Translations under genes and position numbers: made by a program
Part shown: one piece after another, positions 1 to 64,000 of the stretch
Layout of the letters: the number at the start of each line of letters is the position of its first letter
How positions within the stretch are numbered: the stretch's first letter is position 1
NCBI GenBank assembly: GCA_039720395.1
Contig: CM077833.1
Coordinates: forward strand, 5,409,036 to 5,473,035
Length of the DNA: 64,000 bases
Origin: Liquidambar formosana
Lineage: Eukaryota > Streptophyta > Magnoliopsida > Saxifragales > Altingiaceae
Direction of reading: 5' to 3'
Notes under the pieces: model-generated
Database searches by the model: none
The model's input: only the letters and a program-made list of their open reading frames with translations
Told to the model about the DNA's origin: nothing

Positions 1-120
1 TACATATTCCCATCCCCCCCTTTTTTTTTTTCTTTTTTAGGAATGGGGAATCAAGTCCTCATAGTTTAAATGCCTTAACTTTTGCCTTGGCCGCCTTTAT
101 GGGTTTTAAACCTAACAGCC
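1..120 (-). other. 3' noncoding region of the Tat element
   Basis: No coding sequence. It follows the integrase stop at 121-123 (minus strand). It contains a pyrimidine tract (17-40, purine-rich on the element's sense strand) and a copy of a noncoding box (about 73-118) found again at 51194, 62031, 62084 and 63017 in the 3' noncoding DNA of other Tat elements. Confidence 0.75.
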
Positions 121-523
121 TTATACATAATACTTCTTCAATTGATCCAAGTTGGTAGGACGAGAGAACTCAATCCCATCCAAATCCATGAGTCAAACAG
201 CCCCTGCCGGCAATATCTCCTTAATAATGTACAGGCCACCCCAACTTGGCTTGAACTTCCTTCGTGGATTGAAAATTAGAGTTCTAATCTCTTTCAACAC
301 CAAATCCCTTTTCTTTAAATCTCAGTCTTTGACATACTTATTGAATGCCCTTGCGATGCTTCGTTGATATCCCTGCACATGGTACAAGACCCTTAATTGC
401 CTTTCGTTTAGTAATGCCAACTCATCATAACGGTTTTTAACCCAGTCCACTTCTGCTATCGGACTCTCTATGGCAATTCGTAGTGACGGTACCTCTAACT
501 CGACAAGTAAGACAGCCTCCATC
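121..523 (-). pseudogene. integrase C-terminal part (Tat element), separated by insertion
   Basis: This is the integrase segment downstream of the catalytic core. It includes the stretch ending in YHVQGYQRSIARAF and then, after an in-frame stop near 322, the conserved Tat tail with DLKKRDLVL-like and KFKPSWGG-like segments, finishing with LKKYYV and a stop at 121-123. It is separated from the core by the nested solo LTR at 529-4385. Taking out that LTR and one copy of its 5-bp duplication leaves the frame continuous from the core. At least two internal stops make it non-functional. Confidence 0.88.
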
Positions 524-640
524 CTATATGTTAGGATTATGCCCTAGAGCCAATCATAGAGATGATTGTTTAGGGATAAGGAACAATCATTTGATTTCAT
601 TTATATATGTCACATTTATTATTGATTTAATAAAAGGGAT

Positions 641-1637
641 TATTCTATTATGTTTATATGCATCATTTATATTTACATAATATGTCCATGGAGTTAGAGT
701 TGAGAATATGAAATTAAAAAAGGGTTGTAAATTTTAAACTGTAAATATATCTCTGTACTAAACTCCTAAATCATTCCTAATTGAAGGTTCACTATGATGG
801 ACAATAATGAACCATAGGACTAGCACTTGTTAGGTTAACTCTATAGGAGGATAGCTAGTGTCAAGCTATTTGTGTGGAGACACTACAACCAACAAGTGGG
901 TGCCTATTATAAGAATAGGTACACTAAATGTGACCAAAGATATGAGATAAACTGAATGAAGTTTTAACCTGCCTGTCAATCAGTTTCTCATTGTTATAGT
1001 GGTACAAGTAATCCTTAGACCTGAGACACCATGGTTGTCTTATGCATATAGCTTTAGAAGTTTGATAACACTAAGTGCAAATCCTATTTAGGGGTCAGTA
1101 AGGGTATTCATTGGCCCTATTGCTATGTGTGTGAAGGCTTATTCTATTATGTTTATATGCATCATTTATATTTACATAATATGTCCATGGAGTTAGAAGT
1201 TGAGAATATGAAATTACAAAGGGTTGTAATTTTGAGACTGTAAATATATCTCTGTACTAAACTCCTAAATCATTCCTAATTGAAGGTTCACTATGATGGA
1301 CAATAATGAACCATAGGACTAGCAGTTGTTAGGTTGACTCTATAGGAGGATAGCTAGTCTCAAGCTATTTGTGTGGAGACACTACAACCAACAAGTGGGT
1401 GCCTATTATAAGAATAGGTACACTGAATGTGACCAAAGATATGAGATAAACTGAATGGAGTTTTAACCTGTCTGTCAATCAATTTCTTATTGTTATAGTG
1501 GTACAAGTAATCCTTAGACCTAAGACACCATGGTTGTCTTATGCATGTAACTTTAGAAGTTTGATAACACTAAGTGCAGATCCTATTTAGGGGTCAGTAA
1601 GGGTGTTCATTGGCCCTACTGCTATGTGTGTGAAGGC
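641..1637. repeat. 499-bp tandem duplication inside the outer solo LTR
   Basis: 641-1139 is repeated at 1140-1637 with only scattered differences; both copies start with the ATTCTATTATGTTTATATGC block and end with the GCTATGTGTGTGAAGGC block. The two related LTRs (2536-4188 and 24863-26505) have one copy only, so the duplication is private to this LTR. Confidence 0.85.
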
Positions 1638-2386
1638 ATGTGAGTGATCAACAGTGAACCCATCACTCTCAGGAAAAAGGGAATGAATGTCTCATATAAC
1701 ATTCATTGAATATAACTCATTAAATCCATGGGCCTATGGTAGAATGAATATGGAAAGGAGTTTCCATAAGTTCATCATTGTGTTGATATTAATGAATGAG
1801 TATAAAGTAATTGAACTAGGGACTTGACAGACTTCCATGTCCTATTAGTTCAATTGGAGACATTGTGTTGATGGAAGGATGTAATTGTAACCTGTAAACT
1901 ATAACAGAAGGGTTCTTTGCAAATGACTATTCACCTCATTAAGGACTACACCATAAGCCATATGCTAGGTGTTACTCATGGTTAGTAAAAGCCCTAATTG
2001 ATATAAATGAGTTATTATCAATTAGGGAATTGGAAGGAGTTCCAATTAGACCCTCTAATGGAAAGAGTTCCACTGTGCACAACATGTGCTATACCTACTA
2101 CTTGATGATGTGAACCCAATGGGTCACACACTGATCATGCTAAGAGAACTTGAAAGTCTATAAGAGAAAGGGTATAAGTGAATAAAAGAATTGTTCTTGA
2201 GGAGCTAGTTTGTATTTGATATAAACTAAAGGGGTTATTGTGTAATTAGGAGTAATTACACAAAACCCTTTAGGGTTTGGAACCCCTCTAGGGCTGGCCC
2301 TATTGGTGGCTTTAAATAGCCTGGTTATGATGTGATGACATCATCACATTCACAATCCCCAAGGGCTGGCCAAAATTTGCTTGGAG

Positions 2387-2387
2387 G

Positions 2388-2414
<27 letters not shown>
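2387..2414. repeat. (TC)n microsatellite
   Basis: An almost pure TC run inside the outer solo LTR. The inner inverted copy has the matching GA-rich stretch near 2818-2840. Confidence 0.9.
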
Positions 2415-2420
<6 letters not shown>

Positions 2421-2535
2421 ACCTCTAGCAACAATAAGGAAGAAGAAGGAAAGGACTTTAAGCTCAAGCTAGGTATGGATATCGTTAAAGGCAGTACACT
2501 TGGATTGCTCATTCATTGCTGCTCGGAGTTCAAGC

Positions 2536-4188
2536 TGTTGGGAATCATACAAGAGGAAAAATAGAAGTGCGGAATATAAAAATTTTTCCTTTGATCCCCA
2601 AACCCATGAATCTAACTATGCATAACACAAAATCAAACCCTAACTACGAAGAGGGTTAGAACACTTATAGAATTTTTGTCTTCTCCTTTTTGCTCCAAAC
2701 TTTGATTCCGGACAGCAATGAATGAGTAGCCCAAGTGTGTTGCCTCCAACAGTATCCACACCTAGCTAGAACTTCAAGTCCTTTCCACCTTTTCCTTGTT
2801 GTTGCTAGTATAAGAGAAGAGAGGAGAGAGAGAGAGGGAGGCTAGAAATTCTGGCCAGCCCTTAGGGAGTTCAACTTATTATGATGTCACACATCAAAGT
2901 GTGACTTATATAGTCCACACTTAAGGGGGCTGGCCCTAGGGGGAAACCCTATTAGGGTTTTATGCAATTTCTCTAAATTGCACAATAACCCCTATAAATT
3001 ATATCAAATATAAATAGGCTTCAAAGAACTATTCTTTATGCACTCATACCCTTTCTCTCATAGACTTTAAAGCTCATCTTGCATGATCAGTGTGTGGCCC
3101 ATTGGGTTCACATCATCAAGTAGTAGGAATAGCACGAGGTGTGCACAATGGAACTCTTTCCATTTAGGGTCTAATTGGAACTCCTTCCAATTCCCTAATT
3201 GATTATAACTCACTTATATCAATTAGGGCTTCTACTAACCATGAATAACACCTAGCATATGGTTCATGGTGTTGTCCTTAATGAAGTGAATAAGATCTAA
3301 CATAGAACCCTTCTGTTATAGTTTATAGGTTACAATTACATTCTTTTATTTACACAATGTCTCTAATTGAACTAATAGGACATGGAAGTCTGTCAAGTCC
3401 CTAGTTCAATTACTTTATACTCATTCATAAATATCAACTCAGTTATGAACTTATGGAAACTCCTTTCCATATTCACACTGCCATGGTCATGGACTGAATG
3501 AGTTATATTATGAATGCTATATGAGACATTCTCTTTCTTTTTCCTGAGAGTAATGGATTCCTTATTGATCACTCATATACCTTCATACACATAGCAATAG
3601 GGCCAATGAACACCTTTACAGACCCTTAAATAGGATCTGCACTTAGTGTTATCAAACTTCTAAAGCTACATGCATAAGGTATCTATGGTGTCTCAGGTCT
3701 AAGGATTACTTGTACCACTATAACATTGAGAAACTGATTGACATGCAGGTTAAAACTCCATTAAGTTTATCTCAAATCTTTGGTCACATTCAGTGTACCT
3801 ATTCTATTAATAGGCACCCACCTGTTAGTTGTAGTGTCTCCACATAAATAGCTTGAGACCAACTATCCTCCTATAGAGTCAACTTAACAAGTGCTAGTCC
3901 TATGGTTCATTACTGTCTATTATAGTGAACCTTCAACTAGGAATGATTTAGGAGTTTAGTACAGAGATATATTTACAGTCTCATAATTACAACTCTTTGT
4001 AATTCAATATTCTCAACTATAATTCCTTGGACATATTATGTAAATATAAATGATGCATACAAACATAATAGAATAAGCCATTTTATTAATTCAATAATAA
4101 ATGTGACATACATAAATGAAATCAAATGATTGTTCCTTTATCCCAAAACAATCATCTCTATGATTGGCTCTAGGGCATAACTATAACA
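2536..4188 (-). mobile_element. Copia-type solo LTR (inner, inverted)
   Basis: Plus-strand ends are TGTTGGGAATC and CTATAACA. The perfect 5-bp duplication CAAGC flanks it (2531-2535 and 4189-4193). Its reverse complement aligns along its whole length with the outer LTR, so this is a 1653-bp solo LTR of the same family inserted in the opposite orientation. The pair therefore forms a long inverted repeat. Confidence 0.9.
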
Positions 4189-4385
4189 CAAGCTTGGAGC
4201 AAAAAGGAGAACACAAAGCTTGGAGCATAAAGGAAAAGACTTTATCTACTGTAAGTTATCCTAACTCTCTTTGTAGTTAGGGTTTCTGTTTTGTGTTATG
4301 CGTAATTGGATTAATGGGATTGGGAATTGTAGGAAAATTTTAATTCCGCCTTTGTATGTTTTCTTCTCTAGTTCGATTCCCAACA

Positions 4386-5335
4386 CCATATGCCAAAGAA
4401 TAGGTGGTAGCCCTTGTTGACGATCTTACAGACGTCCTATAGCCCCATAAGGCCAAAGGCAGCTTCTCATGCCAATCCGTATAAGTGTCCACTATTTTCT
4501 GTAGTATCTTCTTGACATTCTTGTTGGCGGCCTCCACTGCCCTATTAGTTTGCGGACGGTAAGGGGATGAAAGGTGGTGCACTATTTTGTACTTCTGTAA
4601 AAGCTCCTTGGTTTCTTTATGAAAATGCTGATCATTATCTGAGATAACCTTATGTGGTACCCCATATCTATAGATAATATTGAGCTGTATGAATTGCACT
4701 ACCTTCTTAGCATTCAGTGTCTTGAAAGAAGTTGCTTCCACCCACTCAGTGAAGTAATCGATGGCTATCAAGATATATTCATGCCCATTAGATGCTTTTG
4801 GCTTAATCTATCCAATTATATCTATCCCCCACACTGCAAATGACCATGGTGATGACATACTTGTTAAAGGTATAGAGGGCAAGTGTTGTCCATTAGCAAA
4901 GACTTGACACTTATGACACTTCTTGACATGTGCATGTCAATCTCTCTCCATTGTGGACCAGTAATAACCTAACCTCATGATTTTCTTAGCCAACATATAC
5001 CCGTTCATGTGCGGTGTTCCAACTCCTTCATAAATTTCACTAACTAGACGTTCAGCTTTTTCCTCGGTAACACACAAAAGATGGATCCCATCATATGACT
5101 TTCGGTACAGCTTTCCCCCATATAGAACATAGTGGCTTTCCAACCTCCTCAATGTCTTCTTATCAATACGGGATGCTCCTTTAGGATACTCCCTTTCCTT
5201 AATAAACTTCATTATGTCATAATACCAAGGACGGCCATCTTTCACCTCTCCTTCTCGAATAGAGCAACAATACACAGGTCTTTCTCTACATTCTATCACC
5301 AGTGGTTTTACATTCCCTCCTTCCGGTATCTCCAC
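4386..5335 (-). pseudogene. integrase N-terminal and catalytic core (Tat element)
   Basis: 5335-4937 carries the zinc-binding half (segments HYVLYGGKLYRKS, EGVGTPHMNGYMLAKKI) leading to the HHCC region. 4771-4386 carries the core: first Asp in IAIDYFTEWVEA, second Asp in VISDNDQHF (the usual Gly is replaced by Asp), Glu in NRAVEAANKNVKKI. The frame breaks between the two halves and then runs into the nested LTR after YSLAYG. The function was cDNA insertion. It is broken by the insertion and by stops. Confidence 0.88.
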
Positions 5336-6148
5336 TATTGAAGCTCAAGGCTTCTAAGTAGGCATGATACGGCAGCAACTTCTCATCTCGAGTCTTTCAC
5401 TCCCCTTTTATCTAGCAAATAATTATTGCTGAGTCCCTAAAAACCTCTAACTCCTTAATCCCCAATTCTAGTGTAGCTTCCAAGGCAAGGATGCAGGCTT
5501 CATACTAGGCAATATTGTTGGTTGATTTAAACCCTAACTTAACAGCCAACGGTGTGAATGCCTCCTCAGGTGAGACCAGTAACATTCCTATCCCGTACCT
5601 TCTTTTGTTCGCAGCTCCATCAAAGTATACTTTCCAAACCTTCTTTCCAATTTCCAAGACATCCTCATCAGGGAACTGATCATTGAATTGAACGGATGAT
5701 GCTACGGGGTAGCTAGCTAAGTAATCTGTGATGATATTTCCCTTAATAGACCTCTGTGTTACATACTTTATGTCAAATTCATAGAGAAGAATCGACCATC
5801 GAGCAGTTCTGTAGGATAAAACCGGCCTTTCTATTAAGTACTTCAGCGGATCTATACAGCTTATCAAGAAAACCTCCTAAGACATTATATAGTGACGAGT
5901 TTCTGAGTTGCCCATACCAATGCCACACAAGCCTTCTCTATGGCGTTGTACTTCACCTCGTAGTCTGTCATTTTTTTATTTAAGTAATAGATGGCATTTT
6001 CTTTCTTCGACCCCTCAAGGTACTGAGCTAACATAGCTTGCATCGCAGTTTCAGTGACCGTCAGGTATAACAATAACGGCTCTCTTTGTCACGGAGGAAC
6101 CAGAATTGGTGGATTGCTCAAATACCTTTTAATAGCCTCAAAAGCTTC
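5336..6148 (-). pseudogene. RNase H and second (archaeal-type) RNase H of the Tat element
   Basis: 6073-5885 has the usual Ty3 RNase H segments YLTVTETAMQAMLAQYLEGS and EKACVALVWATQKL. 5867-5505 continues with the ARWSILLYEFDIKY block and then a second RNase H starting KVYFDGAANKRRYGIG, where the DG is the expected first catalytic position. A second RNase H between the first one and integrase is the hallmark of the Tat lineage. It is interrupted by a stop near 5505 where the family has Glu (next to YEAC) and by breaks around 5870-5885 and 6073-6148. Confidence 0.85.
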
Positions 6149-7307
6149 TTAACATTCTTCATTCCATACCTTCAACACACCATTCTTAAGCAACTTGAAA
6201 ATCGGTTCGCACACCATAGTTAAGTTAGCAATAAACCTGCTTATGTATTGAATTCTTCCCAGAAATCCCCGAATTTGCTTCTCTATATTCGGCGACTCCA
6301 TCTCCACAATGGCTTTGATTTTCCCTAGGTCAACCTCAATTCCTCTCTGGGTAATCATAAACCCTAATAACTTGCCTGCAGTAACACTAAAGGCGCATTT
6401 CTGAGGATTCAACTGGAGGGTATACTTCTCGCCCGTTCTAGGAACTTTTCTAGTGCCATAAAATGTCCTTCCTGATCCACAGACTTCATTATCATGTCGT
6501 CTACATATACCTCCACCTCCTTATGGATCATATCATGCAACAAGATTGTAGCAGCTCTCTGGTAAGTAGCCCCAGCATTTCTCAAACCAAAGGACATTAC
6601 TTTATAACAGTATGTTCCCCACTGTGTGATAAAGGCTATTTTCTCCATATCCTGCGGTGCCATTTTTATTTGATTATACCCGAAAAACCCATCTAAAAAA
6701 GAGATAAGCGCATGTCCCACAGTACTGTCTACCAACACATTGATATGAGGCAAAAGAAAATCATCCTTAGCGCTCGCTGCATTGAGGTCTCGAAATCCAC
6801 TCACATCCTCACCTTTCCATCCTTTTTAGGTACAAGCACTATATTAGATAACCATTTGGGATACTCTACAACCTGTAGAAATCCTGTGTTGAGTTGCTTA
6901 GTTACTTCCTCCTTTACCTTCAATGCCCATTCAGGTTTTAATCTTCTCAATTTTTGCTTTACCGGCTTTTTAAGGGGATTAGTGGGGATATAGTGCTGCA
7001 CAATATCTGAGTCTATGTCGGGCATATCTTCATAAGACCATGCAAAGGCCGTTATGTTGGCCTTTAAGAGGGTTATCAACTTTTCTTTTTCAAGTGGCAA
7101 GAGGGTTATCCCAATTTCAATTATCTTTGGCAATTCATCTGTCCTTAGATTGATTGATTCCAATTCATCCATGTTAGGTTCAATGAAACCCCTTTTTCTT
7201 TGCTCAACGAGCTCCGGGGGGATATCGTTCCTAGGATCTATATCCATGCCATAGATATCCATAGAAGAAAGAAAAGAAACATTACAAACAATATATAAAA
7301 GAAGCAC
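6149..7307 (-). pseudogene. reverse transcriptase of the Tat element
   Basis: 7307-6801 holds the N-terminal RT region (FAWSYEDMPDID, then YPKWLSNIVLVPKKDGK). 6804-6409 holds the fingers and palm with FLDGFFGYNQIKM and the catalytic YVDDMIMKS. 6412-6149 holds the thumb (LNPQKCAF, GKLLGFMITQRGIE, IRGFLGRIQYISRFI). Three breaks are visible: a stop right after KVRM at about 6801, a one-base deletion just after it, and another one-base deletion near 6412. Domain order and motifs are unambiguous. It is not functional as it stands. Confidence 0.93.
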
Positions 7308-8495
7308 ACTTCATTAAAGGAACTAATAAAATGACACAAACTTGAAGAAATAAAAAAAGAAACAAAAGATCTATGCTACAACTAATGAAACGACTCCTAG
7401 GATAGGCGGACACATTTTATTGAAAACAGGAAAGACTCTAACTAAGGAACATACAAGCTACTATCAGGTAGGTGATGATCCTCTTCCTCTTGGATCTCCG
7501 CAATGACACCACTTTCTAGGTACCAATTGAGAAGAGGCATAGTTGTATGGTGAACTAACGAATCTTAGCAATCTTCTACCGCTGACTCTCCCAAAATAAG
7601 AACCATATCTTGGAACATGGTGACCGTAGCTTTTGAATCCATGTGCTCTACCTAGTCTTCTTCTTTATTACTTCTATCTGAATTCTCATCACTTATAGAG
7701 TTGTACCAACTTGTCAAGCTTTGAGGATTCGGCCCTTCTGTAAAGTACTTATCACAAAAATCTTTATTTGCCAAGGCTGGGTCTAAATTCAGGTAGAAAG
7801 TATACGGGTTATATTGCCTTATAGGTGGTTCATCTTTTTCCAATTCTTGCCTATATTCAAACCCCAAAGTGAGAACCATGTCTTGAAACATAGTGACCAT
7901 GGTCGTGGAATCTATATGTTCTGCCTAGTTTCTCTTCTTTCTTTTCCCAATAGCTATCATTGATGGCTTCATCATCCACTATTTAAACGGTGATTGGATA
8001 CCATTCAGTGAAGAAAATTTCAAACCCTGGGACTCTGGTCTTCTTTGTTGGATTAAACATTAGCTCTTGGAATCCACAGTACAAGAAGTCATCCCCTTTC
8101 TTTATAAAGTAGCCATTCAAAGTTGGTCTATATGGTAAGATCTTGATATTTGGCATCCTTCTTTCTGTTTTGGCCTTTTCTTTCTCCTTATTCCTCCTCA
8201 TCATTTCCGCATAATCATTTTTAGTGGGCTTATATCCTGGCCCAAAAGTATAAGAAACAACATGGTTTTGGATGGATCGGGGAATTCCTTGTTTGCAATG
8301 CCCTAGTCCCATACTAGGAAAGAAATTTATTCTCCGCATTATGTCTCCGATATGTAGATTGCCATGGGGACAATAGTCAAGGGGTATCAACTCTCCTTTT
8401 TCCAACTCTTTTTCTATGCATTGCATATATTCAAACCCAGACAAGGGTATTTCAACTGATTCTGGTTTTATCTCACACACAGGTACTCCTGCCAT
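7308..8495 (-). pseudogene. protease-RT spacer with G-patch-like motif (Tat element)
   Basis: 8495-7983 is open for 170 codons and contains RRINFFPSMGLGHCKQGIP, which resembles the G-patch-like segment that follows the protease in many plant Ty3 polyproteins. 7900-7652 is a second open stretch rich in Asp/Glu at its end. A short duplication is visible: the block around 7590-7660 resembles that around 7870-7940 (both encode a MVTMFQDMV-like stretch). 7308-7651 contains no clear coding motif. Function beyond the polyprotein linker is unknown. Confidence 0.6.
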
Positions 8496-8513
8496 TTTCA
8501 GGTCATAGTCCCC

Positions 8514-9158
8514 TTAAAGCGTAACAATAGCACATTCACAAGAGAACTTTACCTTTTGATGCAATGACGATGGTACAGCCCTAGCAGGATGAATCCAAGG
8601 CCTTCCCAACAACAAATTAAAGCATGATGGCACGTCCAACACCTGAAATTCTACCATGAACTCCATGGGTCCCATGATTAGAGGCAGAGTAACCACCCCA
8701 ATTATTTCTCTGCGGTTATTATCATATGCCCTCATTGTCTGCCCAGATGGTGTAAAATTAGTGGGCCCTAAATCCAAAATAGTCGTAATTCTCAACAGGC
8801 ATACATTCAGTGCCGAACCATTATCAATTAAGATCGTGGGAACCCTTTTCCCTATGGTGTCAACTGTTATGTGTAGAGCTTGAGAGTGGCTTAGCCCACT
8901 TTTAGGTAGATCAGCTTCTATGAATACGATAGTGGAATTCTTCGGAGTAGGGTTTACTAGATTCACTAATCCTTTTAGAGACATATCAACTGGAACTTGT
9001 ATATGGTTTAACAATTTCAACACTGTCTGTCTGTGTTTATGAGAGGCCATAAGCAAGCACCAGATAGTGATTTTAGCATTGGTCTTCTTCAGCAGTTTAA
9101 GTACCTTATCCTCTTCTTCTTGCACATCGAGGCACCTATGAACTTCTAACTCACCCAA
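8514..9158 (-). pseudogene. aspartic protease domain of the Tat element
   Basis: The active-site segment is PTILIDNGSALNVC, with Asp-Asn-Gly in place of the commoner Asp-Thr/Ser-Gly; I believe this variant is usual in this lineage. The C-terminal NLLLGRPWIHPARAVPSSL and LHQKVKF blocks are typical. This unit is open for 214 codons, so it is the best preserved part of the polyprotein. It would have processed Gag-Pol. Confidence 0.88.
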
Positions 9159-9172
9159 TAGATTATCAGATT

Positions 9173-11107
9173 CTAAATGCGGAGGTTTGAAATGACAGCC
9201 CCCCTTGTCATGTGGTCTATTTCCTCATCGCTAGCCCACATGTCATCAATCTCATTTGTGTCACCTATTAGGTCATCCCATTCAATCATGTCAATATCCT
9301 TCATCTGGACTTCTTTAGGTATATCATCCCAACCTCTAGGGACTATAGGCTTACTTGACAACGGATCTGGATAAAGCATATAGTAATTAAATTTCCCTAA
9401 AGGTTCTCCCAATAACCCCACTCGAGGGTCTCCTGCTTTATACTTCTTTTTTAGCTGTTGCTGGATGGACTTTTTTGGCAATAGTAGGATCTTTTGGTCA
9501 ATGAGGTCTTAGTCGACCTTTTTCAACATAGCAAAGTCCTCGGTATCATGGTTGGGTATACGGTGGTACTGGCAATATTGGTGGGGTGTTTGGGGTCTTA
9601 GTTTTGGGGAGTGGGGTATGATGAGGCCCTTCTCTCGGCATTGGTAGAAAGCTTAGGTCAGGGGCATGGGTAACGGGGTGTATTGTCTTATGGGTAGGCG
9701 AGGTCGGGACGGGTTGGCTTCAATGGCATTTATGGAATTGGGTAAATTATGAGAAGGGAGGGGATTTTGGGTGATATTTGGGCGATTTGGAGGAGTCGGT
9801 GGTGAAATGATTTGTTTGTCAAGTAAATCTTGGATCTCATGCCTAAAGCAATAGCAACGGTTGGTTAAGTGGCATTTAGTTTGGTGAAACTTGCAATATT
9901 CATTTTCATTGTAGTTCCTGGGCAAAGGGTTTGGTGGTGGTCTTGGGTCGAGAGGTTTCAAAAGGCCTCAGTTCTTTAGATTTTCAAGCACTTTTTCAAG
10001 TGGCATGTGCAACTCGGTGAATTAGCGAGGTGGGTTGGCATCATTTAGGGAGATAGGTTGAGTGGGTTGGTTTATAGCATTGACCTCAGTATTGTTTTTC
10101 CCAGCAAAGTTTGGCATATGATTCCTTTGGACCTCCTCTGTCTTAATTAACCCATCGGCAATAGCATCCTTGAATTGTGTACTCGCCCCAATAAGAGCCT
10201 TGAAGTTGGGGAAATAGTGAGCAAAGAGGTGTTTGTGATACACTAGTAATAGGTTCTTAACCACCAACTAAATCTGATCTTCCTCATTTGGTCTATCTAC
10301 TATCCTTGAGGCCTTTTGCCTCCACCTTGTGATGAAAACAGAGAAAGTCTCATTAGCCCTTTGTTTCGTGGTCTCTAGGTCCTTTTGTGTGACATCCACC
10401 TTGGTGTTGTACTTGTAATGCTCCTTGAACTCATTACATATGTCCTCCTAAGTCCGGCTTTTATTTTCATCCAACGCTAGGAGCCACTTTAAGGTGGAAG
10501 TGGCTAGGGTTTTATGGAACATTTGAGCCAAGAGTTCATCAATCGCTCCTCGAAGGTGCATAGCTCGCATATACATCTTCAAATGTGTCTTAGGGCAGCC
10601 CGTCCCATCAAATTTTTCTAATTTCGACATCTTGAATTGTAAGGGAATGCGAGCTTGAGGAAACAAAGATAAGGTACGTACATCCACCATGTCATCTGCC
10701 CTACGAATTCCCTTTATAGTTCTTTCTAAGGCTTCTACCTTGTTAGCCAACACAGAATCTATACCAGGAGTCTTTCCCTTACCTCCCACTTCTAGATTAA
10801 CAACTTCAGGTGGTTCATTTCCCTTAGGCTTAGGCCCCCCTCCTCCATTGGCCTTAGTGCTTTCTTCTGACTGAGTCCCATCTTCGATGTTATCCCCTGG
10901 GTGAGCCCCTGAGGTATGACCATTGTTTTGTTTGAGTCCCGACATTTTCTGTTGGATATCCTTAGCCATTTTCAATGGCTTTTCGAATACATCGGTGGTG
11001 TAGTCAAGCTTAGTCATGATAGCCTTCAAACAAGCTTCAACATCAAAATCCCCTTCACTAGCTCCTTCATCGGCTATGTCTGATTGGTTGGTAGAATCAA
11101 TACTCAC
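9173..11107 (-). pseudogene. gag of the Tat element, with internal stops
   Basis: The frame starts at 11107 with an acidic N-terminus, then a PQARIPLQFKMSKLEKFDGT block that opens the Ty3 Gag capsid core, and NFKALIGASTQFKDAI (about 10180-10200). The nucleocapsid side has a Cys-X2-His-X4-His-X4-Cys knuckle in YCKFHQTKCHLTNRC (about 9890-9905) and a second, weaker knuckle (CQYHRIPNHDTEDF) near 9560. Stops occur near 10446, 10268, 10022 and 9970 in the otherwise continuous frame. The linker to the protease is 9481-9173. Confidence 0.86.
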
Positions 11108-11816
11108 TAAGTGCCCTTGCTGGTCGCGGATCCAAGCCAGTACGTTCTCTCACTCCTCTATGAAAGGTAACAATCAGTCTCTCAACCTTAGGGTATGTCC
11201 TAAGCTTCCATACTTGTCTTAATGACTTTACACCATACATACTTAATTAGTCCCTTTCAATCCATTCACCTTTGCAAGGGTCATGGGTGAGAAAGGTATA
11301 TATAAAGGACATAGGGTGTAAGAACTCTCTATTAAGTTTCCATTAAGCACATCACAAACACTGTCATGATATCATTACAAACAAGTGTGGGTACATAAGG
11401 GTGAACCAATAGTGCCCTACAAGGCTATCTACATGGACTAATGATAAGGGTAGGCTGGGGTCCTTCACTTGCTTGAACTAATCTTTATACCTAACCACAT
11501 GTGGCATCAGGAATGCCGTATGGGTCCAACAGTACGTGATTAGCTCATTTAATATACCAAAGGGCAAACCCAAGGGTACTTGGCAAGAGAGGTTGATAGC
11601 TTTCACCCCAACACATGGAATTAGGAAAACCAAGGTTGAGGCTAGGCCCATCAGTGGCAAGGATACATCGAGGGACATCGATCCTATTATGTAAGAAGTT
11701 GCGCACACAATGCAATAAATGAAAGCACACAATCAAGCGGATGTAATGTGATTGATTTTAATTAACATAAGAAATTGATTTAGCCCAATCAAACTTTAAA
11801 GAGTCTAGCCAACTAA
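11108..11816 (-). other. leader between primer site and gag
   Basis: Noncoding 5' untranslated region of the Tat element. I see no additional upstream open reading frame of the kind described for Ogre elements. Confidence 0.6.
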
Positions 11817-11835
11817 TTCCCCAGTGGAGTCACCA
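11817..11835 (-). other. primer-binding site, tRNA-Arg type
   Basis: Minus strand reads TGGTGACTCCACTGGGGAA, complementary to the 3' end of plant tRNA-Arg (ending ...CCCAGCGGAGTCGCCA) except for two positions. Both differences are C-to-T type changes at CpG. It sits 3 nt from the LTR end, as expected. tRNA-Arg priming is characteristic of Ogre/Tat elements. Confidence 0.85.
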
Positions 11836-11838
11836 AGC

Positions 11839-12635
11839 TGTGGACCAGGGAAAGCGGCCCACATTAGGTTCGGGGTTTGAAAGGGAGTCGCCACCTCATT
11901 TTTTAAGGAAACAAGGAAAACCCTAAATTGTTTTACTTTCTAAAACAAGTGACCCTATGTTTAAAGATAGAAAGGCAAAAGATCTTTTGAAAACCAAAGA
12001 TTATGAATTTGGAGGCTAAGTTACGATATGGGAAGGTTCTAGGCAAAGCCTATAGGCACCCATATCGCCCTAATCGGTTTTTTAATTTAATTGGGCTAAA
12101 TCAAGATCTTAAACACACATAAATCAACAATTATCATCATAAGATTGTATGCATATCATTCATTCATTCATCCACATAAGCATGATAATAAAAAAGAAAA
12201 GAAATAAAAGAAAAAAGAAAATAAAACCTGAGTGGGAATTGAGTGGGAATTGAGTGGAACTCATGAGTCGATTTGAGCCAACCCGAAGTGGGTCTTTTAA
12301 CTAACCTGAACCATATTGAACCATTTTAATCTCAAACCATCAATTCATTAAATTGAACCCATAAATACCTCAAATGTAGCCATATGAACTGCAATTGACA
12401 ACTCGGAGATCATATCAAGGTCAAATGGAAAGTTTGTGACCTAAAATACGATTATGCCCCTCAAGTCGCAAAAGTTCTTATTAACCCTTAAGATCAACTT
12501 CAAATCGAATCAAAATTCATACACATTATCCTCAAGACCCTAGAAACTCAATGCAAATGACTAGACTCAAAAAGGAAACAAAAAGACACATGAAATGACA
12601 AACCCTAGCTAAGGTGGCAAAAATGGGGTGTGACA
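11839..12635 (-). repeat. 5' LTR of the Tat element (internally deleted)
   Basis: Ends are TGTGGACCAGG (11839, the LTR 3' end) and GGGGTGTGACA (12635, the LTR 5' end). It matches both ends of the 2.66-kb LTR at 57762-60418 but lacks about 1.8 kb of its middle, with the junction near 12225. It keeps the GGAGTCGCCACC block (11884) and the AGGCACCC region (about 12053). Confidence 0.85.
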
Positions 12636-14420
12636 TTACCTGAAACTGGAAAGTACCTAGGACTAAAGGAAAGGAAAACACCGCAAAGTCTCTTGATTGC
12701 AAGTAGTCTAATTCCAATGACCCCTTTAATGCACTTTTACCAGGTATCCATTAAGTTCATTTCATGCATAATTATGCCCAACATGAAATGCAATAAACCA
12801 TAAAATGATTTTAATCAAATCATCTCCAAAATATGCTATTTAACCCATAATCAAATAACCTCATCATTATACCAAAATTATGATCAACAACATAAATTCC
12901 CATTATGATTATAGCTTTAAAATCATAATCGAAAATATCAATTAAACATGGAAATTAACCATAAAATCCATACATCTATACTCCATGGAATGTATAAAAT
13001 TAACCAAACTCATTAATAAACATATTTTCTAATTTATGTTATCAAATATCCAAAATTCCATTTCAAGATTTATTCCATAAATCATCTATACATATATTCT
13101 AAATTCCAAGAATAACAAATACTATGATAATATATACCATATTATCATGTCAATAGTTTTAACCTATGTAAATTGCACCTACCTCAACCCAATGTGTGGA
13201 AAATACAACCTTGTGTGTCGTGGATGTAAAATCCAAGCCCTAGCATGCACATGCAAACTCTAAATCCAAGCCCTAGCTCCCAAATGCCTTGGTTGATGAA
13301 GATAATAGAGGTTCCAACTCCAAATCACCATCAAATATCACAATATGCATACATAAACCCATGAATTGTAAGAATGAGATGATAAACCCTCAAAGGAGTA
13401 CAATCCCTAACTCTTAAGTGTGAGAAAATACCTCTAAAATGCAAAACGAATTGGTGAGGATGAACATCCATACCAAATCCCATGAAATCCAAGCTCAACC
13501 CACCAAGAGCAAGCTCTAAGAACACATGCATGAGCCCAAATAAGAACCCTAACTCCAAAATGTAAGAATGAAGCTCCCCCATGCCATTCAAGATTGAACC
13601 CTAGCTGGGAATAGGAGAATACCCAAAAACAAATAAAACCCATGTAAATTGAGGAGAGAAACAATTTCCTTCTCAACCAAACACCTGTTCTCTTTCTGGC
13701 CAAACCCGAGTGATATAGTTGACTACATGCAATGTGTAGTTGACTACACATTCTAGAATGCTAAAATTGACCCATGTAGTCGACTATATGAAAGGTGTAG
13801 TTGACTACATCATGAGTTGTAGTTGATAACATGTTACTTGTAGTCAACTACATCCCTTTCAACACATACCATGCCTTATATTCATTAAAAACATTTAAGT
13901 GAAACAAGAATTTTTACTTTAAGTTATTTAATGAAAATAAGCAAATAACCCCCCATTTGAATCCAAATAAAATATTAGAAAAATCAAATTCCCAATATAT
14001 CAAAATCTCATTTTTCAGTTTTAGTACAAAATCCGTCTCCCGACAGATTTTCCTAAAACAAACATGTGAGGAACCCAATCCAAACATGCTAATAAATTCC
14101 CATAAAATTATAGAAGTCTTATAATATTATAAACTTCCATTACCGCAAAAAATTATCTTTAAAAACAAAGATTTATGAAAATTCATTTTTCCCCAACACT
14201 TAGCCAAAATTTCAGCAGTTTGAACCCTTAAGTTGCAAATAAGGCCAAATGCATACTTAAAATGCTTGATGCATAAAAACAACCATCAAAACACATCCAA
14301 CATCATAATATCATACACATGCATTACCTATACATGAAGTCATCCGACAAATCAAAGGATTAACTACGTTAACCATATATTAAACCCTTAATACCCTATT
14401 TAAAAATTATGGGTGTTACA
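12636..14420 (-). mobile_element. LTR fragment of another family (TGTAACACCC type)
   Basis: The right end reads GGGTGTTACA, so on the minus strand the LTR starts TGTAACACCC, typical of plant Ty3 LTRs. The left end abuts the Tat 5' LTR directly, so the rest of this LTR is expected on the far side of the Tat element, outside the window. It contains no coding sequence. It carries the dyad array at 13714-13852. Confidence 0.65.
13714..13852. repeat. array of six TGTAGTCGACTACA-type dyads, 21-bp spacing
   Basis: Six 14-bp sites start at 13714, 13735, 13775, 13796, 13818 and 13839, giving steps of 21, 40, 21, 22 and 21 bp. Each is a full or near palindrome built on TGTAGTYRACTACA. One has the GTCGAC centre; the others have GTTGAC or GTCAAC, as expected from loss of a methylated CpG. 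Confidence 0.9.
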
Positions 14421-15644
14421 ATAGCAACAGGAAGTCATAATGAAAGCTAGGATATCACAAAGCAAGCAATGGACTCATAAGTAGCATAATCCAACTCATT
14501 CACAAGATTGGAACTCATACTAGAAGCTAACAAATTCATTTATGAGAGTTTAGAACTTTAAATGTAAGATTGGTTGAATCTTTGCTCACTTAGGTATCAT
14601 GGGCTTTAGATCATAGCACATCATGGGTAATAACTTAATAGAACCTAGTTTGTCTAAACAAAAAGGTCCCTAAGCCATTTGAACAAAATCTCAAGCCATT
14701 GGACTTATATTGCGAAATATGCATACTTTGAAATTTGGCATTTCGAACGTCTAAGTTTGTTACAGACATCCAAGTTGGCCTTTCAAATGACTATAAGTTA
14801 CGAACATTCATTGGTTTGTCTCTATTATTTTCAGACGATCATTTCATTTTAGACGTCCGAGTCTTTTTAGACGTCCAAGCCCAACCTTAGACATCCAAAA
14901 CATTTATATGCCCTTTACTTGAAAATATCCTTTGGAATTTTTATACGTCCGAAATCACTTTCAAACTTTTGAATCTATCGGGACAAATCATAACAGCTAG
15001 TTTTTTAAACGGTCATTTGAGCATTTAATACCCACCAAACTCGATTTCTTGGCATTTATTGCTACAAAATGGTCATATTGGACCCAAGGGCTATTTGTAC
15101 AAGGCTTAAGCTTATTTATGAGCAATTATTGAGCATCAAACAAGAGCATTCATTATCATCTCTTTCAAGCCCTATAAATCTCAAGTGAGTTTTTATTGTG
15201 ATCAATCAATAATTGAGTGAGCTTTTGCTATTATGTAATCTACTCTTTAAGAGAGCTTCTTGTACACACAAACAACTCAAATCATCATTGTATTAAAGGG
15301 TTGAGAGAACCCTAGATATTGTAGCACTTGAAGAGTGCACTTGTGCAAGTGTTGGTGAAGAACACTTGTGGTTGTAAAGGGTTTGATTTCCACTTGCAAA
15401 GAGATTGGTATAGTGGATTGGTGAATCCTTAAGCAAACTCTTGATGCGAGGACTTAGGCGAAGAGACCGAACTTTATTAATATCGTTTGCAATCTCTCTC
15501 TCTTAATTTCTCTATTGATTATCTTATTGCTTGTTCCTGAATTTATTTTTACTTGCAATAAACTAATTTTTAGATCGTATTTGATTTTATATTTAACTAA
15601 AAACCCTATTCACACTCTTTTAGGGTTGTTAACTTGGGATAACA
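14421..15644 (+). mobile_element. Copia (SIRE-like) LTR fragment, 3' part
   Basis: The 3' end is recognisable: a GAGGACTTAGGCGAAGAGACCGA region, a CT-rich block, then CCCTATTCACACTC, TAGGGTTGTTAACTTGGG and ATAACA at 15644. This order is typical of SIRE-type Copia LTR ends. No primer site follows. The start is not resolved: sequence at 14421 joins the previous LTR fragment. It contains a cluster of GACGTC-type dyads (14746-14895). Confidence 0.6.
14746..14895. repeat. cluster of GACGTCC-type dyads
   Basis: AACGTC or GACRTC cores have centres near 14748, 14767, 14836, 14854, 14872 and 14892; steps within the second group are about 18-20 bp. Flanks repeat as TTAGACGTCCRAG. A lone further copy (ATACGTCCGAAA) lies near 14943. 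Confidence 0.65.
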
Positions 15645-15932
15645 CTATTAAAGAAAAAAAGGCTTCTTGCCTTAGCATGGGTGTCGAGTTCTCAAAACTC
15701 ACTACCAGTTGGATCATGTTTTGGATGATTTGAATTAAAAGAAAAAAATTTATTACTAAAATGACCAAAATAGCATTAAAAAGCAACTTTTTCAACTTTT
15801 AATTTGAATAGTCCAAAACGGCATCGAATGGTGTCTAGCACCTCAGCAGGAAGGGAAATCCCAGAATTTTGTTTTCTTTTTAGATGGCTCGTACACGAGA
15901 AGAACAATAGACTCAAATTTGGACATTGTGTG

Positions 15933-18185
15933 ATGTTGCAGCCAAGAACACGCGCCCACTACCTTCTGTTCCGAGGCTTCAGCTCATGTAATCTTCCTAC
16001 AGTCACCTCCGAAGGCCATCATCTCCTCGAAAGGGTTCGCGTGCTCTGCATACGCGGTCAACTCAATGAAGCTCTCTCTCTGTTCTACACCCTCAGCACA
16101 CCACCTCCCTCCGCCCAACCCTATTCCGCACTCTTCCATGCATGTGCTCGTCACGGCTTCCTTGAACAAGGCCTAGCTTTACACCGCCACATGCTTGCCC
16201 ACAGCAACAAAAATAACCCGATCGACCTATTCACAACCAATCATCTTATTAATATGTATTGTAAATGTGGTTCTTTGGACTACGCCCACCGAGTGTTTGA
16301 TAAAATGCCACACAGAAACATCGTTTCGTGGACTGCTCTCATTTCGGGGTACGCACAACATGGCCTGGGCGGCGAGTGCTTCCGTCTCTTTTCGGATATG
16401 TTAGTGCACTTTCGACCCACAGAATTCGCCTTTGCGAGCGTGCTTAGTTCGTGTGGGAATGATCGTGGCCGGCAGATACATGCGCTTGCCTTGAAAATTT
16501 GTTACGATACTTATGTTTATGTAGCGAATGCTCTTATTACCATGTATTGCAGTAGTTGTAGTTATGGTGGTGTTAAGGGTGGCGGTGAAGATGAGGCTTG
16601 GAGGGTGTTCAAGACCATGGAGATCCGCAATATGATTTCTTGGAATTCAATGATTGCAGGATTTCAACTTCGTGGACTTGGGGTCAGAGCTCTTAATCTT
16701 TTTACTGAAATGCACCGTTCTGGAATGGGGTTTGATCGTGCCTCACTTCTCAGTATATTTTCTTCTTTATGTGGAAGCAATGATGATCTTGTCAACTTGG
16801 GTCTCAAGTGTTGTTTCCATCTACACTGTCTCACTGTCAAAATTGGGTTTATCTCCCAAATTGAAGTGGCGACTGCTCTAGTGAAAACTTACTCGAATCT
16901 TGGAGGAGACATTGGTGATTGTTACAGGCTCTTCTTGGAGACGAGTGGGTGTTGGGATGTTGTTTCATGGACTGGGATTATAACAGCATTTTCTGAACGC
17001 AACCCAGAAGAAGCACTCCTCCTCTTTTGTTGGTTGCGTCGAGAGGAGTTGGCTCCAGACAAGTATACTTTCTCAATTGTCATAAAGGCTTGTGCAGGCC
17101 TTGCAACTGAGCGCCATGCCTTGGCTGTTCATTTGCAGGTCATCAAAGCTGGGTTTGAATATGACATGGTTCTTGCGAATGCGTTGATCCACGCCTATGC
17201 GAGATGTGGCTCCATTGCTTTGTCAAAGCAAGTTTTTGATGAAATGGGGTTTCGTGATACAGTTTCTTGGAACTCAATGCTTAAGGCTTATGCCTTGCAT
17301 GGGCAGGCTAAGGAGTCATTGCACCTCTTTTCACAAATGAATGCCCACCCTGACGCTGCCACTTTTGTTGCCCTTCTCTCAGCATGTAGCCATGCTGGAA
17401 TGGTAAAAGAAGGAATTAAAATCTTTGATACCATGGTTGAAAATTATGGTATTTTTCCTCAACTTGATCATTTTGCCTGCATGGTCGATCTTCTTGGGCG
17501 AGCTGGGCGAATTCTTGAGGCTGAGGAGCTTATAAGCAAGATGCCAATGGAGCCTGATTCTGTGGTTTGGAGCGCTTTACTTGGAGCATGTAGGAAACAT
17601 GGTGAGACCCATTTGGCCAAGTTAGCAGCAGCCAAACTGCAGGAGTTGGAGCCTGAAAATTCATTAGGATATGTACAAATGTCAAATATATATTGCTCAG
17701 GTGGCAGTTTTGGTGAAGCGGGTCTAATTAGGAAGGAGATGAGAGGGTGCAGAGTGAGAAAGGAACCTGGTTTAAGCTGGATTGAGATTGGAAATTGGGT
17801 GCATGAATTTGCTTCTGGGGGCCAATGCCATCCGCAAAGAGAAGCCGTATATGCCAAGCTTGAAGGAATGGTTAGGCAGTTGAAGGAGATAGGTTATGTG
17901 CCAGAGACAAGCTCTGCTTTGCATGACATAGAGGAGGAGCACAAAGAGGAGCAATTATACCATCATAGCGAGAAGCTAGCTTTTGTGTTTGCCATAATGA
18001 ATGCAGGTAGTTTGCATTCTGGTGGGGGTGTGATAAGGATTATGAAGAATATCCGTATTTGTGTGGACTGCCATAACTTCATGAAGTTAGCATCAGATCT
18101 TGTTCAAAAAGAGATTGTTGTGAGAGACTCAAACCGTTTCCACCATTTTAAAAATAGGGTATGCTCATGCAATGACTATTGGTAA
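15933..18185 (+). CDS. PPR protein, PLS class with E and DYW domains (At1g71420-like)
   Basis: Intronless, 750 residues from ATG 15933. I chose this Met because MLQPRTRAHYLLFRGFSS looks like an organelle transit peptide and the length matches Arabidopsis At1g71420 as I recall it. An in-frame ATG at 15828 would add 35 residues. PLS repeats fill about residues 50-560 (for example NIVSWTALISGYAQHG, DTVSWNSMLKAYALHG). E/E+ motifs follow, with the PG box EPGLSWIEI at about 611. The DYW deaminase domain ends the protein: HSE at 678-680, CVDCH at 710-714, then HHF, CSC and the terminal DYW. These are zinc and catalytic residues of the cytidine deaminase fold, so the expected role is C-to-U editing of mitochondrial or plastid RNA. 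No break is seen. The editing target cannot be read from the sequence. Similarity to At1g71420 is judged from memory. Confidence 0.93.
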   Translation: MLQPRTRAHYLLFRGFSSCNLPTVTSEGHHLLERVRVLCIRGQLNEALSLFYTLSTPPPSAQPYSALFHACARHGFLEQGLALHRHMLAHSNKNNPIDLFTTNHLINMYCKCGSLDYAHRVFDKMPHRNIVSWTALISGYAQHGLGGECFRLFSDMLVHFRPTEFAFASVLSSCGNDRGRQIHALALKICYDTYVYVANALITMYCSSCSYGGVKGGGEDEAWRVFKTMEIRNMISWNSMIAGFQLRGLGVRALNLFTEMHRSGMGFDRASLLSIFSSLCGSNDDLVNLGLKCCFHLHCLTVKIGFISQIEVATALVKTYSNLGGDIGDCYRLFLETSGCWDVVSWTGIITAFSERNPEEALLLFCWLRREELAPDKYTFSIVIKACAGLATERHALAVHLQVIKAGFEYDMVLANALIHAYARCGSIALSKQVFDEMGFRDTVSWNSMLKAYALHGQAKESLHLFSQMNAHPDAATFVALLSACSHAGMVKEGIKIFDTMVENYGIFPQLDHFACMVDLLGRAGRILEAEELISKMPMEPDSVVWSALLGACRKHGETHLAKLAAAKLQELEPENSLGYVQMSNIYCSGGSFGEAGLIRKEMRGCRVRKEPGLSWIEIGNWVHEFASGGQCHPQREAVYAKLEGMVRQLKEIGYVPETSSALHDIEEEHKEEQLYHHSEKLAFVFAIMNAGSLHSGGGVIRIMKNIRICVDCHNFMKLASDLVQKEIVVRDSNRFHHFKNRVCSCNDYW

Positions 18186-19252
18186 CCAACTAGAACCACT
18201 CATCCATGACTACCTGATTTGAAGCTCTTTCTACCTGATGATCGTCAACCCCATATACATGGGTAAAGCAGCATCAAAGTTGGAATTTTTAAATTCACCA
18301 AATTTTGGTTTCTTGGAAATTTCTGTGGGTTCTTCAAATGATTGAGCCAACCTGAAACTGTTGTGACCTTTTCTTTTGTTAGTCCCACCCTAAATTCTAG
18401 TGGCAAGAGTATTGGTTCTTGCTGATGAAGGTTGATTTTGGACAAAGGTCAAGGTCCTAAGAGCAATCCAAAATGAGCAGAAGAATGATGTTCTTTGATC
18501 CAGAAATAGACCACCAGATGTGGTTCCATAGAAGTAGATTATAAATTAGATACTTCAGTCTGATGGAATTTCCTGCATGATTCACTTTGCCCAGGCAATG
18601 TATTCTTGACGCTGGAAGTCCTACATTTTTTTCCCCGTCGGGCCTAAGTTGGGTATTTGGATATTGTTGCTTGGCTTGTCAGGATCTTATTGAATTCACA
18701 ATGACCTACTTTATGGTGATGGAATCTAATGGAATTGCAACGCCAAATTTGGTTATTGATAAACGAACTTCAAGGATACGGATTTTATTTGGATTGACAA
18801 CAGTGGGGTTAGAAAGAAGCCCAGGCTGATCTGCCCAAACAGTGAACCCAGAAGTGGTAGCTCGTTTAAAGAATGCATTCACCAGAGGGGACCCAAATCG
18901 TGTCATAAACTATACTCTTGAAAACCTGGTGGTTTTTAGGTATGAATTATCAGCACAGTTCTCTTTGAAATCTAGATGCAGTTCAGTGTTTAAAATTCTA
19001 CCCTCCCCACTGCCAGTGGTGGAGCCAGAAATTTGATCCAGGGTGGCCAATTTTTAATTGATTTTTAAAATTTATTCTACTTCAATATATTAAAGAAGTC
19101 AATTGACTACAATTTTTTGCAATTTTTCTCTTACTTCACAACAATGAGACAAGAAAATTTTTTTAAACTAACTGTGAATACTTTTATATATATATTTTAT
19201 TGTTTTGGGTTAAACAACCACATGAAAAATATATAGATGTAGCAACCCTTAA
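18186..19252. other. intergenic region downstream of the PPR gene
   Basis: It begins with the PPR 3' flank. A short open stretch at about 18716-18828 and another at 18842-19036 look mildly protein-like, but neither has a family I recognise. TGGTGGAGCCAGAAATTT at 19016-19033 resembles the end of a common plant MITE type; its partner end was not found. Confidence 0.4.
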
Positions 19253-19345
19253 TCAATCTTGGATCAATTTGATTTTTAGTATGCATGACCTACATGAGAG
19301 GTTATCTAACTCAATGGTGAGTTTTGTAAACTATGAGTCACAGAT
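19253..19345. repeat. single arm of the foldback MITE found at 32540-32930
   Basis: The stretch containing GGATCAATTTGATTTTTAGT and ATGCATGACCTACATGA matches the right arm of the MITE in the mannanase intron (about 32770-32866). Only one arm is recognisable here. Confidence 0.6.
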
Positions 19346-22158
19346 ACAAGTGACAAAAAATTGTGTAAAAGCTTGTCAAAACTTGTGTCCGTTGATCAGA
19401 AGTCTCACACACACATATACACATGTATGTACAAATATAAGTAAAAAGAATGATTACAATGGGGAATTACCTACAAGAAACCAAAAGAACTCACCTCATG
19501 TATAAAAGAAGCCCCTCTAGCCCCTCATGTAACTTCAGTTTATCAATTATTGAATTTTCTATCTATCTTTCTTTATTTTTTATTTTGGGATTCTGGTTGC
19601 TCTATGAATTCTTGATTCTTACAGTCTCTCTTTATTTATTTAAATGTTAGGGTAGCTTGATTCACATGCATGGGATTTGTTGGTAAACATAACTACTCAA
19701 TAGAAGACGTTGTGGGTTCAAACCAAAATCTTTCACACAAACACTTGAATGTGGTGAGTTGACATATATGAAAATACAGGAAATTTTTGGGGCTGCATTC
19801 TCTTTGTCTATATAATGTTATGAAACTATTACAGCATGCTTGTTTATGTGATTGGACTCTAAACTGGAACTAGCCATTCCATGGTAAACCGTTTAGAAAT
19901 TCAACAATAATTCAAAAGCCCCAAGGGTATTCAAATTAGAAACTCCTATGGTTTCCTTTTTCATATCGATTCCTTTGATTGATCAAGCATGATGTACATG
20001 ATGTATCATGTAAGATTTTCAAACTATTATAGATTATGATTATTATTGTTGTTATTATATATTTGGTAAGGTTATGAAAAACCTAAGCTGGTGCACTGTA
20101 GGCAGCAAAATGCCGCGAACTGTGAAGCAACTGTTTTTATTTATTTGGATAAGGTGTAAGGAAATTTTGTTCTGGTCATAGATTTTGTTTGGTTAATGCG
20201 AGGACATAGGCAATGAGCCCATGTTCACAAGTTGTTATTTGATATAAATAGCTGCATTTTTTTGCCAAGGAACTCAAGTTCTCACATCTTCACGGTTAAA
20301 CAAAACAATAGCTTTTTGTGATTTTATCCCATATACCATTTTGAGTGGAGAAATGTCTTCCATTAGTACAACAAAATAACCACATTGCACATAAAATGAT
20401 AATTTCATTTAACTCATTATAATAGGGTGCTGAAGAAAGATGTATAGGAAATAAATTGTGTTTGGCATTCAGGAACAAAGATTTAATCAGTTTAGAGGTT
20501 AGTTCAAGAAGGTAGGAATTGCGATCGGACCCAAAAAAAAAAAAAAAAAAAAAAAAATTGAAATCATGCTCACTGTCCAACAACTTCCATATTTAGAAAG
20601 TAGAACGGTTTGCTGGACAAAGCAATGTAAGAAGATAATTGTCTTGGTTTCACATTTTCTGAAAAGATCTTATTTTCTATCACATTGACAACAACTGAGG
20701 ATGCAGTGATTAAGCATGTGTTTCTGGTTTCTCTCGTGCAGCATGATATGAGTCACTTTGCCTTCTCACAGACTTCGACATCAGGGACCTTTTTTTCTCT
20801 TATTTCCCTCTGTTTGTAGGCTGGGCTTTGGGAGTTTCTCCTTCAATGGTTGTGAGTTTATTTTTCCTCTTTTTTTCCTTATTGTACTTGCTATTTTTCG
20901 TTTCTTAATAAAACTTTGGGCCTAGAGCACATATTTGGACTCCAAGGGTGTCGTCCTAATTGGGATGTTCGGCAGATTTATGATGCTTGAAGCTCTTTCA
21001 TTTGATTAGAAAAAAAAAGAAGAAAAGAAAAGCATGTGTTTGAATGGAAGAATGGCTTCTGATGCCAAAAATATCGTTACGTTGACATAACCGTCTTTTG
21101 CTTTGCTTTGCTTTATTTTTTTATTTTATTTTATTTCATTTTTAATTTTTTGTTTTTTGGTTTTCATTTTTTAAATTTTGATTAGAGAACATGTGACTGC
21201 TATGCTAGATAGACAGTGCATGGGAGCTACTCCACACCAATCTTCCCAATGGAACATTAGAGAACCCTGAAGAATTTTTGTCTTGAACCCAAACTTGTTG
21301 CCCTTGGATATTATACCCCATCTGTGCCAATTTAACAGCCATTCTATTGCTTAACCGGAATTTACCACCTTGTCATGCCAACCCAGTTACTATAGTCAAG
21401 GGCTCTTTTTGATTGTGTATATTTTAAGGAGATTACAATTGACTCTCTCAATTTTACTTTGAAAATATTCTCCATCTCTCAATTAGTTTTTCAAGCATTT
21501 TGCATGATTGAAGTTTAAAAAAGTTGACAAAAAGAGAGGTGATTTTACTAATATGCCCATTCGATATTTTTGGTCGATTTGTTAAAAACTGAAAATACTG
21601 TCTTATACTGACCTTTACTGACCTTGTCCATCACTCATTTGCAGCCACCTTCACTCTACCTGACAACAACATTTCAAACCTTTAGAGTTTAGTCTTTACC
21701 AGAACCCCCCCACCCCAAAAAAAAAAGAAAAAAAAACTTGGAAATGGATGACGCCTAGAGCGTTCACTGGTCAAAGCCCGGTCGAGCTGGGACCAGACTC
21801 AATATTTTCAAATTGGCCCTTCCCTTTCTGCCCCTGGTTTTATATATAGTTATATCTTATAATCTAAGTACTAATAAAGATGGAAAGTTGCTTTCACTGT
21901 AGCCTTTTTGGATGTTCCAAAACCCACTGTTTTGAAATGCTTTTTGTTTCGTCCTAATTCACCAAAAGAGAGGAGGGGCGTTCTTGCAGCAATACGTTTT
22001 GAGACCCTTGTTCGAAAAACGATGTTGTTTCTCGAAAAACAGCCGGCTTCCTTTTTTTGTTTCCGTGAACCCTGAATGGCCACGTACCTCCCTCTCCGTG
22101 GTTCTTGCCTCTCTCAACAGAACACCGGTACACATCTCTGGTTAAACAAAAGACCAAA
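19346..22158. other. intergenic, no gene seen
   Basis: AT-rich with homopolymer runs (A-tract 20530-20558, T-rich 21115-21180). 20700-21020 ends in an A-rich tail after AATAAAACTTTGGGCC and could be the 3' end of an old LINE, but no coding motif supports it. The only protein-like relic is at 21205-21401. Confidence 0.5.
21205..21401 (-). pseudogene. unidentified gene relic, C-terminal fragment
   Basis: The minus strand is open for about 56 codons up to a TAG at 21205-21207 and reads plausibly as the end of a globular protein (segments GKFRLSNRMAVKLAQMG and VPLGRLVWSSSHALSI). An in-frame TGA interrupts it near 21380. I do not recognise the family. It could be a captured or retrocopied fragment, or chance. 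Confidence 0.3.
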
Positions 22159-22439
22159 AAAAGAAAAGGGAATTTTGGTCAAAACCCCTATGTATAAGAC
22201 TCCTTTTACAATAGGCCCTACATAAGAATCAGTTTTGTAAAAACCCATTTCAATCCTGTACGGACCAAAAAGCCCCTTATTTACAACCATGCCATTATAC
22301 TCTTCATACTCGAAAATCAGGGATATCTTTAACAAACCTACCATAATTTCTGACGACTTATATAGAAATAGAATCCCAATAAAAAACAACCTTCCAAACG
22401 CACAAAATCACATTCCAAACATTTGAAGTGGAAACAACT

Positions 22440-22838
22440 TACTATATACATAAAAATCAAATCATATAAACATATAGGTATATATAAAAACATACTAGTA
22501 TGTGTAAAATAATCTCAACAGTATCGTGTTACTATCCATAAGTTAAAAAATCATAAACTAAATTGATGACAGTATCGTGTTACTGTCATCAGTAAAAAAT
22601 TGAATTACATTTATATTGAAAAAATGCAGAAAAAAATCAGCATATACATAGAAATCAAACCATATAACCATATAGGTATATGTAGAAACATACTAGCATG
22701 TGTAAAATAATCCCAACAGTATCGTGTTACTATTTATAAGTTAAATAATCATAAACTAAACTGATGATAGTATCGTGTTACTGTTATTAGCATAAAACTG
22801 AATTATACTTGCATCGAAAAAATGCAGAAAAAAACAAC
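22440..22838. repeat. 197-bp tandem duplication with four AGTATCGTGTTACT hairpins
   Basis: The two units begin at the CATATACATAGAAATCAAA-type block (about 22443 and 22642). Each holds two stem-loops with loop TCGTGT. The best is 22565-22590, with perfect 10-bp arms GATGACAGTA and TACTGTCATC. Confidence 0.8.
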
Positions 22839-23267
22839 ATATTAGAGCAAACAAACCAAAAAAATGCAGCAAAACTCAAAATGATTGAATCTATTCGTCG
22901 GGTTGTACAAAAAATAACCAAAAACACACATAAAAGAAGAAAATGAAAACAAAAAATGGGAATATGATTCTACGAAATGAAAAAAAATGTCTGGATACTA
23001 GTTGAAAACATACTAGAACAATGAAGTTTTTGAAAAAAAAAAAAAAAAAAAAACAAGAAGAAGAAGAAGAAAAAGAAGTAGGAGTTGTGTGTGATGACAG
23101 GGTTGACGACTAAGGTCGCGATCCAAGTAACATGGCTATCATTGGATCATTCCCATTCAACTTCTACTATCGCTGGCTTCATCAGAGAAAAAAATACAGA
23201 TTTAGGGGAAGGGTAAGGAGATGTGGAAGACGATAGAAGAGAGAAAATACAAATTTGAACTTGAATG

Positions 23268-23425
23268 CAACACACCAATTAATGCTGAGTTTAAGAGAGA
23301 AGGACAATCTTCCTAAGATTCCTCTCACACGAATGGAAACCACCCCCCAACCAATTAATACTAAGTTGAAGAGAGAGAAAGACGATCTTCCTAAGATTCC
23401 TCTCCCACGAATGGAAACCCCCTCC
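23268..23425. repeat. 75-bp tandem duplication in the Mutator-like element
   Basis: Two copies of a unit containing AACCAATTAATRCTRAGTT and ATCTTCCTAAGATTCCTCTC followed by ACGAATGGAAACC. Confidence 0.8.
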
Positions 23426-23920
23426 TCCAAAACTGTTACATATCTTCCATAGAATCCGCCCTTCCTAAAAATCTAATATAAATAATATTGAAAAGTCAAA
23501 AAAAGGTTAAAATAGGTATATGAAAATTGTTACTTACCTTATCACATAAAAAACTGTTAAAAAAGGGGTTATGGAGATAAAAAAATCTTATGGTGGGGTT
23601 TTGGTTAAAAGCAGTCTCCTAATAGGGGTTATTGCTAATTTCCCCAAAAGAAAAAGAAAAAAGGTTTTGAATTTTATATCGCCCTCTCACAAATGGCTCT
23701 TTTTCTGTAGTTCAGGTATGTCTCCCTCTCTTTTTCTTACTGATTTCTTTTTTTTGCCCAAGTATGGTCTCTCTCCTCCTTCTCCTCTTCTTATTCTTAT
23801 CAGTGTTCTTTCTTTTTTATTTGTGGGTTTTTTTATTCTTGCTGTTGATCTAGGTTTTCCAAATCAGCATGGATGATTAGGGTTTAGCTGAGATGCACAG
23901 GTCAGTCCCCTTCATCTCAT

Positions 23921-24326
23921 TGATACATACCAAATTATATATTGGGAACATAATAATACGATGGATTGCGTTCCATAATAAGAAGTTACTATTATCTATT
24001 TTAGGTATTTATATTAATTAAGAATTATCTATATTAGGTATTTGAATAAAAAATTATTAGATTAGATTTATTTGAATATTTGAATTAGGTAAGTCATAAG
24101 TTTGGTTTCATTTGATTTGATTTAGGATTTGAATTTGAATTGGAATTTGAATTTATGAGCTTTTATGTTATAAATATGTAAATGCCGTATGGCCAAAAAA
24201 TATGGAAGAATGAATTTTGATTGAGCCTTAGCTCGTTGGAGGTTCCACCCCCCTCGAAGTGGGTTCTTCTCTCCCCTATTCTCTATTTTGTTTTATTTTG
24301 CATAATATTGGGCTAGGAACATATCA
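23921..24326 (+). repeat. 5' LTR of the chromovirus derivative
   Basis: 406 bp, TGATACATACC to GGAACATATCA. It aligns along its length with 26600-27004 at roughly nine bases in ten by eye, so insertion is not recent. Confidence 0.88.
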
Positions 24327-24328
24327 AT

Positions 24329-24340
24329 TGGTATCAGAGT
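24329..24340 (+). other. primer-binding site, tRNA-iMet type
   Basis: TGGTATCAGAGT two bases after the 5' LTR, matching the common initiator-tRNA-Met primer site at 11 of 12 bases. Confidence 0.88.
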
Positions 24341-24353
24341 AATTGTTTCTGGG

Positions 24354-24638
24354 ATGGCTACACCACTGGAGATTATCAATTCGATGCACGGAGATTTTAA
24401 GAAGATGATTGGAATCCTTGATAAAGCTATTGAAAGGCAACAACAAAGGAGTGAAGGCTATACCAACATTTTGATGATGCTTGAAGAAATGAATCATCAT
24501 GATGAGGAGAAATTGAATGGCGAAAATATTGATTTTTTGCTAGAAAAAAATGCTGTTATTGATCGTGATGATGAGTCGTGTGTTGTTGAAGAAGTTCCAA
24601 AAATCAGTGACGATCCAAAGCTCTCGAGTACTAAATGA
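24354..24638 (+). CDS. truncated gag-like ORF of the retroelement derivative
   Basis: 94 codons, starting ATG 14 nt after the primer site. The product is acidic and probably coiled coil (residues 15-55, with runs of Lys/Glu/Gln and Met/Leu spacing). Its position and length are as expected for the N-terminus of a Ty3 Gag cut off by a deletion. No capsid core or zinc knuckle is present. Whether this short protein is made or used is unknown. Confidence 0.5.
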   Translation: MATPLEIINSMHGDFKKMIGILDKAIERQQQRSEGYTNILMMLEEMNHHDEEKLNGENIDFLLEKNAVIDRDDESCVVEEVPKISDDPKLSSTK

Positions 24639-24862
24639 ATTACAACACTTCTTTTCCACAAGATGGAGATTTAGGGCGTTAATTTTTTGGATCCCTTCAT
24701 GTATTCCATTGAGTCAAGGTGCCATGCTGAGAGGACATCTTTGATTCCAATTGCATTCACTACACTATTGGAAAATGAAGCTTTCTTCATCACTACTTTG
24801 TTTTCCCAAGAGTAAGGTAGCAACAAAAAATCCTCATTTATAAATTTATTTCATGGTGCTAG

Positions 24863-26505
24863 TGTAAGGAATTGAGGTAGAGAAAACTACGATGCGGAAC
24901 ATAATGAATAACAAAAATTTGAATCAATTCCTATAGCCTATGAATCTAATCGTGGTTCATTACAAAACAAAACCTTAACTAGAAGAAGAGGGTTATTACT
25001 TACAAGAGGTCCTTAAGATGATTGATAGAACAATGAAGGAACAGCACAAGTTTCCTGCCTCCACGGTATCCACACCAAGCAAAAGCCTTCAGTTGTCCTT
25101 CTAGTTCTCCTTAAGGTTTGCTAGAGAAGGAGAAGAAGAAGAGAGAGAGAGCGCTCCAACACTAGGGCCGGCCAAGAGAGGAGTGTGAGTGTGATGTGTG
25201 TCATGCTATCAAGTGCTAGCTTGTTTATATAGCAAGCACTATAGGGCTGGCCAATGGGGGAATCCCACCTTGTGTGGGTTTTGCAATTTCCTCAAATTGC
25301 AACTTTAACCTCTCTAACTTTCATCCAATGCAAGTGAGGCCCGAAAGAACTTTTCTAAGTACACTCATTCCCTTTTTCTCACAACTTAAAGTTCTACTTG
25401 CTTATTGGTGTGTGACCCATTGAGTTCACAACATCTAGTAGTGGGTAGAAGCACAATGAATGCTCAATGGAACACTTTCCATTAAGGGTTTAATTGAAAT
25501 TCCTTTCCAATTCCTTAATTGATGATAACCAACTTATATCAATTAGAGTTTTTTCTAACCATGAGTAACATCCAGTAATGACTCATGATGTAGTCCTAAA
25601 TGAAGTGAAGATAAATAAAAAAAACCCTTCTATTACAGTTAAGTTTACAATTATATCATTCCATCAAAACAATGTTTCTAATTAAACTAATAAGACATTG
25701 AAGTCTGTTAAGTCCGTAGTTTAATACTTTTATACTCATTCTCAAATATCAACTCAATAGATGCACTATGAAAACTTCTTTTTATAGTCATCCTACTATG
25801 GCTATAGATTTCCATGATTTATATTAGTAAGTGCTACGTGAGACATTCTCTCCCTTTTACTGAGACTGATAGATCCTTGTTGATCACTCATATGCCTTCA
25901 CACATGAAACAATAGAGTTAATGAAAACCCTTGTAAATCCCCAGTGTAATATACAGTTAGTGCTATTAAACTTCTAAAACTCCATGTATAAGACAACCAT
26001 GGTGTCCCAGGTGTAAGGATTACTTGTACCACTGCAACTATGAGATACTGATTGACAAGCAAGTAAAACTCCATTCAGTTATCTCAAAGTAAGATAGTCA
26101 CATTCAGTGTACCTGTTCATATAACAAGCACTTACTTGTTTAGTCTTAGTGTCTCTATACAAATAGCTTGAGACTAGTTATCTTCTTTTAGAGCCGACAT
26201 AATATGTGCTAATCCTATGGTTCATTATTATCCATGATAGTGAATCTTCAATTAGGAATGATTTAAGAGTTTAGTATAGAGATATATATAGATATAGTCT
26301 CCTAATCATAATACTTTGTGATTTCATATCCTCAACTCTAACTCTATGGATATATCATGCAAATATAAAGAATAGAATAAATATGATAATATAAAGCCCT
26401 TTATTAAATAATAATAAATGTGACATACATTAAATGAAATTCTATGATTGTTCTTTATCCCTAAAGTATCATTTCTATGATTGGCTGTAGGGCATACAAC
26501 TAACA
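24863..26505 (-). mobile_element. Copia-type solo LTR, third copy
   Basis: 1643 bp, same family as 2536-4188. Plus-strand ends are TGTAAGGAATTG and CATACAACTAACA. Flanks are GCTAG (24858-24862) and TCTAG (26506-26510), four of five bases. It lies inside the chromovirus derivative, so it is younger than that insertion. Confidence 0.85.
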
Positions 26506-26510
26506 TCTAG

Positions 26511-26599
26511 ATCAAGCAAGATGTGGGTTTTGGGTGGAATTGTTTTTTTCCTCTTACATGTCGACCTCGAGGACAAGGTCGATTTCAAGGGGGGTGGAA
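26511..26599 (+). pseudogene. pol C-terminal remnant and polypurine tract
   Basis: The frame reads HVDLEDKVDFKGGG immediately before the 3' LTR, the pattern (LEDK...F.GG) with which chromoviral polyproteins end. The purine run AAGGGGGGTGGAA (26587-26599) abuts the LTR and serves as the polypurine tract. Confidence 0.75.
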
Positions 26600-27004
26600 T
26601 GATACTTACCCATCTATATATTGGAAACATAGTAATACGATGGATTGCACTTCATAATAATAAGTTACCATTATCTATTTTAGGTATTTATATTAATAAG
26701 GAATTATCGATAGGTATTTGCATAAATAATTATTAGATTAGATTTATTTAAATATTTGAATTAGGTAAGTCATAAGTTTGGTTTGATTTGATTTGATTTA
26801 GGATTTGAATTTGAATTTGTATTTCAATTTATGAGCTTTTATGTTATAAATATGTAGATGCCCATATGGCCAAAAAATATGGAGGAATAAATTTTGATTG
26901 AGCCTTAGCTCATTGGAGGTTCCACCCCGCTCGAAGTGGGTTCTTATTTCCCCCATTCTCTATTTTTGTTTTATTTTGCATGATATTGGGCTAGGAACGT
27001 ATCA
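26600..27004 (+). repeat. 3' LTR of the chromovirus derivative
   Basis: 405 bp, TGATACTTACC to GGAACGTATCA; partner of 23921-24326. Confidence 0.88.
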
Positions 27005-27272
27005 CTCACATGATTCTCCAGCTCCATGGTAAGCTTTCCTTCTATAAAAATCTCTTCTCATTTCAAGTTATATCCTTTCTTTAATATAAGGGTGCATTTC
27101 AGTTACCTTTCCTGTTTCCCCCTTCCCCTCCCCTGTTTGGATCTTGGGAGGAAAAGAAAAAAAAAAAAAAGAGAATATAAAGGAATATTAGTAAGGGTGG
27201 AAATCATTCTGAAGCAGTTTCCTTTAATTCACCCCATGTTTTATTGAGAACCAAACAAAACCGTACACATTT

Positions 27273-28014
27273 GGGAAAATTACACTAACCTCCCTTGAGT
27301 TTTGGTGTCATTGAGTTTTGGTGAAATGACATTGACCTCCCCTAACTTTTCAAGAATTACATGACTTCCCCTAAGATTAGGCCAAAACAACGTAGACCTC
27401 CCTTCCATTACTTTTGCCGTTAAGGAGCATATAAAATGTCCAAATCACCCCCTAGTCTAAATAAAGCCTAAGTTCCTTATATTATTATTATTATTTTTTC
27501 CCATTTCTTAGCTTTGATCTTGGTTTGAGGTGTTTTAAAAAGTCAGAGGCCATTGGTTTAAGTGGAGTCAAAGGGGGATAATTTTTTTTCCATAAGTTTC
27601 TTTTTTTGTTTTTTAATTCCTTTTTTTTTCATCTTTTTTTGGGCCTTGGATCCTTTTTTATCGTAGCAAAAAAATAAAAAATAAATAAAAGGTACCTCTG
27701 TCTTCACATGGCCAGTATATAGGTGCAAAATGAACTTTAATGGTTATATTAGGGATATTTTTATCTTTAAATGAGATTTGAGTTAATTTGGTTATTTCAT
27801 GCATTATTCCTCAATTAAGGGTAATATTGGTATTTTTGTGGGTTTTATGCATGGCATTATCTATTTCCGTTAGTTTTGACTAACGGTCAATGGATGGAGC
27901 GGAGGTGAGTATTAAATTCATTAAACCTCAAGGGAGGTCAATGTAATTTTTTAAATGTCAGGTGAGGTCATTGTCATTTTATCAAACCTCAGGGGAGGTC
28001 AGTATAATTTTCCC
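27273..28014. mobile_element. MITE with GGGAAAATTAYACT ends
   Basis: The left end GGGAAAATTACACTAACCTCCC and the reverse of the right end (GGGAAAATTATACTGACCTCCC) form a terminal inverted repeat. Subterminal ACCTCCC/GGGAGGT blocks recur. This end type is common in plant Mutator-like MITEs. I do not see a clear flanking duplication. Confidence 0.7.
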
Positions 28015-29413
28015 TTGTTTTTTCCTTTTTTTCCCATTTAATTTTTTTCCCTTTGATTTCTTTACATTTATATTTTGTTTATGGGAATGAAGAATGATGT
28101 TTAAGCTGGGGAATTTTTTAAAAATTTTATAGAAAAATAAATTGTGTATGGAAATAAATTGAGTGAAATTTCATGGTAAGCTTTTCTTCCATAAAAAACT
28201 CTTCCATTGTTTTAAAATGTTGTTGGAATGAAGACTTATTCAATTTGTTGTGTTTTTTGTATTTTAAAGTATAAAAATTGAATAACAGACTCAAAGTTTT
28301 TAAGGATGAGTTAAAAGAGTTTGAAAGGCAATCATCAACTTATTTTATGTTGTGAAAATAACATGGTGCCTTTTTTGTTGTTAGTTGCCAACTTTCCAAA
28401 GGTAATAAGATATATTATTTTATTTCCCGGTAATTGAATTTTTCAGGAGATAATTTGATGCGACACTGTGTCACTTTGTGTTTTTGAACCTTTTCTCTTT
28501 GACTTTTACTATTTTTCCCCCTACAATTCCAGCTGCTACTATTTGTTCTGATGAATTTTGTTTTTCTTTCAATTCATAGATGAACAGAGGATGAAAATAG
28601 TGGTGGTGAATGGTCAAGAGCTTCTAAATATGTTGGGGGTTATTAAGGTCTAAGGACGACTGCATGCGCAGGGGAGCTTTGAGAGCTCTAGTTACCCTCT
28701 CACTCTCAGGTTAGACTCTCATGTTTGTATTATTGAACATATTATTGCTTCATATCTATGGAGTATAATTATTCATCAAAAAATATAGTTATAATTAGTC
28801 ATCAAAAAATATAGGCACTTTGAAATTTCACTTCATTTTTAGTAAATGTACATGTCAGCATGCAGATTGGTGCAAAGATTTTGATAAACAAACAACAAAT
28901 GAGGATATTTTAACAGTCATTGGAAGCATGAATTTTTAATACTACTTGATTCAAATAATAACATTTGTTAAGGAACAGGAAAAGCATAATAAGTTTAATT
29001 TATTAGGTGAGATTAACCTCCTCCTCCCCCGGCCAAAAAAAATAAAAAAATTGAAGTTCTTGTTTGGTAATGGAAACTGAAACTACAATAACCTATCTAA
29101 ATTTTGGTTGGTCTACTTTGGGCTTTCCACAAAATGGAATTGTTATAGTTATGACTTAACAAAACTGCAAAATAGTCTAGGGGTGATAGTATCTAATGAT
29201 GTTATAGTTATGACTGTCGTTGATCGGCCACTAGAAGAGCCAAAAAAATTCCTATCTAATGATGTTGCTGAGGTTTCATACCACAGGTTTTATTCTGTGT
29301 AGTCTTGTGTGGGCTCTGCCCCTTTTGATCTATTCTGATCTTCAAAATGGGTTGCTAACCTGTTTTTTGTTCAATTTTTTGCTCAATGGGGAAATGATTT
29401 TAGTTTATATTCA
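28015..29413. other. intergenic, no gene seen
   Basis: AT-rich with T-runs. The short block CATGGTAAGCTTTTCTTCC (28172) repeats one at 27025 on the other side of the MITE. I see no coding region that I can support. Confidence 0.5.
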
Positions 29414-29608
29414 TTTGGGAGTGGAGGAAGAGAGTTCCCTGAAGCTTCACCAGCACTACAGTTAAGCCTTGCTGCTATGATTCAGTACTTTGAATGGAAG
29501 GACAGCGATGCTGTTGACATGGAATAGGGACATGGGATAACCCTGCAAAAGGCTCATCCCTTGGTTTGCATCTCAGTGGCTAGGCGCAATCTATTTCCAA
29601 TAATTTAG
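29414..29608 (+). pseudogene. cytochrome P450 C-terminal relic (CYP93-like)
   Basis: A 65-codon frame reads through the heme-binding loop region to a natural-looking stop at 29606-29608. Segments LQLSLAAMIQYFEWK, VDME then ITLQKAHPLVC and VARRNLFP correspond to the C-terminus of plant P450s of the CYP93 type. The heme loop should be FxxGxRxCxG; here FGSGGREFPEAS has lost the axial Cys. A TAG follows VDME. No upstream P450 exons are recognisable nearby, so this is an isolated, dead fragment. Confidence 0.72.
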
Positions 29609-31752
29609 TTGATTGAAGAGAAAGAAAAAAAACCGAAATTATAGCTACTATGTTTTATATATTCAGGATAATTAAGGTGCAAGAGTCCATGTACATGTAC
29701 CAAATTTATTTCTTGGAAGCACTCAGGAACTGAGATTATCAAGATTGAAAATGTTCTTTTTCCATTGTTTCCTTTTTTGAATTAATCTCCAATTTATACC
29801 TTCAGCCGTTGCTTTGTATGGAACTTACACCGTATATGTTACTGGGGGAATTAAATGATGTCGTTTTCTCTAATATGTTTCTTTTGTTGGATTCTTCTCC
29901 TGTGCTGTTACTTCTCACCTGCTCCCGTCCCATCTCCATCTCATTGCTCTGCTCCCGCTACACCGAGAGAGAGAGAGAGAGAGAGGGAGGGAGGGAGGTG
30001 GTTTTGGTTTCGGGGTCCAGGAAGGAGAAGGCGGAGAGGCAACAACAACAGTAGGTTGCTATTATCCCTGGATTCTGGTCGTCAGCTCTCCACCTCCTCC
30101 CTCACCCCTACCCCTCTGCCGTTTCTGCTCCTAAAATGAAGACAGCCCCTCACCTCCACCCATACTTCTCCACCCACGCGTCTTGTGATCTACGGTGAAG
30201 TTCTTTTGCTTTACTCTGTTATTTCGTTATCCTTTTGTCTTCAGTATTAGAATATTATGCGAGACTACTAAAAGTTACAGAGATGATAAGCTCTTTTGGG
30301 GGAAATTCCTGTGAAGTTTCTTTGTGGGTTTTGTCTATTCTCTGTTTTGCCTTTCCCCCAGTTTTCTCAGAAACCAAATGGATTTATCTAACAATTCCTG
30401 CTTTATATTTTAGGCTCTCTGATTTTGTTGTCAATTAGTTCAGTTTTTTCCTTTGTATGGGCCTATATTTGGCTTTGCTTCTGGCACATTATTGTATATA
30501 TTTTCTCGTGTTAACATATCGATTCTTTTACAATGTATACTATGTTCTTTGTGACGGTAAAGTGCTAGCGGGTTGTTTTGTCCTCCTGTGATGTGATTTT
30601 ATAATTCTGGAATGCGCAATTTATATGGTTCTTAGGCCTTATTGAGCATTGCAAGGGAAAATTTGTTTGCTTTAAGCCAGGTAAGTGTGCGTGTTTACAT
30701 ATCATGAGGGTTTTGCTACAAACTGTTTAATGACTTTGTGGTGCTAATTTGGAGCATCTGCTATTGATTGTTTGTTGAATTCACTTATGAGGAATTTTCT
30801 AGATTAATTGGCTTTTTACTAAGTTAATTGATTGTGCAGGAGGAAGCGAGGTTAAATGTTGGCATTGAACTCTATAACAACTGTCAGTCGTCAAAGTGTT
30901 GGAGGGATGGCTGTTGATAAAACTAAAACTGCCGAGAAAAGGGACCATGCGACAATTGAGCAGTTCGAATAACAATTACTGTTAATTAGAGTTTCCAATT
31001 GTATTATTTAAATTTTTTTTCTGTTACTTCTTTTTCTTTTTCTTGAAATTGTTCAAAATATGCTGTTTATATCAGTTCATGTTTACTAATGGCAAAGGGT
31101 GGGATGCATCCATGCCTAAGGTGACGATTGCGTTTCAGGAATGTTTGGGAAGCCCAAGACTTTATTTTTTAATCCTTGCTGGCTTTCGAAACTGGTAAGT
31201 CCTCAATCCCCATCAGCCGGGTTGGCCCACATCATGAGAATGCCCAAACATGAAACAACACCCAATGTTCTCGAATCAACAAAACCCAATACCCTACGGG
31301 AATTTTTTTCTTAAAAAACATATTAATTTGTTTTATTTATATTTATTGACTGATGAGTGATCGCTCTAGTGGATGAGTGCATCTAATAAATAGTGCTGTA
31401 ATGAAAATTCTGACTCTAAGAAGTAAGAAGGTAAATGCATATGTCTGCATGCAAATGCCATTACTGGACTACGTACTTTCAAAGTTGTATAAAGTTTATA
31501 AATATGAGGCACAATCTCCAACAATCTAGATTTAGGTTTGAATCCATTTTACCATCCTCCGTTAAACAAAGAACAACTATATTAAAAAAATAAAACTGAA
31601 AATAAAAATAAAAAAGCAAATTAAAACGGCCAATTTCATTCCATTACACTGTAAATGATGGGATGTCTAGTCAAAATGCTAATGCATAAACCCGAAATAC
31701 CTAATGCCAGATATAATATTTGAGATCAAATCTCCCTTTTTCATGCAGTTTA
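29609..31752. other. intergenic; possible decayed transcription unit
   Basis: 29935-30200 looks like a GC-richer 5' leader with a GA run (29970-29998) and a C-rich stretch. Exon-like pieces flanked by AG and GT lie near 30633-30685 and 30840-30972, and a 38-codon frame starts at ATG 30856. None matches a family I know, and no long frame can be assembled. Confidence 0.3.
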
Positions 31753-32951
31753 TTATGGTTTACTCAACGTTTGTTCGAGGGTTGTCATTTTATTGGAGTG
31801 TTGAGTAATGACGCGGCTTGTTGATGGATTTTGCGATAAAACAATTTCATATCCATCGTCATATGACTCCATCCCTTCCGCCATAATTTGCCAAACCAAG
31901 CCGCCAGCCATGGTTCCTCCACTTGTCGCGAAGTAGTAGATGTTGGAGTAAATATAATTCAAGAATGAATCCCTAGCATTTATACTGTACCCTGGATCTT
32001 TCTTCGATTTTCCAAATTCGGCGAAAACCAATGGCTTCTTTATAATTGTCCTCGAGTCTGTCCAATGACTTGTCATCCAATTCTGCATGAATGCCATTTG
32101 CGAGTCATCGTTCTGTCCAGACAGCCTGTTGAACAAGTGCATGCATAACTCGTTAATTATCTTCACTGTATATATATATATAACATGACGAATAAAGTTC
32201 CTCAATGAGTGATACTGAGTATAAATTAACGTGGATGGAACTAACCAAATATCGGGATATGCATGAATGGTAGCAAAATCGATTTCTTTAACAAGATTAT
32301 TGCTAATAAAATCTGTGCCAACTTGGTAACCCGGATTGTATTGCTTCCTGTCTGGTATTGAGTCACCATAGAAACCTTCCATGCCTATCTCCAACAAGTG
32401 TTTATTGTCAATAGATTTAACATAAGACGCCATCTCTTGGACCCATCCCTGTCATAATTGAACATACATACAAATATGCCAATTAAAATTCCAATATGTT
32501 AGTATGAGAATTTTGCCATGACATATATATATATATATATATAGTCCCTTTCTTATGAAGTTAACCTAACCTAACTTTACGTTAGGTCACCTTCTAAAAC
32601 TCTATCTCTAATTTTTATTTTTCAAAACCAACTGTTTGGATTAGATCTAATTCATGTGAAGGTCATGCATACCAAAAATCAAGTTGATTCGAGATTAAAA
32701 ACTACTTCATGCATAAATGTCCAAAATGAGCGATTGTCATTAATTAAAAAATGTAATTTTTGGATTATAAAGCAATCAGTCTCGGATCAACTTGATTTTT
32801 AATATGCATCACATACATGATAAGATTATTTAATCCAACGGTTGGTTTCGTAAAATATGAATAACATATAGTTTTGAAAAGTGACCTAACGCAAAGTTAG
32901 ATTAGGTTAACCTCATAAAAAAGAGACTATATATATATATATATATGAGAC

Positions 32952-32990
<39 letters not shown>

Positions 32991-33247
32991 ATGCATGTAA
33001 GGTGTACATGGAGGCTCACATTAATAGTGTTTCCAGAATAATCGACTTGGCAACGTGGCTCGTTCATAAGTTCCCATGCCATGATTGTTGGCTCATCTTT
33101 ATAGGCAACTCCAGTGATTGTGTTTATCCTTGTCAATACCGTCTGTCACGAAGCTCAAACATATCACCAACACGTAATTTACAAATAACCGTTTCTCGAT
33201 CAATATATATTTACAATTCAGTTATTTGGTGTGGGGTCGATCTTCAC

Positions 33248-33279
<32 letters not shown>

Positions 33280-33994
33280 ACCTTGACATGGTTCTTATAG
33301 TACCCTTTCACAACTGTATTAGTATAGAAATCATCATCGCTACTAATCGGCACGCCAGCGCTTCTAGCCCAATTCACATACTGAGGTCTTCCTCCGAAAT
33401 CATGGTAATTGTTGCTCAAACTCAAAATTAAGTAGATTCCATACTTTCGTGCTTCCGCAATCACAAAATCAAGTGCCTGCATTAGATTTGCCATCGAATT
33501 AATTATCAATATCACTAATTGAACTGCATAATCTTCTTCTGTATTTATATATTCCTACCTTTTCTTAGTCTTAGATGACAAAAGAAAAAAGCATGCATAT
33601 ATATAAGCTATTTACGCACACAACAACGGAGATATTGGGAAACTATTAAGGAAACCTGAAAGACTCGGTCGTCATATACACCGGGAGATATCTGCAAGGC
33701 TTGGTAACCTCCATCACTAAAGGCCCATGTCCGACACACGCTGAGACCTGCGGCTGCAGTCTCCCGAAGCACATCGGATACCTTGTACCTCTCACTGGGA
33801 ACCGCTGCCACATGCATCATCCAGTACGAATTAAATCCATTGAATAGAAAAGGAGAACCATTCCGCACGAATTGGCTACTTCTGGTTTCAATGAATCCTG
33901 AGGGTGCAGGAACGACCGGCCTAGCGCCACAAACTAAAGTAGTTACAATTAGGAAAACCCCCCAAACACAACTTATTCTTCCAAAGCATGTCAT
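31753..33994 (-). CDS. MAN: mannan endo-1,4-beta-mannosidase (GH5), five exons
   Basis: Exons (minus): 33994-33656, 33476-33282, 33142-33020, 32448-32246, 32125-31753. Lengths 339, 195, 123, 203 and 373 bp give 410 residues plus stop, all with GT-AG introns. A signal peptide (about residues 1-24, hydrophobic [11 protein letters not shown]) precedes [12 protein letters not shown]5 landmarks: NGFNSYWMM near the N-terminus, [10 protein letters not shown], the acid/base Glu in [18 protein letters not shown] across the exon 4/5 join, and the nucleophile Glu in [19 protein letters not shown] follows. The enzyme cleaves mannans and glucomannans in the cell wall (germination, fruit softening, wood formation). 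It looks intact. Which of the Arabidopsis MAN members is closest is not resolved. Introns hold microsatellites and a MITE. Confidence 0.93.
32540..32930. mobile_element. foldback MITE in mannanase intron 3
   Basis: The left end TAGTCCCTTTCTTATGAAGT and the reversed right end TAGTCTCTTTTTTATGAGGT start arms that continue to pair through AACCTAACCTAACTTTACG and beyond, for roughly 165 bp each, leaving a short centre. Inserted in a TA run, so the target duplication (probably TA) cannot be separated from the repeat. It lies wholly between exons 3 and 4. Confidence 0.8.
32931..32992. repeat. (TA)n(GT)n microsatellite in intron 3
   Basis: TA runs followed by a GT run, close to the exon 3 donor (33019 and below on the minus strand). 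Confidence 0.9.
33249..33281. repeat. (TA)n(GT)n microsatellite abutting the exon 2 donor
   Basis: On the gene's strand the donor GT of intron 2 opens GTACACACAC and runs straight into TATATA. Confidence 0.9.
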
Positions 33995-34067
33995 TGTGCT
34001 TCGAATTAAGGCTTAGTTGATGAATCTTGGAAGGGTAGATATGGGGAAACTATGTTGGGTTGGTGGT

Positions 34068-34075
34068 TATTTATA
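34068..34075 (-). promoter_or_regulatory. TATA box of the mannanase gene
   Basis: The minus strand reads TATAAATA, about 75 bp upstream of the ATG (33994), giving an expected short 5' leader. It is the only clear TATA box in the proximal region. Transcription start is inferred. Confidence 0.65.
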
Positions 34076-34083
34076 GGTAGGAA

Positions 34084-34086
<3 letters not shown>

Positions 34087-34120
<34 letters not shown>
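34087..34120. repeat. (GA)n microsatellite just upstream of the mannanase TATA box
   Basis: A GA run of about 17 units. GA/CT runs next to plant core promoters can bind GAGA-type factors; that role is inference here. Confidence 0.85.
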
Positions 34121-34121
<1 letters not shown>

Positions 34122-36519
34122 CTGAGAGGGTATAGGACGAGGGAAGATGGTTGGTTGGTTGGAACTGTTGGGAAGTGTTGGTTATTGAACAGAGGACATG
34201 GAATGGGTGAGGTGAGGAATTAAAAGATCTAACTGAAATTCCTTGGGATCAGCCTTAAAAAAAGTGGTGCTAAACATGGCAAACCGCTGATGGCTGTTAT
34301 ACATGTGGCCATGTGGATAGTTTTTTGATGACAAAAATAGTCGTCAACCTAGGGTGGAGACCACCTCACCACCCTCAAATACTAAACGAACCTCTGTACC
34401 TGCACAGCAAATAAAAAATAGTTAAACTGTTATCACATAATAGCATTCATGTCATAATGGTTATCTCATAATTTTGGTTGCCGTCTGTTTGGATGGATTT
34501 GATTTCTCTGCTCATTTGGGTGGATAGGATTTTCAGTGTTCCTTTTGAGGGTTTGAGGGCAGTGTCGACATATGCATTTAGGTGTTGGGTGAAGTCTTGG
34601 TGTAGGGATTGCTCTGGTTGTGTCTGGTTATGTAACTATTATTCCATTTAATAAACAATTGTTTCGCTCACCCAAAAAGAGAAGTAGGGCCTCTCTCTAT
34701 TTGGGGGTGGCAATGGGTCGGGTGCACGTAGATTGGATCGGATCATTTTATCATGCATCAATTTAGATTGAAACTCAAAACTGCTCATCTTGGTCCCAAT
34801 CTATATAATTAATTGGTGGGAGCTAACGTGCAACCAACCTTAATTCTAACAAATTATTAAAAACAAAAACATCAAAAACTCAAAGCAATATATTATGCAT
34901 GTAGAATGGGGACGACGTGTGTCTAGAAGGATCGATTAGTTGGGTGTGTGTAAATACCTTATTTTGTTCTTATATTTGATGACGAGTTCTCAATGATGAG
35001 GTCCGTAATGTTTATTGTTAACTTGAATCTTTTTTCTGCGAGTAAAGCAAGCAAGTGGATTAGGTGCATTTGATGAAAAATATGTGTATATATATATATA
35101 TGTGTGTGTGTAAGTACATATACATGTATTATATGTGTATATGTATGTATATATAGATATATATACATATATGTGTAGGAAGTGGGCCGGCCACACAACA
35201 AAACAAAAAAAAAAAAAAAAAAAAAAAAAAAAACGAAAGAATGTGAGAGATGAGAAGGAGAGAGAAAAAGAAAAGAAGTGGGAGAGAAAAGACAAAAGAA
35301 AAGAAAAGAGACAATGTGAGTGATGAGGAGAGAGAATAAAAGAAAGAAAAAGACAAAGAAAAGGTGGGGGAAATTGGGATGTGAGAAGGAATGCAGAAGG
35401 GGAAGTGGGAAGAAAAGGGGAGTAGAAAGGTCATATTTCAAAGAGGGGACGTGAGAAGGGGGAGTTGGTTGGACATTGGCGGGGGGTTGGATTTTGGGAG
35501 AGAGAACGGCCAGAGAGGGAAAATTACTAGGATTTTGAGAGAGGGACAGACAGGGAGTGAGAGCAAAAAAATATACAGAGAGATAAGGAGAATACACATA
35601 GAGAAAAAATATGAGAGAATTGGAGATAAGATTGCTTGGCTCAACAGGGGAGATACTGTCGGATTGACAGTTGAACTGAGGGATGGTTTGAACACCAATC
35701 AATTTTTATAAATTATATATTTGATAATAGGATTGTATAGGTTGTTCAGATTATGATTTTGTTGCATACAATATCCGTTTGAACTAACCCCTTCTGCAGG
35801 TGAGCTGGTTTCATAATGGAAAAGATGAACTAGTGATGCCATGCATACGCATGATGCAATCATGCGTACGGATGACATGTGATGTATACACATATTATCA
35901 ATATGTGTATGTGTGTTAGTTTTAGTTATTGTTTATATTTCGCTGTCAATTGTTTATTCATTATCTTGTGTTATATATTGACCTGCCATTTGTGTGTTCT
36001 ATTTATTTGTTGCATGATTAAAAGGTGATGCAGATTAAATTAAAATACTAAATATGGTCAATGAATACAAAATGAGGACCGGTTTATTATTGGGTATTGT
36101 TGAGTGCCTAACACTTTCCCAACATGTACCCTAACTTCGAACCTTTCTTTGGTCAATAAAATTGGTCCTGAACCTTTTTAGGTAACGACTCTTATTCATA
36201 TGCTAATTCCCCAGGATTAGCACCATTAGAAATAAAAACAAATAAAATACAAATAAAAGCGAGTATGTGATAAAAGTTGGTGCACTCACAGTGTGTAAGC
36301 TACTCAAAAACAACTCTCTTTTTATCTGTCTCCACTTAATGTACAAAGCGAAACCTGTACAATGCTGAATTAGTTTCTAAATTACTTCATGCTTACGCAG
36401 AAATTTTTTTTCCGGTAAGCTGAACCTGGAGGGTTATTGTTCGAGCGCATTTGCAAGAAATTAAATGGGTCAAACATGCAATTAATGCATGGGAATAAGG
36501 GTAAATGTTTCTGGTTACA
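34121..36519. other. intergenic region upstream of the mannanase gene
   Basis: No gene. Contains a TA/GT microsatellite region (35088-35175), an A run (35206-35232), and a plus-strand purine-rich block (35233-35600). A small perfect stem-loop (ACGCATGAT, loop GCA, ATCATGCGT) lies at 35847-35867. Confidence 0.6.
35206..35600. repeat. purine-rich tract (about 400 bp)
   Basis: The plus strand is overwhelmingly A and G (AGAGAAAAAG-type repeats). The reverse strand therefore appears as a long low-complexity Phe/Ser/Leu/Pro frame that should not be called a gene. Confidence 0.8.
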
Positions 36520-36855
36520 ATAATGAGTGCATGGGATGGGGATGGGGATGGGGATGCGGAGTATGAAAGGTGACCAAAGCAATTCCTACAGGAATTCCGG
36601 AAATGGATAGGGAAAAGGTTAAAGGTAGTTTGTTTAAAACTGTGTGTAATTAAGGATTAGTGATTTAAAGATGAAATTGCGAAGAATAAAAGCTAGCTAG
36701 CGGAAACTTGGGAAGGCATGCAACCCAAGGATTGGCGGCTTTAGAGATCAGACAGCTGAAATTCCGGAGGCTATTTTTGTATTATACAAAAGACAGGACT
36801 GAAAAACAAACACCTGACGCGTGCCATGCATGTGGGTTGTTTGTTTGGTGACATT
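36520..36855. repeat. duplicated block, copy 1 (copy 2 at 39455-39752)
   Basis: Shares AAGGTGACCAAAGCAATTCC, GATTGGCGGCT, GATCAGACAGCT and AACACCTGACGCGTG with 39455-39752 in the same order and orientation. It includes a short GGGGAT run (36533-36555). Confidence 0.75.
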
Positions 36856-37719
36856 GTATATATCAATGCAGTTCATAATATATATTATATTCTATTCTAC
36901 CGGATAGATCGAGCCATGTAGCCATGTCAGAAGCTAAGTACTATTGTGGGAGAAGAACTTATCATGATTATCCGTATCATAAGTTAATAAGAATGAAGAT
37001 AAATGAAAATGTCTATCACAGGTCCAAAAAAAAAAAAAAAAAAAAGACAAATGAAAATTATGATATAAAATATAAATAATTGGTACCAAATCAATCCTAT
37101 TTGCCTAGTGACATAATGGTGCATATCCGCATTGAGGATCGAGTTTTGGGAAGATGTAAGATGCAATTTTTTATCTTTAAATTACTATGCAGTTTAATTT
37201 CACTGTAGAAACGGTTGGGAAATTTTATCTAATCACTACACTATGAACAATTATACAAATATAAATAATACAAATATAAATGATTACATAATTAGATAGA
37301 ATATCAAATTAACAACATAATAGAATAAAGTATACATCAATCAATATTAACACATAAAGTAAAGAAAACAAAGCTTGAGGGAATAAGGGAGGCATGTATT
37401 CCCTATCCTAAAATCGCATACGCTTCCCCACGTGTAGGTATTGACGATCGTATAAGGCTTTAAGATACAACATAGTTCCTTTCAGGCGGTTTGATCTATA
37501 GTGCACATTTACAGCAGACAAGTACCAAGAACGCGTCTAAATTGCCCAAAGAAAAATGGATAAAATAAAATAGAAGAGAATATGAGAGTTGGAGAAGAAG
37601 AGAGAGAGAGACGGAAAAGATAAGAACGTTGAGAGAGACACAATATGACTGCAACGTTTGGTTTTATAGGCTCCAGGTATACTTACACCAAATGTTCAGT
37701 TAAAGGAAGAATTTATGTA
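36856..37719. other. intergenic, no gene seen
   Basis: AT-rich sequence with one A run near 37026-37045. No coding or structural feature that I can support. Confidence 0.5.
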
Positions 37720-37734
37720 TTAACTCTTATGGTT

Positions 37735-37950
37735 TTTTTTTCTTTTTTTTTTTGTCAAGCAACGAGGTGTCCGAACTGTCAGAACCCGACTAATCCCCGC
37801 TCCCCACGCAGGGCCACCATCCCATAAAGTCGTTTAACGTCTAGGCTAATAGCCCTGACTAGTGGCTGGTCAAAAAAGATTGACTGGTTTCGAACCTGAA
37901 ATGTTTGAATTTATAACTCACCCCTTTGTTGCCAAGCCAACTCTCGTTGG
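37735..37950 (-). mobile_element. tRNA-derived SINE
   Basis: Flanked by a perfect 15-bp duplication TTAACTCTTATGGTT (37720-37734 and 37951-37965). On the minus strand it starts with an A-box-like GGCTTGGCAACAAAGG, has the B box GGTTCGAAACC (fits GGTTCGANNCC), and ends in an A-rich tail (T run at 37735-37760 on the plus strand). Length is about 216 bp, typical for plant SINEs. The family name is not resolved. Confidence 0.85.
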
Positions 37951-37965
37951 TTAACTCTTATGGTT

Positions 37966-39954
37966 AATATATTAACATAAAACGGCGAGAAACATTATCA
38001 CAAAAAATGATAACTACCAAAAGAATAAATAGAATCTCTTTAAAACTGAAAAAATAAATCTTCAGTAACTTCCTTGAAATAAAACTCTTAAATTCCAACA
38101 GAAACACTCTCAATATTTCCCATTCTACTATCCAAAAGTGCTGGTTCAAAATAGATGCGTGCCTACATTAATTTCAGGGACACAAACTTTTTTTTTTTTT
38201 CTTCTTAATTTCTTCCCTCAGCCGTATTACATGTGTATGTATATATGTGGATATCACTTGCAACTATTGGGATATAGATTCATGACTTTGTTAAAATGAA
38301 ATGGATAAAAGGTAACGGTGATGCTGATAATTAAGCACCTTGTGTTCAAATCAAATTGCAGCTTGCTTTACGTACGAAATTGAAATTTGAACAAATACAA
38401 CTGCAATGAGAAGAATGTGTATGTAATAATGATACAACCAGTATGGTATAACAAGGTAGTAAAAAGGCAACAATGTTCATATATATGCTGTCAGATCTAA
38501 CATATCTACTTGTAACGTTAAAGTGGATGCACCAAGACTGGCAAATGTACGACTTATATTTAACCCAAAAATGAATAAAATTAAGGACCTCTCTAACTTA
38601 GAATAAGTCTTACTATATAGCTGAATAAAATCTGTAAACCCAAACATTCAGATAGAGGATCCCACCAACCATGTAAATCGGTATCACCATATCCAACCAT
38701 ACACAATCTTTACCAAAAATGAGTTATATATAGAAGCCGACTCTAATTCAAGTTATGCGCGCACTACACTAACAGTCAAGGTCATTGTTTTTTTTGCCAC
38801 CTATCTAACTCCAGTGTCACAGGCTAACAGCCTAACACTACCCCGATACGGGCCAGTAGTCAGTACGTAGGAGTTGGAGCCATAATATCAAGGTTTCAGT
38901 CTTTTTTTTTTCATATGTGTACGAATCAATTAATTTACACAAATTAGGACCATCTATGAGTAACGTTTAGAAATTAAAGCTAGCTAGGCACCCCAACTTC
39001 ACAAAAACCTAGGGTAAATGTATCATTAATTTAATTCAATAGATTGAGCTAAAAAAATATATAGTAAAAATGCTCCTACGGAAGATATATTTTTCATATA
39101 TATTTATAAAAAAAATAATAATAATAATAACATGGAAGTTCTAAAGAAAAAAGAAAATAAAAAACACTGGCAAAGAGAAATAAATTCAGAAATGATGTAC
39201 GAATTTTAAGTCTTGAACAAAAAAAAGAGTAAGAATTTTATTAAATCGCCTGACTTCGAATTCAACTAGTGGTACATACCACACTGGAGGATTATTATTT
39301 ATTATTAAAAAAAAAAATGTTTGAAAAAACAATCATAAAAAAATGATCTACCCTTGAAAATTTGGGAGGATACCTAAATTGTCCAAGAAAAATAATGAAT
39401 GAGGAGAAGGTTTCGTTAAGTGAATATTTCCAGCGAGATAGAACTAAAAGGCTAAAATAATCAATGCATGGGATATGGATACAGAGTGCTTTTGCAACCA
39501 AAAAGGTGACCAAAGCAATTCCTCACAGGAATTCCCGGAAATGGAAGGGAAAGATAAAAATGAGGATTGGATTGGCGATCTAAAGATCAAACAACTGAAA
39601 CTCCGGATAAAGTTAGCCGCAACATAAGGATTGGCGGCTAAAAGATCAGACAGCTAAAATTCAGGAAGTTTTTGCATTAAAAAAACGCCTCTGGGCACAG
39701 ACTAACAAACACCTGACGCGTGCTATGCATGTGGGTTGTTTGATGACGTGGCATCCGTATGCTGTTTAGCGGACCGAATGGAGGTTGGACACTGGAAGGG
39801 GGTCGGTTGCAAAGGGACCTTCCATGTGAGATGCTAAGTCATATTGCACGTGTTCGGATTCAGTGCTGAGGCCATGTTCTGAGGCACCTCGGATTGCGAC
39901 ATGTGGCATAGCTTCTTATCCAACAGTGGGAGAAATTTCTCTTCATAAAACGAC
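37966..39954. other. intergenic, with duplicated block copy 2
   Basis: No gene. 39455-39752 is the second copy of the block at 36520-36855. A TAA run lies at 39114-39130 and T or A runs are scattered. Confidence 0.55.
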
Positions 39955-40254
39955 CCCATTCATCTATGTTTTGGTTCCCAAACGCACCGTTAATGGGGTA
40001 ACTCACCATTACCCCTAAAAGCTTTGCGTTTTGCCCATTTGAAGCAAAAAGCCTCTCCTGCGATCTCCCAAAAGGAAACGATCTCCCCCACTTCCACTGC
40101 TCATGCGATCAACCTCTTCTGGGATTCCTGTCATTCCTTTCCCGTGCCATTTGTGCTGGTGTGAAGATCAACGGAAAGGGAAGCTTGGAAGTCGGTGTGA
40201 AGATCGACGGATCGACAAAAAGGGACTATTGATGGAGCTTCAAGTGAGCTCCTT

Positions 40255-40790
40255 TGCTTGCTGAATTTCGTTTTTTTTTTTTCTTTTTTTAAACAAATTA
40301 TTGAGAAATTATTGAGGGATTTCTTGCCGAATTTCGTGTATGCTACTCCTGCTAGTATAGGGATTTCATTTTTTTTTTTTTTTTTTTTGGGATGAAGGTG
40401 TGTGAATATTGGATATTATTGTTTTTTTTTTCACTACTGCTCAATTCTAACTTTGGCATTGCCTTGGATTGGATTGGCCGTGGCTTGCCTTGCCTTGGCT
40501 ATCTTTGCTGGTAGTATTATCAAGGAAATATATTCTATCTTTGCTTGCTGAATTTCGATTTTTTTTTTTTCAAATTATTGAGAAATTATTGAGGGATTTC
40601 TTGCCAAATTTCGTATATGCCACTGCTGCTAGGTTAGGGATTATTTTATTTTTTTTTGGATGAAGGTGTGTGAATATTGGATAGTATTTTTTTATTTTAT
40701 TTTTTTCCATTTATGCTCGATTCTAGCTTTGGCATTGCCTTGGATTGGATTGGTCATGGCCTGCCTTGGCTAGGCCGTGGCTAGGCCATG
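40255..40790. repeat. ~285-bp tandem duplication
   Basis: Two copies starting CTTGCTGAATTTCG (about 40257 and 40543). Each contains ATTGAGGGATTTCTTGCC, GATGAAGGTGTGTGAATATT and TTGGCATTGCCTTGGATTGG. Confidence 0.8.
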
Positions 40791-40949
40791 CCTTGCCTTG
40801 CCTACTCCTTGTATTCGAAATTTTTAGCTTGTTTTTGGTTCTATTTGTTAGCTCTTGTTGTCTGCCAAAGCTTGCACAAAGAAGGCATATTTAATGTAAT
40901 ATATCATTTGCTTTGCTTTTGTCTAGATTTATGGCATCATCGAGAAGAC

Positions 40950-41161
40950 AATGTGGTGCTAATCAATGACAATGTGAACATAAAACTTGAAACGTCAAAC
41001 TTGGAAAATCAAGTATTAGAATTGCATGAGAAGTTGGCTTTAGCTCGAAATGCTTATGAGGATGAAAAGTGGAAGTTGAGTCCCCAAGTGGTCAAGATGC
41101 AAGAGGAGTTGACTCTAGATGGACGTGCTAGTAAGGAGCAAAATGCAAAATTGCAATCTTA
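40950..41161 (+). pseudogene. coiled-coil gene relic inside the DNA transposon
   Basis: About 70 codons ending at a stop (41159-41161) encode a Leu/Glu/Lys-rich heptad-like stretch (LENQVLELHEKLALARNAYE). Plant transposon-borne GRF-type zinc-finger proteins often end in such a coil, and 40100-40230 faintly resembles their start (IPVIPFPCHLCWCED), but no intact zinc finger is visible. Assignment is tentative; it may be a captured fragment. Confidence 0.35.
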
Positions 41162-41858
41162 ATTGTTAAAGCTGCAATAGGAGTAGCTTTAGCAAGAGAA
41201 CCTAAAATGGAAAAAACATCATGTTTTGTTGTAATTGGATATGTTATGATGTTGGGGTTTGTTTTGTTGGTTGTAAAATATTTTAAAAGTATATAATTTG
41301 GGCTATTTTTTAGCTTTTATATGATATGCTAAAATTTTGGGGTAATGTTGCATTCAAATGGGCTAAAGAACCTTGCACTCTGTCTGGCACTAAAGGTTTT
41401 AATATTGTTTTAAAAAGTTTTGGAAAATTTGGCATAATCCTATCTATAAACTGGACTTCCCAAGTTATCGACTTATCAAACCTATAGAAAATACACATTA
41501 TAAATTGCATTTTGTCTTCCTCTAGCTCATATTGAAGCTGATTAGGTAAATACATAATACATGCTCATAAATTGAATTCTTATTTCTATAAATAATGTTG
41601 CTCATTCACATAATGTATCAATGTAGTATCATCCTATCCCAATTTGGAGAGCACATCCAAACAATATCACTAGTAGCAAAATATAGTATGACACTCAAAA
41701 CTAGTGTGACAAAAAGTATCAATAAAAGCAAAACATAACATAATGTCTAAAACTAGTAGCATCATAAGCTTCAAAATGTGCTACATATCCATGATGTCCA
41801 AAGTGCTAGTAATCAAAGCTGGTGCCAACGCTTGGAGGAGGTATTTGGTAGTCATCGC

Positions 41859-43904
41859 TGTGGATGCTGGAAATCAACTCGGGGGAGAATCGAGTTTCTG
41901 TTCTACTCTTAAAAGGGTTCAAAAAGCAAAGGAGTGGTCACCTTATTTTTAAGGTACGAGGAAACCATTAAAAGATTTGTTTTTAAAGAAAAAACAAGTT
42001 TGACTCCATTTAATGGAAAATATGCAAGTCTTGAACCAAAAACAAGGATTCGGGGGCTAGGTTACGAAATGGGAAGGTTCCGAGCTACGGCCCGCAGGCA
42101 CCCATTTCGACCTATTAATTGGTCTCATTTATTGATTGGGCTTAATTAATTTCAACCATGCAATAACTAAAAATTATGAAAATTAAAAGATAAAAACTAA
42201 GCTAAGTTGGACTTGGGCTCAAGTGAGCAGCCTATGTATTTCTAACGAAGATCAAAGTCCACATAATTCGAACAATCATGTTGGGGGAAAGAGTTTCATT
42301 CCTCTTAGGACTTTATTAGAATCTAATCCATAACCAAACACTTGTTTCTTTTTAAAAAAAAAAAAAAACAACTCACTTTGAAAGAAACAACTTTAGTTTG
42401 AAAACTTGTTTGATTTAGGATCAAAACCCTAATATAATCCTATGAATAATAAAACTCATGGGAGCATACATCATCACATAAGCAACTACATCACGACAAT
42501 AGAGTTTAGAGATTATACCTGACAGAATTGAGGCAGAGTTCTATTTGCAACCTCGGGGTTTTTAAGTTAAAATTGGTAGAGCTTCGATGCTTTCTAAGCT
42601 TTATGATGGCCTCAAGGGAGGGAGTCGCAAGTTGGGCAGAGCTTCCACGCCTTTAAGCTTTAGAATGGGTCGTAAGCTAGATGGTACTAATAGGAATGTT
42701 CCCCATTAACTATTGAGCCAAAGCTCTTCTTAGAATGAGACTCAAGTGAAGGGATACTAATAGGAATATATGTTCACCCCACACTCAAGAACTCAAGCTT
42801 TTCATTTGCTTAGGAAAACTCTACTAAGACTTGGTGGTCAATGAATGAAGAGAGGACCCCTATTTAAAGTAAGAGGTGGGTGGAATGAATGGCCAAGATT
42901 GGATCTAGCTAGGGATGATCCAAGGGCTTTAAAACACTCACAAGAGCTGGTTCCTATCTCAAACACCTCAAAAATTTGGAGGAATTTCGAATTCTAGCAA
43001 GAGAAGGAGTCTATTGGGCTCAAACTAGAGTAAAAGACCGTCAAAGGCCAATAGGCACCCTTGGTGGCCGTTTGGGCACCTTGGGTAGCTGTTTGGCCTT
43101 CCTTTGTGGCCATTTGTCCTCTCTTGGTGGCCATACGGCCAGCAGTAGCTTATTTAGTGCATTTTTTACTCCTTTTGTGCACTTTTACCCTTCTATGCTA
43201 TGTATTTGGCTCATTTTAAGTCCAAATTCATTGATTTTGGATTTAAAATGACCATGGCTCAATTCTCTACCTAAAATCTAATTAAAAAAATTCTAATTGA
43301 GCAACACTTGGTCAATTAATCAAGGGTTAAGCCCATATGGCTTATAGAGATCAATTAAGGCCTACCGGGACAATATTAGGGTTTGAACCCTAATGGAGTC
43401 CTAGTTGCAATCAAACTCTCCCAAAAATAATTCCAAGCATTAATACACCTTAATTAAGATTCAATTGATATTAATGAAGCATTAATTGGACTCAATTGGA
43501 TCAAATTAAGAAGCAATTATAAGAAAGATCAACGAACAGAGTCAAACCGAGCCTACTTTGGACCATCCTTAAGCAAATCATCTCCAAACTTAACCAAATT
43601 TTACACCAAGCCTACAAATGACATCCTAAGGTCATTAGGATCATCCCGAGAAGAATTTGGTGAGAATGGGATGTCAAATAAAAATTATGCAAGTGAAATG
43701 ACATAAATGCTTTTCAAGTTGCAAAAGTTCTTATTAGCTATCAAGACTTAACCAAATTGAACCCCGGAAGATACCATGGATTCTTTGGGATGTATAGAGC
43801 TTAACTAAAAAGGCTTGGTGTTCAAATGATGCAATTCTCTACATGTGATAATGCTCCTAATGCGGAAAGGTCAAATGTTAGGGGGTGAAAATGGGGTGTC
43901 TATA
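41859..43904 (-). mobile_element. Tat-type solo LTR (family E), copy 1
   Basis: 2046 bp, plus-strand ends TGTGGATGCTGG and GGGGTGTCTATA, flanked by a perfect 5-bp duplication ATCGC (41854-41858, 43905-43909). No internal region. Lies inside the DNA transposon. The terminal CA has become TA. It shares the AGGCACCC block (about 42103) and CTACGTA-type hairpin region (42231-42274, degraded) with other Tat LTRs. Confidence 0.88.
43046..43140. repeat. array of five GGCC-NNNN-GGCC-type dyads, 20-21-bp spacing
   Basis: 12-bp sites at 43046, 43066, 43087, 43108 and 43129, with centres 20, 21, 21 and 21 bp apart. The last, GGCCATACGGCC, is the most symmetric; the others are partly decayed (for example GGCCGTTTGGGC). 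Confidence 0.75.
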
Positions 43905-44249
43905 ATCGCCAATGCCATTGGTTGAGAGAGAAGTGTGCCATGTGCTCGGTGTGTTCATGTCAAATGCCTACATTTTACGGGGCAATTATATGTTTTAACA
44001 TCCAAGAAAAAATTATCTATGGGTTTTTTTTATTTATTTATAAAAAGAATATTTACATGATTTGTAATGCTATTTGACCCCTGACAGTGTTGTAATGAAA
44101 GCAACGAGCAAATATAATTTTGTGCTAGCAATGCTTGGAATCCATGAAATGGTGGAGTATTATCAGACATTGGATGCGCTGGTAGACCTAACTTACTGCC
44201 CTCTACCTATACATAAAAGTAAAAATATGAATCTTAAATAGAAAATGCA

Positions 44250-44291
44250 ACAAATATCATCTATCTATCTATCTATCTATCAACAAATATC

Positions 44292-44352
<61 letters not shown>
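44250..44352. repeat. (ATCT)n and (TA)n microsatellites
   Basis: Two ATCT runs separated by a duplicated CAACAAATATC, followed by a long TA run. Confidence 0.92.
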
Positions 44353-44354
<2 letters not shown>

Positions 44355-45521
44355 TATAGTTATCCTATCAACATCACTTGTGATACCTGTATATAAACTT
44401 GATGATGAATGAACAAAATCCATTACTGTGTGTTTATATATGAATAAACACAATCATATCAATTAATAAACAAAAACTCTTTGATGAATGAACACAATCT
44501 CTACCTAGAAATTTGTTGATGAATGAACAAAATCTCTGCCCATAAATTTGTTGATGAATGAACACAATCATAAAACACATAAAAAAATCCATATACAAAA
44601 TCATCTAATATATAAATGTGTGTTTATATATATATTCCAATGAAAGGGGATATCAGGGCTCTTTAAATTATAAAAAATAGGGGGCAAAATCAGGGCTTTA
44701 TTCTAATGAAAATGGGATACCTTACTTTGAAATTTAGGGCAAAATGATTTAGATGGAGTTGATTCTTGAAAATGGAGCCTTCACAATTAGCAAATGCTAT
44801 GCCACACAATGACGGCGATAGACCTCGACGGTGACAGATCTCCACTTATTTATCACTGAATGACGACAGACGTTGAACAGCGGTAAATCTCACAATCCAA
44901 GGATGCACGAGATAAAAGAGAGAGAGGGGGAGAAAAGGGGTTCTTTGAGTAGGAGAATGAAAATGTGAGAGAGAGAGAGCCAATAGGTTCTTTGAGTGGG
45001 AGAATGAAATTTTTCACGCAGGAGAAGGTGCATCAAGGGAGTATTTTTGCATCAAATGGGGGGTAATAGTGAGCTACATCGTTAATAGTGCATTTGGGAG
45101 TCAAAACCCAGTTGAATGGGTGTGAGCACCATGCCCTAACAAATAATACCACACGATATTTCGAGAGTACGCAACTAGCCTCGAAAAACTAATCGCGGAG
45201 AGGAGTTGCCACCTAATTACTATTTGGGAACAATGAACCCTAGCAAGGTCCAGCTAGTCATAACCAGAGATTCGGGTTCAGAGCTAGGGTAGATCATCGG
45301 GAAGGTGTTAGGCACCCTATAATGCCCGGTCGAAACCGGCCCCCACACATAACTATTGGCCATAATTAACTTGACATTTAATTAAAATTAACCCTAAAAC
45401 ATGCAAAAATTTATATCATACAAAGTGAATGGAACATACAGAATAAACAGTCAAAAATCAGACAATAAAACCAAACAGGAACATAACCAGAACATAGGCT
45501 TTCTGCCTGCAATCAACGGGG

Positions 45522-45725
45522 TGTGTACGCATCTATGCCAGTTGCATACGCATCCTTCCTCAACCTGCACTTCTGTTAGCCCTGTTTCAATAACCCATAT
45601 GCCTTCTGGATAATAACGATTAAGAAATAGGAAATCCCTAACTATTTTCATGCAGAAGATCCTAATGAATAGAAGACTATTTGCTCCAATGGGGTGCTCA
45701 CGCACCTGTGACCAATGCGTATGCA
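45522..45725. repeat. two pairs of TGCGTACGCA-type dyads, 21 bp apart
   Basis: TGTGTACGCA (45522) and TGCATACGCA (45543) are 21 bp apart; TGCTCACGCA (45695) and TGCGTATGCA (45716) are also 21 bp apart. Confidence 0.85.
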
Positions 45726-46290
45726 ACCCGTAAACATATCCCAGATTTTAGAAAACGGAAAGCAAACTAAACTAACCCTAGGACTAAATATCAAGAACAC
45801 TACAAGCAGATAAAATTACTACAAAATCATGAGATGGAATATTTGCCTAACATATCCAAATTCACATCATTAATCGATATTAACTACGGTAAGCAAGCAG
45901 CTGGTCCTATTCAGATTTAACCTACTTAACTATCATGGCATGATATATAATGATTATACAACTTATTCATCCTAAACATGCATTCTAACATCATATTTCA
46001 CCCATAATCATGCATAATGAGATCAAATAAACAAAAGAGAAAAAGATAAAGAAAGGTGATTTTTGTCACTTTGCAACAGCAGAAACTTCAATCACGTTTT
46101 TGGGTATGAAAATGTTGGAATTGGACAAATCTCGTGAAATACAAAGTTGTAGAGAATTGAATTATCTTTCTAAGAGAACCAATTTTGTCCAATTCCAACT
46201 TCAGAATCAAAAGTTATGATTAAAATATGATTGCTGATTTTAGAAAACTACTGTTGAATTATGACGAATTTCACTCTCTAACAACCCTAC

Positions 46291-48376
46291 TATGGACGTC
46301 GGAAATCGACTAAGGGGGAATCGAGTTTCTGTTCCACTTGTAAAAGGGTTTCAAAAACAAAGGAGTCGCCACCTCATTCTTAGGGTACGAGGAAACCACT
46401 AAAAGATTTGTTTTATAAAAACAAATTTGACTCCATTTAATTGGAAAATAGGTAAGTCTTGAACCAAAAATGAGGGTTCGGGGCTAGGTTACGAAATAGG
46501 AAGGTTTTGAGCCACAGCCCATAGGCACCTATTTTGCCCGATAAATCGGTCTCATTTATTAATTGGGCTTAATCAATTTCAACCATGCATAACTAAAAAT
46601 TGAGAAAATTAAAAGATAAAAACTAAGCTAAGTTGGACTTGGGTTTAAGTGCGCGGCCTACGTATTTCTGACAAAGATCAAAGTCTACATAGTTCGAACA
46701 ATCATGTTGAGGGGAAGAGTTTCACTTCTCGTAGGACTCTATTAGAATCCAATCCATAATCAAACACTTTATTTTGAAAATAACTTGCTTTGAAACAAAT
46801 AACTTTAGTTTAAAAACTTGTTTGATTTAGGATGAAAACCCTAATAAGATCCTATGAATAATAAAACTCATGGGAGCATGCATCATCACATAAACAATTA
46901 CATCATGGCAATGGAGTTTAGAGATTATACCTGACAGAATTGAGGCATAGTTCTGTTTGCAACCTCGGGGTTTTTGAGTTGAAAATTGGGCAGAGCTTTT
47001 GCGCTTTCCAAACTTTAAAATGGCCTTAAGGGAGGGAGTCACAAGTGGGGTAGAGCTTCCGTGCCTTCAAGCTCTAGAATAGGTCGCAAGCTAGAGGGTA
47101 CTAATAGGAATGTTCCCCACTAACTATTGAGCCAAGCTCTTCTTTAGAATGAGTCTCAAGTGAAGGGATACTAATAGGAATGTTCACCCCACACTCAAGA
47201 ACTCAAGCTCTTCATTTGCTTAGGAATACTCTACTAAGACTTGGTGTAGAATGAAGGAGGAGAGGACCCCTATTTAGAGTTAGAAGGTGGGTAGAATGGA
47301 TGGTTTGGATTTAATCTAGCTAAGGATGATCCAATGGCCTAAAATCAATCTTAAGAGATGACATTTATCTCAAATCTAAGTGATAATTATCAAACATTAT
47401 CAAAAAGATTGGAAAAATCCAGATTAGTTGAAGAGATAATGTCAAAATTAAGAGATAAAGCCAAAAAATAAAAAGGATTGGTGACCAAGTGGACACCTCA
47501 CTGTCTGTTTGGCCCTTTATGGCATGAAAACGTTGGAATTGGAAAATTTTCATTAGACACAAAGTTGTAGAGCTTTAAAATACCTTTTAAAAAGACCAAT
47601 TTCATCCAAATCCAAATTTTGAGTAAAAAGTTATGGCAAAAATACGAAATCTGGTTTTAAAGCATATTTTGGACGAATCTTGTTCATTTTAAGTCCGAAT
47701 TTATCCATTCTTTTTGCAAAATATTTTTAATTCAATTTCCCACATATTAAGACTCAAATTAAGTCAAAATTGATCCACAATGGGTTAATTGGCCATAACC
47801 CAAGCAAATACGGCTCACTGGGGTCCGAAATGCAACTAAATGTAAAATAAGAGTTTGTATTCTGATTGAGCCATGCTTGCAACCAAAACCTTTTGGAAAT
47901 CATTTTATTCATTTGAAAACAATAATTAAAGCTCAATTAACACCAATGTGGCCATTAGTTTAAAAATTGGGATTGAATTAAAAGTCAATTTTGAAGAAAA
48001 CCGACAAACGGATCTCAACCTTGCACACTATGGACCATCCCTAACCAAATCAGTTCCAAACCTTACCAAACTTTAAATCAAGCTTACAAATCGCATCTTA
48101 AGGTCATTAGGATTATCTTGGGATGAATTTGGTGAGAATTGGACATCAAATAAGAATTATGCAAGTGAAATGACATAAATGCCTTCCAAATTGCAAAAGT
48201 TCTTATTAGCTATCAAGACTTAACCAAATTGAACCCCGGAAGATACCATGGATTCTTTGGGATGTATAGAGCTCAACTAAAAAGATTTAGTGCCAAAATG
48301 ATGCAAAAACCTACATGTGATAATGCTCCTAAGGTGGAAAGGTGTGGAATTAGGGGATGAAAATGGGGTGTCTACA
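46291..48376 (-). mobile_element. Tat-type solo LTR (family E), copy 2
   Basis: 2086 bp, plus-strand ends TATGGACGTCGG and GGGGTGTCTACA, flanked by a perfect CCTAC duplication (46286-46290, 48377-48381). It aligns with 41859-43904 over most of its length but has lost most of the dyad array (only one TGTTTGGCC-like half site near 47505). Nested in the family B LTR. Confidence 0.9.
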
Positions 48377-48795
48377 CCTACTCTTCTAAATCATGCATAA
48401 TAATAAATAACACACATTAACCAGCATGCATATGATCATACCAATATTACTTCCATCATGCATAATCACAATTCATGAAACTGAATAGAAATCGATAGAG
48501 AATTACCCTCAGGCTTACACGCCTTTGAATCCGTTTAGTTCATCCTTGCAAGCCTTCCAAATCACAGCATGAATCCTCAGTTTAGGGTTTGTGGGTTAAG
48601 TGTATGGTGGCTCCTTGGATTAGGGTTTTGCCTCCTTTCAGAATTATAATGGTGTATATATAAGGATCCTTAGGGTTTTGGGAGTCCTTCCCGGGTTGCT
48701 AGCTACAACCGCATTCTAAATAGGATTCTTCTTTTCAATTAAGAGTCTTGGGGAGAAAGAAATACTAAATCCAGAATTTTCATAAAAAGAAAGGG

Positions 48796-48861
48796 TGCGT
48801 ACGCATCCCAAGTGGTTGTGTACGTATGAACGCGTCCGTACCCCTTACTGGTGCATACGCA
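48796..48861. repeat. group of TGCGTACGCA-type dyads
   Basis: Perfect TGCGTACGCA at 48796; degenerate sites centred near 48821, 48835 and 48856 (TGTACGTA, CGCGTCCGTA, TGCATACGCA). Steps 21, 14 and 21 bp. Confidence 0.8.
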
Positions 48862-49319
48862 GCAGGGCTGAATGAAAAATGGCTACAAACTGAGGATTTT
48901 TGCTGTGACTTCATTAGCTCATTTGGGATCGCTTCGTATTTGTCAAGACGAATAATAAACCTCATCATCGGGATTAAAAAAGCAATTTAGAATTAATAGG
49001 TGGTCCAAAATGGGGTGTCTACAGTTGCCCCTTCTTTCGATGTTACTCACCTGACAAGTTACATCGTAAGACTTAATAGACGACACTAGTTTGACCACCT
49101 TATGATTCTAAATCAAGGTTTTTGAAAATACCATTTGTTAGGGTCGGATTAGGAATCACTTAATTTACCTACTTACTCCTTGCGGAGATCAGACCCATCG
49201 TAGTTCGAAAGTAACATGACTTCATCTAGGCATTGATGAAGATAAATAAGAAGAATTACTTCAGATTTTGAGAAATATTGACCTTGACGAAGGCCACGAG
49301 TGTGAAACCCAGCCCTAGA

Positions 49320-49605
49320 AAGAGGGCTAACCTTGAAGAAAGCCCACACACATATGAGAATGGCCCTATGGCGAGGGCTGACCTTGACGAAGGCCTATGA
49401 ACAATGAGAATGGGCCCTATGGCGAGGGCAGACCTTAAAGAAGGCCTACAAACAATGAGAGTGGCTCTATGGCAAGGGCTGACCTTGAAGAAGGCCCACG
49501 AATAATGAGAATGGCCTTATGGCGAGGGCTGACCTTAAAGAAGGCCCACGAATAATGAGAATGGGCCCTATGGCAAGGGCAGACCTTAAAGAAGGCTTAC
49601 AAATT
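49320..49605. repeat. 50-51-bp minisatellite, about 5-6 units
   Basis: Units of the form ATGAGAATGGCCCTATGGCG then AGGGCTGACCTTGACGAAGG, with one-base length variants. Confidence 0.88.
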
Positions 49606-49607
49606 GA

Positions 49608-49870
49608 CGGAATAGAGCCCTCAAAACTCGTATCCGATGGAAAAGAGTCCTCAAAACTAATTTCCAAAAAGGAGTCCTCAAGACTCATATCCAATGGAAA
49701 ACACTTCAGAATCCACAGACCTGAATCCCATCTTTTAAGATATTTGAATCCAATAGAAAATACTTCAGAATCCGCAGCCCTGAATCCTATCTTCTAAGAT
49801 ATTCAAATCAGACGGAAAACACTTTAGAATCTACAGACCTGAATCCCATCTTCTAAGATATTCAAACTTG
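49608..49870. repeat. two adjacent minisatellites (~30 bp and ~60 bp units)
   Basis: First, about three units with GAGTCCTCAAAACT and TCCGATGGAAAA (49608-49700). Then three units with AACACTTCAGAATCC, ACAGACCTGAATCCCATCTT and CTAAGATATT (49697-49870). Confidence 0.82.
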
Positions 49871-49914
49871 ATTAAAGACCATATTAGGGTGCCCGACCCA
49901 ATTCTAAATCCTAT

Positions 49915-50045
49915 CTGAGTCCTCGGACTCCAAAACAAATCATATCAGAGTACTTAGACCCAAAGGGAATCAAACCAGGGTACTCGGACCCAAAGCAAAT
50001 CAAGTAAGGGTACTCGGACCCAAAGGGAGTCAAATGAGGGTGGAC
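49915..50045. repeat. ~33-bp minisatellite, about 4 units
   Basis: Units with GGGTACTCGGACCCAAAG and AATCAA, ending at 50045. Confidence 0.8.
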
Positions 50046-52245
50046 ATTAACGAAGGTCAATCAAAATTTCGAACCCTAACGATGGTCGACCTTAATGAAG
50101 GCCAATGATAAGTTGAATTCTAACGAGATTTGAATCAAACATTTCTGACCAAACAAAGATATTCAACAAATCACCAGAAGAATTTATATTTGAAAAAGAT
50201 GCTTAGAGACCATTCTAATCCCCAAAGAAAGATGCCCTTAGGGCAAAGCAAGAAGGGTACCACTCAATGGTTCGAATTCAAAAGCAACACTCAACATGCA
50301 TGCATAGACTATTTGGAGCCCATTCCCTGCCTACATGGTCTAATCGAAATCGAGGCCTTGGTGGGATCACTATCGATTTTTCTTTCTTTTAATGATCACC
50401 TTTGAACAGGGTTACTAATTTGATTAGGACATGTAGTCATTCGTTTCTTTGGCATCATCTTTATCTTCAACACATTTCCTAAAACCTGTTTGAGATTGCT
50501 AAATGGAGTTGTAGCTTCTTTCCTAGCGTTAGAGATCCATTCCCCAGAGTGATAATGTCGCTATAATAGAATTCGCTTCCGAGAAGTCATGAGAATGTGA
50601 ACATATAAAGCCCAAAACAAACATTTATTTCAAATGAAGCACAAGACACCAAACCTTTATACTACTTCCGCCAGTATACACATGGATGACATGCACACAA
50701 CCACCCATTGTTTAGCCCTTTGGGATTATACTTCGAGTAAATTGCTGATGATGCAAAGAGGCAAATGAGGACGAAGAAGAGAAAACCAAGAACAAGGATG
50801 TAGACAAGAGACTCAAGCAAGACCAATAAGGAATTCAAGTACGACTTGGAATGATAAAACAATAGACTCGAGTATTGACCTCACCTATTTCAAATGTGTC
50901 TCCTTTTAATTTCCATCTCATTAAGACAATTGTTATTTTTCTCTTTTCCTAGTTAATTAAAGAAGATCAATGATGTACTAGTTATTTCCATAAAATTTCA
51001 CTAACTTTGGTCCACTCTTTCATTAACAAAGGCGTTCCATGTGTTGATTCTGATGGCATGTGAGGATATTCAATTAGGCTTGCCCCTTGACTCAAAGGTT
51101 GGAGTATGCATCACCTTCCTTGATGTCTGGTTATGATATCTGTAGGCTTCACTCCTTTACTCATTTTCTTTTCTTTTCTTTTTTCTTTTCATACCCTAAC
51201 TTTTGCCTAGGCTGCCATTTTGAATTTTCAACCTAATGGGCTATCTTTTCCCAACTTGTCCTTCTCATACACACGATGGAGTGCTATGACCTATCTTTTC
51301 AAACGCATTAGTTATCTCCTTCGCTTATGCCCCTTGTGTGGACTCCAAATGATGTGAATGCATTTGCTTTGCTTGTGCCCCTTGTGTGACTCCAAATGAC
51401 ATGAATGCACCTTTGTACAAACTCCAAGTGATGTGGGTGCACCTTTGCAAGGTTGTCTACGTATCCAAGAGGAATAAAGCCAAACGTAGTTCATTAAATT
51501 CGAACAACTTCGATTAATCGGAGAGGACTTTCATTTAGACCATAATGAAGGTTCAAGGTTCTAGGCTCATGAAAAGAAAGATATTGAAAGCTCAAAATTA
51601 ATTTCAATGGATTCCTAATTGTCAAGGATTACTTATCCACTTTCTGAATTTTTTTTTTTTTTTTTTTTTTGCTTTTCTCTTCAAATATCCTCTTTTGATT
51701 CTTCCACTTTTCCTTTCTTTTCTCTCTCTTTCTCTCTTCTTTTTTTATTTTTTATTTTTTTATTTCCCTTATTGTTTCACTTACATTGCCCCTTTGCTCC
51801 AAACAAATCTGTCTCCAAAATTTGCCCCTTGTGTAGGGAGTAATCCTTGACAAGGGTATTAGAAAGAAACATTCTAAGGCTCAAAGGGGTTAGCAAATGA
51901 TATTTCTTTTTTGTATATTTTTTAGGGAAGGGTAGTAGAAATGATGGCCTTTCTTCATTTCAATCTCCATTGTTCAAAATTTGAGTATGAGAAGGATAAA
52001 TGTGTAAATTTCCAAATTTATTGCTCGCATCTCTTGATAAGTCCATTAGTGTTGTAAGATCACCCTATTCTAGTGTAAACCAATTGATATCTCTTTAAAA
52101 TATTCATTAATGTTCAAGTTGATTAAGATAGCTTTAATTTTAATAGATTTTACTTTCCTTTCTTGATCCTCATTAATTATCTTTTCTAGATTAAAGGAAT
52201 TTTGCCTTCAAAGATTTCATTATTAGGAGACACACCAAAATAAGC
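50046..52245. other. noncoding interior without gene
   Basis: T-rich runs (51165-51192, 51648-51772) and the noncoding box at 51194-51241. Nothing protein-like. Confidence 0.5.
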
Positions 52246-52395
52246 TGTAGACACCCTATTTTGTACCACCTAATAATTCTGAATCCTTTTTATCCCAATG
52301 ATGATAATTATTGTTCGACCTAAAGCACGTGAAATGATCCCGAGCTGGCCTACAGAATCACAGCAAGACTTCAGCAAAATTACACAAAGAACTTG

Positions 52396-52457
52396 TGCGT
52401 ACGCATCCCCACTGGGTGAGTACGCTATGCGTACGCAATACTTGGGTTGCGTACGCA
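52396..52457. repeat. four TGCGTACGCA dyads in helical phase
   Basis: Centres at 52400.5, 52421.5, 52432.5 and 52452.5 (steps 21, 11 and 20). Three are perfect TGCGTACGCA. Confidence 0.9.
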
Positions 52458-53139
52458 CCTTACCTTATTTTTTTGAAACCGCATTTCCTTGTCTGTGAGG
52501 ACTGTCCAACCCGAGAGTTAGAGTCCATTTGGGATGGGAAAGAGAGAGCAATCCGGGGAGGGACTCCCTAGGAACCCTAGTAAACCCTATAAATATACCA
52601 TTATAATTTTGTAGGAGGGGTTCAAAAAATATAGGAAAAAAATAAGAGGAGGAAACGACTCTTGCATATTAGGAGAAAGAGAATTGCTTGAAGGAGAGCT
52701 GTGATTCCAAAGGATTGCAAGGGAGAATTGATCGAGGAAGGTGAACTAACCTGAGGGTGATCGTTTAATCTTTCGTTCTAGTTTACAAAATAAGATTGTG
52801 CATATAAGGGGTATAATCGCATGTGTAAGATACCAGAAATATTCTTTATGAATTCTGTATGATTAGGAATTAATATGATAATGTGAAGCATGCATAAATG
52901 ATTATATTATTGGGTTATTATACATTATGATGTGCTAGGGGGGTAGGTTAAATTTGAATAGAACTAACTGCTTGCTTACCGTAGTTAATATCGATTAATG
53001 ATGTTAATTTGGATACGTTAGGCAAATATTCAAATCTCATGATTTCGTAGTAATTATCTGCTTGCAGTGTTCTTGATATATAGTCATAGGGTTAGTTTAG
53101 TTTGCTTTCTATTTTTTGGAATCTGGGATGCTTATGAGT

Positions 53140-53170
53140 TCCGTACGCATTGATCACAGGTGCGTACACG
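53140..53170. repeat. pair of GCGTAC-type dyads, 21 bp apart
   Basis: TCCGTACGCA (53140) and TGCGTACACG (53161), the counterpart of the pair at 45695/45716 in the other LTR of this family. Confidence 0.8.
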
Positions 53171-53206
53171 CCTTATTGTAGCAAACAGTCTTCTGTTCAC
53201 TAGAAT

Positions 53207-53334
53207 CTTTTGCATGATAACAGTTAGGGTTTTTTATTTCTTAATTGTTGTTGTTCGAAATGCATGTAATCTTCTGCATGATAACAGTTAGGGTTTTTTA
53301 TTTCTTAATTGTTGTTGTTTGAAATGCATGTAAA
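53207..53334. repeat. 64-bp tandem duplication
   Basis: 53207-53270 and 53271-53334 are nearly identical (GCATGATAACAGTTAGGG then TTTATTTCTTAATTGTTGTT). Confidence 0.9.
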
Positions 53335-54726
53335 TTATTAGAATAAGATAGAAACCCTAGAATTACATTTATGCATTACACCACATGATATAACCCTTGG
53401 GCATGCAAAAATACTGCATGAACAAGATTCTAATCATGTATATTAATTAATAGAAGCAACAATACATGATAAAAATGTATGCTTTAACATGCGATAGAGC
53501 TATTTCAAGCAAAACCCTAATTTCAGCATAATAAAAATAGAGGTATACCTATGGTTCAACCTTCTTATCATTGTAGAGACTCCTTTATCCTCTTGTCAAT
53601 GAATTGAAACACTCTCCTTCAAGCCTCCACACAAACCCTAGCTCTCCTTTAGAACTCTCTCTCTCTACCTCTCACTTAAAAATTAAGTTAAATGCCTCAA
53701 AATGGCTCTAGTTTCCCCCCTAATGTTGAAACATGGAGGGGTATTTATAGGGTTTGAGTGAAATCAATCAATGGTTGGGATTAAAACCCTAAATATCAAT
53801 CCAAGGGTCATTAGATACTCTCTTGGGGCTCAAGGCACTCAAATAGTTTTGAAAAATAAGATAGAATGGTTGCTGGAGGTGGAAAATCCGTCAAAAATTG
53901 GAAAGAGATAAAAAAAATCCTAAAAATTGATGGAGTCCCTTGGATGACCACCCATGGCTGGGCGGCTAATAGCTTGGGCCCAGGTGGCTAGCCGCCCAGG
54001 CCTAGGTGGTCACCTGAGGGCCTTGTCAGGTCTTGCCTTATTTGAGCCCTTTCAGCTTCTAAATGTGTTTCATATGCCCAAATTAACTCCGAATTTGACG
54101 AAACGAAAGCCAAAACGACCATGCTTTGAAAAGGAATATGATTTGAGGCATTTTAGGGCAAAAATACCTAGCCATGGCTGCAAGGTTAGGTTTTACAAAG
54201 GCAGCAAACTGTTATGCACCACCGTCGCTAAGCTTAGGTATGCACACATGGGTTGCACCAAATGCTTTCCAATTCAAAATTCAACCTTCCAAAACATCTT
54301 TAGGAATGAAATTAAGGCTAATTAAAGTCAAATGAGTGAGAATTGAGTGAAAATCATGAGCCGATTTGAGCTAACCCGAAGTGGGTCTCTTAACCAACCT
54401 AAACTATATCGAGCCATTTTAATCTCGAACCATCAATTCATTAAATTGAACCCATAAATACCTCGAATATATCCATATAAACTCTAATTAGCGATTTGGA
54501 GATCATTTCAAGGTCAAATGGAAAGTTTGTGACCTAAAAGACGATTGCCCCTCAAGTCGTAAAAGTTCTTATTGGCCCTTAAGATTAACTCCAAATCGAA
54601 CCAAAATTCATACACATTATCCTTGAGACCCTAGAAACTCAATGCAAAAGACTAGACTAAAAAAGGAAACAAAAATGCACATAAAATGACAAACCTTAGC
54701 TAAGGTGGCAAAAATGGGGTGTGACT
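53335..54726 (-). mobile_element. Tat-type LTR (family C) fragment
   Basis: Matches the 5' half (minus-strand sense) of the LTR at 57762-60418 and ends GGGGTGTGAC. It lacks the part with the GGAGTCGCCACC block. It also matches 12230-12635 closely. It carries a four-dyad array (53944-54013). Confidence 0.82.
53944..54013. repeat. array of four dyads, 20-21-bp spacing (family C, copy 1)
   Basis: Centres near 53947.5, 53968.5, 53989.5 and 54009.5. Site 3 is GGTGGCTAGCCGCC; site 2 has decayed (GGCGGCTAATAGCTTG). Confidence 0.8.
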
Positions 54727-55598
54727 CCTCCGAATCCCTAGTTTCTTTGGTTTCCAAAAAGACTATGTCGCTACCCCAAAAAAGGATGGGATGTTTCCCT
54801 TCCTAAGTTGGGATGACCCCAGGTCATTCGTTTCTAGTGGGTGGTGTTAAATAAGATGGATTCAGTTCAAGGGCGCCTTGACTATCCTAGGAATGCGAGC
54901 ATATCTAGAATTATCAAGGCTATGGAGTCGCTACCAATCAGGGGTTTGAGGACGCGATTGCACATCCTATAGTTGGTTAAAAGAATGGGGTCATCTGAGA
55001 TCCCAAAATAAGCCCATCTGAGGTCTTATCATCAATAGGTCTATCTGAGGGCCTACTGAAAATTGAATGACTCCTAGTGGTTTGTGAGACTAAGATTCGG
55101 GGTAAGGGGGTTTGGTTACGAGTGGGGAAGGTGTGAGGCACCCCACATCACCGATTGGAAACCAACGGTTCTCGATTTTGATGATGTTTCTTATTAAAAT
55201 CCTGTTTGGTATTGTTGATTTCCTATATGAACAATTTAACATAGAATACCCTTTTGAAGGGTGGAGAATTCTGTTATTTTTTAAAAGAGATCCTTAAAGG
55301 CATTTGGAACAAAGTCCTTTTTTGAAAGTGGAGATGTTTGAAAAAGTATGCCTTAAGGTTGTGTGAATGAGAACCTTTTTTGAAACGACCACAAATTTGC
55401 CTTCCTTCTCAGGGGTATTTTAGATCAAATTGATTAACTCCAAAGGGGAGCATCTCTACCTTGCAATGGTAAAAATCAATCCTTTATGAAAGGATGGAAA
55501 TGGAAATGATGTGGGTCCATTTTCAAAGAATTAATATCAAGTGCGAACCTCTTTAGGATCTTGAGGAAGCCTGAGACTTTTGAAGTCGATGGGCTAGG
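54727..55598 (-). mobile_element. LTR fragment of another Tat family
   Basis: No coding. It has a GGAGTCGCTACC block (54929) and ATTCGGGGTAAGGGGG followed by GGGAAGGTGTGAGGCACCCC (55095-55145), the 3'-end signature shared by the other Tat LTRs here. Ends are not resolved. Confidence 0.55.
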
Positions 55599-57761
55599 TG
55601 TGAACCCCGAAAATTGGGCCCACAAGGGTTTGGCAAAAAGATTGTTCATGGGAAAAAGAAAACAAAAGGAGTCGCCACCTTATTTTTTAAAGGAAACACG
55701 GAAAACCCTAAAACAGTTTGTTTTTAAAAAACAATTTGAATGACTCCATATTTAAAAAGGAAAGGCAAAAGCAAGTCTTTTGGAAACCAAAAAAATCGGG
55801 GATTCGGAGGCTAAGTTATGACATGGGAAGGTTCTAGACAAAGCCTATAGGCACCCATGTCACCCTTTCGGTTTCTCGGTTTATTTGGGCTAAATTAAGA
55901 TCTTTTCCATACAAAAATCAGCAAATATCATCACAAGACAGCATGCATATCATATATTCCATTCATCCTTCCATGCATAATAAGCAAATAAAAACAGAAA
56001 ATAAAGAAAAGAAAAAAGAAACCTAGGATACTTGGATCCTAGAACGGACTTGAGCCTCACAAAGAGCGCCTACGTACCATGCAACGAAATACATGGATCA
56101 AAGTCCACGTAGTTCGATTAGAAATAGGGTTAAATCCTAATACAAACCTATGGTAAAAACCCTAGGTTTCCTTATTTGAAAAAGAGAATTGAATAAACCA
56201 AGTTTGAATTTAGAAAGAATTCCACAAAATGGAGACTTTGGTAAAAAACCAGAATTTTATTGGTTAAGGAAACCCTTGATTAAGACCATAGATTCATATT
56301 AAAAACTAACCCTAGGAGGGAGAAGAGAGAGAGTTAAAAAGGAAAGGTGAATTAGGGCACCTTCACACCCGTTTACCTGAGCGCAATAGCTCCAAGCATT
56401 AGCAATTTCAAGCAATGGCAACCTTATTTGCCATAGGACAATTACCACACCTATTTGCACCCTTACACGTGCTCAAAATCATGCAAACACAATGATATAT
56501 AAATCTGGATAGAATAGTATTATGGCCTAAAATCATCCACTAAACATGCTAACAGCAAAAACAACGAATAATAATAAGCTCTAACACAATCCTAAAACCA
56601 TATCATGCATAAAAACCCTAGAACGAACTATATGAATGCAAGAAATATCATAGTCAGTCTATATGTAAAACATATACAGCAACTATGAAGAAAAATCAAT
56701 AAAAAAGCCTAAACTAATATGTTGTATGAAACTATCCTAAAACAAGAACACTAAAAACCCTAAACTCACAAACATGCTTAAAAACACACAAAACAAACTT
56801 CTAAACATGCTAAAATCAAACTAAACAGAACCTAAATCATGGATATTAACTAACTAAAGCAATAGAACATGATAAAAATCCTAACTTTAACATGCAATGA
56901 CGCTACTCTAAAATAAGGACAACAGAAGCACTAGAATCACAAACATGCTTAAAAACACATAGAACAGCCCTAAAGCAAGCTAAACTCATGATAAACAGTA
57001 GGTATTTCATGTATATTAACTAGATAAAGTGTTAATACATGATAAAAAAAGCTACCTTTAACATACAATAAGCCTATTCTATAAGAAAACCCATATTCAG
57101 CATAAATAAGGAGTGAGGTTACCTTAAGAAGAAGCTTCCTTGCTGCTGTAGAGACTCTCCTTTTGACTTATGGATGATTTGAATCAATGTTCTTCAAGGC
57201 TACAGCAGGAACTCCAGCTCTCCTTCAAGTCTCTCTCTCTTATTTTCTCTCAAACACTCATGTTTTAAGGCATAAAGTGGCCTCCTTTGTGCTGAAGCAT
57301 AGGGGGTATTTATAGACTTCAATTAGGATTAATCAATGGCTGGGATTAAAACCCTAGAAATTAATCCAAGGGCTATTAGAGACCCCCTTGGGGCTTAAGT
57401 AACTCAGAAGTTACCAAAAATTAGAAGGAAACTCGTCTAAAAGAGCCCAAATACGTCAAAATAGGCAAGAGTCCGCTTCAGCAAGGAGTTAGAGTGAAAA
57501 TAGGAAAGTGGTCTCGGGTGACCACTAGGGCCTGGGTGGCTAGCCACCTGGGCCCAGGCGGCTAGCCGCCCGAGGCTGGGTGGTCACCCGAGCCCACTCC
57601 GAATTTTTGCCTATTTTTGACTCCTAATGCTTCTAGAAGTGTTTCAGGGGGCAAATTAAGTCCGATTTTGATGAAACAAAAGCCAAAACGACCGTGTTTC
57701 GATGAGGAATACATTTTTGAACATTTTAGGTGAAAACCACTAACCATGGGGGCATGGTTAG
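55599..57761 (-). mobile_element. Tat-type LTR (family C), interrupted by the next element
   Basis: Starts TGTGAACCCCGAAAATTGGG at 55599 (LTR 3' end) and aligns with 57762-59880, then stops exactly where the next LTR begins. The missing ~540 bp should lie to the right of that younger element, beyond the window. The last five bases, GTTAG, would be one copy of its target duplication. Confidence 0.82.
57518..57587. repeat. array of four dyads, 20-22-bp spacing (family C, copy 2)
   Basis: Centres at 57521.5, 57541.5, 57563.5 and 57583.5. Sites 2 and 3 are perfect palindromes, GGTGGCTAGCCACC and GGCGGCTAGCCGCC. Sites 1 and 4 are mutual inverted repeats (CTCGGGTGACCAC and GTGGTCACCCGAG). Confidence 0.93.
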
Positions 57762-60418
57762 TGTGAACCCCAGAAAACGCGCGGCCCACAAGGGTTTGGC
57801 AAAAAATACAGAGGTGAAAGACAACAAACAAAAAGGAGTCGCCACCTCATTTTTTTAAGGAAAAGAGGAAAACCATAAAAATGTTTTATTTTCAAAAACC
57901 ACATGACTCCATTTTGAAAGGAAAGGCTAAGTCTTTAAAACCAGAAAATGGATTCGGGGGCTAAGTTACGATGTGGGAAGGTTCTGGGCAAAGCCCATAG
58001 GCACCCACATCGCCCGAGTTGGTCTCTTAATTTGATTGGGCTAATTTAATAACTTAATCACATGCAAAACAGTATCAATCAATAAAATACAGCATGCATA
58101 ACATATATCCCATCCATCCATTTCATCCATGCATAATCAAACAAAGAAAATAAAATAAAACAGAAAAAAGAAAAGAGAAGAAAAACCTAGGATACTTGGA
58201 TCCTAGAATGGACTTGAGCCTCAAAACGAGCGCCTACGTACCATGCAGCGAAATAAATGGATCAAAATCCACGTAGTTCGAAAAGAATAGGGTTAAATCC
58301 TAATAGAGAGTTATGGTAAACCTTAGGTTTCCTTCCATAGTGATTTTCAAAGATAAAATGATTCTTAATAAAAAAATCCAATAGAAGATATAAACTTTTA
58401 AAAAGGGGTGGAAAGAAGCCCTAGAGTTGACCATATCCCTCTATTAGAGAATAACCCTAGGAGGGAGAAGAGAAAAGAAAGGTTAAGAAAAGTGAATTAG
58501 GGCACTTCATACCCTACTTACCTTGTGCAATTTACTCCAAGCAATATCAACCTTAAGCCATAGCGACCTTATTTGCAATAAGGCAACTACTGCACCTGTT
58601 CGCACCCTTACACATACTCAAAGTATATGAAAAAGGATAACATAAGAATCTGGATAGAATAGTATTAAGGCTCAAAGTCATCCACTAATCATGTTATCAA
58701 CAAAAACAGTGAATAAATAGAGACCTTAATGCAACCCTAATCTCATGTCATGCATAAAACCCTAAAAATCCACTACATGCATGCAAAAACTATCATAGTT
58801 ATTCTATATATATCATATATATAATAACCATGAAGAAAAACAGAAAACAAAACCTATTCTATCATGCTATAGGAAACTTATGTGAATTTAGGGTTATCGA
58901 AACCCTAATTTCACAACTATGCATTAAAGCATATGAAACAACCCTAACACATGCTCAAATCATCATGAATATCATTCATATCATATGTATTAAATAACAG
59001 GAGCATCAACTCATGACAACAATCACAGCGAATAGACTATATGAACTATGCATGATTTAAGAAGACAAAAAGAGTAACGCTTTCAAATCCTTAGTAAACT
59101 AAAGATTATCAAGCACATAGAACCATGAATCATCTTAAAATCATTCATATCATATCACAAAAGCATGGAATTAACCTAACATGTGGAGTTACAACATGCA
59201 CTAGAACTATCATAGAAGAAGAAGGAGAAGGAGAAGGAGAAGACCTATATTCAGCATTCAAAAAGAGTGCTTACCTCTTGTAGAACCTCCCTTGCCTTCA
59301 AAGTCCTTGTTCTCTTGCTTGCTTAGGGTTGAAAAGCCTTCTCTTGATGTCCTTTTAGCTCTCCAAACTCGTAGCTCCCTCTCTCTCTAAGTGTAAAGTG
59401 CACTTATGGCCCCCTATGTGCTGAATATCATGTTCTTTATATAGAGAACTAACCCTATGAACCAATAGGCTAAGATTAATTCATTAAACAATGATCCTAG
59501 GGCTATTAGAGACTCTCTTGGTGCTCAAACAACTCAAACTTACACATTCCTAAGAGAAAACAAGTTGTAATGGCGGAGGAAACCGTCAAAAGAGAGAGAG
59601 AAGAGGTAGAATCCCACTTAAAGACGGATTCCCTCGGGTGACCGTATGGGCTTGGACGGCTGACCGTCTGGGCTTGGACGGCTGATCGTCTGCCCCAGAT
59701 GGTCACCCAAGGGCTCCCATCAGCATTCCTCGGTTAGACACCTTCGCCTTCTGGAAGTCTTTCGGGGGTCAAACTAAGTCCGATTTTGACGAAATAAAAG
59801 CCAAAACGACCGTGTTTTGAAGGGGAACACATTTTTAAGCATTTTAGGACAAAAATCCTTAACCATGGGTGCATGGTTAGGTTTTACAAAGGTGGTTAAC
59901 CATGGTGCTTGACCGTCGCTAAGCTGGGTTTGTACACAAGGTCGAACTGAATGCTTTCCCAATCGAAATTCGATCTTTCTAAACACACCTAGGATGTAAA
60001 TAAATTCCAATTGAAGTTAAATGAGAGAAAATTGGTTGGGTCTTATGAGTCGATTTTGAGCAAACCAATAAAGGGTCTTTTAGCTAACCTGAACCACTAT
60101 GAGCTGAATTGATCTTAAACCATTAATTCATGAAATTGAACCTATATATAGACTCTATGTACTCATAATAACTCAAAGGAATGACTCAAGATTCATTTCA
60201 AGGTCAAATGGAAGATATACGGCTTAAAAGACGATTATGCCCTTAAAGTCGCAAAAGTTCTTATTAACTATCGAAATGAACTCCAAATCACTTCAAAATT
60301 CATACACATGATATTTAATGCGATAGAAACTCAATGCAAAAGACTAGACTTGAAAATAAAATAAAAACCTACATGAAATGATGGCCTCAAACTAGGGTGA
60401 TAAAAATGGGGTGTGACA
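57762..60418 (-). mobile_element. Tat-type LTR (family C), complete, 2657 bp
   Basis: Plus-strand ends TGTGAACCCCAG and GGGGTGTGACA. To its right, on the minus strand, is AATGAGGGGCTTC next to the LTR start, consistent with a polypurine tract, so this is the 3' LTR of the minus-strand element filling 60419-64000. It contains the tRNA-Arg-like GGAGTCGCCA (57835), the CTACGTA hairpin (58233-58281) and a dyad array. Confidence 0.88.
59638..59706. repeat. array of four dyads, 20-22-bp spacing (family C, copy 3)
   Basis: Centres at 59641.5, 59661.5, 59683.5 and about 59703. Site 2 is GACGGCTGACCGTC and site 3 GACGGCTGATCGTC: relative to copy 2 the arms changed in pairs (GGCGG/CCGCC to GACGG/CCGTC). 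Confidence 0.92.
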
Positions 60419-60559
60419 GAAGCCCCTCATTGGTGAACAAGTTTCACTTGTGAACCAGTGATAGAAGAACAACCCATTTTTGTTTGGTAAAATCAATTCC
60501 ATTAATACCCACCAGGGAAACACATGAAAAGAAGGTGACCATGTCACTGAATTCTATAG

Positions 60560-60725
60560 GTTGGAAGCCACCTACCCATAGAACTCGTCACACACAAACT
60601 AGCTTCCACACACAATCATACTCCTTATGAGTTCCACAGAACTCCTCACAGACAAAGGTACTCCTCAGAACTCCTCACACACAAAGGTATTCCTCATGAG
60701 TTTCACAGAACTCTTCACACATATT
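60560..60725. repeat. short imperfect tandem repeats (~35-45 bp)
   Basis: Repeats of GAGTTCCACAGAACTCCTCA and CACACACAAAGGTAYTCCTC with indels. Confidence 0.7.
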
Positions 60726-61395
60726 TCTCATATTGTTCGCTAGTTGCATCAATGAACAATATGAGGCATCCATAGTTTACACCGAACTACGTTCGATAAA
60801 GGTCTTCCCATATTACACCAGTTGCACTGGTGAATAATATGAGGTATCCATAACTTACACCGAACTGCGTTCAATGAAAGGTCTTCCCATATTACACCAG
60901 TTGCACCGGTGAATAATATGAGGTATCCATAACTTACACCGAACTGCGTTCGATGAAGGTCTTCCCATATTACAACAGTTGCACCGGTGAATAATATGAG
61001 GTATCCATAACTTACACCGAACTGCGTTCGATGAAGGTCTTCCCATATTACACCAGTTGCACCGGTGAATAATATGAGGTATCCATAACTTACACCGAAC
61101 TGCGTTTGATGAAGGTCTTCCCATATTACACCAGTTGCACCGGTGAATAATATGAGGTATCCATAACTTACACCGAACTGCGTTCGATGAAGGTCTTCCC
61201 ATATTACACCAGTTGCACCGGTGAATAATATGAGGTATCCATAACTTACACCGAGCTGCGTTCGATGAAAGGTCTTCCCATATTACACCAGTTGCACCGG
61301 TGAATAATATGAGGTATCCATAACTTACACCGAACTGCGTTCGATGAAGGTCTTCACATACTACACTAGTTACACCAGTGGATAATATGTGGGGA
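60726..61395. repeat. 78-bp minisatellite, about 8-9 units
   Basis: Unit marks are CTTCCCATATTACACCAG, CACCGGTGAATAATATGAGG and CTTACACCGAACTGCGTTCG. Most units are 78 bp, two are 79. Each unit contains an inverted repeat (CATATTA..CACC against GGTGAATAATATG). First and last units are degenerate. Confidence 0.95.
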
Positions 61396-63892
61396 AAACT
61401 ATTCAAACAAATCACAAATATCATAAATCAAACGCTATCAAACAACTCAATACCAATATCGTAAAAAAATCCGAAGGTCGAATGTTATCAACCTATGCAC
61501 AAATCACAAAGCTTAACCCTTTCACATTTTCATTTTATTAAAGCTTTTCTAGCATGCAACAAAATCAACAATCATACCCCTTCTAGGTGAAAACTTCTCT
61601 TTTAATCTCGTTCCTTTTCAAGGAAAACAATTTCAATTTCTCACATCACTTTGGTGACTTCACACTTTTGAAAATTTATCTTTTCATTGTCCTTGAAATG
61701 ATTAGGGAAAGTTCCTATTGATTATTTCGTAAATATGTTATGGCTTAGCCAAAAGACATGCAACTTACATAAGAAAACACATTGAAACAATTATCATTTT
61801 CATCAAATTTTTCTCATAAAGCTTTTTAGATAATTTATCCGGACTTAGCACAGTCATGCAATTTTTTTTAAAAAAAAAAACATTTTTCTTTCTTTAAAAA
61901 TAGTAATCATGCCTTCTTAGGAAACAATGCATTTCAAGAAGATTTGATTAAACCCATAGATCCTTCTTCAAGGTATAGAGTGGAAACTCATCTTTCCTTC
62001 TTCTTTCTTCACTTCTCTTTTCCTTTCAAAAACCCTAACTTTTGCCTAGGTCGCCTTTACAGGTTTTCAACCTAGCGGGTTGCCCTAATTTTTGCCTAGG
62101 CTGCCCTTTCAGGTTTTCAACCTAGCGGGCTCTTCTTCTCCTCTTTTCTTTTCTTTTCTTTTTCTTTTTCTTTTTCTTTTCTCCTTAGTGCAAAGGAATT
62201 CAACTCATGAAGCCTCAGCCCCTTCTCTTCATTAATTTATTCAGGTTCTCTTATTAAACAAACCAGCCCCAGCACACATTTCATTTCTTCTTCTATGAGT
62301 AGAATCAACCCCCAAGTTCGTAGGGTATCATGTTTGATCAAGCTCTTTGGCTAAGCAAGACAAATTAGCCCCAGGTTCACAGAAAGCAACACCCATTCTC
62401 CCAAGCTCATAAAGTCTCATGCCTACAACTAGGGCAAATTGTTCCTTAGTAGTTACTGCTACCCCTTTTCCATCATTAAATCCATGACAAGAGTCTAAGT
62501 CTAAATTAAGATATGATAGGACAAAATCTAATGGACTTTACAAATGGATTGTAGTGAATGAGTGCTTTTAAAGGACAAGGTCGATGACCATTGGAGACAC
62601 ACAAGACTCAAAGGATGAAAATGGAAGGACACACGAAGTAATTGAGAAAGAAAAACAAGAACAGATTGAAAAAGAAGAATAATCAAATTAACTTTCTCAG
62701 TGGCATGTAGTATTTTAAGCTCACTAATTCAATCAATGAAACTGCTTCTTCTTAACTTAGTCACAAAGAATTGCCTTTAATGGTTGGTTATGTGCAAAGC
62801 CCCTTTCTTTCTCTTTCTTTTTTTCTTTTTTCTTTTTTTTTTTTCAATGAATTGGACCGTACCCAAAGTAACTTTATGGGTTGCCTACGTATCTCTACTT
62901 TGATCTTCCCAAGACATTAATCAAACAAACTAACATATCTTTTGTGGAGAATCAGGTCCTCGTAGTTCAAGAAAATTCACTTTTCTTTTTTCATCATTCA
63001 TTTTTTTTTTTTCAAAAGCCCTAACTTTTGCCTAGGTCGCCTTTTCAAGTTTTCAAACTAGCGGGCCTAGGCTCTACATATAACCACATAGGGACTACCC
63101 TACCTTAACTTGAACTCTTCTTTGCATTCCTCGAACGGATGATCTAGTCTTCTTAATCACAAAGTCTTCTTTTGATTGTTGTTGATCTTCTTTCTTAGTG
63201 CTCTTAGATATATGTTGACCCCTTCCCTCTCCTTTCCTTTTGTACTTTTTTTCCTCTTTCATTTTTCTTTTCTTTTCATAATTTTTTCTTTCTTTTGATT
63301 TTTTTTTTCTTTTAAGGGAGAGGGAAGAAGTAGACATCTCAAAAAGCCTAAGCTATGCTAGTCGATTTCTACCTTTGATCTTCGAATTGCTTCTTGTAAG
63401 GGCTTCGAGACCTTCTTTAATTACTTGACTAATGTCTTCATGCAGTATGGTGGGTGGGTGGTCCCTTATGTTTACCACTTTTAAGCTTTCCCATGTTTCC
63501 TAGTCAATTAGTCACAATTCATTAATCATTTGCTCCTTTAGTGGAATGAGCTTTTGAGCCTCTTAGGAAATATTTTCATGCCACTTTGATGGTCAATTGA
63601 TTAATAAGAAGAGAAATAGAGAGACGATGGAATTCTTGAAATCAAATATCTTATTAAAGGAATGAAGAAAAACACATTGAAAATCTTGACTCGACAATAA
63701 CTAGGACTCAAAAGACTCAAAGGAAATTTGACTTGGAGGATGAAAACAATCAAATAACTAGAAAACAATCAAATAACTAGAAAACAAACAAAAACCTAAA
63801 CTCTTTATCATGGATAGTCATGACAAAATTGGTGCAGCAGCAAGCACTAAATGATCTTGTTGTCAATGAGGACTACCACTCACATTATTGAC
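61396..63892. other. noncoding interior, no gene seen
   Basis: T-rich runs at 62140-62182, 62808-62845 and 63235-63312. A Lys/Arg/Glu-rich reverse-strand frame at 63095-63337 is produced by one of these runs. Confidence 0.55.
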
Positions 63893-64000
63893 CTAAGGAA
63901 ATTCCCCATAAGCCTGCCCCTCGTTCTCGATGGTCCCATTAGCTATAGCATCTTCTATTTGCGTTCTAGCTCCAATTAAGGCCTTGAAATTTTGGAAGTA
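63893..64000 (-). pseudogene. gag relic of the second pol-less Tat element
   Basis: The minus strand reads YFQNFKALIGARTQIEDAI and then an acidic stretch to a TAG at 63893-63895. It matches the Gag segment at about 10160-10215 of the first Tat element (NFKALIGASTQFKDAI). It continues beyond the window. The stop truncates Gag well before the zinc knuckle. Confidence 0.8.

Follow-up and report, generated by a model that had tools for sequence, protein, structure and literature searches.

Dyad arrays in four LTR families

The window, a stretch of 64,000 nucleotides of Liquidambar formosana DNA, contains LTRs of four gypsy-type families (A to D) that carry rows of short palindromic sites, or dyads. 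A check of the window sequence found the site clusters named in a previous sequence-only reading to exist at their coordinates. The family A array comprises six TGTAGTCGACTACA-type dyads on the minus strand (13714..13852), with spacings of 21, 40, 21, 22 and 21 bp by site start (13714-13839). Several TCGA cores are altered to TTGA or TCAA in this copy, and its LTR start region TGTAACACCC, reading leftwards, lies at 14400..14421 (minus strand). Family B is represented by a decayed array of GGCCNNNNGGCC-type sites at intervals of 20-22 bp (43046..43140, minus strand).

Family C is present several times. Minus-strand sites at 45522, 45543, 45695 and 45716 (45522..45725) are spaced 21 bp within each pair, and the adjoining stretch 45599-45951 corresponds in sequence to the downstream portion of the LTR beginning at 52246. 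Another minus-strand array (48796..48861), with sites at 48796 and 48817 (spacing 21 bp), lies on the promoter side of the LTR starting at 49023, where the LTR terminus TGTAGACACCCCATTTT is found (49007..49023, minus strand); the sequence TGTAGACACCCYATTTTG has 1870 exact matches genome-wide. On the plus strand, the LTR with the C-type terminus TGTAGACACCCTATTTT (52246..52262) carries, 151 bp into the LTR, four TGCGTACGCA-type sites with spacings of 21, 11 and 20 bp (52396..52457), followed by a TATA-like box CTATAAATATACC past the array (52588..52597) and by a second, downstream array of two sites 21 bp apart (53140..53170). The family D arrays are all on the minus strand. In the first (53944..54013), the GGCGGCTAGCCGCC inner dyads are 22 bp apart (53961-53983), with a GGGCCC-centred dyad half-way between them and outer sites of GGTGACC/GGTCACC, and a TATA-like box TATAAATACC lies past the array (53740..53749, minus strand). 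A second copy (57518..57587) likewise has inner sites 22 bp apart (57535-57557), and a D-related array (59638..59706) shows the variant inner dyad GACGG-NNNN-CCGTC, again 22 bp apart, with the terminus of a D-related LTR, TGTCACACCCCATTTT, at 60403..60418 (minus strand). A GACGTC cluster of a copia-type LTR (about 14834-14897) had been taken for the same thing, which we do not uphold; its sites are imperfect and about 18-20 bp apart.

Shuffled sequence gives almost no arrays, as a strict detector (at least three similar dyads, 15-30 bp apart) found four in the window and none in each of 20 dinucleotide shuffles. One of the four (35122-35167) is AT-rich simple sequence, and another, detected at 35847-35888 and absent from the sequence-only reading, consists of three TGCGTACGCA-like dyads at 35842..35893 (no strand assigned) with spacings of 21 and 20 bp. 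Within the window the detector missed the B cluster, the previously listed C clusters and two of the three D clusters, copies that are decayed. Allowing one mismatch, the window holds 12 TGCGTACGCA-like sites, versus a mean of 0.26 and a maximum of two in 50 shuffles. Whole-window dyad-distance histograms were too noisy and were set aside.

Spacing and conservation across genomic copies

The spacing is kept beyond the window in all four gypsy-type families, with dyad centres 20-22 bp apart in other genomic copies (26 of A, 12 of B, 20 of D and 30 loci of C). This step of about two DNA turns is dominant in each of them despite their differing motifs, which bears out the proposal of a family-specific motif within a common architecture. 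Genome-wide, 7463 pairs of TGCGTACGCA sites have 0-30 bp between them, and 6274 of these show a gap of 10-11 bp; the reversed pattern, which yielded none, and the gap distribution were the only two controls on this count. A three-turn spacing of 31 bp is also present, and steps of 17 bp and 39-40 bp do not fit whole helical turns.

Among the family C spacings of up to 60 bp, 114 of 132 are 20-21 bp, the others being 19, 23, 31, 34, 38 and 41 bp. When C LTRs were sampled by their terminus alone, a site was located 142-245 bp from the LTR start in 26 of 30 and a TATA-like word at 300-430 bp in 19 of 30; a second zone at 840-1400 bp held at least two sites in 21 of the 30 C LTR loci. The motif is common to seven of eight LTR sequence clusters, and the spacers have diverged where sites and spacing remain. 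Family B has spacings of 20-22 bp in 46 of 48 cases over its 12 copies, and its repeat units take in part of the spacer. For family D (20 copies), the spacing is 22 bp in 20 cases and 21 bp in one, two of the copies showing a single site; unit number varies, as L088 has an additional 22-bp unit and L081 lacks one.

Family A has six sites in 25 of 26 distinct copies and spacings over the 26 copies of 21 (77 cases), 22 (26), 39 (20) and 40 bp (6). Its sites and spacing are better kept than their surroundings: divergence is 5.1% in sites, 8.6% in spacers and 10.8% outside the array, and only one of 45 distinct indels falls inside the array, which covers 139 of 836 columns (P 0.003). In another copy (L009), TGTAATACCC opens the LTR, and the TATA-like sequence TTTATATATA follows the array at a distance of about 100 bp.

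The four families had been regarded as unrelated, which stands in part. Judged by its LTR ends, family A is a lineage separate from B, C and D. In contrast, the LTR starts of B, C and D are similar, and B and D copies have LTR flanks in common around middles that do not align. In the family A copy that was read, the internal sequence amounts to only some 1.6 kb, which leaves no room for pol, and no protein gene is visible in it. From its LTR ends, its PBS TGGTATCAGAGC and its PPT region we take family A to be Del-like in appearance.

Arrays beside antisense genes of a family C element

The family C element shows the gypsy domain order RT, RNase H, second RNase H and integrase, with RT_RNaseH in L060 (the gag-RT piece) and, where L061 begins, RVT_3 followed by rve. 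A second RNase H ahead of the integrase is the rule given for Ogre elements of the Tat clade, and Retand shares it (PMC6317226). After pol, L061 contains two predicted antisense genes, X and Y, for DUF7745 and plant-mobile-domain (PMD) proteins. Six sites are located ahead of the TATA-like box of gene X, seven ahead of that of gene Y and a further six inside the predicted intron 1 of gene Y, and no array sites were found in the pol part of L061 or in L060. The gene Y array block, together with gene Y exon 1, recurs ahead of four 3' LTRs (L035, L038, L042 and L052, the last belonging to the same element as L061), and a second cluster (L055) has two sites at the corresponding gene Y place.

The gene Y exon matches PMD at 1.4e-22, and an extra PMD ORF of this kind is reported in 57% of Ogre elements (PMC6317226). 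The same exon has a weak DUF1985 match (7.7e-7; 29.6 bits, under the Pfam cut-off of 35.1), and gene X matches PMD with 30.1 bits, under the cut-off of 34.9. About 75 of the 118 DUF7745 matches listed are without an internal stop, as counted by eye. Structure prediction of a PMD piece from a five-row alignment gave a mean pLDDT of 54, and a solved-structure search with P0004 gave two matches (E 0.36 and 0.68), neither significant. PMD and DUF1985 are domains without an established DNA-binding mode, a point against an element-encoded factor. In the one family D element that was read (L062), the antisense PMD gene is reduced to a decayed remnant, and arrays of the D type are absent from the interior. 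We also considered whether every PMD gene has an array and ruled this out, because there was none at 13 further PMD loci, of which seven are host-type and six belong to other classes; PMD thus does not imply an array.

Proposed function of the arrays and known systems

The recurrence of the rows next to the predicted extra genes of one element makes it likely that a regulatory protein docks on them, one that these elements may themselves encode, and we are fairly confident that the rows form a phased protein platform of some kind. Our main reading, to which we give a probability of roughly 0.45 on the basis of sequence, is that the arrays are cis-regulatory platforms, located at the promoters of the elements themselves, on which a dimeric regulator would dock; in the Ogre-type families this would likely be their own antisense PMD protein. 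A dimeric DNA-binding protein would occupy each dyad, and the two-turn spacing would keep neighbouring dimers on one helix face, where they might bind cooperatively. Arrays for a dimeric factor had already been suggested; the phasing at about two turns and the kept sites and spacing of family A are in keeping with a dimer, and the binding itself we infer. In Ogre-type families the bound factor may be the PMD/DUF7745 protein encoded antisense after pol, and its binding would activate or de-silence the element. The presence of CpG within the A, C and D dyads suggests that binding might sense or counter CG methylation. As far as seen, the factor of family A is not a PMD protein of its own, since this family belongs to another lineage and has only the short internal sequence in the copy read.

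VANC, a DUF1985 protein encoded by VANDAL, binds motif arrays of its own transposon (PMC5735166). By analogy, we tentatively posit for Ogre-type LTR retrotransposons a VANC-like circuit of their own, anti-silencing or activating, in which antisense PMD-family proteins would bind the family-specific, two-turn-phased dyad arrays in the LTR, at the promoters of their own genes and in an intron. A single PMD protein would then co-activate its own gene together with the sense transcript of the genome, and families would diverge by motif switch with the phasing kept. If true, self-encoded anti-silencing would reach from DNA transposons to LTR retrotransposons, and the PMD proteins found in many Ogre-type gypsy elements, described as being of undetermined function (PMC5418596, PMC6317226), would gain a candidate role. 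The host genes MAIN and MAIL1, which have the same domain and act in silencing (PMC5418596, PMC7156037), would be placed in an evolutionary context.

The strongest alternative is that each family captured the site of a different host transcription factor and multiplied it in phase, yielding a strong enhancer. This would suit arrays of different motifs in seemingly unrelated lineages (A versus B, C and D) and the presence of arrays in family A, where the copy read shows no protein gene. By resemblance, we presume D to be GCC-box-like, C to have a GTAC core and decayed A to be W-box-like (TTGAC). Moreover, comparison of Sirevirus repeat motifs (RMs) with plant cis-element lists mainly recovered stress-factor sites (PMC2829016). 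However, an LTR enhancer would not require its motif to recur at the two antisense promoters and in an intron of the same element, and related LTRs with unrelated array middles are more easily accounted for by a factor evolving with the element. We consider host factors less likely than our main reading.

An RNA-level explanation had also been raised, in which hairpins of RNA or of a single strand would be targeted by small-RNA silencing, divert it as decoys, or take part in packaging. Folding was compared with that of arrays whose spacers were shuffled and whose sites were held fixed, with a core of 12 or 14 bp. At 12 bp, many C arrays folded more weakly on spacer shuffling (z -2.5 to -4.1 for the promoter-side and -2.8 to -5.7 for the downstream arrays of L035, L038, L047 and L052), and spacers added hairpin stability in all four B copies (z -2.6 to -3.9). 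The L052 LTR array folds as one long, near-continuous stem, and the second base of the C spacers finds its complement on the opposite side of the spacer in 65% of cases versus 28% in shuffles (31 spacers). A plain protein-site model predicts neither this complementarity nor the hairpin stability lent by C and B spacers. A 2016 paper on maize Sireviruses reportedly dealt with palindromes and siRNA. On the other hand, the promoter-side C arrays drop to z -0.6 to -2.1 with the 14-bp core, permuting the spacer order had no influence on folding, and no spacer effect was found in family A (z -0.4 to 0.9) or, versus spacer shuffles, in the gene X promoter array; in family D it is weak and not clear. 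Nor would a hairpin require sites upstream of TATA boxes and within an intron to keep a register of 20-21 bp. Overall we regard the RNA-level explanation as improbable. Least credible of all are neutral tandem repeats, in which a 20-22 bp unit duplicated by slippage sets the spacing: unit gain in L088 and loss in L081, B units that include part of the spacer, and the family-specific tandem repeats after pol in Retand, their function described as unknown (PMC11963269), would agree with it, but C spacers diverged while sites and spacing stayed, family A indels avoid the array and its sites diverge half as fast as the flanks, the same step arises with different motifs, and the arrays lie at promoters with none in the gag-RT piece.

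The sequence-only reading knew of no named system of this kind. This is not right, because the palindromic RM boxes of Sireviruses (PMC2829016) are the closest known kind, and VANC target arrays (PMC5735166) come close. Like the arrays described here, Sirevirus RM boxes are palindromic, CpG-bearing, present in many copies and element-specific in sequence, and they cluster in the upper LTR half upstream of the TATA box (PMC2829016). Extra copies precede the ENV-like gene, as sites here precede the PMD-like antisense genes X and Y. Sireviruses are Ty1/copia elements, whereas the present arrays are found in Ty3/gypsy elements. Their RMs occur in at least eight copies with a CGG-CCG core in all but one; here D (GGCGGCTAGCCGCC) has such a core, and A, B and C have others. 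The 20-22 bp register is a further difference, the word 'spacing' appearing in the available text of PMC2829016 in the reference list only.

VANC targets resemble our arrays as element-specific short motif arrays located in non-coding parts, upstream of genes and in introns, whose motifs differ between related elements and change by unit gain or loss (PMC5735166, PMC10398659). VANDALs, however, are DNA transposons, whereas the hosts here are LTR retrotransposons, and the VANC motif is not described as a dyad or palindrome in the available text (PMC5735166). VANC carries DUF1985, whereas the proteins here are PMD/DUF7745 with a DUF1985 match below cut-off, and VANC binding was shown by ChIP-seq and EMSA, whereas for our arrays a binding protein is predicted. 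Del/Tekay 5' CpG islands are similar in that they form a regulatory region of rapid change within the 5' half of Del LTRs, but they are reported in monocot groups and not in eudicots, and the text available makes no mention of palindromes or dyads (PMC4029996). Retand shares with our element its place in the Tat group of Ty3/gypsy, antisense ORFs located behind pol whose products are predicted to bind DNA, and family-specific repeat arrays between pol and the 3' LTR (PMC11963269). Its antisense ORF domain is TRP28, unlike the domains found here, and the available account describes neither dyads nor LTR arrays. New here are LTR arrays that recur after pol at two antisense genes in one Ogre-type element. 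If the docking-platform reading is true, Sirevirus RM boxes and VANC targets would represent one design, in which the sequence changes between families and the layout is kept.

Arrays in the window and in genomic copies

According to our analysis, the arrays are real and form a cis-element architecture that is both conserved and phased. Re-reading of the window (G000:C14:5409036-5473035) confirmed dyad clusters where the sequence-only reading had placed them. A strict detector, requiring at least three similar dyads with at least 5/6 arm pairs each and 15-30 bp apart, returned four arrays in the window, whereas 20 dinucleotide shuffles yielded none. Of these four, one consists of AT-rich simple sequence and another, at 35847-35888, is absent from the sequence-only list. 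Most other arrays claimed for the window are decayed and fall below this rule, and the copies elsewhere in the 718-Mb assembly are therefore the real test.

The window also holds a tandem repeat at 60725-61392 (step about 78 bp, shifted copies 80-94% identical) and two open frames classified by eye: one of 801 aa at 15780-18185 (+), resembling a pentatricopeptide-repeat protein with a DYW-type end, and one of 232 aa at 31753-32451 (-), resembling a mannanase-like glycoside hydrolase.

Steps of 20-22 bp prevail in copies of the gypsy-type LTR families A, B, C and D across the genome. Family A was represented by 28 loci including two duplicates, hence 26 distinct copies, of which 25 carry six sites with spacings of 21 (77), 22 (26), 39 (20) and 40 bp (6). 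Inside the 39-40 bp gap of the window array lies TTCTAGAA (13752-13761), itself a dyad, which we take to resemble the core of a heat-shock element. At one family A locus on contig C9, the two LTRs show no difference over 2681 bp, marking a very young insertion; another, on C6, belongs to a series of LTRs that follow one another at 4.31 kb and share 99.9% identity across 4085 bp. The GGCCNNNNGGCC-type sites in 12 copies of family B are spaced by 21 (28), 20 (9), 22 (9), 18 (1) and 42 bp (1), and the family D sites in 20 copies by 22 (20) and 21 bp (1). Many D copies contain a second, GGGCCC-centred dyad type half-way, with centres alternating every 11 bp, and unit number varies, L088 having one 22-bp unit more and L081 one less. 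An LTR remnant at 11880-12635 (-) matches the first 400 bp and a later part of D-related LTR sequence, but the array is missing from the stretch in between, which would fit a deletion of that region.

Family C was sampled by its LTR terminus TGTAGACACCCYATTTTG alone, which is blind to the array and occurs 1870 times in the genome versus 0 times for the reversed pattern. Among the first 30 termini in order, a non-random sample entirely from contig C1, a strict array was found within 1.5 kb of the LTR start in 17, compared with 0/30 in 29 shuffles and 1/30 in one; the preceding 1.5 kb contained one in 6/30. With one mismatch allowed, at least one TGCGTACGCA site lies at 142-245 bp in 26/30 and at least two in 19/30, and a second zone at 840-1400 bp holds at least two in 21/30; a TATA-like word occurs at 300-430 bp in 19/30. 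The four LTRs that lack a site group together as one of eight clusters by sequence. Five exact cores stand upstream of the TATA-like box in L036, L038, L043, L047, L049, L051 and L052 (steps e.g. 21,21,20,21), and a five-site second array (steps 21,17,21,21) is present in L035, L036, L038, L047, L049, L051 and L052. Genome-wide, TGCGTACGCA forms 7463 pairs separated by 0-30 bp, and in 6274 of them the gap is 10 or 11 bp (centres 20 or 21 bp apart). Among the matches listed, 41 of 50 pairs fall at 20-21 bp, the others at 31 (three turns) and 38 bp (twice each) and at 13, 19, 34, 36 and 40 bp (once each).

Constraint and turnover

Pairwise differences in family A rise from 5.1% in sites to 8.6% in spacers and 10.8% outside the array, and CpG positions show a transition difference in 24% of comparisons within the array versus 44% outside (both from 28 rows including two duplicates, with non-independent pairs). 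Of 45 distinct indels in the alignment of the 26 copies, the 139 array columns hold only one and the remaining 697 columns hold 44 (binomial P 0.003). Low site divergence and the rarity of indels in the array indicate that both the sites of family A and their spacing are preserved.

The sequence-only reading had described the families as unrelated; of these, family A is apparently a separate lineage. The family B pair 41858-43902 and 46290-48374 is alignable at 85% and 79% on either side of a middle without alignment, and the D copies likewise have parts of their flanks in common. In these LTRs, otherwise related, the array is a module that changes fast. In one D-related copy, GACGG/CCGTC replaces GGCGG/CCGCC on both arms of one inner site and almost completely in its neighbour; since the two arms of a dyad are reverse complements and so have a common mutational context, symmetric change alone is no proof of selection.

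Antisense genes of family C and a candidate binding factor

The LTRs L051 and L052, which start 16.3 kb apart and are 99.6% identical over the 1.42 kb compared, bound an element that was read as two internal pieces, L060 (gag to RT) and L061 (end of pol and beyond). Its order of gag, protease, RT, RNase H, second RNase H and integrase is that of Ogre/Retand, and two antisense genes lie downstream of pol, their gene and intron models being drawn by eye without transcripts. Gene X (L061, 3259 down to 2010) is predicted to encode a DUF7745/plant mobile domain (PMD) protein with one intron, and gene Y (from 6496 downwards) a PMD protein starting MAPKRQRQHG with several introns. Coding remains of an element of the same lineage are present in the window at 4382-10750 (-), with 57-67% identity for RT and 59% for integrase in the main pieces.

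No TGCGTACGCA occurs in L060, and none of the 19 GCGTACGC cores of L061 lies in its pol part. Six precede a TATA-like box of gene X (steps 20,21,20,20,21), seven one of gene Y (20,21,31,69,20,21), and six lie in predicted intron 1 of gene Y (20,21,20,20,21). Exon 1 of gene Y and its preceding site block recur upstream of four sampled 3' LTRs (L035, L038, L042 and L052, the last being of the same element), and two sites occupy the corresponding position in L055, which represents a second LTR cluster. Both the intron block of gene Y and the gene X block are repeated on C1, as judged by pair positions near 5.35 and 7.72 Mb. In L031, a stretch matching the annotated sweetgum PMD protein P0006 at 93-97% carries a single site in its intron. 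By a count by eye, about 75 of the 118 DUF7745 matches in the genome are listed without internal stop, many in a 431-residue frame, and the antisense DUF7745 gene is thus widely intact.

VANC proteins carry DUF1985 and DUF287 and cause methylation loss (PMC5735166; PMC10398659), the short motifs they bind are arrayed within the VANDAL transposon that encodes them, both in introns and upstream of genes (PMC5735166), and these target arrays differ between families by unit gain and loss (PMC5735166; PMC10398659). Gene Y has a strong PMD match and a weak DUF1985 match under Pfam's cut-off. As both array layout and protein family of the family C element parallel VANC, we favor a factor encoded by the element that would bind the arrays. 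Against it count the 13 other PMD loci checked, none with arrays beside it, the decayed D element L062 with a PMD remnant (3.8e-12) and no internal D-type array, the seemingly different lineage of family A, and the window, where neither gene X nor gene Y has a match.

Alternatively, the arrays of C and B may act as a hairpin or have arisen by fold-back, a rival kept because of spacer effects on folding. Dyad arrays fold well as RNA by construction. When the spacers were shuffled and the sites left in place, the real spacers still proved to stabilize the fold in many C arrays and in 4/4 B copies, but not in A or the gene X promoter array, and not clearly in D. In L035, L038, L047 and L052, the promoter-side arrays reach z -2.5 to -4.1 with a 12-bp core but drop to -0.6 to -2.1 with a 14-bp core, at which the downstream arrays remain at -2.7 to -4.7; L059 retains z -3.5, and L058 shows no spacer effect. 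Across 31 unique C spacers, some from related copies, the second base pairs across the spacer in 65% (28% after shuffling) and the first base in 61% (49% after shuffling).

Comparison with known systems

Palindromes of maize Sireviruses are reportedly the subject of a 2016 paper. A search of titles and abstract openings that covered a minority of subscription papers turned up no description of phased dyad arrays in gypsy LTRs. The weak palindrome preference of plant LTR elements (PMC6911290) concerns insertion targets and not LTR arrays. The sequence-only reading knew of no named system, yet PMC2829016 supplies a precedent in the RM boxes of Sireviruses, which are palindromic, numerous per LTR, upstream of the TATA box and present in extra copies ahead of the ENV-like gene. 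The present arrays share this layout, but differ from the RM boxes in two defining features, lying outside the copia lineage and, in A, B and C, lacking the CGG-CCG core. They are a gypsy counterpart of the RM boxes. As many as 57% of Ogre elements are reported to carry PMD (PMC6317226), and downstream of pol Retand elements have family-specific tandem repeats along with antisense TRP28 ORFs for which DNA binding is predicted (PMC11963269); the link of arrays to antisense PMD genes is new.
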